From the NCBI GenBank assembly GCA_963920575.1, contig OY986973.1, forward strand, positions 20,875,851-20,939,850: a DNA stretch of 64,000 nt. Direction: 5' to 3'. The position numbers and the translations under genes were made by a program. Source of the stretch: Narthecium ossifragum (taxonomy: Eukaryota > Streptophyta > Magnoliopsida > Dioscoreales > Nartheciaceae). Shown one piece after another: positions 1-64,000 of the stretch (its first letter is position 1; every line of letters starts with the position of its first letter). The notes below the pieces were generated by a model. It saw nothing but the letters and a program-made list of their open reading frames with translations, did no database searches and had not been told where the DNA came from.

Positions 1-901
1 CTGTGTCGGTGGTCGACAAAGCCGACGTGTCCAGATAAGAACGTGAACCGACTTAACCCGGCCCAGTCCAACCGATCGGTCCCTGGACCGATCGCTCGGA
101 CTCGAGCCTATAAGTAGCCCGAGACCTCCTCTGTTTTTCCGGTTTGTTTCCTTTCTCCTTCTTCACCTCCGTTATTCCTCCTCCGACCATCTTTTTTCTT
201 TTTGACTGCTTGAGGGCTCGTTGGATTCGTGGCAGCGAGAGGAAGATCCTTGGCTTGGTTTGAAGCCGGTTTGGTGCTCGTACCGCGGGGATTCAGCCGA
301 GGTTTGCGTGTCCGGTAGGTTTCTACCTACTTGAGTTGTTTTGGGTTTTCTCTTAATCTAGCCGATAGATCAAGGTGTTCTTGGTGTTGTTGTGTGCATA
401 TTGCTTAGTTTAATTACTGTTTTAAGTTTCATATGATTTGATTGAGTTTTTAGTAGGATTTTAGCATGTTTAAACTCGGATTTTTTCGGTTTCTTTGTTC
501 TTGAAGAACAGCCGGTTTACGGCGTGTTTTCCCGTCTACTCGTGCATGATCCGGATTTCTGATGAACATGAGAGTTGTCGATCTTTGCGTCTACTCTCAG
601 ACCCAACTAGTTTCATAATTGTCTGATTTTACTATGAATTGTTATGAATTTCCTACTGATGGACTGCATTGTAGCAATTAGAGGTAATTAGTGAGATTAA
701 TGGTTTTGATTAGTATTTTCCTTGTAATCGAGCCGTCGGATGTTTCCCGGTTTTGGATATGTTGATTCTAACATGTTTATCTGAGGGTTTCTAAGTTGGA
801 GCTCGAATCCAACGTTGTTTGGATGTCGGATCGACGAGGTCGCTTAGCCTCTAATTAGAGGATCTTGATGATTTAAATAATATTATATGTTCAAAACATA
901 T

Positions 902-3541
902 TGTGAGGACCCGTACCTCCAACCCGGTCTGACCGCGTTAGGTCGAGGGTCTGGGTTTGTGGTTTGGCTCGGTTGGCCTTGGGATGCGATCGGCTGATTG
1001 CATCGCTGCTTTTGACCCCAGTGACATTTTGGTAAATATGCTTCCTGATGGTCAGTTTCACACCCGCGTTACACATGACATTTGATTGATGTATGTGTTT
1101 GATTAGAACCTTTAGGGCGCTCCCGATCGGAAGATCGGAGCTCGATCGGGAGAGATCGAATCAGACGGCTGTGATGGATTCCAGCTTTCTATTTAAGCTC
1201 CTTCTTTCTCTTTCTTTCATTCTTTCTTCCCCTGCCGTTCTCTTCTCTCTTCTCTCTCTCCTGCGGCTGAGCTAGGGCCCGAAGGCGCGGCTTTCGAGGA
1301 GCGGATTCCGGCGATCGGAGTTGGGGAATGCGTGGAGGAGCTGCCTTGCTTGTTCAAGTAGGTGTTTCTACCCCGATCTTGTGATCGGGTTCTCCTATGA
1401 TAGGTTTATTGTATTTTCGTTGTAGGAGTACTTATTAGAATGTTGTGTAACTTGTTGCATATGTGTTGTGGATGATTCAAAGTAATCCTACCTCACGATT
1501 TCCGTATTTTATCGGCTGAATCTTGTATTGTCGCCGTTTATCGGTTTTCGGCCGTTTTGACCTAAATTGGAGATTTATCCGTAAAAAAATGTGATTTCTT
1601 CGCACCATTGGATTCCCCATCATCTTTTATGCATGCTTGCTACAAAGTTTCATCAACTTCCAACTTGATTTGATCATTCAAATCCAAGAAATTGGATTTC
1701 CGGCATTGTTCTGAGGAACTGTGTCGTGGGGCTGACGGTCGATTGGTGGATCGACCGTCAAGCGTTAATACACTGCTTTCGGGCCTGACGGTCGACCGTC
1801 GTATAGATCGTCACGCTCTGTCGTGTTTTTGGCCTCTCACGGTCGATGCCCCGATCGACCGTGGTTCCTTCTTCTTTTCCATCCCGCCTCACGGTCGACC
1901 GTCGGATCGACCGTCGCATCGTCCGTGAGGCTCTGTCCCGATTTGGATCTCCCACGGTCGATGCACCGATCGACTGTGGCCCTTATGATTTTCCCTCGAT
2001 TGACCCCCACGGTCGACCGTCGGATCGACCGTGGCATCGACCGTGGCCTCACAGTCGACCGTCGGATCGACCGTCGGATCGACCGTCGCATCGACCGTGG
2101 GCCACTGAGCTGTGTTTGCTGGTTTCCTTTGATTGGTTTTCATCCATGATAGATACCCAATCATGTTAGGAAGCATGCACGTCGTTTTCATGGGATTTTT
2201 TAGGGATTTCTACTGAGATTGAGAATTGAATTGGACGTTGCCCTTTTTATGGATTTATGGATGGATTTGCATTTAATACTTGGTTTGATAAGTAGTTAAA
2301 TGCTTATTGGGTTGCTTAACCATTAGCTAGCTATGAGTGCTAGTTAATGTGGAATTGTGGAACCTTAGCCTGTTGTCGGCGAGTGCCGAGGGCTATTGTA
2401 TAACTGTGGCCAGTTACCTACGGGGTAACTGTGGAACCTTAGTCTGTCAGGTGCAAGAGAGCACTGAAGACTATTGTATATCTGTGTCTATCTCTTTGTG
2501 CTAATCATTGCTTGGTTAGTATAGATTATCTGTATCTGAGGCTTTTGCTATGCTTACCCTTTTGGCTAGCTATAAGCCATGCCTAGTCCTGTATAATTGA
2601 TGACATCGTGTTGCATGCTTATATCTCTTTATATGTGCCTGAACATTGCATGCATCTTGATTGCATTAGAGGCATATGAGGTTAGGCGGCGCGATGGGTT
2701 GATCGCCGATCCGAGGCTCTCGGGTAGCTCGGATCTAGCCTTAGGATCGCGGCTGGGTAGTCAGGATTAGGGCGTGATTGTCTGATCAGAATCTCTTGTT
2801 ATTGAGGATTTGCGATAGTTGACTCTGATCAATGTTTGTGGTTTAGAGGTCATGTCGGTTCTCCAAGGCCAAGTGCTAAGGATGGTTGTCGATGAGTTCC
2901 CGACGTGGTTCCCCAAGGCATGGTGTTCCTGCTTGGGTAAGGGTGATCCTGCATGTTACTGTTCTTTGGCCTCCAGGTAACATGTTCAGGAGAGAGGTTT
3001 CATGACAGGAGCCCTTGGGACATCGATAGGGTTATGGGACCCGTGGCATCCTTTAGACTTAGGCGAAGAAACGACACTGTTGTTGTTTTCCTCCCTTCAG
3101 TGTCCCGTAGAGTAGAACCCTACTGAGCTTTGTCGCTCACTCCTACCCGGGCTGCGTTTGCAGGTGCAGACGCCAGTTCTTCTTCAGTAGAGCCGGCCGG
3201 ATCAGCTTTTGGTGTCGCGACTACGTCCAGAGGTATTTGAGGTTGCTGGAGGACGACTGTTGTACTTTTGGTAGTTTTTGTAAATTATGTATATCTTCGA
3301 GGATTCTTTTGGGATTATTGTATAATATCTTTCCTTTAGAGGAATTTGATCAGAATTTGTATCTAATGTTGAATAGTACAACTTGATGAATATATGAATT
3401 GAATTTCTGTTTCACCTCTGCAATATAAATTGTTTAAATTTATCTGTTTTTTCCGCAATGTATCGCGCCAATTGAAGATGAATAGTATATGTTTCCCCTC
3501 AAGCTCTGTCCTGGATGGGTTTTCTGGGTCGGGGTGTGACA
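902..3541 (+). mobile_element. Solo LTR, chromovirus-type subfamily A
   Basis: This 2640-bp LTR starts TGTGAGGACC and ends GGGTCGGGGTGTGACA. It is flanked by the 5-bp direct repeat CATAT (897-901 and 3542-3546). It has no internal coding region, so it is a solo LTR. A TATA-like TATTTAAG lies at 1190-1197. The near-identical LTR at 42106-44724 has the same ends. It lies inside an older LTR, whose AT-rich sequence resumes on the right side. Confidence 0.9.
1731..2101. repeat. TCGACCGT palindrome array inside solo LTR
   Basis: Many copies of TCGACCGT and its inverse ACGGTCGA occur in two arrangements. One is dyads of ACGGTCGA-N8-TCGACCGT (for example 1735-1758 and 1839-1862). The other is runs with a 12-bp period of the form N4-TCGACCGT (for example about 2045-2098). 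Because the unit length is a multiple of three, several frames stay open and read as Asp-Arg-rich repeats; these are not genes. The same array is in the sister LTR at 42941-43303. Confidence 0.85.
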
Positions 3542-4589
3542 CATATAATATAATATTATATGTTCATCTAAGTTTTCAGGGTTGCTTCCCGTTACAGGAG
3601 TCCGCGGACGATGGTCACGGTACCGTCGTAATGTCGGGACCCGCTGCGGATTGGCTGGCAGCGGTCGGTAGTATCGCTGCAGCGATCCAGTTGGACATGT
3701 GTGTTATTTTTATCATACTGTTGCATGCTTACCTCTTATCTGCGTATGATCGTAGCATGCATTGTGTTGTGTATTAGATACATAAGGATAGGGCGTGGGT
3801 GATGGGTTGATCGCCGATCCGAGGCTTCGGGTAGCTCGGATTTAGCTCTAGGACCATGACGGGTAGCAAAGTTCAGGTTGGATGGTAGTATTCAGTCGAT
3901 ATCGATGATATGCTTAGATGACTTGAATACATGTTGATCGATGATTTAGAGGTCATGTCGGCCTCGAGTCGGGTGCTGAGGTGCAACCGGTGTCCTGTGA
4001 TCCATGTCTCTTGAGTAGAGGGTGTGCCTACTCAGCGGGTTGGACTCCCACCTGCAGTGTCCGTTTCCTGCTTGTGAGACATCAGTGTTGGTTTCCTGCT
4101 CACAGGGACATGCAGTGGGGTTATGGGACCCCTGTGTTCACCCAGGCCTTTCTTGAGGGCGACACTGTTGAGTTCCCTCCTTTCTGTGTGTCGTAGTGTA
4201 AAACCCTACTGAGTTTAGTGCTCACTCCTTCCCGGGCTGCGTTTTGCAGGTGCAGGCGTTAGCTTTTCTTCGGTGGCCCTACCGGGCAGGTGTTTGGTGG
4301 CACAGCGGCGTCTGGCGGTGATTGAGGTGCGATGATCGTCTTCTACACCTTTTCTGTTTAGATAGTCTCATATGAAAGTATGTTGTATAAAAATGTAAAC
4401 CCTTTTCAGGAATTGAATATTATATTATATCCTTTGAGGTTGTTGATTACTATTAAATAAGAGTGCTTATGAATTGTTTAGGGAAACTAGTAAGTTGGAA
4501 GGAACCCCTCGCCAAAATTATTCCGCATTAGTTAGGTTTCGATTCGCGTCGCCCGACCCGGTTGGGCCTTCGCGGGTCGGGGCGCGACA

Positions 4590-4996
4590 GATAGCCTCGA
4601 AGATCCGATCGAGGTGCACCTTCAACTTTGTCATCTGCCTCTCCAGACCCTACAAGTCCAACCTCGCCACCGCCGGGAAAAAATCCGATAGGTTAGGCTT
4701 TCCAAGCAACTCCGTGGCCAAGCTCACCAGCTCTCTAAACTCTCATTCGACATGAGCCCTCTGCTCCTCTTTCTCCGCTATGCCACCCCATAGCATGCTG
4801 GTGGAGACGTTTAGGATGGTCAAGAACATCTAGGCGTTGACGTCGACACGGCTGCCGGCGCGGGCATGGATGTAGGAGATGGTGGATTGGAGCTCCCGAC
4901 GGCGGAGGGAGTAAACGGCGTTGAGTCTGGACTGGGAGAGCACCTCATGGATGGTTTGGAATTCCTCATCCCATTTCCCCTGACACATGATCGGAA
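4590..4996 (-). pseudogene. Cytochrome P450 fragment (CYP76-like), broken
   Basis: The minus strand reads as about 135 residues typical of the part of a microsomal P450 before the oxygen-binding helix. Recognisable pieces are QGKWDEEFQTIHEVL, YSLRRRELQSTISYIH, MFLTILNVSTSMLWGG, EFRELVSLATELLGKPNLSDFFP and LERQMTKLK. This wording is close to CYP76-family enzymes, from memory. The frame has at least three in-frame stops. The heme-binding cysteine loop and I-helix are absent. The fragment ends at the LTR boundary at 4589/4590, so an LTR insertion probably cut it. It is non-functional. Confidence 0.7.
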
Positions 4997-5159
4997 ACCG
5001 TATGCCGAGATGGCATAACCATTTACAACGTTAGTAAGAAACCCAAAGGACTATTCTCAGCTATTAGATATTATAGAAGTCATCTATTATATAAGATCCA
5101 GTGCATCCTATTAGACGGATAAGGATTCATGATTGAAGTTAAGCCCGGATATATCAGAC

Positions 5160-6420
5160 GATTAAGATGAATGCACATGGAAATAAGTAGTGGGGGTGAT
5201 GGTTATCGGGTGGTTAGGAGAGAGAGAAGTAGCGGGGGTTGCCCGTGCCAGTGGCATGGGGGGGTCCATCTATTAGATAGGATATTAGATATCATCTTGT
5301 ATGCATGCAACATACACATAAACACATGCAAAGAAGCGGTCTCCTTGCTCTCAAGAAAGAAAAGCAAATCAAAAATTTGCTTATTTATTTTTAACACAAC
5401 CTTCTATCCCACGATCTATCATCCTAATGGATGTGGCCAAGGAACCTTCACTGTGCACCTACATCCATCACGGTTGTGACAGTCTGTTCCATGAACGTGG
5501 CTTCTGTCAAATTGAGCAACGCAAAGCCGATAGCATCCAACGGCGGTGCAGTTGGTGAGATGATAATCATGTGCCACGTAGCTCCAGCATACATTTTCAA
5601 CTTCATCACCAGCTACCTTCATGTAAAGCACTGCATAACAAAATACGTAAGTCAATCATCGACAACACTCAACGTCAAACGAACCACATTTACTCAGATC
5701 AAGAATTAGTGCAGCAACGGATATGGGGCAGATCTATACAGAGACTTCAATAATTTAACATCATTTGAGTATTTAAGATCGGACACAGTATCGCCAAAGG
5801 TAGGGTTATATGCTCAACTAACAAGAAATATACTCCTCAAAGTTACAAAAGGTTCATTATTAAAGGCAGTGATTTTTAGGATGACCTACCAATTGTTCTA
5901 TTAATTGTAATAGACTCACACATGCATGACAAATGAATAGAAAAAATTTCAATAACTTATAGCTCGACGGTGCATACAAAGGGAGAAACTGAGAATAACG
6001 GCTAGGAGATATGCAGCAACATGTGATTTTTGCATGGTTTCCAAAGATTTGGTTGTATAGGCTCACAAGAGGACCTAATATATAAGAAGTCGAAGTCAAT
6101 TCATACCATATGGTCCTTCTAATGGATTACATGCAGTAGATGGATATTGGCATGCGCAAGATATGCTCATGGCATGCACCAGATATGTTCAATTAATCCT
6201 GCTTTTTGTCTCTTCTCAAATATGGTAGAAAATTAAAATATTGGATATTTTTGTTTGGAGCTTGGCAAAGAAAGACAAATAATAGGATAGACGTGTGAGC
6301 TAAAATCGAGATATCGGGGTAACACAGACAATGCCACGTGTGTCTAGGCTAGGAGAGCCTATGGGCTTGGTTGGACTCTCAAAAGTTAGGGCACTAGTTG
6401 GAAAGTGATCTTTGATTCAG
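5160..6420 (-). repeat. Duplicated defensin-like locus, unit 1
   Basis: This block carries the defensin-like gene at 5419-6035 and its flanks. Recognisable flank text recurs near 38090-38905 plus 41495-41825 and near 58300-59096: the CTCTCAAGAAAGAAA stretch downstream, and upstream the TGGATTACATGCA, GATATTGGC and TCAAATATGGTA stretches. The homology extends well beyond the exons, so whole loci were duplicated rather than coding sequence alone. In unit 2 the upstream flank is split by several insertions; in unit 3 it stops at a fold-back MITE. Confidence 0.7.
5419..6035 (-). CDS. Defensin-like (DEFL) secreted cysteine-rich peptide precursor, copy 1
   Basis: There are two exons: 6035-5978 (58 nt, signal peptide) and 5630-5419 (212 nt). 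The 347-bp intron starts GTATGC and ends TATGCAG. Together they encode 89 residues. Exon 1 reads MQKSHVAAYLL followed by a hydrophobic stretch, a typical secretion signal. The mature part has the spacing C-x12-C-x4-C-x3-C-x13-C-x5-C-x-C; C-x3-C followed later by C-x-C is the hallmark of the cysteine-stabilised alpha-beta fold of plant defensin-like proteins. Such peptides act outside the cell in defence or in reproductive signalling; which applies here cannot be told. Seven cysteines rather than eight are seen in the mature part. Splice phase 1 is kept across all three copies. The start was chosen because all three copies share the same 58-nt first exon. Splicing is inferred, not proven. Confidence 0.75.
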
Positions 6421-6920
6421 GTGAAATCTGTATTTCTTAAAAGTATTGGTGGTAGGGGTGTGAAACATGCATGTCAGGTGAGCTTTTGGCCCCGTTTTTA
6501 TTTCTCACACATGTATCAAGCTAGGTTAGTGCATAAAGTTTTAGAATTATGGATTTTGGATTGTTAGGCTCCCAAAATTTCTTTATTTCGGGTCTAATAC
6601 ATTTCAGGCTTCCGAGAGAGTGTTGTTGGGGTTCTTCATGCGAGCGCTCGCACGTGTGCCTGGGGTCGCTTGAGGCCCCCTACTGTTTCAAAAGCTTCCA
6701 TCGGTCGATGGATCGTCAAATTAGGCGAACCCAGAATTCCAAGTGCAACATGAGTGATGGAGCCAGGTTCCCTTGTGGTCAGGATGTCACGTGGCAGGCA
6801 CTACGTCTCAAGCAACAGTCCCTCAATATTCCAACGGCTAATCCCTGTCTCATTGCCAATTCCAAACAGAGCTTCAGCCTCTAGCAAACCAAAAGCTCCA
6901 TCGTCTAGCTTTCTTCTCTT
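6421..6920. other. No recognisable feature
   Basis: This is non-repetitive sequence without a convincing ORF. A short perfect palindrome GCGAGCGCTCGC lies near 6639-6650. Short open frames across 6549-6972 have no recognisable protein signature. Confidence 0.4.
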
Positions 6921-7611
6921 TAGTGGCGGAACCAGGATGAGTCTTAAGGGGGTGAAATCTAAAATAAAATGACCAAATATTTTTCTTTTAAGTAATGCAA
7001 AAGGTACCTTAGAATTACAATATCAAACATTAAGGAATAAAAATAATACAAATATTAAATTATATGCACCATACTATGTCCTGCGATTGAGAGGTGGAAG
7101 TTGGATCCTACGCTTTTGCATTTTTTAAAAACGTTGCAAAATAACTTTGTTCTCAATAGTTTCAAAATTTTGCCGCTCGATGTATACTACCATGAAATCA
7201 TTCATTCAGTTATCTCCTATCTTATTATGCAAATCAGACTTGATAATCTTCATCGAAGGGAATTTTCTCTCAACGGTTGCAGTCGCAACTTGTAAAACCA
7301 ATGCTAACTCAATAAGAAGATAAACCAACGAAAATAGAGCATTTTTCCTAGTCTCAACCATCTTCACAGTAAGACTTCCAATATCTTGAAGTCCAAAAAA
7401 ATCATCATTTCTTCTAACATCTTTAATGTGGGTGTTAAAATGATCTCTAAGGATCATACGATCAGCTATTGTGAAATCCTCTGGATAAAGTTCAGCAAGA
7501 CGACATAACTTAGCATGATCAAATGTTGAGAATGAGTTTCTTGGATCAAGACATACTATGCAGAGAAGTAACTCCGTACTTGCTTTTGTGAAACGATGAA
7601 GATATGCTCAT
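6921..7611 (-). pseudogene. hAT transposase 3' fragment
   Basis: The minus strand encodes the C-terminal dimerisation region of a hAT transposase. After LLLCIVCLDPRNSFSTFD and RLAELYP comes LVYLLIELALVLQVATATVERKF, then SMKIIKSDLHNKIGDN. A stop follows, then MNDFMVVYIER continues the same frame. This resembles the TTF-type/ZMYM1-like plant hAT proteins. The left edge TAGTGGCGGAACCAGG (6921-6936) looks like a hAT terminal inverted repeat; no partner end was found. The upstream coding part is missing and the right side is cut by the solo LTR at 7612. It is broken by at least one stop. Confidence 0.75.
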
Positions 7612-9045
7612 TGTTAGAACAAAAATCATGCATATCATGTTGTTGATCGGCGAAGGGAAACATGGTCAAAATAGTCTAACATCAAGAATCAGGAAGATTG
7701 TAGTTTAGTTCAACTGCTATGTTCGAACAGAGATGTTGAAGTTGTTGAGAGTGGATGAGAAAATAAATAAAATAGAGAAAATAGAGGGAAATTGAAAATG
7801 AATTATGGTAAATCTACTCCTATGAGTAATAGATCTACTTCTATGACTGGAATTATGGTAGTACTACTCCTACAAATGAAGAATTAGTTGTAGGAATTTA
7901 AAGGAAAGAAAAAGGCTTCATTTTTGAATTTAAAAGGCTACATGGTAAATAGATCTAAGCCTATTGATACATGATAAAAGATAAATAAAGTGGCTTTTTG
8001 CTCTTGATTTTTTGGGAGAGACTTTTTCTTCATCCTCTTGGCCTTTTATAGAGCTTCTGATAACTACCTTGAAACCACCCGAAACCACCCGAACCACCCG
8101 CCACAACTATCAGAACTGAATCTGAAACCATGAGAAATGCATAACTGGGCGACATCTTCAGTTATTTATGAAACTGCCATCGGATAGAGTTTCTTGTCTT
8201 CCACTGCAATTTGGATGATGATAATCTTAGAATTTGATAAAACTCTGAGCATGAAAGTTGTAGGTCTTCGAATTCTCTTTCCAACGGTACTAGAAACATC
8301 CAATTTGGACATCGGATGAGAAAGTTATGGGTGAAACAATTAGACTACATTAATTGCTAATATGGCCGATTAGCCAAATATGAACGATCGGAATTTGGAC
8401 GATGACATCGACCATTTTGGACGATGACATCGGCCATTTTGGACGATGACATCGGCCATTTTGGACGATGGTATTTAGATGTCAGCCATTATTTACTATT
8501 TTGCCATTGGGCATTTCGATTGTCAGTTTGACACATTAAACGATAGAATCTGAAGATCTCGTCAACATGAAAGTTGTAGATCTTCTCATCCTCTTTCCAA
8601 TGGTTTAAGAATCAACTCATTTGGACATCATATGATAAAGTTATCTTCAAAATAGTCGAACAACATTGACGACTTATTAAAATAATCGGCCAAAATATGC
8701 CCGATGGATTTTTTGCCGATGGAGAAGTTGGCCGATTGATCGGCCATTGATTGGATTTGGATATTTGATCGTATTTATCATTTTGCCACTGAACACTTTG
8801 GCTGTCCGTTTGACACACTAAACGATGGAATCTGAAGATCTCGTCAACATGAAAGTTGTAGATCTTTTCGTCATCTTTCCAATTGTTCAAGAATCACTCA
8901 ATTTGGATATTTTGATGTAAAAGTTATGGTCAAAATACTTCAGTTATGTCAAAACTGAAGTATTTATTGGCCGATTGGCAATATTTACGGAATTATCATT
9001 GATCGCCCAAATGACTTGAGGACATGGTTATATTTATGGCTAACA
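7612..9045 (-). mobile_element. Solo LTR, unclassified
   Basis: The element is bounded by TGTTAG and CTAACA and flanked by the direct repeat CTCAT (7607-7611 and 9046-9050), which fits a 1434-bp solo LTR. A good TATA box, CTATAAAAGG, is read on the minus strand near 8046-8055; this is the basis for the strand call. Inside are three diverged copies of a roughly 80-150-bp segment and a 22-bp tandem repeat. No coding sequence was recognised, so the family cannot be named. Confidence 0.75.
8250..8930. repeat. Internal repeats of the 7612-9045 LTR
   Basis: A segment with the words CATGAAAGTTGTAG, CTCTTTCCAA and TTTGGACATC occurs at about 8250-8330, 8504-8644 and 8780-8930. The last two copies are the longest and closest. 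Between them, at about 8397-8466, a 22-bp unit (GGACGATGACATCGGCCATT, plus two T) is repeated three times and a partial fourth. Confidence 0.75.
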
Positions 9046-9057
9046 CTCATATACTAC

Positions 9058-10638
9058 TGACACGCCTTGAAAAGTGTCGTTACCTTAACAAGGACGCCAG
9101 AATTACAAATTTAAAAACCGAATCACTACTAACTACTTAAGGGGGTAGATAGCAATAAGTCCGGGTCGGTCCACTGGGAAAACAGGATTAAGTCTAATTA
9201 CCACGCATAGTTCTAAATCAAAGGTTAAGGGAGATGGATGATAGTTGGTCTTTAAACTACCTTTAACTCGAATTAAACTAAATCAGGAGAATAACAATAA
9301 GAGAAAAGGCTAGGAAGTTCTAATCCGTAATCGAGAGCTATCTAGGCATTCCTAGGATAAGAGCAATTCAATAAGTTCAAGATGGTTTTCTAGGGTTGAT
9401 AGAAGATCGGCTAGGTCCACTATCACTCAACATAGATTCATTAGAAGCCTATGTCGGAATGAAGAACAAATCAGCGGATAATTGGTATGAAAATAATCAA
9501 AGTGGTTCTAGCACTTTGAGATCGCCTAATCGATAAAGATAAAGAATGAATCGTAGGTTACAATCATAGGTCTTAATGGTTCTAGCATTAAGACAGTGGT
9601 TCTAGCACTCCTACAATCATAAGCTAGGGTTTAGAATCCAATCCAAAGATCTAACATGGTTCTAGCATGAAAGCAACTTGGAAAAATCCTAATCCTAGCC
9701 TCTAACATGCAATGCTCAAAACCAGCGAGCGTAATCTCAGCGTAACTTTCACATCCGAACTCAAAACGAGGCGATTCAAGATTCGTTGGAAAGCTAAGAC
9801 AGAGATCTACAACTCTTATGTTTTGAGTTTTCACAAAATCCGGCTGTAAATCCACGAAAAAATCGAGACAAGACAGACCAAAATTAGGGCGCAAAGAGCA
9901 AACAATACATTCACCATAAGAAAGATTACCAATAGATATATAAAATCCGAATTCTATCCATTAAACCATCATAAAATACATGCTCAGATCCATAGGAAAA
10001 CCGAAATAAACTCCCTATTACATCATAGAATTTCATAGACTAAAGATCTAGCTACTCATCTTGAAGAGACGTTCCATCGGGGAAGGTTGATGACGCGCTC
10101 CCGCCATGGATCTATCTTCAAGATCTAACCCTAATGTTTATGGAGGAAGAAGAACCAAGGAAACACCCAGGAGGAGAGGAAAATTCATCCTTGGGTGGCT
10201 GCCAAAAATCCTCTCCCAACACCTATTTATAGGCCTTAATAAAACCCTAACTCGGATTAGATCTCGGCCCTTTATTTTTCCTCCAGCACAAAATGAGATC
10301 GATCTCCATTGGGAAGAAGATCGATCTCCTTCGTTCTACGAACTCTGGATCTGGCATACGCCAGACCAAGATCGATCTCCTTTAGGATGAAGATCGATCT
10401 CCTTTGCTTTGACTGGACCGCTACTTGCTGGAATAATGAGATCGATCTCCTTTAAGATGCAGATCGATCTCATTTACGCAGGATTGCCAGAATCACTTCG
10501 TTTTAGCACCAAACTTGACCTAATCTTCGTTGAAGGCTCTTATACCTGAAATGCACTAAAGACCATCAAAATAGCATTGCTCGGAGACTAACAGGACCTA
10601 GTTAAAGGGGCGATTTGTGCACTTTTCACGCGTTATCA
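9058..10638 (-). repeat. Athila-type 3' LTR
   Basis: This 1581-bp LTR starts TGACACGCC and ends GCGTTATCA on the plus strand. It carries three GATCGATC pairs between 10297 and 10469. It matches 24174-25799 along its whole length except for an extra segment of about 45 bp in the other copy. Confidence 0.93.
10297..10469. repeat. Paired GATCGATC modules in Athila 3' LTR
   Basis: GATCGATC begins at 10297, 10319, 10370, 10392, 10440 and 10462. These make three pairs, each exactly 22 bp start to start. The 14-nt spacers differ in sequence. With flanking bases each pair forms a 30-bp dyad whose arms match for 8-10 bp. Confidence 0.9.
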
Positions 10639-10648
10639 CACCCCCCAA
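10639..10648 (-). other. Polypurine tract of the Athila-type element
   Basis: Directly inside the 3' LTR the minus strand reads AAGTTGGGGGGTG. This is the expected position and composition for the plus-strand priming site of an LTR retrotransposon. Confidence 0.8.
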
Positions 10649-11471
10649 CTTGATCTTTGCTAGTCCTCGAGCAAAGCAAGATAAAAATAAACATAAAACA
10701 GTAAACCTAACTAGCCACTTTCGTAGGTCTCACGATTACACTTAGCATGTGTAACAAGCCTTTAAACCCCTGGGTGGCCCCAGTGGAGGAGTTATAGTCT
10801 GCTGAGGGTTTCCGGTGATGATACCCACAAACATCAATACATCCCCTTGACTATGCTATTAGAAATCCATCATAAGAATCATCAACTCTAATGCATGAAT
10901 CAGAAATATTACCCATGAACGTACCCTTCAACTTCTAGTCACATAAAGATATAGCAAAGCAAAACATGCCATAACATACTTCCAATATTACCCATGAACG
11001 TACCCTTTTTTTTTCATTTCATTTCAGGTAATTCAACTGTTTTACGCGAACAGCACGCTGGCTAGGCACACTGCCCGGTTACTAAGTTGAACACCCTACA
11101 CTTTCAGACACATACTTTTTTTTTTCGAACAGAAAATTGCATGTATTCATGTATCTTCTATGACATGACAAAGAACTGTAAATCTATCCCAGTTTCAGGC
11201 TTAGAATCTAATGTCAACTCTTCGACATGTGAAAGTGAACATGTGCAGTAGAATATGTCAAGCTATCCTTAAACCATGGTAAAAGTGTTAAAGTATAGAA
11301 GTAATATCAGGCATTGTAAAAATTTACTGTCCCATATATACCAGATGAGTATCAGAATAATTCATAAAATAAATTTCTAAAACAAGCATCTTTGTCAATA
11401 CTCTCATAATTTCCTTCCTTTGGCACAATTCAAGGGATGTACAATATGTTGTTAAAATATTAAGCATGAAA
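10639..11471. other. Athila internal non-coding region (3' side)
   Basis: There is no coding signal here. The word ATTACCCATGAACGTACCC is found twice, at about 10908 and 10987. The region ends where a solo LTR has inserted, and the element continues at 13882. Confidence 0.5.
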
Positions 11472-12775
11472 TGTCGCGCCCTGACCCGCCGAGCGCACCC
11501 GGGCCGGGGACCGCGAGGGGAAGACACCTACAACCACTAGCCTCGACTGGCGGAAACAGCCGAGACAAAGGCCCAGCTAGCGGAAACAGCTGGACACCAC
11601 AGAGAAAGAGCGAAGCAGGAAACAAAAGCTAACAACATCTATTACAAACACATAATTGAGTAACAACAGGAGAAACCTAGATACAACAGATCTAGAACAA
11701 GGGGTAAACAGTCCCCCAAAAAGAAAGCAAGCCACACTGCCCACCGGGGTCTCCACGAAGGCGCAGACAAAGCCATCCTGACCCTCAGACATGGTCAGGA
11801 GCCGCCGCGCTGCCACTGGACGACCGACGGGGCAACGGTTGGGAGAACCGGGCACCAGCACCTGCAACAAACACAGTCCAGGTAGGCATGAGCAACAGCT
11901 CAGCAGGGTCCCACTCCACAACCCCCACAAGAAAGGCAAACCCAAAGACCAACCCTGAAGCCAAGTGCTGAGGCTTGCCAAGGATCCCATAAATCCTATC
12001 GATAACCCGAAGGGTCCCTGTCCCGAGTACGTCTTCGACTGCCACTGTCTATGGATGGACAAACTCCGACTGTCCCTGACACAGGGTGGACATGACGCTA
12101 CTGGTAGGACACCCTTCCCCAAGCGGGACCTCCACACTTGGCGGAACGACCGAGGTTACGACAACCACCTCCCAGCACTCCAAGCCACAGAGCCACGATC
12201 CCTGACTCCCGACCAGGCACTAAGTCTAAGGACTGCCAAGGTTCCATAACCCTATCGATGCCCCAAGGGCTCCCGACATGAACCTTGCTCATCACCCTAA
12301 GCACCCAACAGGGGAAAAGGTTCCATGCGGGATCACCCTCTGCACCAACAGAGGAACAGAACCGTGCAGGACACCTCCACTTAGCACATGGGTACGGAGT
12401 ACAAGGGGGAAAACACCCACCCAAACTAGCCTAACATGTCTAATGCACAGTTAAGCAAAACAGGGCAGATAGATATTAAAACTGTAAATAAGCAACAAGG
12501 CAAGGGCACACCTTCGGCCCATTTATACTAAACACTCCCGAGGGTCATGATTCCCTCGGTTCACCACAAAGCGGTAAAGGGCATACCTTCAGCCCATTTA
12601 TTCTAAGCACCCCGAGAGACATCACCCTCTCGGTTCAACCACAGAGCTGTAAACATTCACGCATAAATCACTACAGGATAAACCCCGAGGGTAAAACCGT
12701 AAAGACCATTTACATGCGAAGCCCTGCGGGCAAAACAGCATTTAAAACAAGTAAAACCCTCTCTGCTGCTCAAAG

Positions 12776-13080
12776 GATCGATCCTTCCCGAAGGGAGGAT
12801 CGATCACCCAAGAAACAGTGAGCCTCCCTCACTGTCGAGCCAAAGAAGATCGATCACTCCTTCCAAGGAGATCGATCTTTTTGGTGACAGAGGGCACCCT
12901 TCCAGTCGCACCAAGGAAGATCGATTCTTCTCCCAGGAAGATCGATCATTCTCGGGACGAAGGGTAACCAGGCTGACCCAAGTCCCATGATCGATCTCCT
13001 CCCATAAGAAGATCGATCATGTGGCTGGGCGTAGCAAACTAACACCAGAGGATCGATCACTCCACCCAGGAAGATCGATC
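12776..13080. repeat. Paired GATCGATC modules, chromovirus-type LTR, cluster 1
   Basis: Pairs start at 12776/12798, 12848/12870, 12919/12940 (the first is GATCGATT), 12989/13011 and 13051/13073. Four of the five have exactly the 22-bp pitch; the third is 21. Several spacers are themselves partly self-complementary, such as TCCC-GAA-GGGA in the first pair. Confidence 0.9.
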
Positions 13081-13639
13081 ATGATGGGTTCCGATGTACT
13101 TCCGGCCGGGAAAACCGCCGGAATACACAACCAAACCTCACCAAAATTGGTGGGCTGGTAGATCTGATAACCACGAAGCTCCTCAAGGCTTCAAAACCGG
13201 AAAAACACCAACTCCACAAGGAGATCTAAAACGAAAACCAAAACCGGATTCAAAACCTCGGAAAACAACCGGAGTTTAGAATGAGAACCCTACCTCCTCA
13301 ACGCAGCTTCGATCCCCAAGTCCTACCCCAGGACCTTCCTCGCCTTGCCACGAACCCAACGAGCCTTCAAGCTCCCGGAAAGATGGCCGGAGGAGGAAGA
13401 ACGGAGGAGGAGAAGGAGCGGTCTCAACCGGGGAAGAAACAGAGCCGCGCGAGGGAGAAGAAGAAGAGAGGAAGAAAGGAAGGGGGGAAAGGGCGGGTAA
13501 GGCCGGGGAAAAGCCGGCGAACCCGGGGAAAAGCCGGGAGAGGGGAGGGAAAGTCTTCCCTCCCCTGACAGGGGAAGCGACGGCCACCGCGGTGGCCGTC
13601 CTTCGAAAGCCACCGACAAGGACTTCCAGGCACAGGAAG

Positions 13640-13669
13640 GATCGATCCTCCATGACCAAAGGATCGATC
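13640..13669. repeat. Paired GATCGATC module near U3 start
   Basis: GATCGATC occurs at 13640 and 13662, 22-bp pitch. The arms extend to 10 bp (GATCGATCCT/AGGATCGATC). It lies about 215-240 nt from the LTR start. The related LTR at 59163-61530 has its array at the same distance. Confidence 0.88.
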
Positions 13670-13881
13670 ATCCCTGCCCAGAAGTGCAAACTTGGGCTGA
13701 AAAACGGGCCCAAGCCCAGAACACCCAAGCTAGGGTCCACCTAACCTTTCTAACAAACACAACCATCAAGCAAGGCCTGTGTGTGCACACCCAGTGTGAA
13801 AAACGACCGCCAAGGCGCAATTTCCCAAATTGCCCTTGGGATCAACCACCAGCTATAGGAATAGAGGGGCAGGTCCTCACA

Positions 13882-14508
13882 TGAAGTCTATGAATGCAAC
13901 ACCCCCCAAATTAGACGGGTTTGTCCTCAAGCACGTAAATAGGGTAAGGGGTAGGGATAACCTGATGAAGCATTGTTGTCAGAAGCCTGAATCAGGTAGT
14001 GTCCTTGGGGAAGGTAAACCATATGTGCCAACCAGATTTAATTGGGAATACCACGTCTGTTCGGGACTTACATCCCTACGAAATGCGGATCATACAACAG
14101 AAGCCTGGAGAAGATTAGAAGAAATACCCCGTGATCGCACAGAAGAATATAATGGAATAAACATGTAAAATTAGAGAAAAATTGGGCAGCATCTCCTTTA
14201 TTTATTCAGTCAACCCAAGGGCAGTACACACATTCATTACACATTGACAGGAAAAGTAAACTACCCTATGCTTCCACCTGCAGGAAAACAAGATTTAATC
14301 GCATGAGCCATCACCATATCACATATCCACATCGAGTCAGGTAAGCACACCCATAGTACCCACCCCATAAACAAAAGTAAGTAAGTAAATACATCAAAAT
14401 GTCAAGCCAGAAACAGAGATGAGCTAAGTACTAAAATGTCGTACAAATGACGAAAAACACAGTGCTCATCCCCAAAAGTCGTGAACCTCGGTACAGGCCA
14501 TATAAACA
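13882..14508. other. Athila internal non-coding region
   Basis: This is the continuation of the Athila internal region on the right side of the nested LTR. It includes the spacer downstream of the 476-residue ORF. No further gene was recognised. Confidence 0.5.
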
Positions 14509-15939
14509 CTAAAGTGCAGGGTGAGGATCAGACGGTCCAGGAGACTGGCCGTCGGCTGGGGCTGTAGGAGAAATACCCAAATGCTCGCAAATCCGAGCGA
14601 CATCCCGCTGAAGTACATCCTGTCGTCTACTAACGACAAGCACTTCGTTGTAGATGTCCCTCAACGTGAGCTGCTCAGGTCCAAACGTGGGGGCTGGTGT
14701 GAGGTCTGGCTCAGTCTGGGGTTGAACAGGCTGCTGGCGGCGCCGGCGTCTCTGTGGTGCGCCGACTTTGTTCATATGCCCGACGACTTTAGCCCAAGTG
14801 GCATGACCAAATCGGGCATAAGCTAAAGCATCGGCGGTTACAGTCGGTTCATTCTCCGGTACGCACCCACGGGATGACAGAAAAGCGGAGATCAGGCAGG
14901 GATGCGGGGCAGCTTTGGTCCTGTGGCTGTACAAACAATCGCGTACGACGCCACGGTAATATAACGCCATATCCTCAAGGATCAACTGGGAGACGTCCAA
15001 GGACCACCCTTTGGCGATCAGCCACAGAGCTGATAACCAAAGTCCAGTCCTATATTGATCATGGCTGCACTGGAAGACGTTCCGGCGCAGCACATCATCA
15101 ACAAACCAGAGGGACAGATGCAGCTCAGATCGTGAAAACATTGGTCCACTGGTCCTCTCCGGATGAAGGAACACTCCAATATCGGCGTCTGACGATATCT
15201 CCTCATCGGCGGACAGACGATGTAACCCAAGAGCATGGTGTGGAATTCCCAGAATCTCCCTGATGATCTCGGCGTCAAAAATGATCTCGTGGCCTTCAAT
15301 GGTTGTTCGGAAGCCAATTGCAGGGGGTGTTGTCTTGTTCACTTGCTGGTCGCCATCGCCACTGTAGGGAATTGCTGTCATGTTCTGGTAGAACATGCAG
15401 ACTAGTCGCGGGTAGACGGCGGTGGAAGGGTAGCAGATCGGCAACAGCTCGCGAGCCTCTAGAGTAACCACGCCCTCACTGGCAATGTCCACCGTCCGCA
15501 GACGGTCGATGTCGAATGTGAACTCGAGGTTCACTTCGCGCTGCCAACTCGGAATGAGGCCGGCGGTGATGGTAGGACCAGTAGGTGGGCGAGTGAGCTT
15601 GCCTTTCTTCGTCGGACGCGCCGGAGCAGGAGTGGATGTGGCGCCCTCGGAAGCTTTTCGCTTGCCTTTTGAAGACCCGTCCGGAGCTTGAGATGGACCG
15701 GCTGGAACCTCGGCGGTTGGTGTGCGGCCATGGGGAATGTTGGGTGGAGAAGATGATTGCGGAGCCGCCGACGGCACCTCCGGTGGAACAGTGGAGATTG
15801 GAGGAGACGAAGGTGGGGATGGCGAGGGTACATATGCCGGATCGGAGGAGGAAGACGACAGAGATGGGGAGGGAACCCTCGCTTTACTAGAAGTAGAAGC
15901 CCTTGCTTTGACAGCAAGCTTCTTGGCTCTTTTGGGCAT
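14509..15939 (-). CDS. Athila accessory ORF, putative plant transposon protein (env-position)
   Basis: The 476-codon ORF is read from the ATG at 15939, which starts MPKRAKKLAVKARAS and follows a non-coding leader; the frame is open further upstream to 16260. Residues 1-10 are basic, like a nuclear signal. Residues about 20-130 are rich in Pro and Ser (low complexity). From about 140 onward comes a folded part with IGFRTTIEGHEIIFDAEIIR, ILGIPHHALGLHRL and LHLSLWFVDDVLRRNVFQ. This resembles the 'putative plant transposon protein' region found downstream of integrase in Athila-group elements. No membrane segment or signal peptide is clear, so an envelope role is not supported by what is seen. 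The function is unknown. The frame has no stop. Confidence 0.65.
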   Translation of the reverse strand: MPKRAKKLAVKARASTSSKARVPSPSLSSSSSDPAYVPSPSPPSSPPISTVPPEVPSAAPQSSSPPNIPHGRTPTAEVPAGPSQAPDGSSKGKRKASEGATSTPAPARPTKKGKLTRPPTGPTITAGLIPSWQREVNLEFTFDIDRLRTVDIASEGVVTLEARELLPICYPSTAVYPRLVCMFYQNMTAIPYSGDGDQQVNKTTPPAIGFRTTIEGHEIIFDAEIIREILGIPHHALGLHRLSADEEISSDADIGVFLHPERTSGPMFSRSELHLSLWFVDDVLRRNVFQCSHDQYRTGLWLSALWLIAKGWSLDVSQLILEDMALYYRGVVRDCLYSHRTKAAPHPCLISAFLSSRGCVPENEPTVTADALAYARFGHATWAKVVGHMNKVGAPQRRRRRQQPVQPQTEPDLTPAPTFGPEQLTLRDIYNEVLVVSRRQDVLQRDVARICEHLGISPTAPADGQSPGPSDPHPAL

Positions 15940-16254
15940 GGCTCGAAGCGGGAAGAGTGGCGGCCGGCAGTGAAGAAGGAAGGAAAAGTTAGAAAGAGGG
16001 TTTGGGGTTTTGAGGGGGTATGGGTTTATGGCGATGAGGAAGGTATGGTGGGAAGGGATGGCAATGGATGAGGGTGATCGCCGGAGGATGGCCGGACTTA
16101 AGTCGGACGGAGGTCGCAGGCGAAGTGGTAAGGCATCGTCGGAGAAGATGAAGGAGCAATAGAGCAGAGCGATGTCCAAGGGAGAGGGAAAAAAGAAATA
16201 AGATCGCTCTGCTTTGCTGACGCTGGCAAAATAGGGGCCCAGACACCCGATCCA

Positions 16255-16284
16255 GATCAATCTCGCTTGGAAAGTAGATCGATC
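16255..16284. repeat. GATCGATC-type pair upstream of accessory ORF
   Basis: GATCAATC at 16255 and GATCGATC at 16277 keep the 22-bp pitch. The pair lies directly upstream of the open frame that contains the 476-residue ORF, on the minus strand. Confidence 0.8.
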
Positions 16285-16503
16285 TCGATTAAAAAAAATA
16301 GAAAAACCCCCGAAAATAAATTCACCAAACTTAAATTTTATTAGTTAAAGAACCCTACATAGGAAATATAAAGGCATAATTCTAGGAAGCAGGAAATCAA
16401 ATCTAAAAGCACTCAAAGCAAATGAAAGCAATTAAAATAACAATTCAGGAAGTAAAGCAAACTACCACGAAAATAAAAATAAGAATCCAAAACATCATAA
16501 GGC

Positions 16504-17055
16504 CTAATTATCACTGTCCTCATCATCCTCATCATCCTCCTCGTCGTCATCCTCTTCTTCATAATCCTCCTCAGACATATCCTCGAGGTCCTCGTCAAAA
16601 TCCGAGTCAGTCCTCCTTGGTGTAGGTGGACGATCCGGATCGTCGCTCGCATATGGCGACGCAGGTTCGGAAGCAGATGGCGATCCATAGGCGGCCCTAG
16701 GAAGCACCACGGTTGTTGACCCATCCGGTTGCTTGAATACAATCCATGGATCATCCAGGTCCGGGTGCTGGCGTAGGTAGGTTGCCAATTTTTGCATCGA
16801 GTAATATGTGAGGTTCATGCCATGAAACTCTACGCCTTGAAGGTAATTAATCGTTCCGCCTGGAGTGTCATTATGCCAAGCAGTCGTGCCAGGTGGAAAG
16901 GTGGCGAATTGGAGTTCATCATTGAGGACTGCATTGGATGAAAGGGACTCGATTGAGTCATGTGACGAATCGGAGGCTTGCGATGCTGGCGATCCGGGAT
17001 CCATGATGTCGTCCTGGGACTTGTAGGAGTGGTCGTCGGATCCAGAATCAGACAT
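16504..17055 (-). CDS. Athila accessory ORF 2, acidic-tailed protein of unknown function
   Basis: The 183-codon ORF starts at the ATG at 17055 (MSDSGSDDHS). The N-terminal 50 residues are rich in Ser and Asp. The middle, about residues 55-110, looks folded (LQFATFPPGTTAWH, GVEFHGMNLTYY). The last 35 residues are an almost pure Asp/Glu tail ending EDDEDSDN. The tail suggests a protein that contacts histones or other basic partners, but this is inference. I know no family for it. It is flanked by GATCGATC pairs at 17124 and, further on, 16255. Confidence 0.55.
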   Translation of the reverse strand: MSDSGSDDHSYKSQDDIMDPGSPASQASDSSHDSIESLSSNAVLNDELQFATFPPGTTAWHNDTPGGTINYLQGVEFHGMNLTYYSMQKLATYLRQHPDLDDPWIVFKQPDGSTTVVLPRAAYGSPSASEPASPYASDDPDRPPTPRRTDSDFDEDLEDMSEEDYEEEDDDEEDDEDDEDSDN

Positions 17056-17123
17056 GGCTGTAATAGATTTGTCAATTAGTTTAGTCGATGATAAGATGAG
17101 AGATCCCATAAGTGGAAGGATGA

Positions 17124-17153
17124 GATCGATCTCAAGAGGTAGGGAGATCGATC
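17124..17153. repeat. GATCGATC pair upstream of acidic ORF
   Basis: GATCGATC occurs at 17124 and 17146, 22-bp pitch, about 70 bp upstream of the acidic ORF's start on the minus strand. Confidence 0.88.
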
Positions 17154-17766
17154 TCACATCCCCAGTCTGAGAAGAATAATATTAACTGAGAGATAGAAAC
17201 AGGGGATGTTTAGGTGAAAACGGAGAAGGAACGAAAGAAAAATCAAATAAGGAAAAGGGACTCGAAGACTACGAAGGAAGAAGGGATACGGAGGACACCA
17301 ACTTTGGTCGCCGGCGTCAGTGGTCGGAATCCATGGCGAAAGCCATGGGTTCCGCCGGTAGAGACACAGGAACTGAGAGGGAAAAGAGAAACGAGAAGAA
17401 GGAAAAGATGGGATCCCTACTGAATAATCCGTGGACGACTTGCAAGTGCAATCCTCGCTGAAACGCCGAAGAAGCTGCTCTCCCCGCCGGAACCGGAGAA
17501 GACGCTCGAAGAACCCACCCGAGGCTATGGTTAGAAGTGATGAAACACCCGGCTCATGGCTGTATAAATAGAGCTCTCACCGCCTCTAAGAGTGGTAGAT
17601 AGATTTAAGGACACTTAGTCGGAAAAGGAATTAAGGACAGAAGGAGGAAAGGAATTAAGGAAGGCCGGTTGTAAGGAAGGCGGTGGAAGGCCGGCGGTCC
17701 GAGTTTGAGTTTGAGTCTGCTTGGTTGCTCTGTTTCCTTTTTTTATTTTTCAAGGATCCCGATAGA

Positions 17767-17866
17767 GATCGATCTCAAGTCCGCATGAGATCGATCTGGC
17801 TTAGTCTATCACCTAGGTACGTGCTTGGTCCAAGAAGATCGATCTCCAAAGTCATGGAGATCGATC
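17767..17866. repeat. Two GATCGATC pairs between integrase and accessory ORFs
   Basis: Pairs lie at 17767/17789 and 17837/17859, both with a pitch of exactly 22 bp and different spacers. Confidence 0.88.
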
Positions 17867-18111
17867 CCTTTTCTCCAGAACTGCAGAACCAGGGTGATTA
17901 ACCGAGATTCTGCCCTCAATAGTATCTACTCACACTACCCTCAAGGTATAAACAAAGAGCAACCATGCACACAGTGATAAACGCAAACGACAAAACTTAC
18001 AAAAAGCAAATAAATAAATAAATAAATAACAAGTAACTACTAGAAATCGATGGGTTGCCTCCCATCAAGCGCTCGGTTTAACATCGCTAGCCCGACGAAG
18101 TTAACACCCAA

Positions 18112-21100
18112 TCACCGATACTGTGGTTCGTCTAATGTCATTGTAGGGTCTAGCTGTGGAGGATTTTCGATGTACGGTTTCAATCTATGACCATTCACCG
18201 TGAAAATAGAGCCAGATTTAGGATTCCAAATCTCAAATGCTCCATGAGGAAAAACTTGTTTTATTGTGAATGGACCATTCCACCTAGACCGAAGTTTTCC
18301 CGGGAAGAGTCTAAGCTTGGCGTTAAAAAGCCAAACTTTATCACCAACATTAAAAACTCTTCGATGAATGAACTTGTCATGATACGCTTTAGTCCAAGCC
18401 TTATAAATTAGAGAATTGTCATAGGCTTCATTACGGATTTCTTCTAGTTCATTCAATTGAAGCAAGCGGTTACTACACCCAGTCCCTTGGTTCCAGTTCA
18501 CTTTATAAATATTTAGCCAAACTTTATTCATGAGGCTTACTGGGAGATTGCAATGTTTGCCATACACCATTCTGAATGGGGACATACCAATCGGGGTCTT
18601 ATAAGCTGTACGGTATGCCCACAAGGCCTCATCCAGTCGCATAGACCAATCTTTTCTATCGGCCCGCACAACCTTTTCTAGAATCCGCTTAATTTCTCGG
18701 TTTGACACCTCTACTTGGCCACTAGTTTGAGGATGATATGGTGTGGCAACCTTATGAGAGATCCCGTATTTATTAAGGGTTTGGCGGAAGTACCTATTCA
18801 TAAAGTGGGATCCTCCATCACTAATGATCGCTCTAGGGTGACCAAATCGAGAAAAGATGTTCGAATGAAGGAATTTGATAACAACTCGATGATCGTTTGT
18901 CCTAGTAGCTACAGCTTCTATCCACTTAGAAACATAATCAACTGCTACTAGGATATACATGAAGCCGTTTGAAGGAGGAAAAGGACCCATAAAATCAATG
19001 CCCCAAACATCAAAAATTTCACAAACAATGATAGGAGTTTGTGGCATTTCATTTCTGCTGGATATATTACCAAGTTGTTGACATCTAATGCAAGCTTGGG
19101 AAAAACTATGAGCATCACGAAATATAGTCGGCCAGTAGAAACCAGATTGGAAGATTTTGGCTGCAGTTCTCCGGCCAGAAAAATGCCCCCCACAAGCATG
19201 AGAATGGCAAGTGGTTAAGACAGAAATAATTTCAGATTCAGGTACACAACATCGCATAATTTGATCAGGACAATGTTTGAAAAGAATTGGATCATTCCAG
19301 ACATAGGATTTAGTTCGAGAGAAAAATTTATCTTTGTCTTGTTTGGTCCAATGAGAAGGAATGAATCATGTAACAAGATAGTTCACGATATGTGCATACC
19401 AAGGTGTAGGAGGATGATCAACAACAAAAAGGTGTTCATCAGGGAATGTGTCATTAATCGGAGTTGAATCGTTGATCACATCTAAGGGCAGTCTAGATAA
19501 ATGATCAGCTACTACATTCAAAGCTCCTTTTTTATCTCTTAATTCAAGATCAAATTCTTGCAAAAGCATAATCCAACGGATTAACCTTGGTTTGAGTTCT
19601 TTCTTCCCTACAAGATATCTTAAAGCGGAATGATCGGTGAATATAATGACCTTGGATTCAAGAAGATATGAACGGAATTTTTCCAAGGCAAAGATTACAG
19701 CTAGCAACTCCTACTCCTTCTCAGTTGTGGTATAATTAAGCTGAGCTTCATTCAAAGTCTTGCTAGCATAATAGATAACTCTGGGCAATTTATCAATCGT
19801 TTGCCCAAGAACAGCACCCACGCAACGATCCGAAGCATCACACATAATCTCAAAAGGGTAATCGTACACAGGAGGATGACAAATAGGTGCTGAAGAAAGA
19901 GAGTCCCGAAGGATATTGAAAGCTTTAAGGCATGATTCATCGAACACGAAAGGAACATCTTTCGCAAGCAAGGGACAGAGAGGACGAGATATTTTACTAA
20001 AATCTTTGATAAATCTACGGTAAAATCCCGCATGCCCCAAGAAGGATATGATTTGACGTACTGAGGAAGGAGGCGGCAATTTAGAAATTAATTCCAGTTT
20101 TGCTTTGTCAACTTCTATCCCCCAACTCGAAATCACATGACCAAGCACAATTCCTTCATTAACCATAAAATGACTCTTCTCCCAACTTAACACAAGGTTT
20201 GTTTCGACACATCTAGCAAGTACTCTAGAAAGATTTGATAAACAAGATTCAAAGGTTTTGCCAAAGACAGAAAAATCATCCATAAATATTTCTAGGAATT
20301 GCTCAATCATGTCTCCAAAAATTGAAAGCATACAACGTTGGAACGTAGCTGGAGCATTGCACAAACCAAAAGGCATTCTCCTATATGCAAAGGTTCCAAA
20401 GGGACAAGTGAAGGTCGTTTTCTCTTGATCGACTGGATCTATAGCTACTTGGTTATAACCTGAGTAACCATCAAGGAAACAGTAGTATGCTTGACCCGCT
20501 AATCTTTCTAAAATCTGGTCGATAAAAGGCAAGGGAAAATGATCCTTTCTTGTCAATGCATTCAGTCTCCTATAGTCTATGCAAACTCTCCAACCTGTAG
20601 TCTGACGGGTTGCGATTTCTTTTCCTATTTCATTTTTAACTACCGTAATCCCGGATTTCTTAGGAACCACCTGAGTTGGACTAATCCATTTAGAATCAGA
20701 GATCGGGTATATGATACCAGCATCTAGGAGTTTCACTACCTCTTTCATGACCACGTCCTTCATCAACGGATTAAGACGTCGCTGCATTTCTCTAACAGTT
20801 TTAGTTTCATCCTCTAAATGTATACCATGCATGCAGATAGAAGGGTCAATACCTCTAAGATCTCCTATGGACCATCCAATGGCTCTCCTATGCAACCTAA
20901 GAACTTCAATCAATTGAGATTCCTGAGTTTTGGTTAACGAAGAGGAAATAATCACATGAAGCGTAGAATCAGCTCCAAGGAAGACATATTTAAGATTAGA
21001 AGGTAGTGTTTTCAAATCAAGCTGAGGTGGCATAATCAGAGATGGTAAGGCTGGAGTTGAAGAAGTAAGTGGTAGGGGTTCAATTGGAATCCTTTTCCAA

Positions 21101-23904
21101 GAAATATTACACATATCCTCATACAAGTCATAACCTTTCACATCCTCAAGCATAATCAGATCATCAACATCACCAGTCAGTATACCATTCTGCTCATCCA
21201 ATATCTCACCATGTAATTCAGGAAAATCAATATTCTGATCTGGTAAATCATCTCTAGTTACCACATCATCATCATTGAAAAATGAAGCATCACATGCACT
21301 TACATAACTTTCACTTGATACATCATCATCATGCACTATCTTATACATCGCATCATCCACACACATATCGATATCATCATTGTTCATTAAAGCGTTTACC
21401 ACGAAACAATCATCATCATATGCATGGCGTTTTGACGTATGAAAAATATTCAATTTCAATTCCATATTCCCAAAAGTAAGTGTCATAATACTATCCCTAC
21501 AATTAATGCAAGCATTAGCTGTAGCTAAGAAAGGTCGACCAAGAATTATAGGAACATTTTTCTTAGTTTGCAAGCTTGGTTCCATATCCAACACCACAAA
21601 ATCCACATGAAACACACATTGACCAACTTTAACTAGAACATCTTCAAGCACACCCCGTGGGGTTTTAATTGAACGATCAGCTAACTGAAGAGTCATAGCA
21701 GTGGGTTTAAGTTCTCCTATACCAAACTTGGAATATAACGAATAAGGCATGAGATTCACGCTAACTCCTAAATCAAGTAAAGCTCCATCAATCAAATGGT
21801 TTCCTATAGTGCAAGAAATAGTAGGAGTACCTGGATCTTTAAGTTTAGGAGGAATATCACTACGAAGGATTGAGCTTACTTGTTCAGTCAAGAAAATCTT
21901 TTTGGAAACATGAGATCTAGATCGACGCTTTTGAGTGCATAAATCTTTCAGAAATTTCGCATAAGACGGAATCTGTTTGATAGCATCCAACAAAGGAAGA
22001 TTGATATGAACTTTCTTGAAAACTTCAACCATCTCATCAAGTTTAGAATTTTTAGAAGGACGTGAAGTCGGATCTACCAGGGCCTCAGGAAAAGGAATTT
22101 TCGGAACATAGGTCCTAGGATTCGGTTCAGGCGATGAAGTAGAATCATGAGGAGCAGGAATTGAAGTTTTGGGTAACACCTCATCCTTAGATGCATGCAA
22201 GTCTCTATCTAATGGAACTTGAGAAGTAGATGGAGTTGTATTGAGAGGTTGAGATGTAAGATCATGATCTGGACTTTCCTCATCCGGTTTCTCAATATTA
22301 GCAAAGGTCTTACCACTACGAAGAGTCGTAACGGCTTGAACTTGTTCATGAGAAGACTCGATCAAATGTTGACCTCTAGGATTCGGAATAGGTTGACTCG
22401 GCAATGTACCTTCTTCCCTTTTTGACAAGGCGTTAGCTATTTGACCCATTTGAGCTTCTAACTTAGCTAATGCTTGAGTATGAGAATGAAGTACTTTGGT
22501 AAACTCATCCATAGCTGGACCTTGGTTCGGTTGGGGAAAAGAAGGTTGGTTTTGAGGTTGTTGAGGTAGCGGCGCTCCATATGATGTGCCTCCCCAAGGT
22601 TGAGGCTGTTGAGATTGATATGGTCCTTGGGAAGGAAAATTTTGAGGAGGCTTATACTGAGGTTGGAATTTAGGAGGAAAACCCGGCTTTTGATTGTTCA
22701 CAGGTGGTCTAGGATTGAATGAATCAGACTGTTGACCAGGTGTTCTCCAAGAGAAATTTGGGTGATTGCGTAAACCAGGGTTATATGTATTAGAATATGG
22801 ATCATAAGCTGGTTTGGACTGATTATAAATTGCATTCACATGCTCCTGCACTAATTCTGGATATTGAAGAGCTAAATGACAGTCCGTGACATCGTGACCC
22901 GAATTTGAACATAAGAAACAAATATCTCCTGACTGCGGTGGCAATGGAGGATTTGAAGATACTACTTGGTTTGTAGTCTGAGTCAAAACTTGGTCAAGCT
23001 TCCTACTTAGAATATCTACTTGTTGAGCTAAACGAGTAGATTCATTTAATTCCAGGGTACCTCTAGATCTAGTTTGATTGGGCGACTCTCGGGTATTCCT
23101 AGAAGATGAAGCATGATGTTGGGAATTCTCCGCTAACCTCTCAAAAAGCCTCCATGAATCATCAAGAGGATTCGTAATAAACACTCCTCCACAGGCGGCA
23201 TCAATAGTCATTTGATGTCTCTCCTTAAGACCATTATAAAAATTCTCTATGATAGCCCATTGAGGGAATTGATGGTGAGGACACTTCCTAAGGAGTTCCC
23301 TATATCTATCCCATGCTTCATGAAAAAGTTCATCATCAGCTTGCTTGAAGGATGAAATTTCTTTCCTAAGATCACTGGTCTTGGTAATTGGAAAGAATTT
23401 AGCAAGAAATTGGGTTTGAAGTTGAAGCCAAGTCGTGATAGATCTGGGCTCTAAAGATGTAAGCCAATATTTTGCTTTGCCCTTGAGAGTAAAGGGAAAG
23501 AGTTTCAACTTCCATGCATCGTCAGTAAAATTATTGACCTTCACGGTCGAACTAATCAAGATAAATTCTTCTATATGGTTGTAGGGATCTTCATGAGACA
23601 GACCATGAAAGGCAGGAAGAGATTGAAGGAACTGAGGCTTGATTTCATAGTGGGCAGCTCCTATTACTGGGGGTTGAATGCATGAATTTGAAGTAAATGA
23701 AGTAGGAATGTAAAAGTCTTTCATATTCATGCGACCTTGATCTTCATGATGGGTCGGATTTTCATCATGATCATGATGACCGTCTAAGTTATGGTTCTCC
23801 ATGGATGAATCAGATGAAATATTCACAGGTCTATGCACTATAGCACGAGAATTCAAGAATTCTTGCAATGTAATATTTAAATCTGAATCTTCACTAACAT
23901 TCAT
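18112..23904 (-). pseudogene. Athila-type gag-pol polyprotein, one frame with two in-frame stops
   Basis: The 1931-codon frame holds Gag (capsid region about residues 95-260), a CCHC zinc knuckle at 329-342, an aspartic protease with LLDLGVSVNLM (D-L-G rather than D-T-G), and reverse transcriptase with FMDD near residue 1208. RNase H ([14 protein letters not shown]) and integrase follow. Integrase keeps a zinc-binding His/Cys region and the D-D-E core ([24 protein letters not shown]). A TAG at 19711-19713 lies at the RT/RNase H junction after YTTTEKE. A second stop, TGA, lies just after the RNase H open frame ends at 19366. Both are in frame with no indel, so each is a simple point change. 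The stops separate RT, RNase H and integrase into three open segments: 19711-23904, 19366-19710 and 18112-19257 with its upstream part. The product would act in reverse transcription and insertion of the element. Confidence 0.9.
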
Positions 23905-24149
23905 CCATATACCACATCACAATAACAACCAAGGTTTAGAGATACAAACAGTGCTATCTCGGTGAGGCTTTGACCGATGCTCCTTCTCCGCTTGGAAGGT
24001 GCTTCGTCAAAGTCCCTAACACACGATCAAAAAGATAGGAAATATTAGCACTTGTACTATTTTTGGTCTTTTATATAATAAGCGACAGAAATAAAAAAAA
24101 ACTAATTGAAATAAAACTACACTAGGCAATTAATCTCAATAAACCGTGT

Positions 24150-24167
24150 TCCCCGGCAACGGCGCCA
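24150..24167 (-). other. Primer-binding site complementary to tRNA-Asp
   Basis: The plus strand reads TCCCCGGCAACGGCGCCA, identical to the 3' end of plant tRNA-Asp including the CCA. It lies 6 nt inside the 5' LTR. This is the usual primer site of Athila-group elements. Confidence 0.92.
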
Positions 24168-24173
24168 AAATTC

Positions 24174-25799
24174 TGACACGCCTTGAAAAGTGTCGTTACC
24201 TTAACAAGGACGCCAGAATTACAAATTTAAAAACCGAATCACTACTAACTACTTAAGGGGGTAGATAGCTATAAGTCCGGGTCGGTCCACAGGGAAAACA
24301 GGATTAAGTCTAATTACCACGCATAGTTCTAAATCAAAGGTTAAGGAAGATGGATGATAGTTGGTCTTTAAACTACATTTAACTCGAATTAAACTAAATC
24401 AGGAGAATAACAATAAGAGAAAAGGCTAGGAAGTTCTAATCCGTAATCGAGAGCTATCTAGCCATTCCTAGGATAAGAGCAATTCAATAAGTTCAAGATG
24501 GTTTTCTAGGGTTGATAGAAGATCGGCTAGGTCCACTATCACTCAACATAGATTCATTAGAAGCCTATGTCGGAATGAAGAACAAATCAGCGGATAATTG
24601 GTATGAAAATAATCAAAGTGGTTCTAGCACTTTGAGATCGCCTAATCGATAAAGATAAAAAATGAATCGTAGGTTACAATCATAGGTCTTAATGGTTCTA
24701 GCATTAAGGCAGTGGTTCTAGCACTCCTACAATCATAAGCTAGGGTTTAGAATCCAATCCAAAGATCTAACATGGTTCTAGCATGAAAGCAACTTGGAAA
24801 AATCCTAATCCTAGCCTCTAATATGCAATGCTCAAAACCAGCGAGCGTAATCTCAGCGTAACTTTCACATCCGAACTCGAAACGAGGCGATTCAAGATTC
24901 GTTGGAAAGCTAAGACAGAGATCTACAACTCTTATGTTTTGAGTTTTCACAAAATCCGGCTGTAAACCCATGGAAAAACCGAGACAAGACAGACCGAAAT
25001 TAGGGCACAAAGAGCAAACAATACATTCACCATAAGAAAGATTACCAATAGATATATAAAATTCGAATTCTATCCATTAAACCATCATAAAATACATGCT
25101 TAGATCCATAGGAAAACCGAAATAAACTTCCTATTACATCATAGAATTTCCTAGACTAAAGATCTAGCTACTCATCTTGAAGAGACGATCCATCGGGGAA
25201 GGTTGATGACGCGCTCCCGCCATGGATCTATCTTCAAGATCTAACCCTAATGTTTATGGAGGAAGAAGAACCAAGGAAACACCCAGGAGGAGAGGAAAAT
25301 TCGTCCTTGGGTGGCTGCCAAAAATCCTCTCCCAACACCTATTTATAGGCCTTAATAAAACCCTAACTCGGATTAGATCTCAGCCCTTTATTTTTCCTCC
25401 AGCACAAAATGAGATCGATCTCCATTGGGAAGAAGATCGATCTCCTTCGTTCTGCGAACTCTGGATCTGGCATACGCTCGACCAAGATCGATCTCCTTTA
25501 GGATGAAGATCGATCTCCTTTGCTTCGACTGGACCGCTACTTGCTGGAATAATGGATCGTCTCTTCAAGATGAAGATCGATCTCCTTTGCTTCGTCTGGA
25601 CCGCTACTTGCTGGAATAATGAGATCGATCTCCTTTACGCAGGATTGCCAGAATCACTTCGTTTTAGCACCAAACTTGACCTAATCTTCGTTGAAAGCTC
25701 TTATACCTAAAATGCACCAAAAACCATCAAAATAGTATTGCTCGGAGACTAATAGGACCTAGTTAAAGGGGCGATTTGTGCACTTTTCACGCGTTATCA
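24174..25799 (-). repeat. Athila-type 5' LTR
   Basis: This 1626-bp LTR is a copy of 9058-10638. It is about 45 bp longer because a segment around the GATCGATC modules (near 25560-25625) is duplicated in tandem. Confidence 0.93.
25413..25630. repeat. Paired GATCGATC modules in Athila 5' LTR
   Basis: Copies start at 25413/25435 and 25486/25508 (22-bp pitch), 25575, and 25623. A decayed copy, GATCGTCT, lies at 25555. Confidence 0.9.
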
Positions 25800-25804
25800 A
25801 CTAC

Positions 25805-25993
25805 CATATTGAAGATATACTCATATACTACGAAGCCGTTTATCCTATTGAAGACATACTCATATACTACCCTTTTATGTCATCATAGCCTAATCCATCT
25901 ATGAGACGTGGCCTCACATTTTGGTTAGCTGCATTCATTAAAAATGGTTTCATGGACATGTGAAGAGTTGCGTCTACCTTTTTTCTTGTTTAT
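25805..25993. repeat. Short tandem repeat at the Athila insertion site
   Basis: The words ATTGAAGA, ACTCATATACTAC occur at about 25808-25827 and again at 25849-25870. CTCATATACTAC also occurs left of the element at 9046-9057. The Athila element and the solo LTR at 7612-9045 both entered this small repeat, which gives it three split copies. Confidence 0.7.
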
Positions 25994-26170
25994 GGGTGTG
26001 TTTGGCACCCGGGGATCCCGCGGAATCCGCTGGACGCGCGGATCCACGGCGCGGGATCCCTCTGTTTGGATTTTCGGCGTCCGCTCGATTCGAGCGGACG
26101 CCGTGGACGGTATTCGCGTGCGCGGATACCCGCGAATACTGTCCCTTGGATACCGCATCCAAACACGCCC
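25994..26170. mobile_element. MITE, PIF/Harbinger-like
   Basis: The 177-bp element has inverted ends GGGTGTGTTTGG and CCAAACACGCCC and the flanking repeat TAT on both sides. It is very GC-rich. A perfect 29-bp palindrome centred on CTCGATTCGAG lies at 26075-26103. It cannot encode a transposase. Confidence 0.75.
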
Positions 26171-26239
26171 TATGTGAATTTGTTGAGACACTGAAATAAA
26201 TGCCCCCCCCCCCTCTACAAGAAGAGAGGTGACGAGAGA

Positions 26240-27205
26240 CGCTGGAATTCGCACTAGGGGTGAAGACGGCAAGTGTTGAGCTTACCAAATTCCTTAGCAA
26301 GTTGTCTAGTCACTTCCACATACTTCTCGCCAAGATTTCCCTTTCAGGAGAGCAAGCAGATCCAGAGGAGACCAAGGAGCGCGACCAGGGCAAGGCCCAA
26401 TGTTGGCACTGCACCAACAGGAATCCCATTGAAAAAATGAACACTTCTTCTCGTTTGAATCGGAGGAAGTGTTGATGACTCTAAAACAGGAAGGGAAACA
26501 TTATCAATACATCCATAGAGCAAGATACTAGTCATTTCTTCTCGATTGAAAATTATCTAATGAAAGCACTCCATGTCATTGTTCATTTAGGTGTTGTTTG
26601 GCGTCACCCCATCCCACTGGATCCGTGAGATGGGGGACGCGCAGGCGGGATCCGCACGTTTGGCGCCGACACGGATTCCACTCGGATCCCGTAAATCGGC
26701 GAGCGGATTCCGATTTCAGCGTCCAGATTTTTTTACGGGATGTCGATTTCGAAATCGGCTCCGGCGGATTCCGCGGATCCCCCCTTTGTCCTGCATGTAC
26801 CACATAGGGAATTCATGATAAGAAAATCACTACTTGCCTGGAGAAGGGAAGCTCTGATAGTGTGGTAGCACTGCAAGAAAGCCCAGTGTACCCCGACATA
26901 ATTTCTGAATAAGGCAACCCACAGAGTTCCAAGTTTCCAACAAATCTATGATGTTTTAACAAAATTAAGGAACGAAGCATAGTTCTATCACTCGTCATTG
27001 GGAATCAAGCTACTGTATTGCTTCCAGTGATGTAAGTCTTATATTCTTTTAAAAATAAGGCAAGAGTGCAACAGGTGCTAAAACTCACGAGCTGTTCTTG
27101 AAATTGTTGAGGACACCCACGTTTGGGATTTCACCAGAAAAGAAGTTAGTAGATAGATTTCTAAATGGACAAAGCGCCACAAAGCTTTTTACATCAACTA
27201 TAGTA
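26240..27205 (-). pseudogene. LRR receptor-like kinase fragment, kinase missing
   Basis: Three separated minus-strand pieces resemble consecutive exons. Near 27100-27190 is FFSGEIPNVGVLNNFKNSS, the end of a leucine-rich repeat region. Near 26838-26946 is FVGNLELCGLP, the conserved LRR cap motif. Near 26344-26495 is a juxtamembrane part and membrane helix (GIPVGAVPTLGLALVALLG, then LLWICLLS). A TGA follows the helix where KKER-type residues would be expected, then KYVEV-like text continues. There is no kinase domain. A GC-rich MITE-like insert at about 26588-26800 separates two pieces. It is a decayed receptor-kinase fragment; the subfamily is uncertain. Confidence 0.65.
26588..26800. mobile_element. 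GC-rich MITE remnant
   Basis: The left edge GGTGTTGTTTGGCG and the GGATTCCG/CGGATCC-rich body resemble the PIF-like elements at 25994 and 38910. A matching right end was not found, so the borders are approximate. Confidence 0.45.
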
Positions 27206-27216
27206 TATGATTGTAA

Positions 27217-27948
27217 GAGCATCCGCGACAACTCCCGTAAATAGAGGTGTAGTGTTTTTTAAGCCAAAATCCCCCTCACATCAACTCTTCTAAAATAGAG
27301 TTTTTGACTACAAGAGCTACAATGATACTCCACATGTAGAGTAGAGTATCATTGTAGCTCTTCTATCCATCGCTTTATAATAAAATATGATCTTTATGCT
27401 TTTCTTTAATTCATTCTCCTAAGCCATTTGTATATTTTTTTTAATTCATTCTCCCATATTGTCTAATGAATAAGAAATAATAAGATATTATGATTTTCAT
27501 ATTCTAATAATTTCAAGTAATAACAAATTACTATTCTATAGTAATTTAATAATAAAATGTGACTTTTTTACTTTTCAAAAAAGATTCTCAAAACACATTT
27601 ATCATTTTATCTCTTCTCCAAACCCATCTTCTCCAATGAATAAGAAATAATAATACATTAAGATTTCCAAATTTTAAATATTTTTATTTAATATATATAT
27701 TACTATTATATAGTTATTTGAATATATAACTATATATTCTCAAATACATTTATGAATATAATATGACCAATGGATAAGAAATATAAAATATAAAAAAAGA
27801 ATGAAGATATTAATATTTAAGTCTGATAGAGAATGGTTTTGAATATCTGATGCAGAGTGTTGTTGGATAGAGAATCTGTAAACTAGAGAACTGTCTTTTT
27901 TTTACTATATTTTAGAGAATCTGTTAAGAAGAGCTTATGTGGATGCTC
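27217..27948. mobile_element. MITE, PIF/Harbinger-like, AT-rich
   Basis: The 732-bp element has ends GAGCATCC and GGATGCTC and a TAA duplication on each side (27214-27216 and 27949-27951). The interior is AT-rich, with an inverted repeat near 27318-27362 (arms AGAGCTACAATGATACTC). There is no ORF. Confidence 0.75.
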
Positions 27949-29026
27949 TAAGCTCCAATCTAGCAGCGAGCTAAGACACGCCTAATGCTCTTGACAACAA
28001 CTGTTCTTCTACATCATAAATGAGATCAAGCAAACACCAGGAATTGGGTCATATAAATAACCAAAGGTGGATGCACTCATCACGTACCTTGGGATTTTAA
28101 AGCCTATTGTGTCGGTCGGCTAATACTCGGTTGTCTTCATTTATGCTCCGCACGGACACGGGCATGTGCAATGGGATTTCAGGACCGGGGGTGGTGTGCT
28201 TCTTGGAAGGTGGGATCACACCGGCTTGGACGTGGGGTGTTCGTTGAAACGCCGGATTGGTAGCGGAGTCTGATTCTCTGCTTGTTGTGGGATTCATAAA
28301 ATGGTATGCTTAACTGTCCGCGAGAGCTTGATGGTGTCTTGCGCGTGATCTGGTGGGTGACATCACAGTCAGTAACAACGTGCTTCCTCCACATTCGTCG
28401 TGAACTCAACTCCTTGACGCACTAGGTGCCGCGTTGGTCGACAGCAGTCAGCTAATGCTATACTAAGCCTTTCCTCTTCTCCTCCTCTGTTCTCCTTCCT
28501 CCTCCCCCCCTCTCTTTTGCAACTCAGCCATTCGGCTTATCTAATAAAAAAAGAGACGAGGCCGAAGGCTAAAACTTACATAAAGCTGATCAAAATTGCC
28601 CAACCCGGAATCCATGGATCAAACGACGTGGCCCTCCAAAGTCCGGCATTGACTGGATATATAAAAATACAATAGACTGAATACATGGCATTAGCCGATA
28701 TCTCCCTAAGATTGTTGAATGACAGTAAAACAGCAAGATATATTACACTTAACCGTTGGGGGTAGGCATCATGGCTTGATTGCCCCCCCCCCCAACATCA
28801 GGTTTCATGCTCCCCGCGAGATGTCCAACGAGTCCCCGTGTCCCGGGAGGTGCTGTCGAATCCCTGCGTCCATAGTGGCGGATGAGTTAGAACCGGATGT
28901 AATGGTGGTAGTATGATTGTGGTGGAGGGAGGTGTACGTAGTACCTGCAGAAGCGCCAACGAGAGAAGGCCCCAACATGCTTTGAGGGAAGGGGAGGTGT
29001 GGTCCGGGTGAGAATTTTTTTTTAGC
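27949..29026. other. No recognisable gene
   Basis: This intergenic stretch contains a pyrimidine-rich tract (about 28465-28515) and a C homopolymer near 28783-28793. ORFs here are short and without family signatures. Part may be old LTR sequence, but no end or coding motif supports that. Confidence 0.35.
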
Positions 29027-29167
29027 CACATTGAGGGCCTTTTTGCAAAACATCCCAAAAAGGCAAATATGCATTTTACTCTTTTACGTACAGCTGATGC
29101 GAGAACACATTGAGGGCCTTTTTGCAAACCTTCCCAAAAGGCAAATATGCATTTTACTTCTCTACGT
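29027..29167. repeat. Direct repeat in the cytochrome c upstream region
   Basis: Two direct copies of about 62 bp (29027-29090 and 29106-29167) start CACATTGAGGGCC and contain GGCAAATATGCATTTTACT. The second ends in ACGTGG (29164-29169), a G-box-like core about 200 bp before the start codon. Confidence 0.8.
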
Positions 29168-29368
29168 GGCAACTTTTTAGCCGTTCATCCGCATTGCCGA
29201 GGAGTAATATAAATGACGAAAATACCCTTTGAAAGGAAGCGTGCGGAGCACGGCACCACCACGTATCTTTCTACCCGTCTCTCTCCTCCCCGTCCGCAAA
29301 TAGCGATCTCCAAAGTCTAAACCTTTAACCCTAGCTCTTGATCCGACGACCGAGTCTGCTCTGCTTCC

Positions 29369-32702
<3,334 letters not shown>

Positions 32703-33647
32703 ATCCTTCATGTTGGTTGCTGATATGAAGTCAATTCTTTTTTGATCAATAAGACTTAAGGTCGAAACATTTTTTACGAGACTCTTTTCAGTTCCTTGTT
32801 CCTTTTAATGGGATTACTACCCCTGAGGTCGATTGGTTCAAGCATGAAAGCTTGTCTGGAAGATTTAATTGGACATATATACCCTTTCAAGTCTGTTTTG
32901 AGATATTCGGATGCTTATGAAAAACCAGTTTCCAGTATCTGCTAAGTAGCTAATAGCACTTTGCCATGAATGGACAGGTGGTGATGGCCTTCAGTATTTG
33001 CAAAGCTTACTATTCTTGTTCTCCACATCTTTTGCAGTATTCCTTTGAATGATGTGTTGATTTTGGTCAGAGTAATCACATCGGTTCATTCTATGGATGT
33101 TTTACTAAAATAAGCCTTGTTACGGTGGAAAAATATACTGTTGGCTATTGTTACCAATTGAGTTTGTGGGATCGATGTGGTTAGAGACTGCTTTTCCTGC
33201 AAAGGTTTTTGTTATGCTCTTGACTCCCTAGTCCTCTTGTGCTTGAATGATCTGTTTATTAGGAGTAATACGTACAGGTACTCCAAATTCAAATTAGTGG
33301 TTCTTTTCGCTGTACAGGATCAAAAGTGGAGAGGTTATCAGTTACCACAGAACCTTGTAACCAATCTTCCCAGGTTGAAGAAAGGATTCTCAGCAACTTT
33401 CTTACGTACTTGGTTTGATGGGCGTGTAGTTTTTTCTGTTGCAATGATTGTTGCAATGATTCTGATGCAGATTGCTCAGTGTGAACTGGATTGTGCATCC
33501 ATTGCTTCCTTCCATGGGATCTCTTGGCTCCAAAGTTCTAAAAAGTTTGAATCGTCGATCCAAAGAGTGAAAGGGATAGAATGTCTCTGTTAAAAAGATC
33601 TAATAAATTGGAATCGTCTTTTATGGTTTGGCTCAAGTCACAGGCTC
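32703..33647. other. Cytochrome c 3' flank, nothing further recognised
   Basis: This holds the 3' untranslated region and flank. AATAAG at about 32748 may serve as a polyadenylation signal. An open frame at 33177-33593 has no recognisable domain and no support as a gene. Confidence 0.4.
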
Positions 33648-34185
33648 AACTACTGATAAATGAAACAACATTTGAGGTGTAATTAAGTGGAGTCTTTAGG
33701 AGGCTTGGATTCAGCACGGCGATGTTGCTGAGGTGATGGTGATGACGATGGGGGAGGAATCTACGGCGGGTGGCGGAGGACTTCTCAATGGACACTCTTG
33801 GGCGCATGTCGCCGGGGGAGGAGGGAGGAGACATGCTGCCATTGTTGTTGAGGGTGTTAGGGCGAATGTGCGGAGGTTTCCAAATAGATAGGTGTTCGAT
33901 GAGGCGGAGTTGGAGGAGAGCGCGAAGTAGTGAGAGTTCTTGCTCTTTGGAAAGTTCTCTGGAGGTCGTATGGAGTTGAGATTTGTGAGGGAGCGACTTG
34001 CGAGTCTATGGACATTTTTTCAGAAGTTCTCTTATTTTGCGTTCTGATATGTGAAGGTTGTGGGAGAATAGGGCATCTCAGAACGGAGTGCAAACAGCTT
34101 AAACCAATCGGAGAGCTGGAGAAAGATGTGATAAGAAAGGAGGGGGTTTTATCGAAGGTAACACCGATCGGTGGAAATGAACAAG

Positions 34186-36031
34186 TGATGAGTCACTAAA
34201 TATTCATACTTAAACCCCTTAATTTACCGTTGTTAGCATGAGAGTGTTTGTATTTGATTGTTTGTTAGTTGATTTCAGGTTTAATGAAGATTCAAGTTAG
34301 AAAATACAGAAAAAGACTAATATGTTGAAATTACGTCGCTAAATCTCCAGATAAATCGTCAATTCCTGAAGTTTGGACGACTTCTAGAAGACATCAAGAG
34401 CTACAACTTTCATATTGGACACTTTGCGAGATTCATGGTAGATTAATACCAGTTTTGAAGAATATAAAGATACATAACTGCTGGAAAACTGGTCCGTCGA
34501 CGTTCAGGAGAATATTTACCAAATATTTCAGATAAGTTCAAATATTATAAAATCTTCGGAATATGACAGAAATGTCCGAATCGACATCTTTTGTGTTGAG
34601 CACATTTTCAAATTCCGGTTTGATTGGACCCAGTTGCGATCAGGGTAAGACAGCCAGAATTAATTCAGGGAATCCGAGTTGTAGTATGATTCCAACTTAG
34701 CCAAAACCCTAATTTCGAGAGTTCACCTATAAAAAGGTGTTTGCTGGCCGAAAATGGGAGGCTCTCATAGAGAGAAAAGAGAGGATTAGGGTTTCTGAAG
34801 ACGGAGGAGTTAATGCGTGGATCCCAATCATTCGTCATCGAATATATGGCCTTCATCCCAAAGATGAGTGGCTAACTTCTATACTTCGGGATCTCATGAA
34901 GCTTTAGTGTAGCTTCTTTGAATTTTGTAGTTTTATACTTGTATTTTTTTTCTTGACATGATCTTATAGATACGATTTTATTGTTAATAGAGTTGAGGAA
35001 ATATAGTTCTTTGACGTATATTGAGGCATATATGATTTCAGTGATCGATGGTAGAGATTTATAAGATAGTTTTGATGTGGTTTGTGAATAACCAATGAGA
35101 TATTTTATGTTAGCGACGATAGGTTGTGCTAAGGTTACCCCGAAGATAATCTATGCTAATCGAAGATAAAATATGCCTTTGAAAAACACTTATCTTCTTT
35201 TACGGCATGTTTGGTTGGACATAACCGTCGGGAATGAAATGGTCAAATCCTTGGTCAAATCCCATTCCGTTGTTTGGTTAGACATTAAAGTTGGGAATGG
35301 AATGCTCCATTCCTGACAAGTTGGGAATGAGGCAATCCCATCTAATACCCCGGAATGCCTCATTCCATTCCCGACGGAATGGCGGTTAATGGTGGTTAAA
35401 AAATTAAATTACTAATCTACCCTTAATCGGATCTCTCTATGTTAAAAAAAGAGGGTATTTTAGTCATCTGTATTTCATTCCTATTCCATTCCCAGGCTTC
35501 TGTTTGTATACCAAACATGGTAATGCTTCATTCCCATTCCCAATCCTGATATTACAAAATCACCTTGGTAATAGACCATTCCTAATCCCAATCCCATTCC
35601 TAATCCCATTCCCATTCCTTGTGCGAACCAAACATGCCGTTAGGGATTCATGTAAGCTTAAGAAGCTATGAATCTATAATGTCTAGATAAGAAAACAAGA
35701 GGATAACTAGAGAGTACATGAAGTAAAACTAAAGTGGATTGAGTAATCCCTAGGTTCTTCTCTCATTACTCTATTTTAATCCTTCTCGATTGTTTTCTTA
35801 ATTAGTTTTAAGTAAATAATTCTAAAACCACCCAAATCAATCCTTTTCGTTTTAGGTTTAGAGTTCCGAGATTTAATTCTGATCTTTTCTTGTTAATCAA
35901 AGTTTTCCTTTTGAACCGACCACGTATTTCATCATTATTCTATCTCATGGTTTAGTATTTTGAATAAGGGTTTATAAATTTTATATTTGATTGAGTTTGC
36001 AACGTTTTAACGACACGTTCGCAACACATCA
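34186..36031 (+). mobile_element. Solo LTR inside LINE ORF1
   Basis: The 1846-bp unit runs TGATGAGTCAC to GCAACACATCA. It has the flanking duplication ACAAG (34181-34185 and 36032-36036). A TATA box, TATAAAAA, lies at 34728-34735 on the plus strand and sets the strand. It contains a MITE at 35203-35639. The family is not recognised. Confidence 0.85.
35203..35639. mobile_element. MITE, PIF/Harbinger-like, inside a solo LTR
   Basis: The 437-bp element has perfect inverted ends CGGCATGTTTGGTT and AACCAAACATGCCG. TTA is duplicated on both sides (35200-35202 and 35640-35642). The interior is rich in GGAATG/CATTCC words. Confidence 0.85.
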
Positions 36032-37377
36032 ACAAGCAGGGGTCTCTACATCCTTGACAGAGAGGCCGTTGATCATGGAGGTGATGGGTGGTGGGAATAG
36101 GCGGATGCCGGAGGCGGTGATGGTGGACCTAAAGGGGAAGGGAGCTTCGACAGGCGAGGGAGACTATGGAGTGGATTGGATCTCCGTCTCTAGCCTCCGG
36201 CGTAGGAAGCGAAAGCTCGGCCATGGCAACGTTGGTGACAAGAAGCAAGGGAGGAAGACGATGGTACATGCATCGGTTACTATGCTAGCGAAGGACAAGA
36301 AATTAATACCCACGTACATACCTGTGAAAAGGCCTACATATCCAGCATCTTAGTCGATGGTGGAGTGCTCTCCGGGATCTACTGAGGTGAAAGGAGGGAG
36401 TAAAAGGGAGATCGGGGTGGATTGCTCTCAAGGACATACTGAGGAGACAGGATGAGGGGAGGAGATCGGGGAAACTTATTTGCAGCTGTCCTCGATCGAT
36501 GATATTCCTATACAAGATGATGTAATAAGGGAGATAGAGGCAGTGGGTCTGATGTGTACTCAAGCTGAGGTGGTGAGGCCTAATAAGGGACTTGGGCTTG
36601 GGCCTAGTATTACATCAACGACTAATATGGTTGGGCTGGTGAATGAGGGGCCTAATATGGGTACTATGGAGGAGGTGAGGCCCAATATGCATGTTAAAGT
36701 TGGGCATGTCATCAATGAGCCCTTCCCAGAGACGTTGGTTAGGGCACACGATGAGTGCAACCAACGTTTGTTGAAAGCCATGAACGTATATGGAGCTTCC
36801 AAGGAGGTTGTTGAGTTGCTCACCAGTTCCCAGGGTCTCCAGAGTGGCCCCTAGGATTTACGCTGCCGGCCAGATCGCCAGAAAACTCACATGAAGGGGA
36901 TGCCATCGTTTCTGATGGAGAGAAAGTTAACCTTGAACATGAGGGAAGGCTTGTTCAACCTCCAAATCGTTTATGAGGCTGTTGTTCTGGAACTGCCAGA
37001 GCTATGGGTTGCGCATGGCTTTACATACTTGTGCAAGACTCTTCAGAGACCGGGACCTACAGTTTATTAGTTTGTTAGATGTTCTGATTGGGAGGATATG
37101 ATGCTGGAGAATTCATATCGATTGAGAAGTGGTTGTCATGGTTCATGTTACCGACGGTTGGTAGGATGGGTGGCATATTGCTTGTTTAGAGAGTGACGTA
37201 TGGTATAGTCTCTTGCGTTGCGGTGGAGGGACAATGTGTACATGTTAAGGTTTGAATCGGTTCAGTAGTTTTTGGTATAAGAAATCTGGTGTACCATCAC
37301 AAGATCTCCCTGGGTTGTTGTAAGTGGCTTTACCCAGCTTCGGCTTATCTCTTTAAAATAAACTACTGATAAATGAA

Positions 37378-37777
37378 TAAAAAAATTTGCAAAGAAAAGG
37401 AAGTGGGGCATAATCGCGTTTCCAAAATTCAGACCAAACTCATGGAGCCATTGCTGCCGTTCCCTTTCTTGTCTCAAGGTTGGGGATGTGAGAGAGAGAG
37501 AGAGAGAGAGAGTTACTAGCTTGGCTCATTGGATTGCTTGATCTCACCGTTCGTTGTTGAGGGTTACAATGATCTCACCATTCGATGTTGAGGGTTCCAA
37601 TGTTTTGTCAGAGGTTAGGGCGTGGGTGGGTGGAATTTTTTAAAATTTTAGGAACGGATACTTATGATTAATTGCTTTCTTTTTTTGTGGAGAATATCTT
37701 GATCTGATTAGGTTTCTATTTTTAAGATTAATTGTTTAATTTGGATTGGTGATCAACATACTTGATGGATCTTGATG
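37378..37777. repeat. Microsatellite and short tandem repeat
   Basis: A (GA)n run of about 12 units spans 37488-37512. A roughly 38-bp unit (ATCTCACC-TTCG-TGTTGAGGGTT) is repeated at about 37541-37600. There is no gene signal. Confidence 0.7.
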
Positions 37778-38087
37778 ATTTGTGCACATGTTGACGTGAC
37801 ATGTGTATTACATATGTCCGAATCGATAGTGAATTACCAATTCTTTCATATAGACCACATGTAGACCACTACCGATGGACTACATCAATGAATTAGTATC
37901 TCACTACGGATTAAATTATTCATCTAGTCTAATTACTGATAGACTCTATCAATCAATCGGTACCTCACTACTAGTACAATTCAATCGGTAGTCCACTACT
38001 GATGGACGAGACGAAAGAATCGTTAGTGGACTACCGATTCGATGACATGTTCATTACATATGCCACATGTCCATATACATAAAACAT
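37778..38087. mobile_element. Fold-back MITE (copy a)
   Basis: Long imperfect inverted arms start TTTGTGCACATG and end CATATACATAAAAC. They contain GACATGTG, TATTACATATG and inner CTACCGAT-type words. Related elements are at 41821, 42083 and 59097. It lies just downstream (3') of defensin-like copy 2. Confidence 0.65.
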
Positions 38088-38234
38088 TATTCATATCATC
38101 CTGCGTGCATGCAACGTACACTAAAAAACGTAAAGAAGTATCCTCCTTCCTCTCAAGAAAGAAAATTAGGCAAATCAAATATTTGCTTATTAATTTATTT
38201 ATAACACAATCTTTTATCTCACGATCTATCATCC

Positions 38235-38823
38235 TCATGGTTGTGAACAAGGAACCTTTAGTATGCACATGCAGCAATCACACGTCTGTAGCAATCTATC
38301 TGTTGTATGAACTTGGCTTCTGACATATTTTGCAACACACATCTCCTTGCATCTGGCGATGATGCAGTGGGGAAAATAATAATAATGGGGCACGTATCTC
38401 CGGCATTCCTTCTCGATTTCACCAGCTCCCCTCATGGAAAGCCATGCATAACAAAATATAGAAGTCCATTATCGACAACACGTGTCAGACGAACCATATG
38501 TACTCAGCTATGGGGAAGATGCAGTTTGAGGCTCCGATGATTTATAATCATTTGAGTATCTAAGATCGGGCATAATATCATCAAAGATAGGGTTATAAGT
38601 TCAACTAACAAGATAAAAACTCTTCAAAATCACAAAAATAATTGATATTTAAGACGGTGATTTTTAGGATGGCCTACCAATTGTTCTATCAATAGTAATA
38701 GGCTCGCACATTCATGACAAATGAATAGAGAAAATTTCAGTAACTTATAACTCGACAGAACATACCAAGAGAGAAATTAAAAAGAATGGTTAAGAGATAT
38801 GCAGCAACAAGTGATTTCTTCAT
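38235..38823 (-). CDS. Defensin-like (DEFL) peptide gene, copy 2, splice acceptor altered
   Basis: Exon 1 (38823-38766) is 58 nt and encodes MKKSLVAAYLLTILFNFSL, a clear signal peptide, followed by a GTATGT donor. The cysteine exon ends at 38235 with the spacing C-x12-C-x4-C-x3-C then, after 18 residues, C-x-C-C-x-C. At the acceptor used in copy 1 (TATGCAG-TG) this copy reads TATGCATGG, so the AG is lost. A downstream AG within GGGGAG-CTGG would restore the frame and skip a few residues before the first cysteine. It could thus be expressed with a shifted acceptor, or be a recent pseudogene. The role would be as in copy 1: a secreted peptide. Confidence 0.6.
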
Positions 38824-38909
38824 GGCTTCCAAAGATTTTGTTGCATAGGCTCACAAGAGCTTCTAATATATAAGGAGTTGAAGTTAGTTCATACCACACT
38901 ATCCTTTTA

Positions 38910-39591
38910 GGGCGCGTTTGGCTACCGCGGTATCCGCGGATACCTCCCGCGGCGTCCCGAAATTTTTTCGGGACGCCGAAATTGGAATCCGCCCTGAGGC
39001 GGATTCCAATTTACGAAATCCGACAAGGATCCGCTGTAACGCCCCGACCCTCCACTGGGCCCCGGCCCCGGGCTCCCGGTCCGACCAGGATCCACCCGAG
39101 AGCCCCACCCGATAACCTTGGAGTTTTCTGGTGGATCACTGCCAACACGGCTTTAAAACGCGTTGTGTCTATTAAGGGCTTACTATATACTTATATCGAA
39201 CCCCAGACCATACCCAGGCGTTGTGAGATTGCTTACCCGGCTACCCGACTCAGCCCCGCCCTCCAGGCGCGGGCATCTTGTCCCATGATAGACCCAGCGG
39301 GCCTCACAATCCACCCCCTTGGAGGCCCAGCGTCCTCGCAGGCACAATTTCCGGCTGGGAACCGGCTCTGATACCATACTGTAACACCCCGGCCATCCAC
39401 TGGGTAACCTTGGAGCGGTCCCGAGATGGGTGACCTACTGGGAAGTTTTCCCAGATTTCTGCGGTGAGCCAAAAGCGGACAATATTGTGTCGGGTGGGGT
39501 CCTCGGGTGGATCCTGGTCGGACCGGGAGCCCGGGGCCGAGGCCCAGTGGAGGGCCGGGGTGTTACATCCGCGCCGGCGCCAAACGCCCCC
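38910..39591. mobile_element. PIF/Harbinger-like MITE split by a TRIM
   Basis: Ends are GGGCGCGTTTGGC and GCCAAACGCCCCC, with TTA on both sides (38907-38909 and 39592-39594). The MITE portion is about 150 bp; the rest is the element at 39035-39567. Body words (GGATTCC, CGGGACGCCG) resemble the MITEs at 25994 and 48185. Confidence 0.75.
39035..39567 (-). mobile_element. TRIM-like retroelement mosaic with 5S-like segment and inverted ends
   Basis: The 533-bp unit is bounded by TGTAACGCCCCG and CGGGGTGTTACA and flanked by the perfect 5-bp duplication TCCGC (39030-39034 and 39568-39572). On the minus strand a tRNA-iMet primer site, TGGTATCAGAGCC, lies at 39364-39376, right after the LTR-like unit 39380-39567. 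At 39425-39446 the plus strand reads GATGGGTGACC-TACTGGGAAGT, one change from the 3' part of plant 5S rRNA; Cassandra-type TRIMs are known to carry 5S sequence in their LTRs. The two ends match each other as an inverted repeat of about 65-80 bp instead of the usual direct LTRs. Confidence 0.7.
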
Positions 39592-39740
39592 TTAGGGTAT
39601 GTTCGGATGCATGGAATGGGGGTGAATCCGTCGGATCTCGGAATCCACCCGGATACCGACATCGTCGTCCGCTCGTCGTTCGCGGTATCCATAGGAGCGG
39701 ATACCGTGGGATTCCGGATCCCGGATTCCGTGTGAAATGC

Positions 39741-41470
39741 TGATAAGACTTGAAAAGTGCACAAATCACCCTTTTAACGAGGTCTTGTTAGTCTCCGAGC
39801 AATGCTATTTTGATAGTCTATGATGTATTTCAGGTATAAGAGCCTTCAATGACGATTAGATCATGTTTGGTGTTAAAATGAACAAATAAAGAACCTGCTA
39901 GGAGCAAAGGAATAAAGATGGATTAGCTTTGAAGATTAAACTGTACTTGTTCAGGAAGAGCCAGATGATGTGCCATATATGGTTGGAAAGCTCTTGAAGT
40001 CTAGTTTCGGGAGAAGTTTACGGTTCGTGATTCCGAGTTTCCTAGAAGAAGCTATAACATTTTTAGTACCGATGGCGCAGTCTGGATGGCAGAACAGTAA
40101 ATACTCAGGAAGTCTGATCGATTCGTCCATAGGAGTGGGATCGATCCGTCTATGCAGAAACCTGACAGAACGCATACTTTTCAGCTGTTCATAGTAGAAT
40201 CGATCCTACTATCGATCCTACCGAGTAGGATCGATCCGACACCCATGGTGGGATCGATCCGACTCGGGCGTAGCCAGAAATTGAAGATTTTGATGTAAAG
40301 GATCGATCCTACACCCCTGGAGGGATCGATCCTACCTTCCCAGTGCAGAAAATCAACGGTTTAGATCTAATCCGAGGATGGAGACACTTAATAGGCATCC
40401 TTTAGGGTTTTTTGGAGGCTCTTCCTTGGCCCTTTGGCTGAGCCTTCTTGGTCCTTTTTCTTCCTTCTTTTACATAAGTTAGGTTAGATCTTTAGAGGAA
40501 GATTCATGGGTGGAGCGTGGCGACAACCTTCATCAACGGATCTCCTTCCTAAAGATGAGTAGCTAAACTTTTACCAAGGGATTCTTATGATTTAACTAGG
40601 TTTTTTATTAGGGATTTTTAAGATTTAGAGCTGGTATACCTTCTTGAATGGTTTGTATGGATTGATCTTAATTTCGTTATGAACTTGGTGTTGATTTCTT
40701 GATGGATGTATGGATTGTCTTGGGTTGCACTTGATTCTAGAGCTTGTGTATGCTAGGGCTTGGATTGGATTCATCCAAATAAGAGGATCATGCTAGTCCC
40801 ATGATATCTCGGATAGAATCTTCTTCGTGATTAGAGATTGTATAGTGCTAGTCCCACTATAGTAGTGCTAGTCCCACTACGTTCCATCCCTAATCCTTCA
40901 TGCATCTTACCTTTGTAGTTTCGACCATCGAGATGCGAAGTCATCTCGATCTTACACCTAAATTCATATCCATGTTATTATTTGCGATGAATTCATCCTA
41001 ATAAGAGGGTTCATTAGCAGTGAACGTAACTAATCATTCGGTCACTGATAATTAGATAATTGTTCTTGCCAACAAGGAATCCTAAACAGAACTTGTTGAG
41101 TGATAGGAAGAACTAGCCATTCACCTATCAACCATTAGGAAAACCATTCAGGTTAGTTAGCTAGTTCTATTCTTAGGAAGAAGACCTGGTAGAATCCTGG
41201 TTATTGATTAAGAATTCCATGGTACCTTTTCTTGTATTTATTAATCATTTAGTATAAACTTAGTTTAATTTCAATTCTGAATCTTTTATCAACTTATTGG
41301 TAGGAATACTTAGATTGAGTTTAGTAGTTTAATTATTTTCCTACGCATTCCCTGTGGATTCGACTCGGACTCACTACTCACTACCCTTAAAGTGGTTAGT
41401 TAGTAGTTTGATAATAAATTTGTAATTTTGAGTAGACTTGTTAAGGAACGACACTTTTCAAGTCCTATCA
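39741..41470 (+). mobile_element. Solo LTR, Athila-type
   Basis: The unit starts TGATAAGACTTGAAAAGTGC and ends TTCAAGTCCTATCA. Its start matches the inverted Athila LTR at 10638, as in the shared GTGCACAAATC word. Flanks are AATGC and TATGC, four of five bases alike. Length is 1730 bp. It carries GATCGATC pairs at a 23-bp pitch. Confidence 0.85.
40116..40331. repeat. Paired GATCGATC modules, 23-bp pitch
   Basis: Pairs start at 40116/40139 (first GATCGATT), 40229/40252 and 40301/40324. All three keep 23 bp, one base more than in the other families. Two further ATCGATCC copies lie near 40199 and 40210. Confidence 0.88.
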
Positions 41471-41820
41471 TATGCGTGCCAAGCAGATTCTAATTTTTGG
41501 ATTACATGCAGTAGATGTATATTGGCGTGCACAAGATATGCTGATGGCATGCACAAGATATGCTCCGTCCTGTTTTTTTTTTCTCTTCTCAAATATGGTA
41601 AAATATTAACAATACCGGAAACTACTGTCTAGAGCTTAGCAAGGAGACTAGGAGGGGGAGAAACAAATCTTAAGATAGACGTGGGGACTAAAACCGAGAT
41701 ACCGGTAAAAAACGGATAGGGCCACGTGTGCCTAAGCTACGTAGAGCGTATGGGTCAAGTCAGGCCACTCAGTTGGAACGTAGTCTTTAAGGTGAATCAT
41801 ATTTCTTAAAGAGCACTCAT

Positions 41821-42053
41821 TTATGCACATGCCGATGTGGCATGTGTATTACACATGTCATGATCAGTAGTCAAAGTATCGATTCTTTCATCTAACTATC
41901 GATGGGATAGATGAAGCTATCGGTAGCTCACTACCGATTCTTTCATCTATCCCATTGGTAGTGGGCTATCGATAGGATAGATGAAAGAATCAGTATTTTG
42001 ACTACTGATCATGGCATTTGTAATACACATGGCACATCGGCTTGTGCACAAAA
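41821..42053. mobile_element. Fold-back MITE (copy b)
   Basis: This is an almost complete hairpin. The left arm ATTTATGCACATGCCGATG...CAGTAGTCAAA is mirrored by TTTGACTACTG...CATCGGCTTGTGCAC at the right. The inner part has inverted CTATCGAT and CTACCGAT words. There is no ORF. Confidence 0.8.
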
Positions 42054-42105
42054 CTTTATCCTTTCAAGATAAAGATTTATGTACATGGCTACGTGGCACA
42101 TGCAC

Positions 42106-44724
42106 TGTGAGGACCCGTACCTCCAACCTGGTCCGACCGCGTTAGGTCGAGGGTCTGGGTTTGTGGTTTGGCTCGGTTGGCCTTAGGATGTGATCGGTTG
42201 ATCGCATCGCTGTTCTTTGACTCCAGTGGCATTTTGGTAAATATGCTCCCTGGTGGTCAGTTTCACACCCGCGTTGCACACATGGCCTTTGATTGATGTA
42301 TGTGTTTGATTAGAATCTTTAGGGCACTTCCGATCGGAAGATCGGAGCTCGATCGGGAGAGATCGAATCGGCCGGCTATGATCGATTCCAGCTTTCTATT
42401 TAAGGTCCTTCCTTCTCTTTCTTTCCTTCTTTTCTTCTCCTGTCGTTCTCTTTCTTCTCTCTCTCTCCTGCGGCTGGGTGCTAGGGCATCGGAGTGTGGA
42501 TTTCGAGGAGCGGCTTCCGGCGAGCGGAGTTGGGGGATGCGTGGAGGAGCTGCCCTATATCTTCAAGTAGGTGTTTCTACCTCGATCTTAGGATCGGGTT
42601 CTCTTAGGATAGGTTTATTGTACTTTCGCTGTAGGAGTACTTGTTAGAATGCTGTGTAACTTGTAGCATGTATGTTGTGGATGATTTCAAGTATTCCTAC
42701 CTCGCGATTTCCGTATTTCATCGGTTAAATCTCGTATTATCGCTGTTTATCGGTTTTCGGCCATTTTAACCTAAATTGGTGATTTAACCGTCAAAAACGT
42801 GATTTCTTTGCACCATTGGATTCCCCATCATCTTTTATGCATGCTTGCAAAATCTCATCTATTTCCAACTAGATTTGATCCTTGAAATCCAAGAAATTGG
42901 ATTTCCGGCACTGTTCTGATGAACTGTGCCTAAGGCTCGACGGTCGATCGGTGCATCGACCGTCAAGCGTTGATGCGCTCTTTCGGGGCCTGACGGTCAA
43001 CCGTCGGATCGACCGTCGCATCGTCCGTCGGGCTATGTCGGGATTTTGGCCTTCCACGGTCGATGGACCGATCGACCGTGGGCTTCCTCTTTGTTTTCAT
43101 CCCGCCTCACGGTCGACCGTCGGATCGACCATCGCATCGTCCGTGAGGCCTTGTCTCATTTTGGGCTCCCCACGGTCGATGGACCGATCGATCGTCGCCC
43201 ATGGGGTTTTCCTCATTTTGGCCTCACGGTCGACCGCGACATCGACCGTAACATCGACCGTGGCCTCACGGTCGACCATCGGATCGACCGTCACATCGAC
43301 CGTGGGCCCTTGAATAGTGTTTTCTGGCGTTTCTTGAATGGCTTTTCAATCGGGATTGATCTTTAAACATGTTGGGAAGTTTATAAGTGGAGCTTATGAG
43401 GTTTTCAAATGATTTCTATCGAGTTTGAGGTTCGATTCGAGTGATTCCCCTTTTTGGGCAAATCTATGATATCTTTTGCTTTTAATACATGTTTGATTGT
43501 CGTTAACTGTTTAATGGATTGCTTAACCATTAGCTAGCTATGAGTGCTGGTTAATGTGGAATTGTGGAACCTTAGCCTGTTGCCGGTGAGTGCCGAGGGC
43601 TATTGTATAAATGTGGCCAGTTACCTGCGGGGTAATTGTGGAACCTTAGTCTGTCAGGTGCAAGAGAGCACTGAAGACTATTGTATATCTGTATTCATGC
43701 TTTGCTCAGATGTTTGTTTGGTTAGCATAGATATTCTGTATTTGAGGCCCTTGCTATGCTTACCCTTTGGCTAGCTGCAGGCTATGCCTGGCCCTGTATG
43801 ATTATTGACATCATGTTGCATGCTTATATCTCTTATATGTGCCTGAACATTGCATGCATCTTGTTTGCATTAGAGGCATTTGAGGTTAGGCGGGCGATGG
43901 GTTGATCGCCGATCCGAGGCTCTCGGGTAGCTCGGATCTAGCCTTAGGGCCGTGGCTGGGTAGTCAGGAATAGGGTGATTGTATAATTGAATCTCATGTC
44001 ATTTGAGGATTTGCGATAGTTGACTCTGATCTATGTTTGAAGTTTAGAGGTCGTGTTGTCTTCCAATGCTAAGTGCTAAGGATGCAATCGATGTGTTCCC
44101 GACGTGGTCCCCAGCCAGTGGCATCCCTGCTAGGTAAGGGTGATCCTGCATGGTATTGTTCCCCTGTTAGTGCTTAGGGTGATCTTGGTAACATGTTCAA
44201 GAGAGAGGTTCATGACAGGAGCCCTTGGGACATCGATGGATTATGGGACCCGTGACATCCGTTAGACTTGAGCTGGGAGACAACACTGTTGTTGTTTTCC
44301 TCCCTTCAGTGTGCCATAGAGTAGAACCCTACTGAGCTTATCGCTCACTCCTACCCGGGCTGTGTTTGCAGGTGCAGGCGCCAATTCTTCTTCAGTAGAG
44401 TCGGCGGGATCAGCTTTTGGTGGCGCGACTACGTCTAGAGGTGCTTGAGGTTGCTAGAGGATAATTTGTTGTACATTTTGATAGCTTGTATATTATAAAC
44501 ATTTCGAGGACTTTTGGGATTAATGTATTATATCTTTTCTTGGAAGATCTTGTATCAGTACAACATGATGTATATTTATGAATTGAATTGTTGTTTCACC
44601 TCTGGAATATAAAATTGTTTAGTTTATCTATAATTCCGCTTTGTATCGCGCCACTTGTAGATGAATAATGTAGGTTTCCCCTCACGCCTCGGCTCAGATG
44701 GGTTTTCTGGGTCGGGGTGTGACA
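42106..44724 (+). mobile_element. Solo LTR, chromovirus-type subfamily A, second copy
   Basis: The 2619-bp LTR has the ends TGTGAGGACC and GGTCGGGGTGTGACA and the perfect flanking duplication TGCAC (42101-42105 and 44725-44729). It is collinear with 902-3541 throughout. TATTTAAG lies at 42397-42404. It carries the TCGACCGT array. Confidence 0.92.
42941..43303. repeat. TCGACCGT palindrome array, second copy
   Basis: The layout matches 1731-2101. A 26-bp dyad with arms CACGGTCGAT and ATCGACCGTG lies at 43055-43080, and 12-bp-period runs follow. The base changes relative to the first array keep the dyad form in most units. Confidence 0.85.
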
Positions 44725-45018
44725 TGCACATGCTTCCAATCGGTAGTGAAATGCTGATGAGTTGATTTAGTCCATCGGTAGGCTAATATTGACGGATTAG
44801 ATCAATTGATGAGTATCTCACTACCGATGCCTATCGATTCGATCATTAGTACATCCAATCGGTAGTGAGATACCGATTAATTGATCTAATCAGCATTGTT
44901 CTATCGATGGACTAAATCAACCCATCGGTATCTCACTACCGATTAGATTAGAGACATGTGTAATATGTCACGTGGTCATATAAACAAATAAGTGATCCTT
45001 TCAACAAAAACAACAAAG

Positions 45019-46466
45019 GAGCTTGTTGCTAAAAAGGGGCCCGGATGTTTGCTTTTTGCAAGACAAGACCCCTCCCCATGTTTTCTTGCAAAACAAGGCC
45101 CCAAACTATACAAATTCCAACCTTGCCCATGCCTTTTCTCACATCCCATGCCATGTCATACCTGTCACATTAAATGCAATGACATATGGTGGTGATGAGT
45201 TGGTTTGACTGGTCGGGATGCTGTTCGTGCCCACGTGACATAATGCCATTCGCCGATAGTACAACACATAATAATACTATAGTACTTGTTTATTTATACA
45301 CGTCTATTTATACGTGTAGTTTTTTATACACGCATGTAATTACACGTTAATTGATTTCTGCGTGTGTTTGTAAATTTTTGTGCCCGTATTTAACAGGTTC
45401 AACTCAGTGCTAAGGTGGACGGCACTATCTTTGACAACATTTTCGGTGGCCCTTGCCTCTTTATCAATGTTCTCTTCATCGATTGCGCCCATCTGCTCCG
45501 CTTTGCCTTCATTTCCAGTGAATGCAATGTTCACGGTCGTGACTACCGCGTCCATGACTTTCTATTCATTCTCAGTCAGCGGGCCATCATGGCGCTTATC
45601 AATAGTTTTCAAAGACGCTTGCTGAATGGCTGCTCAGCCCCTTCATTCTCAGTCAGCGGGCCACCACAGCGCTGCCACGTCCACTTGCCTGGTTGGATTG
45701 ATGGTTGGCCAACCCCTTCCTTAAATTTGTTCTGCTTTGCTAGATTGCCCCACGACTCTTCTCTTCCGCTCTATGATTGTGGGATACAAAAATGATAGGA
45801 GCACGTCCTCTTCAAAGCTCTGGTGGGCGGCTACAGTCTCGTCACATATAGGCGTCTTCATTTTCCTATGTAGCGCTGTAATTTTCTTTTCAGCCACGGC
45901 GAGCTTAGACTTTATTATGGTCAATTCAACCATGAACTTGTTCATTTGGATATTCAAGGCCCGGATCTCCTCCATTCTTTAAAGGTCCAGCTGAGTGAGT
46001 TTTTGCAACTTCGCTTGACCTGTTAAACACGGGCACAAAAAATTACAAATACACACAGAAATCAGTTAATGCATAACTACATGCGAATATAAAAACAAAT
46101 ACGTAGAAATGAGCGACCATAAAGATTAAACAAGCAACTTGAGTTTGTATATAAACAAATAACATATAAATTTTTAACGTGATTAAACATGCGTGTATAG
46201 AAAACTACACGTATAAATATGCACATATAAATAAGCGAGTACCAGACCTTTTATTATGCGTCGTACCATAAACGAATTATATCATGCCAAGTGGGAGCGA
46301 ACAGCCTCACCGACCAGTCAAACCAATTCGCCGCCCTCACATCTCATTGCATTTAATGTGAAAGGTATGACATGGTATTTGTATAGTTTGAGTATTGTTT
46401 TGCAAAACATGGAAGGGCAATTGTTTTGCGAAATGCAAACGATCTAGCATTTTCATCAACAAGCTC
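45019..46466. mobile_element. Mutator-like element with long terminal inverted repeats
   Basis: The left arm (45019-about 45250) and right arm (about 46250-46466) are long diverged inverted repeats. GAGCTTGTTG, ATGTTTTCTTGCAAAACAA, AAACTATACAAAT, CACATTAAATGCAATGA and TTGGTTTGACTGGTCGG on the left have their inverses at the right. Arms of about 200 bp are typical of MULEs. The flanks (AACAACAAA and AACAAACAA) are only loosely alike. The inside carries minus-strand coding-like sequence but no recognised transposase. It ends about 260 bp before the PTST-like start codon. Confidence 0.7.
45340..45975 (-). pseudogene. Coiled-coil ORF remnant inside the Mutator-like element
   Basis: On the minus strand an ORF from 45975 to 45721 (84 residues) starts MEEIRALNIQMNKFMVELT and reads as a coiled coil. 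A second ORF (45555-45340, 71 residues) is acidic, with GNEGKAEQMGAIDEEN. Between them the text GPLTENE occurs twice and stops interrupt. They may be exons of one gene carried by the MULE, either its own accessory gene or captured host sequence. I recognise no family. Confidence 0.4.
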
Positions 46467-46727
46467 AACAAACAAGCTCCATCGCTTTCGCGCGCCTCCT
46501 TTAAACTCACCACCGGTACATATACTCTCTCTACGCAATTCGCATACCACTGTGGTCTCTCCATCCATTCCAAGGATCTGGGGCGGTGACCGGACCTCCT
46601 CCACGGTGGTTCCTGTCCGTATCACTACCAAAAGAAGGTATCACCACCGTCTTAGCTTTGCTCTCCTCCCACGTAGCTTGCCTTCTTCAAGAAGAGTTCC
46701 ACTCCCGCGCTGGAGCAATGCGGGAGG

Positions 46728-49700
46728 ATGATGGCTTCTCCCCTCGCTTTCGTCCTCGCTTGCCGTAGCCCCTGTTCTCCTCCTCTCTCCTCCGCCTTTT
46801 CCTCCTCCTGGAGAAGGATCCAAGAACTCCGTCCTCTTCGTTTGCCTATCGCGAAGAACCCTGGCTGTTTAGGGTTTGGAAATAGGTTCTCAAGAAGTGG
46901 GGGCCGGAGGAAGGGAGGAAGAGGGGGAGCAGGTTGGAACGCAGGGAGGTGGGAGGACGCGTTTGAGTTGGGGGGGAGCGTCGATTTGGAGGCGGAGATA
47001 TACGAGTTCATGCAGCGGTCGGCGAGCCCTAACGATTTTCCCACGAAGGACGAGCTGATAGCTGCTGGTAGGGTGGATTTGGTGCAAGCCATCGCTACCC
47101 AGGGGGGTTGGCTCGCTTTCGGATGGGATTCGGGGGAAGAGGGAAGACAGGAGGGTTCTGTTAAGGATGCGGCTGGGCGGCAGGACTCCGAGAAAGAGAT
47201 TCCCCAAGAAGATGACAGGATGTCTCAACATAGGTTTTCTTCGGACAGCTGGGGCTCCGGTGGTTCTTGGAAAGAGGATCCAATGGCTGTGGTGGATTCG
47301 GAGGCTTGTTCCGCAGCTTCCTCTTCTGGTCGATCGATGTGAGTAGAGGCCTCGCTGCATTATTAATTTTAAGTGCCGATTTAGTGAGTTTTGAGTCCTT
47401 TTTTCACTTTTAGTGTCTTGAACCTTTGAAGCGAAATGGAGGGGAGGGAGGAAGGTGGGATAGAAGGGATTCTGCGCCGGCTGGAAAGAGAGAGGACAAT
47501 GTCCTTTGCTCTGGGATCTAGAGAGAGGAATGAGACTAAGCGAGCATTATGGAAGAAGGGCGACAGTGATCCACGATATGCAGGTAAATTGTGATGTGGA
47601 TTCTTATTCTAGTTTTGGAGGTTAGAGTGCCTTTTCAGACCAGCTCCTTCGTAGATATTTGACATATTGTTTCTTGCAATGCATTATTTTCTCGACAATG
47701 GTCATAACAAGCTAAATCTTGAATTCATCGTGTTGGATTCAGGATATACAAATTTCAGTGGTGAAATTATGCCTTTCCCTTAATTATTTTATGAAGATTA
47801 TGTCCTTTCACCATAGGGCAATGGCCATAGGTCTTAACCAAGTGAAAAAAAATACTCTGGAAAGCCAGTGTGATGGCTTGATCTTTTTTCCAGAGAATGG
47901 AGCCTATGCAATCATCCTTTAGGATTGCAGACCTTTAGAAAGAAGAAAACATGTTGTGCTACAAGAAACAAGTCTTTGGTATGATTACCAATGTTTTTGA
48001 AACCATGCTTGAAGATGCATATTTCTTGTATTTCATGGCGACCACAATGCAAGTCAAGCAATGGCGTAGACACTGCAATTAAGAGGTCCTAATCAGAAAA
48101 AAGAATGTAGTTTTTCTTCATAAAATTGTGATTAAAGGTAGTGATGAGTTGGTCATTACCTTAATCCTATGAAGAAGCAAAATAGGGCCTGTTTGGCTGC
48201 ACTGGTATGAGATGGATTAGGTGAATTAGGAATGAGCGGATTCCAGATTCAACTCATTCAGTTGTTTGGCTCATTTTATCATTTGGAATCGGCGGAATCC
48301 GACCCGCGTCGGATTCCAAAATTTTGGAATCGCGGCGTCCGCTCGATTCGAGCGGACGCCGCTGTCCATCCCAGCGGATCCCAAAATTGAGATTCTCCTC
48401 TGAATGACTATTTTACCCTTTATATTTAAAATGACTATATTTATCATAGCTTTAAATATACATGTTGAAACTTTATGAAATTAGTCTCATTGGAAAGATA
48501 TCATTGATATCTTCGTTATGAGACCAATATTGAGTATTTTTTAAAGCAAATATTTGATGTAATTTAATTTATAAAATCATTTAATATATTATAACTTAAA
48601 TTATACCTGAATTTTCAATAATTTCGATCAATCATTTTACATGATTAGATGCATTCAAAGAATTAATTTGACCTAAATTTTCAATAATTTCAAACAATCA
48701 TATCTCGTGGGTATTGTTATAATTATAATGAAAAACATGTCTTAATTTAAAGAAAATTTAAAGTTTTATTATTAATTTGAACAAATTTAGCAGATTCAGC
48801 TCATCCATAATAGACAAGCCAAACGCCAGAATCAACAGATTCAACTCATCCCATACAAACCAACCAAACAACAGAACCAAAATCCACGGAATCACCAGAT
48901 TCAGCTCATTCCCCATTCAGCTAATTCCACAGATTCCTCATTCAGCTAATTCATCAGATTCAGGTTTGCCAAACGCACCCATAGTGAAGCAATGTGAGGA
49001 TGCGTCGAAATCAAGCGGGCGGGTAGATCATAACAGAGACAATATGTTAGTATTTCCGATATTTGTAGCATTGAGTGAAACCATATCATTTAAGTACCTC
49101 AGCAAGAATGAAGTGGTCTTTAAGGATGGAGGTCATTCTTATAGGGTGCATTTGGTTGGACCGGAATGGGCTGAACCGACGGAATGGAATCGCTCGTTCC
49201 GCGTTCACCCCCGTCCCACTGTTTGTGAATCAGAACGCATGAAATGGATGGAATGGATCATTCCGTCCATTCTAAAAATATCGTATGATGGACGCCGCAG
49301 TTCGCGCTTGGTGTTCCACTAATGTGGAAAGAGCGGTGTTCCACTAATGTGGAACGTGCACACACACAGGAGAGAGAGGGAGGGAGGGAGAGAGACGAAA
49401 TGATTGATCCTTAAGAGAGAGTTACAAAATAATTAATTCTTATTTTTATTTATATACGTATATTTAGAAGTATTTTTGTGGTAATTTTTTGAGGAATGTT
49501 TTCCTAAAATTCCTTACCAAATTATTTAAAGAAAATGATGTTAGTTTAAAATACCAAACTACCCTTACTACCTAAAATTTGCAAATTTTTATTTTAATAG
49601 TTGAAAATTTTAAAATATATAAATTTAGAAAATACCAAATTATCATTGAAAGAAATATTTTAATTATAAAAAATTAATGGAGAATTGTGCAGACCCAAAT

Positions 49701-52700
49701 TTTTTAGCAGTGACATTTTGTAATTTATTAAAATATCCAAATTAACAGATTCAACATCATTCAATATAGACCATCCAAACACCAGAACAGATGGATACCA
49801 GAATCGTCAGATTCCTCATTCAGCTCATCCCGTCGATTCCTCATTCAGCTCATTCAGGGTTGTCAAACGCACGCAGTCATAGATTGTATTAGACTCGTGA
49901 AGACGTGTACAAGGGTGCTGGAAGGAATGTTGCAAGCAATCAGGAGGCGTCTATTTCAGGCTAGTGGATTCTATGCTAGCACCAAGGAGGAACATTCTGC
50001 GCCCAATTGATGACATTTGTTCGAGGCTAGCCTTCTGTCCACTTCACTAGAAATCACTATGGGGTGTGCTATTTGTTGATGAAATGATTTTGTTTGAGAA
50101 GATGGGCAAAGGGTAGATGCAAATATGCAATATGAAAATTACGTAGATATGTTTCTGTAGTAGTCTTTCAGTAATTAAACTTAACATCTAATTAAAGTGG
50201 ATAACCAAGTTATGGATCATCTTGATTATTTTGGCTCTGTTGGGTCTATTGTATATGCTCACAAAGAGGTTGTTGATGAAAAAATTTAGTAGAATGCGAA
50301 CCTCGTATACATATTTGGAAATGTGATCTGATTAACACATTCCACATAGACTTGAAGTAGTTCAATGAGATGAAAATGATATTTGTGATGTTTTATGGTT
50401 TAAAATGTTGGGCAATACAGAATGCTTGGGTTTAAAAGATACATGTGACAGGTGAGTAGAAAATTTGTTAAAGTAGTCAGCTCAAAATCAGTAATAAATC
50501 TATAAGCGGTGGAGTGTTGCTAACTTATTATGATGTTGTGGATAAACGACTTAAATGGTTTGGGCATGTGCAACTTATGCACTCAAAATCTCTTTTGAGG
50601 AGATTATATTTGAAGGAGAATTTCTTTCTTGAGATGTTCTGATCTAAGGATGGATAGGAAGGAGCTTTTGACAACTAGATATGTTGTTCATTATAGAAAC
50701 ATTTGGTGGAGGAATATTAATGCCCAATCCTAAAAAACATTTCACACAAGGCTTGATGGTGTTGGTTATGCAAAATGGTATAGAATCAACTAGGGCCTCA
50801 AATCTGAACTAAGTAATTGCGTTTCTTTTATCTATGGAGTTGAGAAAAGTGGTTAGAAACTGTATGTAGGGGTGAGAATTCGGTATATACCGAACCGAAT
50901 ACCGAAATACCATAATTTAAAAAACCGAACCGAACCGAACCGAATTAGTGTATAAAATCGAACCGAACCGAATTAATTCGGTACACTAATTTAAAAACCG
51001 AACCGAACCGAATTCATGTAAAAACCGAACCGAACCGAAAAAACCGAAATAATTCGTAATTTTTTACTTACAATATAAAACCGAACTGAAATAAGATATA
51101 TAATTTTAAAAATTTCGGTATTTCGGTATTTACCGAATTTTAAAAATAAAAACCGAAACCGAACCGAATACCGAATTTTTGACAAAAAAAAAAAACGAAC
51201 CGAACCGAATATACCGAAAAACCGAACCGAATTGTTCGGTTCGGTTCGGTTTTGCTCACCCCTAATTGTATGGAAGGCTATTGTAGACTATTGTACGTAC
51301 AAAACGTGTGCTTAAGCTTATCTGATAAAAGATCTTAGAATTTGGTCGGATGATCAACCCCATGATTTTTATTTATTACAGCCACTAAGGAGAAAATGGC
51401 ATGCTTCCTCGGGACAGAATGTTCTTAGAAGTCTAAAGCCCTTTAGGCCTTTCAATGTTTTCCGTAGTGGATAAATTATATTTCTTTACTTGGAAAGAAT
51501 TTGTAATTGTTATACAGGCATTCAAGTGAATAGTGAAGGGGTTGTGACTCTATTATGCTATTAAGAAGGAAATTGCACCATGCACTATGCATTTAAATAA
51601 TTTGGTGATGCAGGATGACCTCCAAAAATCACCACTCGGAAAGTCATCCTTCTACCCTAGGAATCACCACCTAGGGGAGCCTTGGGGATCACCACCCAAA
51701 GGAGAAAAAACTATTCTTCAATTTTCATTCATCATAACTTGGCCCCAATGGGCATAAATCCCTTATTTATAGCATTTTCAAGAGGCTAACTATAATAGGA
51801 AATTTAAACAAATATTAACCAAAATCCTAACAAATCAACCCAAATAAGAAACTAATGTTAAGAAATCAAATCAAATTTGAATTCAAATCCTAACAAATCA
51901 AATCAAATCAAAATTCCTTCAAGTTATGGAACTTGCTCCCGCATCATTCTCTACCGGTTGGAGATAACTCTTCCGCGAGCTGAAGTTGTGGCCTGATAAA
52001 GACCTCAACCTCATACTTGGATAGATAGTTGATGCCGAACAAAATTTAGGAATCACCACCTAGATAATTTTCTGACATATCCTAGGAATCACCACCTAGG
52101 ATTAACAAAGTCGATGCCGAATAGCCCTAAGAATCATCACCTAGAGTACAATCCGCCAACCCTAGGAATCACCACCTAGGGGAACCTCGCTCTGAATACC
52201 AAAAATGATGTAGGACGACCTCCAAGAATCACCACCCGGAAAGTCGTCCTCCAACCCTAGGAATCACCACCTAGGGGAGCCTTGGGCATCACCACCCAAA
52301 GGAGAAGAAGCTAGTTTTCAATTTTCATTCATCATAACTTGGCCCTAATGGGCATACAAATCCCTTATTTATAGCCTTTCCAAGAGGCTAACTATAATCG
52401 GAAATCTAAACAAATATCAACCCAAATCCTAACAAATCAACCCAAATAAGAAACTAATCCTAAGAAATCAAATCAAATTTGAATTCAAATCCTAACAAAT
52501 CAACCCAAATCCTAACAAATCAAATCAAAATTCCTTCTAGTTATGGAACTTGCTCCCGCATCATTCGGATGCATTGGAAATATAGGAGGCTTTACAAGAT
52601 TGTTGAAGTTAAATGCATACTTTGGGCTATTCTAATGACTTTAAAATAGAAGGTATAAGGCCAGCGTCTACCAAAGTTTTTCCTAGGGTTGTGTTTTAAG

Positions 52701-55700
52701 CATCCTTAAATGAGTTAGATAAAGCTATTTCTCTTTGTCTGCATGCTTGCTGGTGACCTATAACTCAATCTTTCACTAGAATGGTTGTCCTATAATAGTC
52801 TGTTTTTGTCAGAAGATTTAATTGGCTAGGTTTCAAGAGGCCCCTGTCACTTTAATGAATTCTTGGACCGTGCTGTTTTATTTTCTTCATATTTGGTGCT
52901 TGTGGGATATCGCCACTAGCTAAGTATAAATTTGCAGGTTGAATATTTATTGGAATTAGCCTGCTAAATGTATTGCAACACTAGCTTACCTTTTTAAGAG
53001 CAATTATCTTGCTTCTCAAGTATTGGGTGCATTTATAGTCTGTCAAAAAAAAAGGAAGAAACCAATTTTTGTTGCATTTTCCATGCAGTTATTGAATTTC
53101 CGTGGGTCGCCCTCATCCCAGATATCTAGCTCTCATGTCTGTCAGAATCCTTATTTGCATGCTCAGTCTCATAGCTAGGCTTAACCTCATAGTTAGCTAC
53201 CTTACCTTTTATCAATCCATTGCCGATCTCTATTAATAACTTCTGCTGATCTCTAGAAGTATTACCCTCTTTGCCTGTATTATTTAGTTACCTTGACTTT
53301 TATCAATCCATTGTTATAGTTAAACTTCTATAAGAAATATCCTAAAACTGAACGAAAACAGGGTATTGATTAGTAATTGTGGACTACTGATGCAAAACTT
53401 ATGGAAAATTTTAAGGAGTTAATGGTGTATTGTCACCTAATATGCTGGGGCGAATTGAAAAGCTGATAGCAATATCAGATATCAATATATATGTACTTAG
53501 CAACTCTAGTTATGCCTGGTGGCATGGTAAAATTAGCACAAAATCGAACCATTATCTTTTGTTTACCAAAACCCATCACATCTATTGCTAGAAAGAGAAA
53601 TGTGAATTGAAGGTTTAATAGTTATGGTTTCTCTTTTAGTTTAGAATGCTAGGCTCTGGTGAAGTGAGATTGTACTATATATGTCATGTGGAATTTCTTC
53701 TCTAATGCACACTTTTAGTGACTTCTTTGATACTGCTATAAATTGATATATGATCCAGTGAGATAATCATGGCATATAAATCCATTGTTTGCTTTCTACA
53801 TGTTCTTATCATCATAGTGTGCAGTTAGTTTTATTTTTCTAGAGTAGAGTTATTCTCTGCGTTAAACTTTTATGGCATGCCTACCTGCACCTTCTGGTTC
53901 GCTTCAGTTCTGTTTAACTTCCAACATGCAGCTCCCTTTATGCTAGTTATTCTTTGGGTAACAATTGAACCAGTATTGGTTCATTTTTTCTAAGTTGGTC
54001 TAAGAGATTGGCCAATAATTGTTTCTTTGCTAATTAAAAATGGTCATGCAACTAAACATACCATTCAACTTACTTGTAAAAGGGCAGTTGGTCATGGCCA
54101 ATGTTCTCAGTCTAAGTCACCAAACCAGGGAATAAACACTTCTGAGGAACCGACCCGACATGATCGTCGTACTGAGGATTTTGGCAATGATATATCTCAA
54201 AACGGATCCTCATTAACTGTCGATAGCAAGAGGAGTTTGGGAGCTGACATGTGGAGAGTGTGGAGCCTTCAAAGGACCGGCTTCCCTGTATCTGAATTTG
54301 AAGGTAGTATGTTTCTCATTATAAGGTTTGAAGCATCTGAATGAATGGAAGTAACCTTAACTTCATTTGAGCTGTGCTTTACAGCTGGTGAGGTTGTTCC
54401 TAGTGAGGTTGAAACCGAAACAAAGCACGATTCTCAATGTGATGTCTCTACGGACGCTGTGATCCATGATCTTGCTCTTAATGGAAAAGGAGCTCCTAAT
54501 AAAAGAGATAATGCACATTCTGATCTCAAGCAGGGCTCCCAAAATCATATACGTATGCGTCTGCAGCACTTGGAATCAGAATTAAGTGCTACACTTCACT
54601 CGCTTAGATCGGGAACCACTGGAACTGTTTCGCACGAGGTATCTTTTTCCAGTTGCTGCTTGTTTGCATCTTCTGTTCTTAGAACTCTATTGGAGAAATA
54701 ATCATTGCATTCTTAACCTTTATCTACTCAACTTTCAGTCAGTAATAGGGAATAAATTGTTGAAATTGAACCTCTATGTGAATATGCTTAAGATATAAGG
54801 CGATTGTGGTTACTGTTGCCCAAGTGTTTTTAGTCGTGTCACCTTTTTCTTTTTAAATGTCCCTTTCACTGTTGTAATGCATGCTATCTCTAAGCAAATT
54901 GTTTATACTGAAAATTGTCTAGAATGTCTGAAGTTGCTTTATGTTAGTATGGACGGACGCTTGTGGGCATGTTGTGTTTCACATTGTATATGACTTTGCC
55001 AGGGTTTTTGATGATTGAGTATTTGCTTAGCTTATATTTTATTTTAGGACCTAGGAATTAGCCTAAATTAATACCCACAAAGGTAACCTAGCTTCTTGCT
55101 AAAAGATAACCTTCACAATCTGCAACATGCATTGAAAGATCAGTGCATAGCTAGGTGATCAATATGTGCTTGCAATGGAAACGGCTAAAAAGTTTGCTAG
55201 AAGTAGCATCATCGATGTGGAACATGTGGTCATAACTGTGTTCTGTTATCGAGGAATTATATGTTTTTGAAGTTCGGAAGTCGGCAGGTCTATTCAACTC
55301 AAAGCTTGAACACCACTAACCTTCGACTTCATACGTTGGCTTTTTAGTTTAAAAATTTTAGTATTATACACTTTCTGGCTCATCCCTGATGCCTGAATTC
55401 TCAACTCCTCTACTGGCCAAGTGCTAAGTTTATCTGGTATCTACTGTAGTTGTAATTGTTTCACTACTGTTATATGTAAAGTGTCTGCCCATGTTCATGT
55501 TGTTAAGCCTGTGTTTGTTCATAAGCTTCTTCCTCCGTGCCAGCTGCCAGGCATTGCCTATTTTTGTAATTGGTTTGAGTTTTCATGTACTGTAATGTGC
55601 TCCAACTCTGGCATCCTTTTTCCATGCCTCGTCCTGATATTCATATGTTTCTCTGCTGGAACTGTTTTGAAACTTATTGTGAAGTTTCCTTGATGTTGAC

Positions 55701-57801
55701 CCTGTCTAGCTCTTCAATATACAGTTGCAAGTGTGTTCCTTTGATTAGTCTTTCTTTGGCCCTTCAGGTCCAAGGAAGTTCTCTTGAGGAGCTACATAGG
55801 CTTTCTGATGCTTGGGAATTCCAAGAGAATGAAATTATGAATGCACGAGATAGGCTGCGTTCAATCCGAGCAAAATTGGCAGTTCTGGAAGGAAAAATGG
55901 CACTGGAGATCATGTATGCATTGTTAATGTGCAAATGTTTGTACTTTTTTTTAATCTAGTTTATGAATGTAATATAACTTTGCTACTTTAATAGACGTTA
56001 AATTATGTACGTGCTTGGGGGTAAGTACTTTTTGCTCCTACAGAGAAGCACAGAAGGTAATGGAAGAGAAACAGAAAAGGCTTGATGCTGCTCAAAACGC
56101 TGTATGCCTTCTTCGTTCAGTGTGTATTGTTTGGCCTAATCCTGCCTCGGAGGTTTTACTGGTTGGATCCTTTGATGGATGGACCACTCAGGTTAGTTTT
56201 TACTTCTTTTACTTGCTGATGTTTCGAGTAGCAGTAGTTCTGATTATAGGTTCTTGCAGTCATTATGTTACCTTTGCCTGCATACTGAAATAGAAGCACC
56301 TGGAACGACACAACAAACTTGAACTCCTTTTACTAGTTTATTTATCCTTGAATTTTGAGAGGCTGATGGTTCACAAAAATGGAAATAATCTTCTACTAAA
56401 TCTTCATGATTTAAGCTGAAAATCTTGAACCTATCAATGAGTTGTAACTAATGTTGAGCTGCGTTACTAGGGAAAAGCTGAATATCCATTTAGGCATAGA
56501 CCATGACTCGTAACGAAAATTTTGTATTTTTCACAGCTCAGCAGAAGCAAAAGCAGTCCATGATGTATCACCGATTTAGTAAGAAGTGGATTGAAGAGAT
56601 ACTCTCTAACCCTTGAATCTAGGACTTTACTTGAAATGCTTTCATTTTTGGTAGCTTAGTATGTAGGAGATAAGTAGTTGTTTGACATGTTTCCGGTTAA
56701 AAACAAGGTTATTGTAATTGTTCATGCCTTTATCTTATGTACTCTTTAAATTAGTTTGCTTTCTGGCTATTTTTACAAAATTTAACTTGATTGATTTTTG
56801 CCAAAAATTGTTTGGATGTCATGCACTTTATAGAAGGGACTAGTCATTATTTCTCTTATTGTCCATACTCTATGCGGGATAAGTGAATGCAAATTCATAT
56901 GAGGCACTCCATTTCTGCTATTTCCAGATCTTATGTTTTTTGCTGGAGGGTAGTTCTCTTTTTCTTGAACATTCATATCCCTTGTGCATCTATTGCGGTT
57001 TTCCCTATTCTTGTTTATTCTTCTTTGTTCTTGGTTTCCCTGCATCCTGACAACCTCTTCTTCAGCCTGTGCCTACAAGCTATGACGTTCCACTAGAGAT
57101 ACAGTGATTATTGCTTTGACTCATATTCCTCGAGTAGTGTGGATCCTGCTGCACCTTTGAAATGCTTCCAGTTGAAAAGGGCTTAATGAATATATACTAT
57201 GTTGCCAGATCCTAATAGTCCAGCCTTTTATGCACATTCCAAATTGGATTCCTTACTCTGCTTGACATCACTCTTTCTTTTTGCATAAGAGCTGAGGATT
57301 TTCTTAAAATCTGTCTCTATCTCTCTATTCTTGATCAGTCAATGCCAGTGAAATCCACCTTATTGGTAAAACAGAAGGTCTCCCTTTACCAAGGGCATGG
57401 TTGTAACATTTTACATTTCAGTTTGGGATGGCTTTTTATGTAATCTACATTCTATCAATGTGCTTTATTGGGTCTTTTATTCTTCCTATAAAATTCTTTC
57501 ATTTGCCTGCTGCTGCTCTTGTCATTTGAAGATTTATTCAATTTTGTTATACAGAGGAGGATGGAAAGATCATCTACAGGTATCTTTTCTTTGGACCTGA
57601 CGCTTTATCCTGGACGATATGAAGTAAGTATTTGCTTGTCATGGGTAAATGACTCTCTACTTTTACTGCATATAAACACCTCTGATTTTGTTACAGATCA
57701 AGTTCATAGTTGATGGCGTCTGGAGAACCGACCCACTGCGCCCCATGGTGAACAATAATGGACATGAGAATAACCTACTATTAATCTCGAGTGCTAGTTA
57801 A
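46728..57801 (+). CDS. PTST2/PTST3/FLO6-family CBM48 protein, chloroplast starch granule formation
   Basis: Eight exons: 46728-47338, 47432-47583, 54088-54303, 54385-54638, 55768-55913, 56044-56191, 57555-57623 and 57697-57801. All junctions are GT/AG with consistent phases, giving 566 residues. The N-terminus (MMASPLAFVLA, Ser/Arg-rich) looks like a chloroplast transit peptide. Residues about 85-140 hold the family block with FPTKDELIAAGR and GGWLAFGWD. A coiled coil spans about 375-480. A CBM48 (AMPK glycogen-binding) domain fills about 488-565, with VLLVGSFDGW and IKFIVDGVWRTDP. Family members bind malto-oligosaccharides and partner with starch synthase during granule initiation. Which paralogue this is was not decided. 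Intron 2 is 6.5 kb and full of insertions. A Mutator-like element lies just upstream. ATG at 46731 is an equally good start. Confidence 0.92.
48185..48980. mobile_element. PIF/Harbinger-like MITE in PTST-like intron 2
   Basis: The 796-bp element has ends GGGCCTGTTTGGC and GCCAAACGCACCC and ATA on both sides (48182-48184 and 48981-48983). It contains a perfect 31-bp palindrome at 48332-48362 sharing its 29-bp core with the MITE at 25994. The right part has repeated CAGATTCAGCTCATTC words. Confidence 0.75.
49144..49874. mobile_element. Related MITE or composite, PTST-like intron 2
   Basis: The left edge GGGTGCATTTGGTTGG and the right edge TGTCAAACGCACGC resemble the element before it, and 49740-49874 matches that element's right end. 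The interior holds a 20-bp duplication (GGTGTTCCACTAATGTGGAA, at about 49310 and 49333) and a GA-rich tract (49371-49397). Borders are uncertain. Confidence 0.5.
50025..50858 (+). pseudogene. Decayed LINE reverse transcriptase fragment in PTST-like intron 2
   Basis: The plus strand shows, in shifting frames, pieces of a non-LTR reverse transcriptase 3' part. These are LFVDEMILFEKM (the FADD box, altered), DYFGSVGS with VVDEKI, MFYGLKCWAIQ, and RLKWFGHVQ. Stops are frequent. It is an old fragment that a hAT element later entered. Confidence 0.65.
50867..51264. mobile_element. Non-autonomous hAT element in PTST-like intron 2
   Basis: The 398-bp element has ends TAGGGGTGAG and CTCACCCCTA and flanks ACTGTATG (50859-50866) and ATTGTATG (51265-51272), one mismatch over 8 bp. 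The interior is packed with ACCGAACCGAA words and their inverse, typical of hAT subterminal repeats. Confidence 0.88.
51606..52563 (-). mobile_element. TRIM retroelement in PTST-like intron 2
   Basis: Two direct LTRs of 341 bp (51606-51946) and 358 bp (52206-52563) run TGATG to CATCA. The flanks are TTTGG and TTCGG. On the minus strand TTGGTATTCAGAGC follows the right LTR, close to the tRNA-iMet primer site. The 259-bp interior has no coding capacity. A 13-bp motif, AATCACCACCTAG, recurs in the LTRs and interior. Confidence 0.85.
52564..54087. other. Remainder of PTST-like intron 2
   Basis: This is AT-rich intron sequence with no recognised element or exon. The acceptor used for exon 3 is AGGGCAG before 54088, chosen because it alone keeps the reading phase. 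Confidence 0.5.
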
Positions 57802-57904
57802 ATACCTGTGTTCAAATTTTGTACTTGTAAGAGACAGCCTGAAATAGTCAATCCAATTCTTTCGGTTCATTTCACGATTATCCAGGAAAATGAATTGCTG
57901 CAAA

Positions 57905-58004
57905 GCCTTGTAATTGTTTGGTTTTTTGTTTGATGAGTTGAGCCTTGTAATTGTTTGGTTTTTTTTTTTGATGAGTTGAGCCTTGTAATTGTTTGGTTGA
58001 TGAA
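57905..58004. repeat. Tandem repeat downstream of the PTST-like gene
   Basis: A unit of about 42 bp (GCCTTGTAATTGTTTGGTTT followed by T-rich sequence and GATGAGTTGA) is present two and a half times, about 100 bp after the stop codon. It probably lies in or just past the 3' untranslated region. Confidence 0.85.
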
Positions 58005-58299
58005 GTGAAAAATATGTATCCTGCCACTGTCGGTTAATACCGTGGGCTGGTCCTGCTTTCCGGGGTTCTAATCGAAGTCAAGCAGTTGGTATTGAGCGAT
58101 ATAGATGAATTTTAAATGGGGGTGATTATGTACCAAGTTTTTTTCCCTGCTGATTTTTTAGGCTCATTCATTTCATGGGATGCAGTGATCGGAGGTGGTA
58201 GCAGTTAAGTAGAGGATATCGATGGAGAAGAGATCTTATCTGATTAGTTTTTTTTTTTACTACAAATTCTTCAGTCTGGATTGGTGATTACTAAACTTG

Positions 58300-59096
58300 A
58301 TAGATCTTAATCTGTCAAGATCTATCATCCTGCATGCAACGTACACCGAAACAAGTAGAGAAGTATCCTCGCTTTCAAGAAAGAAAGGCAAATCAAGCAT
58401 TTGCTTGTTTATTTGTTAACAACCTTTTATCACACTATCTATCCTCATGGTTGTGCTCAAGGGATCTTGTGTACGCACACGCAAGTATCAGGGCCTTCGC
58501 AATATACTGAACAAACATGGGCATAGCTGAAACGGGCAAGACACACTTGGGAGCATGTGGCCTGGGTTTAGCCGGGAAGAGTGAAAAAAATCTCTACTGT
58601 AGACCGCGCATACCTTGTTTTCATTTTGACTGTCTCCCTAGTCGGGAACAATACCGCCGAAGACAAGCAGGGTTATAGTCTCAACTAATAAACAAAAAAA
58701 CTCCATCGAAGGCGATGATTTTTATAGGATGGATATCCGATTGCTCTATCTATCGTAGTAGGCTCACACATGCTTGACAAATAAATGAAGAAAAATTCAA
58801 TAGCTTGTAGCTTGACGGAACATACCAAGGGAGAAAGTGAGAACAATGGCCAGGAGATATGCAGTGACGTGTGATTTCTTCATGGTTTTAAAAAATTTGG
58901 TTGTATAGGCTCACAACAAAAGAGGACCTAATATACAAGAAGTTGAAGTTAGTTCATACCACATTGTTTTTCTAATGGATTACATGCACTAGATGTATAT
59001 TGGCATGCGCAAGATATGTTCATCACATGCACAAGATATATTCAATCCTTTTTTTCTTCTTTCCTTTTCCTTTTCTCAAAAATGGTAGCAAATTAA
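58300..59096 (-). repeat. Duplicated defensin-like locus, unit 3
   Basis: Gene and flanks match units 1 and 2 (TTTCAAGAAAGAAAGGCAAATCAA, in part, downstream; ATTACATGCACTAGATG upstream). Homology stops at 59096 where a fold-back MITE starts. Confidence 0.7.
58457..58883 (-). pseudogene. Defensin-like (DEFL) gene, copy 3, probably broken
   Basis: Exon 1 (58883-58826) is intact, 58 nt, and encodes MKKSHVTAYLLAIVLTFSL with a good donor. The cysteine-rich end reads CSQVCLARFSYAHVCSVYC then CVCVHKIP and a stop at 58459-58457, so the C-x3-C and C-x-C marks are kept. In the frame of those cysteines a TAA lies just upstream, and no AG found by eye joins exon 1 to it in frame. The sequence between differs strongly from copies 1 and 2. 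It is most likely a decayed copy; an unrecognised splice cannot be excluded. Confidence 0.55.
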
Positions 59097-59162
59097 CAAT
59101 GATTTGTGCACATGCCCACATGGCAAGTGCATTTCACACTATCGGTAGTAGGCTACCGATAG
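59097..59162. mobile_element. Fold-back MITE (copy d), left tip
   Basis: GATTTGTGCACATGCCCACATGG is followed by CACTATCGGTAGTAGG-CTACCGATAG, the arm and inner inverted word of the family. It is cut at 59163 by the chromovirus LTR; the other arm would lie beyond the window. Confidence 0.65.
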
Positions 59163-61530
59163 TGTCGCGCCCCGACCCGCGAAAGCCCAACCGGGCCGGA
59201 CGACGCGAACCGGAACCTACAAAACGCGGAAAACAAAGCTGGCGAGGGTTCCCTCTAACCTATTGGTCTCCATAGCAATTCATCAAAAACATCTCCAATT
59301 AAAACAACAATGATTAGCATAACCTCGAACCACCGATTAAAACTCAAAGTATTAATACAAATCCTCGGAGAGGGGAAGATTCAAATACAACATCACTCCC
59401 GTATGAGACTAACTAACAAAAGGGTAAAAGCAGTAAATATCGCCACCTCTCAAGAGCCACCAGGCGCCGCCGCACCGCCGACCAACTGCCCGGTAGGGGC
59501 CACAGAAGAAGAACTGACGCCTGCACCTGCAAAACGCAGCCCGGGTAGGAGTGAGCACTAAGCTCAGTAGGGATCTACACTACGACACACAGAAAGAAGA
59601 GGGAAACGCAACAGTGTCGCCCTCAAACCAGACTCGAGGGAGCTACAATGGTCCCATTACCATTCACCGGTGATCTCTAGGCATATCCAACCATGGTCAC
59701 CCCAACGGACTGGGCCCATCCTGGATACGCCTAGTGTCGCAGGGTTCCAGCTGTGGTCACCCAACTCGCCATGGGTCCACACTGATGCCCCTACTGGCAG
59801 GAACGGACACTGCCCAAAGAATAAGACCCGTCACCGGTGGCATCCTCAACACCTGACTTGAGGCCGACACGACCTCTACAATCATCAAGCATCAGGTGTA
59901 CCAGTCCTCTAAGTTTATCATCGAAACGACTGGACACCACCATTCAAACCGGGTCCAAACAGCCCAACCCCGGTCCTAGGGCTAAGTCCGAGCTTCCAGC
60001 CTCTGGACGGCGACCTAAGGATCACCCACGCCCTAACCAATGCAACTAATGCACAATCAACAATGCATGCTATGGCATACACAAACAAGTGATAGGCATG
60101 CAATAGTATGATAAGGCATCATATAAGTCTACTGGATCGCTGCAGTGGTACTACCAACCGCTGCCAGCCGATCCGCAACGGGTCCCGGCATTACGACGGT
60201 ACCACGACCGTCAACCGCAGACTCCTGCAACGGGAAGCAACCCCGAAAACCGCTGATGAATAGTAACGATATAATATTATATTCCGAAATATAATATTAT
60301 AATCAAAAACACTCAAAGCCTCTACTTAGGGGCTAATTGATCCCGTCGATCCGACGTCCAAACGACGTCGGATTCAAGATCCAACTTAGTCACCAGTAGG
60401 TATATATACCAGAATCATCATATCCAAAATTCATAATCATCCAACGGTTGGATTAACGGGAAAACGCTAATCAAAATCGTTAATCAAACTAACTTACCCA
60501 TTAATTGCTGCAACGCAGCCCTCCAGAAAACAATTCATAACAATTTGTAGAAAAATAGAAATATTACGAAACAAGATGGAATGGAAAGCTAACGAATAGA
60601 TCTACAACTCTTATGTTTATGAAAACTCAAGATCACGTACACGCCGGCCGGAAAACTCACCGCAAGCCGGCTGTTTCTCAAGAACAGCAGAAAACCAGAA
60701 ATCCGAGACTAATCATGCATAAAACCTACTCAGATCTCAACTGATTAACATGAAACCTAAATCAGTAATTCTAACATGTATAAGGAAACCAACAAAGCAA
60801 GGATCAACAAGATCCAACGGCTAGATCTCAAGAAAACCCGAAAAGAACATCAGTAAGTATAACCCTACCTAGCTGCGCTTTCCTCGGCTGATTCCCCGCG
60901 GTTTGATCACCAACAAGCCTCCAAACCACTTCAGGGATCTTCCTCTCGTTGCCACGAATCCAACGAGCCTTAGAACGCCGAAAAAGATGGTCGGAGGAGG
61001 GAGAACGGAGGAGAAGAAGTTCGCCGGCGGTAAAGGGAAGAAACAGAGCACCGCGGGAAGAAGAGAAGAAAGAAGAAGAAGAGAAGGGAAGGGAAGGGAA
61101 GAAAAGGGAGGAAAAGCCTGGGAAAAGCCGGAGAAAACGGGGGAAAGCTGGGAGAGGGGAGGGGAAGTCTTCCCTCTCTGACAGGGGAGAGCGACGGCCG
61201 ACGGCCGTCCTTGCGAAAGAGAAAGAAAGCACCGACTCGAGCCAGATCGATCTCCAGGGCATGTGAGATCGATCTCCTTTGCAATCCAGATCGATCTCCT
61301 TAGCCATCCAGATTGATCTCCTTTACTCAGAAAGGCAAACTTGGGCTAAAACACAAGCCCAAGCTCATATCTTCCGATCTCGGGTTCACCTAGCCATTCT
61401 AAACAAACACGAACACAGACAAGGCCAGTGTGTGCACACGCGGGTGTGAAACAAACCAACAAGGCGTAATTTATCAAATTGCCCTTGCGGTCTACAGCGA
61501 GCCACAGGGGTAGATGGACAGGTCCTCACA
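59163..61530 (-). repeat. Chromovirus 3' LTR (subfamily B)
   Basis: This 2368-bp LTR, on the minus strand, runs from TGTGAGGACC to CGGGTCGGGGCGCGACA. It is related to 11472-13881 and to the outer LTR at 1-4589. Unlike those it adjoins coding sequence, which identifies the family's owner. Confidence 0.92.
61245..61318. repeat. Four GATCGATC units at 22-bp pitch
   Basis: Units start at 61245, 61267, 61289 and 61311 (the last is GATTGATC). All three steps are exactly 22 bp, in U3 about 212-285 nt from the LTR start. Confidence 0.92.
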
Positions 61531-64000
61531 TCCTAATACCCTTAAAGGAAATCTCGTCCCGAGATTCGATAAGGGTAGGGCTCGGAACAACAAAACAGCT
61601 ACACTAGAGGACAGAACAAGAAGTACCTGGAGAAGAAAACAACTGCGGAAACTCCTGCCGCATGCGCACCTCGCGCTCCCAAGTGACCTCCACAGTACCT
61701 TGACCAAGGGAATCGTCTTGCCCCGCAAGACCTGATCCCTCCGGTCAAGTACCTGAACCGGCTGCTCAACAAAGCTCGCGTCTGCCTCAAGCTCAATGTC
61801 ATCCACCCTGATGACATGAGACGGGTCTGGGTGATACTTCCTCAGCATCGACACATGGAAAGTCGGATGCACAGCAGACATGTGCTGAGGAAGATCCAGG
61901 CAGTAAGCTACCTCGCCGACCCTCTCTAAGATCTCAAACGGCCCGACGAACCTCGGCGCCAATTTGCCACCTCTGCCAAACCTGACAGAACCTCTGTACG
62001 GCGATGCTCGCAAGAACACTCGGTCGCCGACTGCAAACTCCAACGGTCGTCGCCTCTGATCTGCATAACTCTTCTGCCGGCTCTAAGCCGTCAGAAGCCT
62101 CTGCCTGATCTGCACTAACCTCTCCGACGACCGCCTGACGATGTCTGGACCGGTGAGTAAAGCCTCTCCAACCTCTGTCCAACACACTGGGGAACGACAC
62201 GGCCTACCGTACAACGCCTCGAAAGGTGCTACCCCAAGACTGGACTGGTAGCTGTTGTTGTAGGCGAACTCCACCAAGGGAACGTGCTCCTCCCAGCTGC
62301 CTCCTGCGTCGAGGACACATGCTCTCAGCATGTCCTCCAAGATCTGGATCGTCCGCTCTGACTGCCCGTCTGTCTGCGGATGGAAAGCCGTACTGAAAGT
62401 CAGGAGTGTGCCGACTGCCTCCTGAAAGTTTCGCCAAAACCTGCTGGTGAACCTGGGGTCACGGTCTGACACGATAGAAACCAGAACTCCGTGTAGTCTG
62501 ACCACCTCTCTGACGTACAAGCTGCCTAACCTGTCCGTCGAGTCTGTCACCCGCATAGGTAGGAAGTGCGCCGATTTGGTCAATCGATCAACGATGACCC
62601 AAATCGCGTCATTCCCCCTAGGAGATCTCGGTAGCCCGGTCACGAAGTCCATCGTGATGTGCTCCCACTTCCACTCAGCTAGTGGAAGCGGCTTAAGTAA
62701 CCCCGGAGTCCGCTGGTGCTCTGCCTTGACCTTCTGATAGGTAAGGCAGCGCGATACGAACTCCGTCACTGCCCTCTTGATCCCGCGCCACCAGAACTGT
62801 CGCCGAAGATCCTGGTACATCTTGGTGCCGCCGGGATGAACTGCAAAGCGAGAGTGGTGGAACTCTCGTAGGACGTCGTCCCGAAGAACTGGATCTGCTG
62901 GAACCGCTACTCTGCCTCGGAACCGTAGCCCTCCGTCTGGCGATACTGTCCAGTCTCCGTATGCGCCCTCTGTGACCGCTGCTGTGCGTAACTCCTCGAG
63001 CTCTGGGTCACTGTGTTGTGCCTCTAACACTCTGGCAAGAAATGCTGGCATACTCTGCACTGCATAGAGGAAGCTGTTGGATCCCTGATCCTCAAACTCG
63101 AGCCCCAACTGGCCCGCCGTCTCTAGAGCCTGCCACTGCCGCGCTGACAACCCTGCCACTGCCGCTCTGGTGTCTCTCATCTGTCTGCTCAGCGCGTCTG
63201 CTACGACGTTTGCCTTACCAGGATGGTAATGCAACGCAAAGTCGTAGTCCTCCAGTAGCTCCATCTAGCGTCGCTGTAGATACTATAATCAACACCTCGC
63301 TCGGGGACGATCAGCACCGGTGCACTGGTCAACCTGGTCCTCAGCTCTACGAAGACTCGCTCACTAGCATCATCCCACATGAACGGGACGGCCTTCGGTG
63401 TCAACGGTCCGGCAACTCTGGAGAAGTCCCGCACGAACCGCCTATAGTAACCCGCCATGCCTAAAAAGCTACGGACCTAGAACACTGTCCTCGGTCTCTG
63501 CCACTGTACCACTGCCTCGACCTTGGCCGGGTCAACTGAGATCCCTGCTGTCGACACCACGTGTCCAAGGAATCCCACCTGTGCAAGCCAGACTCTCGCA
63601 CTTGGAAGCCTTGGCATAAAGCCGATGCTCCCTAAGTAGCTGCAACACTGTCGCCAAGTGTCGCTCGTGCTCCGCCTCTGACTGGGAGTAGATAAGGATG
63701 TCGTCGACGAACACCATCACGAACTCATCTAGGAAAGGCCGGAAGATCCTCTGCCTGAGATCCATGAACGCTGTTGGTGCGTTCGTCAGCCCAAACGGCA
63801 TCACCATGAACTCATACAGGGCGTACCGAGTCCGAAAAGCCGTCTTAGGGATGTCGCAATCCCGAACCCTCAACTGGTCAAACAGGTCGTCGATTCGCGG
63901 CATCGGATACCTGTTCTTCACCGTCACCCTGTTGAGCCGCCTGTAGTCTATGCAAAGTCGAAGGGTACCATCCTTCTTCTTTGCGAACAACACTGGCGCC
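61531..64000 (-). pseudogene. Chromovirus pol, multiply broken (RT, RNase H, integrase, chromodomain)
   Basis: RT is open from the window edge to 63532 and keeps FVDDILIYS. The stretch between DQLR and [11 protein letters not shown] is missing, which removes the first catalytic Asp region. A frameshift follows KCE near 63594, and a TAG occurs near 63479. The RNase H core is lost: YSDA near 63270 jumps to MELLEDYDFALHYHPGK. Integrase (62083-63264) has the zinc region (H..H..C) and D-D-E core (MDFVTGLP, VSDRDPRF, DGQSERTIQ) but ends at a TAG at 62083-62085; the frame resumes as SRQKSYADQRR. The GPF/chromodomain part (KLAPRFVGPFEILERVG, PVQVLDRRDQVLRGK) shifts frame near VKVLW. The element cannot move by itself. 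Confidence 0.88.

What the first reader, a model, noticed from the sequence alone, without database searches (positions are those of the whole stretch)
10297..61318. Two-palindrome module GATCGATC-N14-GATCGATC with fixed pitch, shared by different LTR families
Read directly: at least 16 pairs of GATCGATC (or one-base variants) have a start-to-start distance of 22 bp in almost every case. One pair is at 21 bp, one decayed pair at 20, and the 39741 LTR uses 23. The 14-nt spacers vary freely while length is kept. Positions are 10297-10469, 12776-13080, 13640-13669, 16255-16284, 17124-17153, 17767-17866, 25413-25630, 40116-40331 and 61245-61318. The modules occur in Athila LTRs, between Athila accessory ORFs, and in chromovirus LTRs, which are separate lineages. 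Two palindromes two helical turns apart with a free spacer suggest a site for a pair of dimers on one face of DNA, or an RNA hairpin. Inference: a shared regulatory or anti-silencing site, host or element encoded, gained by exchange or convergence.
Basis: partly seen in the sequence, partly recalled or inferred. Interest (0 to 1): 0.85.

Follow-up and report, generated by a model that had tools for sequence, protein, structure and literature searches.

The report
Paired palindrome arrays in retrotransposon LTRs
Two different kinds of plant jumping gene carry arrays of the same 8-letter DNA palindrome, mostly in pairs about two helix turns apart, in their control regions, which suggests that they may borrow the same host switch to turn themselves on.

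Summary
GATCGATC is the commonest 8-mer in the window: 40 copies, against a mean of 1.2 in shuffles. Of 19 distinct pairs in arrays, 15 have pitch 22, one 21, three 23. Attributions change: 12776-13080 and 13640 lie in a chromovirus-type solo LTR nested in the Athila-like element; the pitch-23 LTR at 39741-41470 is an Athila-type solo LTR. Both lineages do share the box. Spacers are not free: they run pyrimidine to purine, and some resemble one another by duplication. Boxes lie 66 bp above the Athila TATA box and upstream of both Athila accessory ORFs. That is the layout published for Ty1/copia Sirevirus palindromic motifs (PMC2829016), here in Ty3/gypsy elements with a fixed two-box pitch. 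Best reading: tandemly grown cis-regulatory sites for a shared host dimeric factor; GATA factors, which read GATC in plants (PMC11525189), fit only in part. Structured nucleic acid, neutral duplication and exchange between elements remain rivals. The whole-genome search failed each time and no plant relatives were found, so the genome-wide spacing test is undone.

The parts
9058..25799 (-). Athila-like element with LTRs 9058-10638 and 24174-25799, TSD ACTAC, primer-site and polypurine-like sequences at the LTR borders
   Evidence: (37 differences in 1581 aligned LTR bases, 45 gap columns)
10297..10469 (-). 3' LTR array: three pairs, pitch 22, pair-to-pair 70-73 bp; 170-342 bp from the LTR start
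10224..10231 (-). TATA-like TATAAATA, 66 bp from the start of the last box; the 5' LTR has the same at 25347
   Evidence: motif only
25413..25630 (-). 5' LTR copy of the array: six exact boxes, two pairs at 22, with a 67-bp internal duplication
17767..17866 (-). Internal array, two pairs at 22, below the integrase ORF (stop near 18112)
17563..17570 (-). TATTTATA, candidate internal TATA box
   Evidence: motif only
17124..17153 (-). Internal pair at 22; the ATG at 17109 of the first accessory ORF (201 aa) begins 15 bp further on
16255..16284 (-). Internal pair at 22 (one box with one mismatch), 316 bp above the ATG at 15939 of the second accessory ORF (476 aa; PF20167 at 43.1 bits, cut-off 45)
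11472..13881 (-). TEKsolo: chromovirus-type solo LTR nested in the Athila-like element (TGTGAGG...GCGACA; flanks CTTCA/TTTCA, 4 of 5 alike). Scripts used 11473 as its end
13640..13669 (-). TEKsolo pair at 22, 213-242 bp from the LTR start
12776..13080 (-). TEKsolo mid array: five pairs (four at 22, one at 21), 802-1106 bp from the LTR start
39741..41470 (+). SOLO_ATH2: Athila-type solo LTR (87% over the first 142 bp of the Athila LTR, 75% over 126 columns at the other end; flanks AATGC/TATGC, 4 of 5 alike)
40116..40331 (+). SOLO_ATH2 array: three pairs at 23, mostly GGATCGATCC boxes, plus two variant boxes at 40198 and 40210
59163..61530 (-). TEK2: LTR beside an integrase ORF (62083-63264); chromovirus by recalled resemblance. 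Scripts used coordinates one base higher
61245..61318 (-). TEK2 chain of four boxes at pitch 22 (one with a mismatch), 213-286 bp from the LTR start at 61530
   Evidence: one search prints 214-287 because it counted from 61531
42106..44724 (+). TEK3b: chromovirus-type solo LTR, exact TSD TGCAC; CGGTCGACCG palindromes (up to one mismatch) at 42941-43278
902..3541 (+). TEK3a: second solo LTR of that family, exact TSD CATAT; CGGTCGACCG palindromes (up to one mismatch) at 1789-2061

Best explanation
These are arrays of palindromic cis-regulatory repeats in the LTRs and accessory-gene leaders of Ty3/gypsy retrotransposons: the same kind of device as the Sirevirus repeated motifs, built from another box. 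Shown: box excess, fixed pitch, placement, residual tandem duplication inside some arrays, presence in two element lineages. Inferred: each box (GATCGATC, often AGATCGATCT or GGATCGATCC) binds a dimer of a host DNA-binding protein; two boxes about two helical turns apart let two dimers bind one face of the DNA together; two-box units of about 70 bp were multiplied in tandem, after which spacers drifted while boxes and lengths were kept; the LTR copies serve the main promoter and the internal copies the accessory ORFs. The best named candidate reader is a GATA factor, since plant GATA factors read GATC, but that candidate fits only in part.
For: Box excess and pitch. Athila arrays 66 bp above TATAAATA in both LTRs. 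All 7 exact internal Athila boxes (three sites) fall in the 1,569 bp of leader DNA above the two accessory ORFs, out of 11,126 bp; the leader limits were set after seeing the boxes. Modules of two different chromovirus-type LTRs begin at the same distance, 213 bp, from the LTR start. Self-similarity with boxes masked at lags 70-73 (ATH_LTR3 0.42/0.41, mean 0.25, SD 0.06; TEKsolo mid 0.37/0.36 at 70/71, mean 0.25, SD 0.04), so boxes outlasted the rest of the unit. Published match: palindromic boxes above the TATA box and upstream of ENV in Sireviruses (PMC2829016 section 9). AGATCG, one of the six strongest GATC 6-mers in PMC11525189, is in 29 of 40 boxes, and 22 of the window's 142 matches to YVGATCBR lie in 1,406 bp of arrays.
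Against: No binding or expression data. YVGATCBR overlaps only 10 of 40 boxes and none in the TEKsolo mid array; GATC motifs act downstream of the start site with minimal effect upstream (PMC11525189 passages), whereas the Athila LTR arrays are upstream of the TATA box. A protein site does not need the extra self-complementarity of spacers and linkers. In TEK2 and ATH_LTR3 the 22-bp spacing is at least partly tandem duplication. The int_a array shows no clear peak at 22 or 70-73 (0.30 at 22, 0.38 at 72, highest 0.43 at 62), and about 80 lags were looked at per array. Box conservation between the two Athila LTRs (0 of 48 box columns changed) says little at 2.3% divergence.
Confidence: 0.58

Rival explanations
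1. The arrays act as nucleic-acid structure: hairpin-rich RNA (packaging, stability, or a small-RNA source or decoy) or extruded DNA cruciforms. The palindromic boxes are stem arms.
For: In-register Watson-Crick pairs inside 20 unique spacers: 58 of 137, against a mean of 34 and a maximum of 51 in 2000 within-spacer shuffles. With boxes fixed and the rest shuffled base by base within segments (100 shuffles), ATH_LTR3 (z -5.8 sense, -3.9 antisense), TEKsolo mid (-3.9, -6.0) and SOLO_ATH2 (-4.2, -3.5) fold better; ATH_LTR5 does on the sense strand (-2.5). Maize Sirevirus palindromes are small-RNA hotspots (passages in PMC5311732 and PMC10760457).
Against: Weak or absent in int_a (-1.5, -1.3), TEK2 (-0.9, -1.0) and ATH_LTR5 antisense (-0.5). 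Dealing right halves anew among 18 modules gives P 0.009 over five positions but 0.16 (0.10 with G-U) without the first position, so most of the pairing follows from the pyrimidine-to-purine run. G-U over A-C pairs do not exceed that permutation and both strands behave alike: no sense-RNA signature. A hairpin does not need a constant 14-nt middle.
Confidence: 0.2
2. A by-product of tandem duplication: a 22-bp and a ~70-bp unit happened to hold GATCGATC; replication slippage multiplied it, without function.
For: Lag 70-73 and lag 22 self-similarity; spacer likeness in ATH_LTR3 and TEK2; 4 of 28 linker pairs alike at |z| > 2, the best 3.9; a 67-bp duplication in the 5' LTR.
Against: In TEKsolo (U3 and mid pairs together) spacers are at chance (5.6 of 14 against 5.2 expected), yet 9 of the 10 mid boxes are exact. 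The same box and pitch appear in two lineages and at four separate sites of the Athila-like element, above a TATA-like box or above an accessory ORF.
Confidence: 0.14
3. The module was copied between Athila-type and chromovirus elements by template switching or recombination; sharing is descent, not convergence (compatible with either function).
For: Four 16-nt words around the box are shared between chromovirus-type and Athila-type arrays; spacer identity between array families 5.4 of 14 against 4.0 expected; recombination among distant Athila families is reported (PMC2410132, start of abstract and passages).
Against: Flank identity by position between Athila and chromovirus arrays is 0.27-0.38 against 0.25-0.35 expected from composition; box flanks are purine-rich, which raises chance word sharing.
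Confidence: 0.25
4. Assembly artefact: GATCGATC is the junction made in proximity-ligation libraries.
For: GATCGATC is named as the Chicago junction sequence (PMC5288721 passage).
Against: The same boxes with the same flanks occur in both LTRs of one element; fixed 22 pitch; 23 in another LTR; 38 of 40 boxes in array-bearing LTRs and Athila internal DNA.
Confidence: 0.01

Closest known systems
Sirevirus palindromic repeated motifs (RM; PMC2829016: abstract passages, sections 9 and 19 read)
   Same: [quoted passage not shown] flanks diverge while boxes stay. Their Tnd-1 box ACAATCGATTGT shares the ATCGAT core; their Vitis box CGGTCGACCG is the palindrome found in TEK3a/b here.
   Different: Those are Ty1/copia and the RM was called Sirevirus-specific; here Ty3/gypsy (Athila-type and chromovirus-type). 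Core here is GATCGATC, not CGG-CCG. A fixed two-box pitch is not described in the sections read.
[quoted passage not shown] 2016; not held, known from passages in PMC5311732 and PMC10760457)
   Same: Complex palindromes in the regulatory LTR region with strong predicted folding.
   Different: Small-RNA mapping there is data; here none. [quoted passage not shown]
Plant GATC motif read by GATA factors (PMC11525189, passages read)
   Same: GATC core; AGATCG is one of six top 6-mers; copies add up.
   Different: Acts downstream of the start site; full YVGATCBR at 10 of 40 boxes; no palindromic pairing in the passages read ('palindrom' has no occurrence).
CpG-rich variable 5' region of Del (Tekay) LTRs (PMC4029996, abstract, sections 15 and 21 read)
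   Same: [quoted passage not shown]
   Different: 'palindrom' does not occur in that text; the GATCGATC arrays here are not clear CpG islands, and the paper finds none in eudicot Del elements.

Membership tests
Sirevirus RM | Element is a Ty1/copia Sirevirus | tested here: not met
   gag, protease, RT and RNaseH matches in one ORF with the integrase ORF downstream: Ty3/gypsy order (order rule recalled)
Sirevirus RM | At least eight copies of one palindromic box per element | tested here: met
   Athila-like element: 6 + 6 + 7 exact boxes, nested LTR not counted
Sirevirus RM | CGG-CCG core | tested here: not met
   GATCGATC in most arrays; CGGTCGACCG only in TEK3a/b. Tnd-1 is the published exception
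Sirevirus RM | Cluster in the upper half of the LTR, upstream of TATA | tested here: met
   Athila-like LTR: 170-342 of 1581, TATA-like box at 408; for chromovirus LTRs the promoter is not settled
Sirevirus RM | Extra copies upstream of the ENV-like ORF | tested here: met
   7 of 7 internal exact boxes above accessory ORF starts; whether either ORF is env-like was not shown
Sirevirus RM | Boxes form CpG islands | tested here: inconclusive
   CpG o/e 1.12 at GC 0.45 (ATH_LTR3 array), 1.09 at 0.50 (SOLO), 0.72 at 0.52 (TEKsolo mid), 1.51 at 0.61 (TEK3b)
Sirevirus palindromes (2016) | Small-RNA hotspot | not testable with these tools
   no small-RNA data
GATA-read GATC motif | YVGATCBR consensus | tested here: not met
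   10 of 40 exact boxes overlap a match, though 22 of 142 matches of the window fall in 1,406 bp of arrays
[quoted passage not shown]
   Athila LTR arrays are upstream of the TATA-like box; the TEKsolo mid array may be downstream if transcription starts in the pyrimidine tract at about 320-500 (composition only), but it holds no full consensus match
GATA-read GATC motif | Bound by GATA factors | not testable with these tools
   no binding data
Athila lineage | Ty3/gypsy element with long LTRs and extra ORF(s) after pol | tested here: met
   PF20167 at 42-43 bits, just under its cut-off of 45
Athila lineage | tRNA-Asp-type primer site (recalled) | tested here: inconclusive
   TGGCGCCGTTGCCGGGG lies just inside the 5' LTR; the tRNA was not checked
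Athila lineage | Place in a reverse transcriptase or integrase tree | not tested
   no named plant references were at hand
Tekay/Del chromovirus | Chromodomain after integrase | tested here: inconclusive
   TEK2: H2C2 zinc-binding (61.6 bits) and SH3_Tf2-1 (93.3 bits) above cut-off, rve 24.5 bits below it, no chromodomain hit in 61495-62082; lineage rests on recalled resemblance
Tekay/Del chromovirus | TEKsolo shares its LTR with TEK2 | tested here: met
   71% over 608 columns from the LTR start; TEK3a/b match TEK2 only in patches

The most novel reading that the evidence does not exclude
Two retrotransposon lineages of one plant have converged on, or exchanged, one promoter code: a fixed-pitch double palindrome read cooperatively by one host factor (possibly GATA-type), used both for the LTR promoter and for separate promoters of the accessory genes.
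Probability: 0.27. Interest if true: 0.75.

Novelty: new variant of a known kind. Interest (0 to 1): 0.5.

Why it matters
[quoted passage not shown] Finding them in Athila-type and chromovirus-type elements, with constant geometry and copies before accessory genes, would make the trait a general solution of plant retroelements. It also gives a small, testable module (two boxes, one distance) for asking which host factor wakes these elements.

Tried and rejected
Rejected: library-junction artefact. Chance. A general property of GATCGATC pairs in DNA: 4 of 151 pairs at pitch 22 in viral contigs. Chromovirus identity of the 39741 LTR. Sense-strand RNA signature (G-U against A-C). Box-level against module-level symmetry as a discriminator: next to the box 16 of 19 inner, 13 of 19 outer and 27 of 38 within-box pairs are complementary, and at the second and third positions none stands out (8, 11 of 19 and 17 of 38; 7, 5 of 19 and 9 of 38), so this does not decide.

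Led nowhere: Rfam gave only a snoR71 hit; no tRNA; no relative of the integrase in viral contigs; no homologue of the stop-to-stop frame of the second accessory ORF among the 7989 candidates scored. So neither host nor relatives could be named. Paper searches: GATCGATC with retrotransposon, 17 papers, one opened; printed forms of the box, 254 papers of which 40 were listed, none of the listed titles on plant retrotransposons; palindromic LTR motifs (22 of 22 listed; 20: 13 of 13; 45: 15 of 60; 57: 15 of 70; 69: 15 of 121; 70: 2 of 2). In titles, abstract starts and the passages opened I saw no report of paired GATCGATC modules; that is not proof of absence, since most subscription papers are not held. 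The TATA-like boxes and the donor- and acceptor-like words in chromovirus LTRs are motif readings only.

Rows left out: the spacing tally counts L001-L004 and L035-L149 (119 loci) and leaves out L005-L034; one search reports 120 stretches, of which 80 rows were shown. LTR5 copies were left out of most module counts. One search used 18 unique spacers (no 21- or 19-bp pair), one search used 15 (also without the SOLO ones), one search's pairing count 20. Several scripts took TEK2 as one base higher and TEKsolo as one base shorter than its ends; the coordinates in 'parts' are corrected.

Full report
WHAT WAS CHECKED. GATCGATC occurs 40 times, more than any other 8-mer; shuffles that keep dinucleotides average 1.2 and never make a 22 pair (200 shuffles). 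With one mismatch allowed, the arrays hold 17 pairs at 22, 1 at 21, 3 at 23 and 1 at 19. Without the second Athila LTR and the 19-bp pair, 19 distinct modules remain (15, 1 and 3), three of them overlapping as a chain. Linkers between pairs are 40, 43, 40, 32, 41, 41, 42 and 41 nt, so two-box units repeat about every 70-73 bp in most cases.

WHERE THEY ARE. Self-comparison and ends give this map. An Athila-like element fills 9058-25799 on the minus strand: LTR pair with 37 differences in 1581 aligned bases, TSD ACTAC, gag-RT and integrase ORFs, two accessory ORFs starting at 17109 and 15939. A chromovirus-type solo LTR (11472-13881) is nested after its last ORF and holds 12776-13080 and 13640-13669. 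At 39741-41470 lies a solo LTR whose ends match the Athila LTR (87% over 142 bp, 75% over 126 columns); it holds the pitch-23 array. The 61245-61318 chain is in TEK2, an LTR next to an integrase ORF (62083-63264) that I take as Tekay/Del chromovirus; that name is recalled, and no chromodomain was detected. Two further chromovirus-type solo LTRs with exact TSDs (902-3541, 42106-44724) carry CGGTCGACCG palindromes instead, about 890-1160 and 840-1170 bp from the LTR start, close to where the TEKsolo mid array lies (802-1106).

PLACEMENT. In both Athila LTRs the array ends 66 bp above TATAAATA, and a piece ending in GATCTAATCCGAG, conserved in the SOLO_ATH2 LTR, lies between them. The 7 exact internal boxes, at three sites, all lie in the 1,569 bp of leaders above the accessory ORFs, out of 11,126 bp of internal DNA (leaders defined afterwards); one pair lies 15 bp before an ATG. 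TEKsolo and TEK2 modules both start 213 bp from the LTR start. Chromovirus promoters are unsettled: a pyrimidine tract at about 320-500, a donor-like AGGTAGGGTT near 587 and 662 in two LTRs and an acceptor-like TTGCAGGTGC near 2003-2265 in four would put the mid array in an LTR intron below the start site, but that is motif reading.

ARE SPACERS FREE? No. Left halves are pyrimidine-rich and right halves purine-rich. In-register Watson-Crick pairs in 20 unique spacers number 58 of 137, above all 2000 within-spacer shuffles. Dealing right halves anew among 18 modules gives P = 0.009 over five positions, but 0.16 without the first: mostly a shared consensus, not pair-specific covariation. With boxes fixed and the rest shuffled, three of six arrays fold clearly better on both strands, one on the sense strand only, two not.

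HOW THEY GREW. With boxes masked, ATH_LTR3 still resembles itself at lags 70, 73 and 22, TEKsolo mid at 70-72 but not at 22, TEK2 at 22, SOLO weakly at 23; int_a shows no clear peak there. Spacer likeness is high in ATH_LTR3 and TEK2, moderate in the Athila internal sites (6.5 of 14 against 3.6) and at chance in TEKsolo. So arrays arose at least partly by tandem duplication, and in some the boxes and lengths outlasted the spacers. Pitch 23 in all three SOLO pairs, where a linker homologous to the Athila one is still hinted at (weak match, E 0.18), would fit re-amplification from one unit. Between lineages, flanks agree about as well as composition predicts, except four 16-nt words; spacers between array families are somewhat above their shuffle expectation (5.4 against 4.0 of 14). 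That leaves room for exchange or for a longer consensus.

MECHANISM. The layout, repeated palindromes above the TATA box and upstream of an extra ORF, is the one described for Sirevirus repeated motifs (PMC2829016, sections 9 and 19), so a cis-regulatory role is the best reading. A retained pitch of about two turns suggests paired dimers on one face (inference). Plant GATA factors recognise GATC, and AGATCG is one of six top 6-mers in a reporter screen (PMC11525189 passages). Here 29 of 40 boxes hold AGATCG, but only 10 overlap the full consensus and none in the TEKsolo mid array, and that motif works downstream of the start site, against the Athila placement. I hold GATA at about one in four.

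LIMITS. One window, no genome, no plant relatives, no host name. The count of independent origins is small: two Athila-type LTR families with the internal sites of one, and two chromovirus-type LTRs.

Noticed in passing
23267-23373 (+): Match to the plant C/D-box snoRNA family snoR71 (51.8 bits, cut-off 40), antisense to the gag-pol ORF of the Athila-like element.
   Followed up: no
1789-2061 and 42941-43278: Arrays of CGGTCGACCG palindromes in chromovirus-type solo LTRs, the same palindrome as the published Vitis Sirevirus repeated motif.
   Followed up: partly
11472-13881, 59163-61530, 902-3541, 42106-44724: Acceptor-like TTGCAGGTGC near 2003-2265 in four LTRs and, in two, a donor-like AGGTAGGGTT near 587 and 662: a possible intron inside chromovirus LTRs.
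   Followed up: partly
25485-25632: 67-bp duplication (2.2 copies) inside the array of the 5' Athila LTR, not reported for the 3' LTR; a young array change.
   Followed up: no
8394-8470: 22-bp tandem repeat (3.5 copies, 98% matches) about 0.6 kb outside the Athila-like element, without the box.
   Followed up: no
29540 and 43186: The only two exact boxes outside GATCGATC arrays; 43186 lies in the CGGTCGACCG array of TEK3b.
   Followed up: partly
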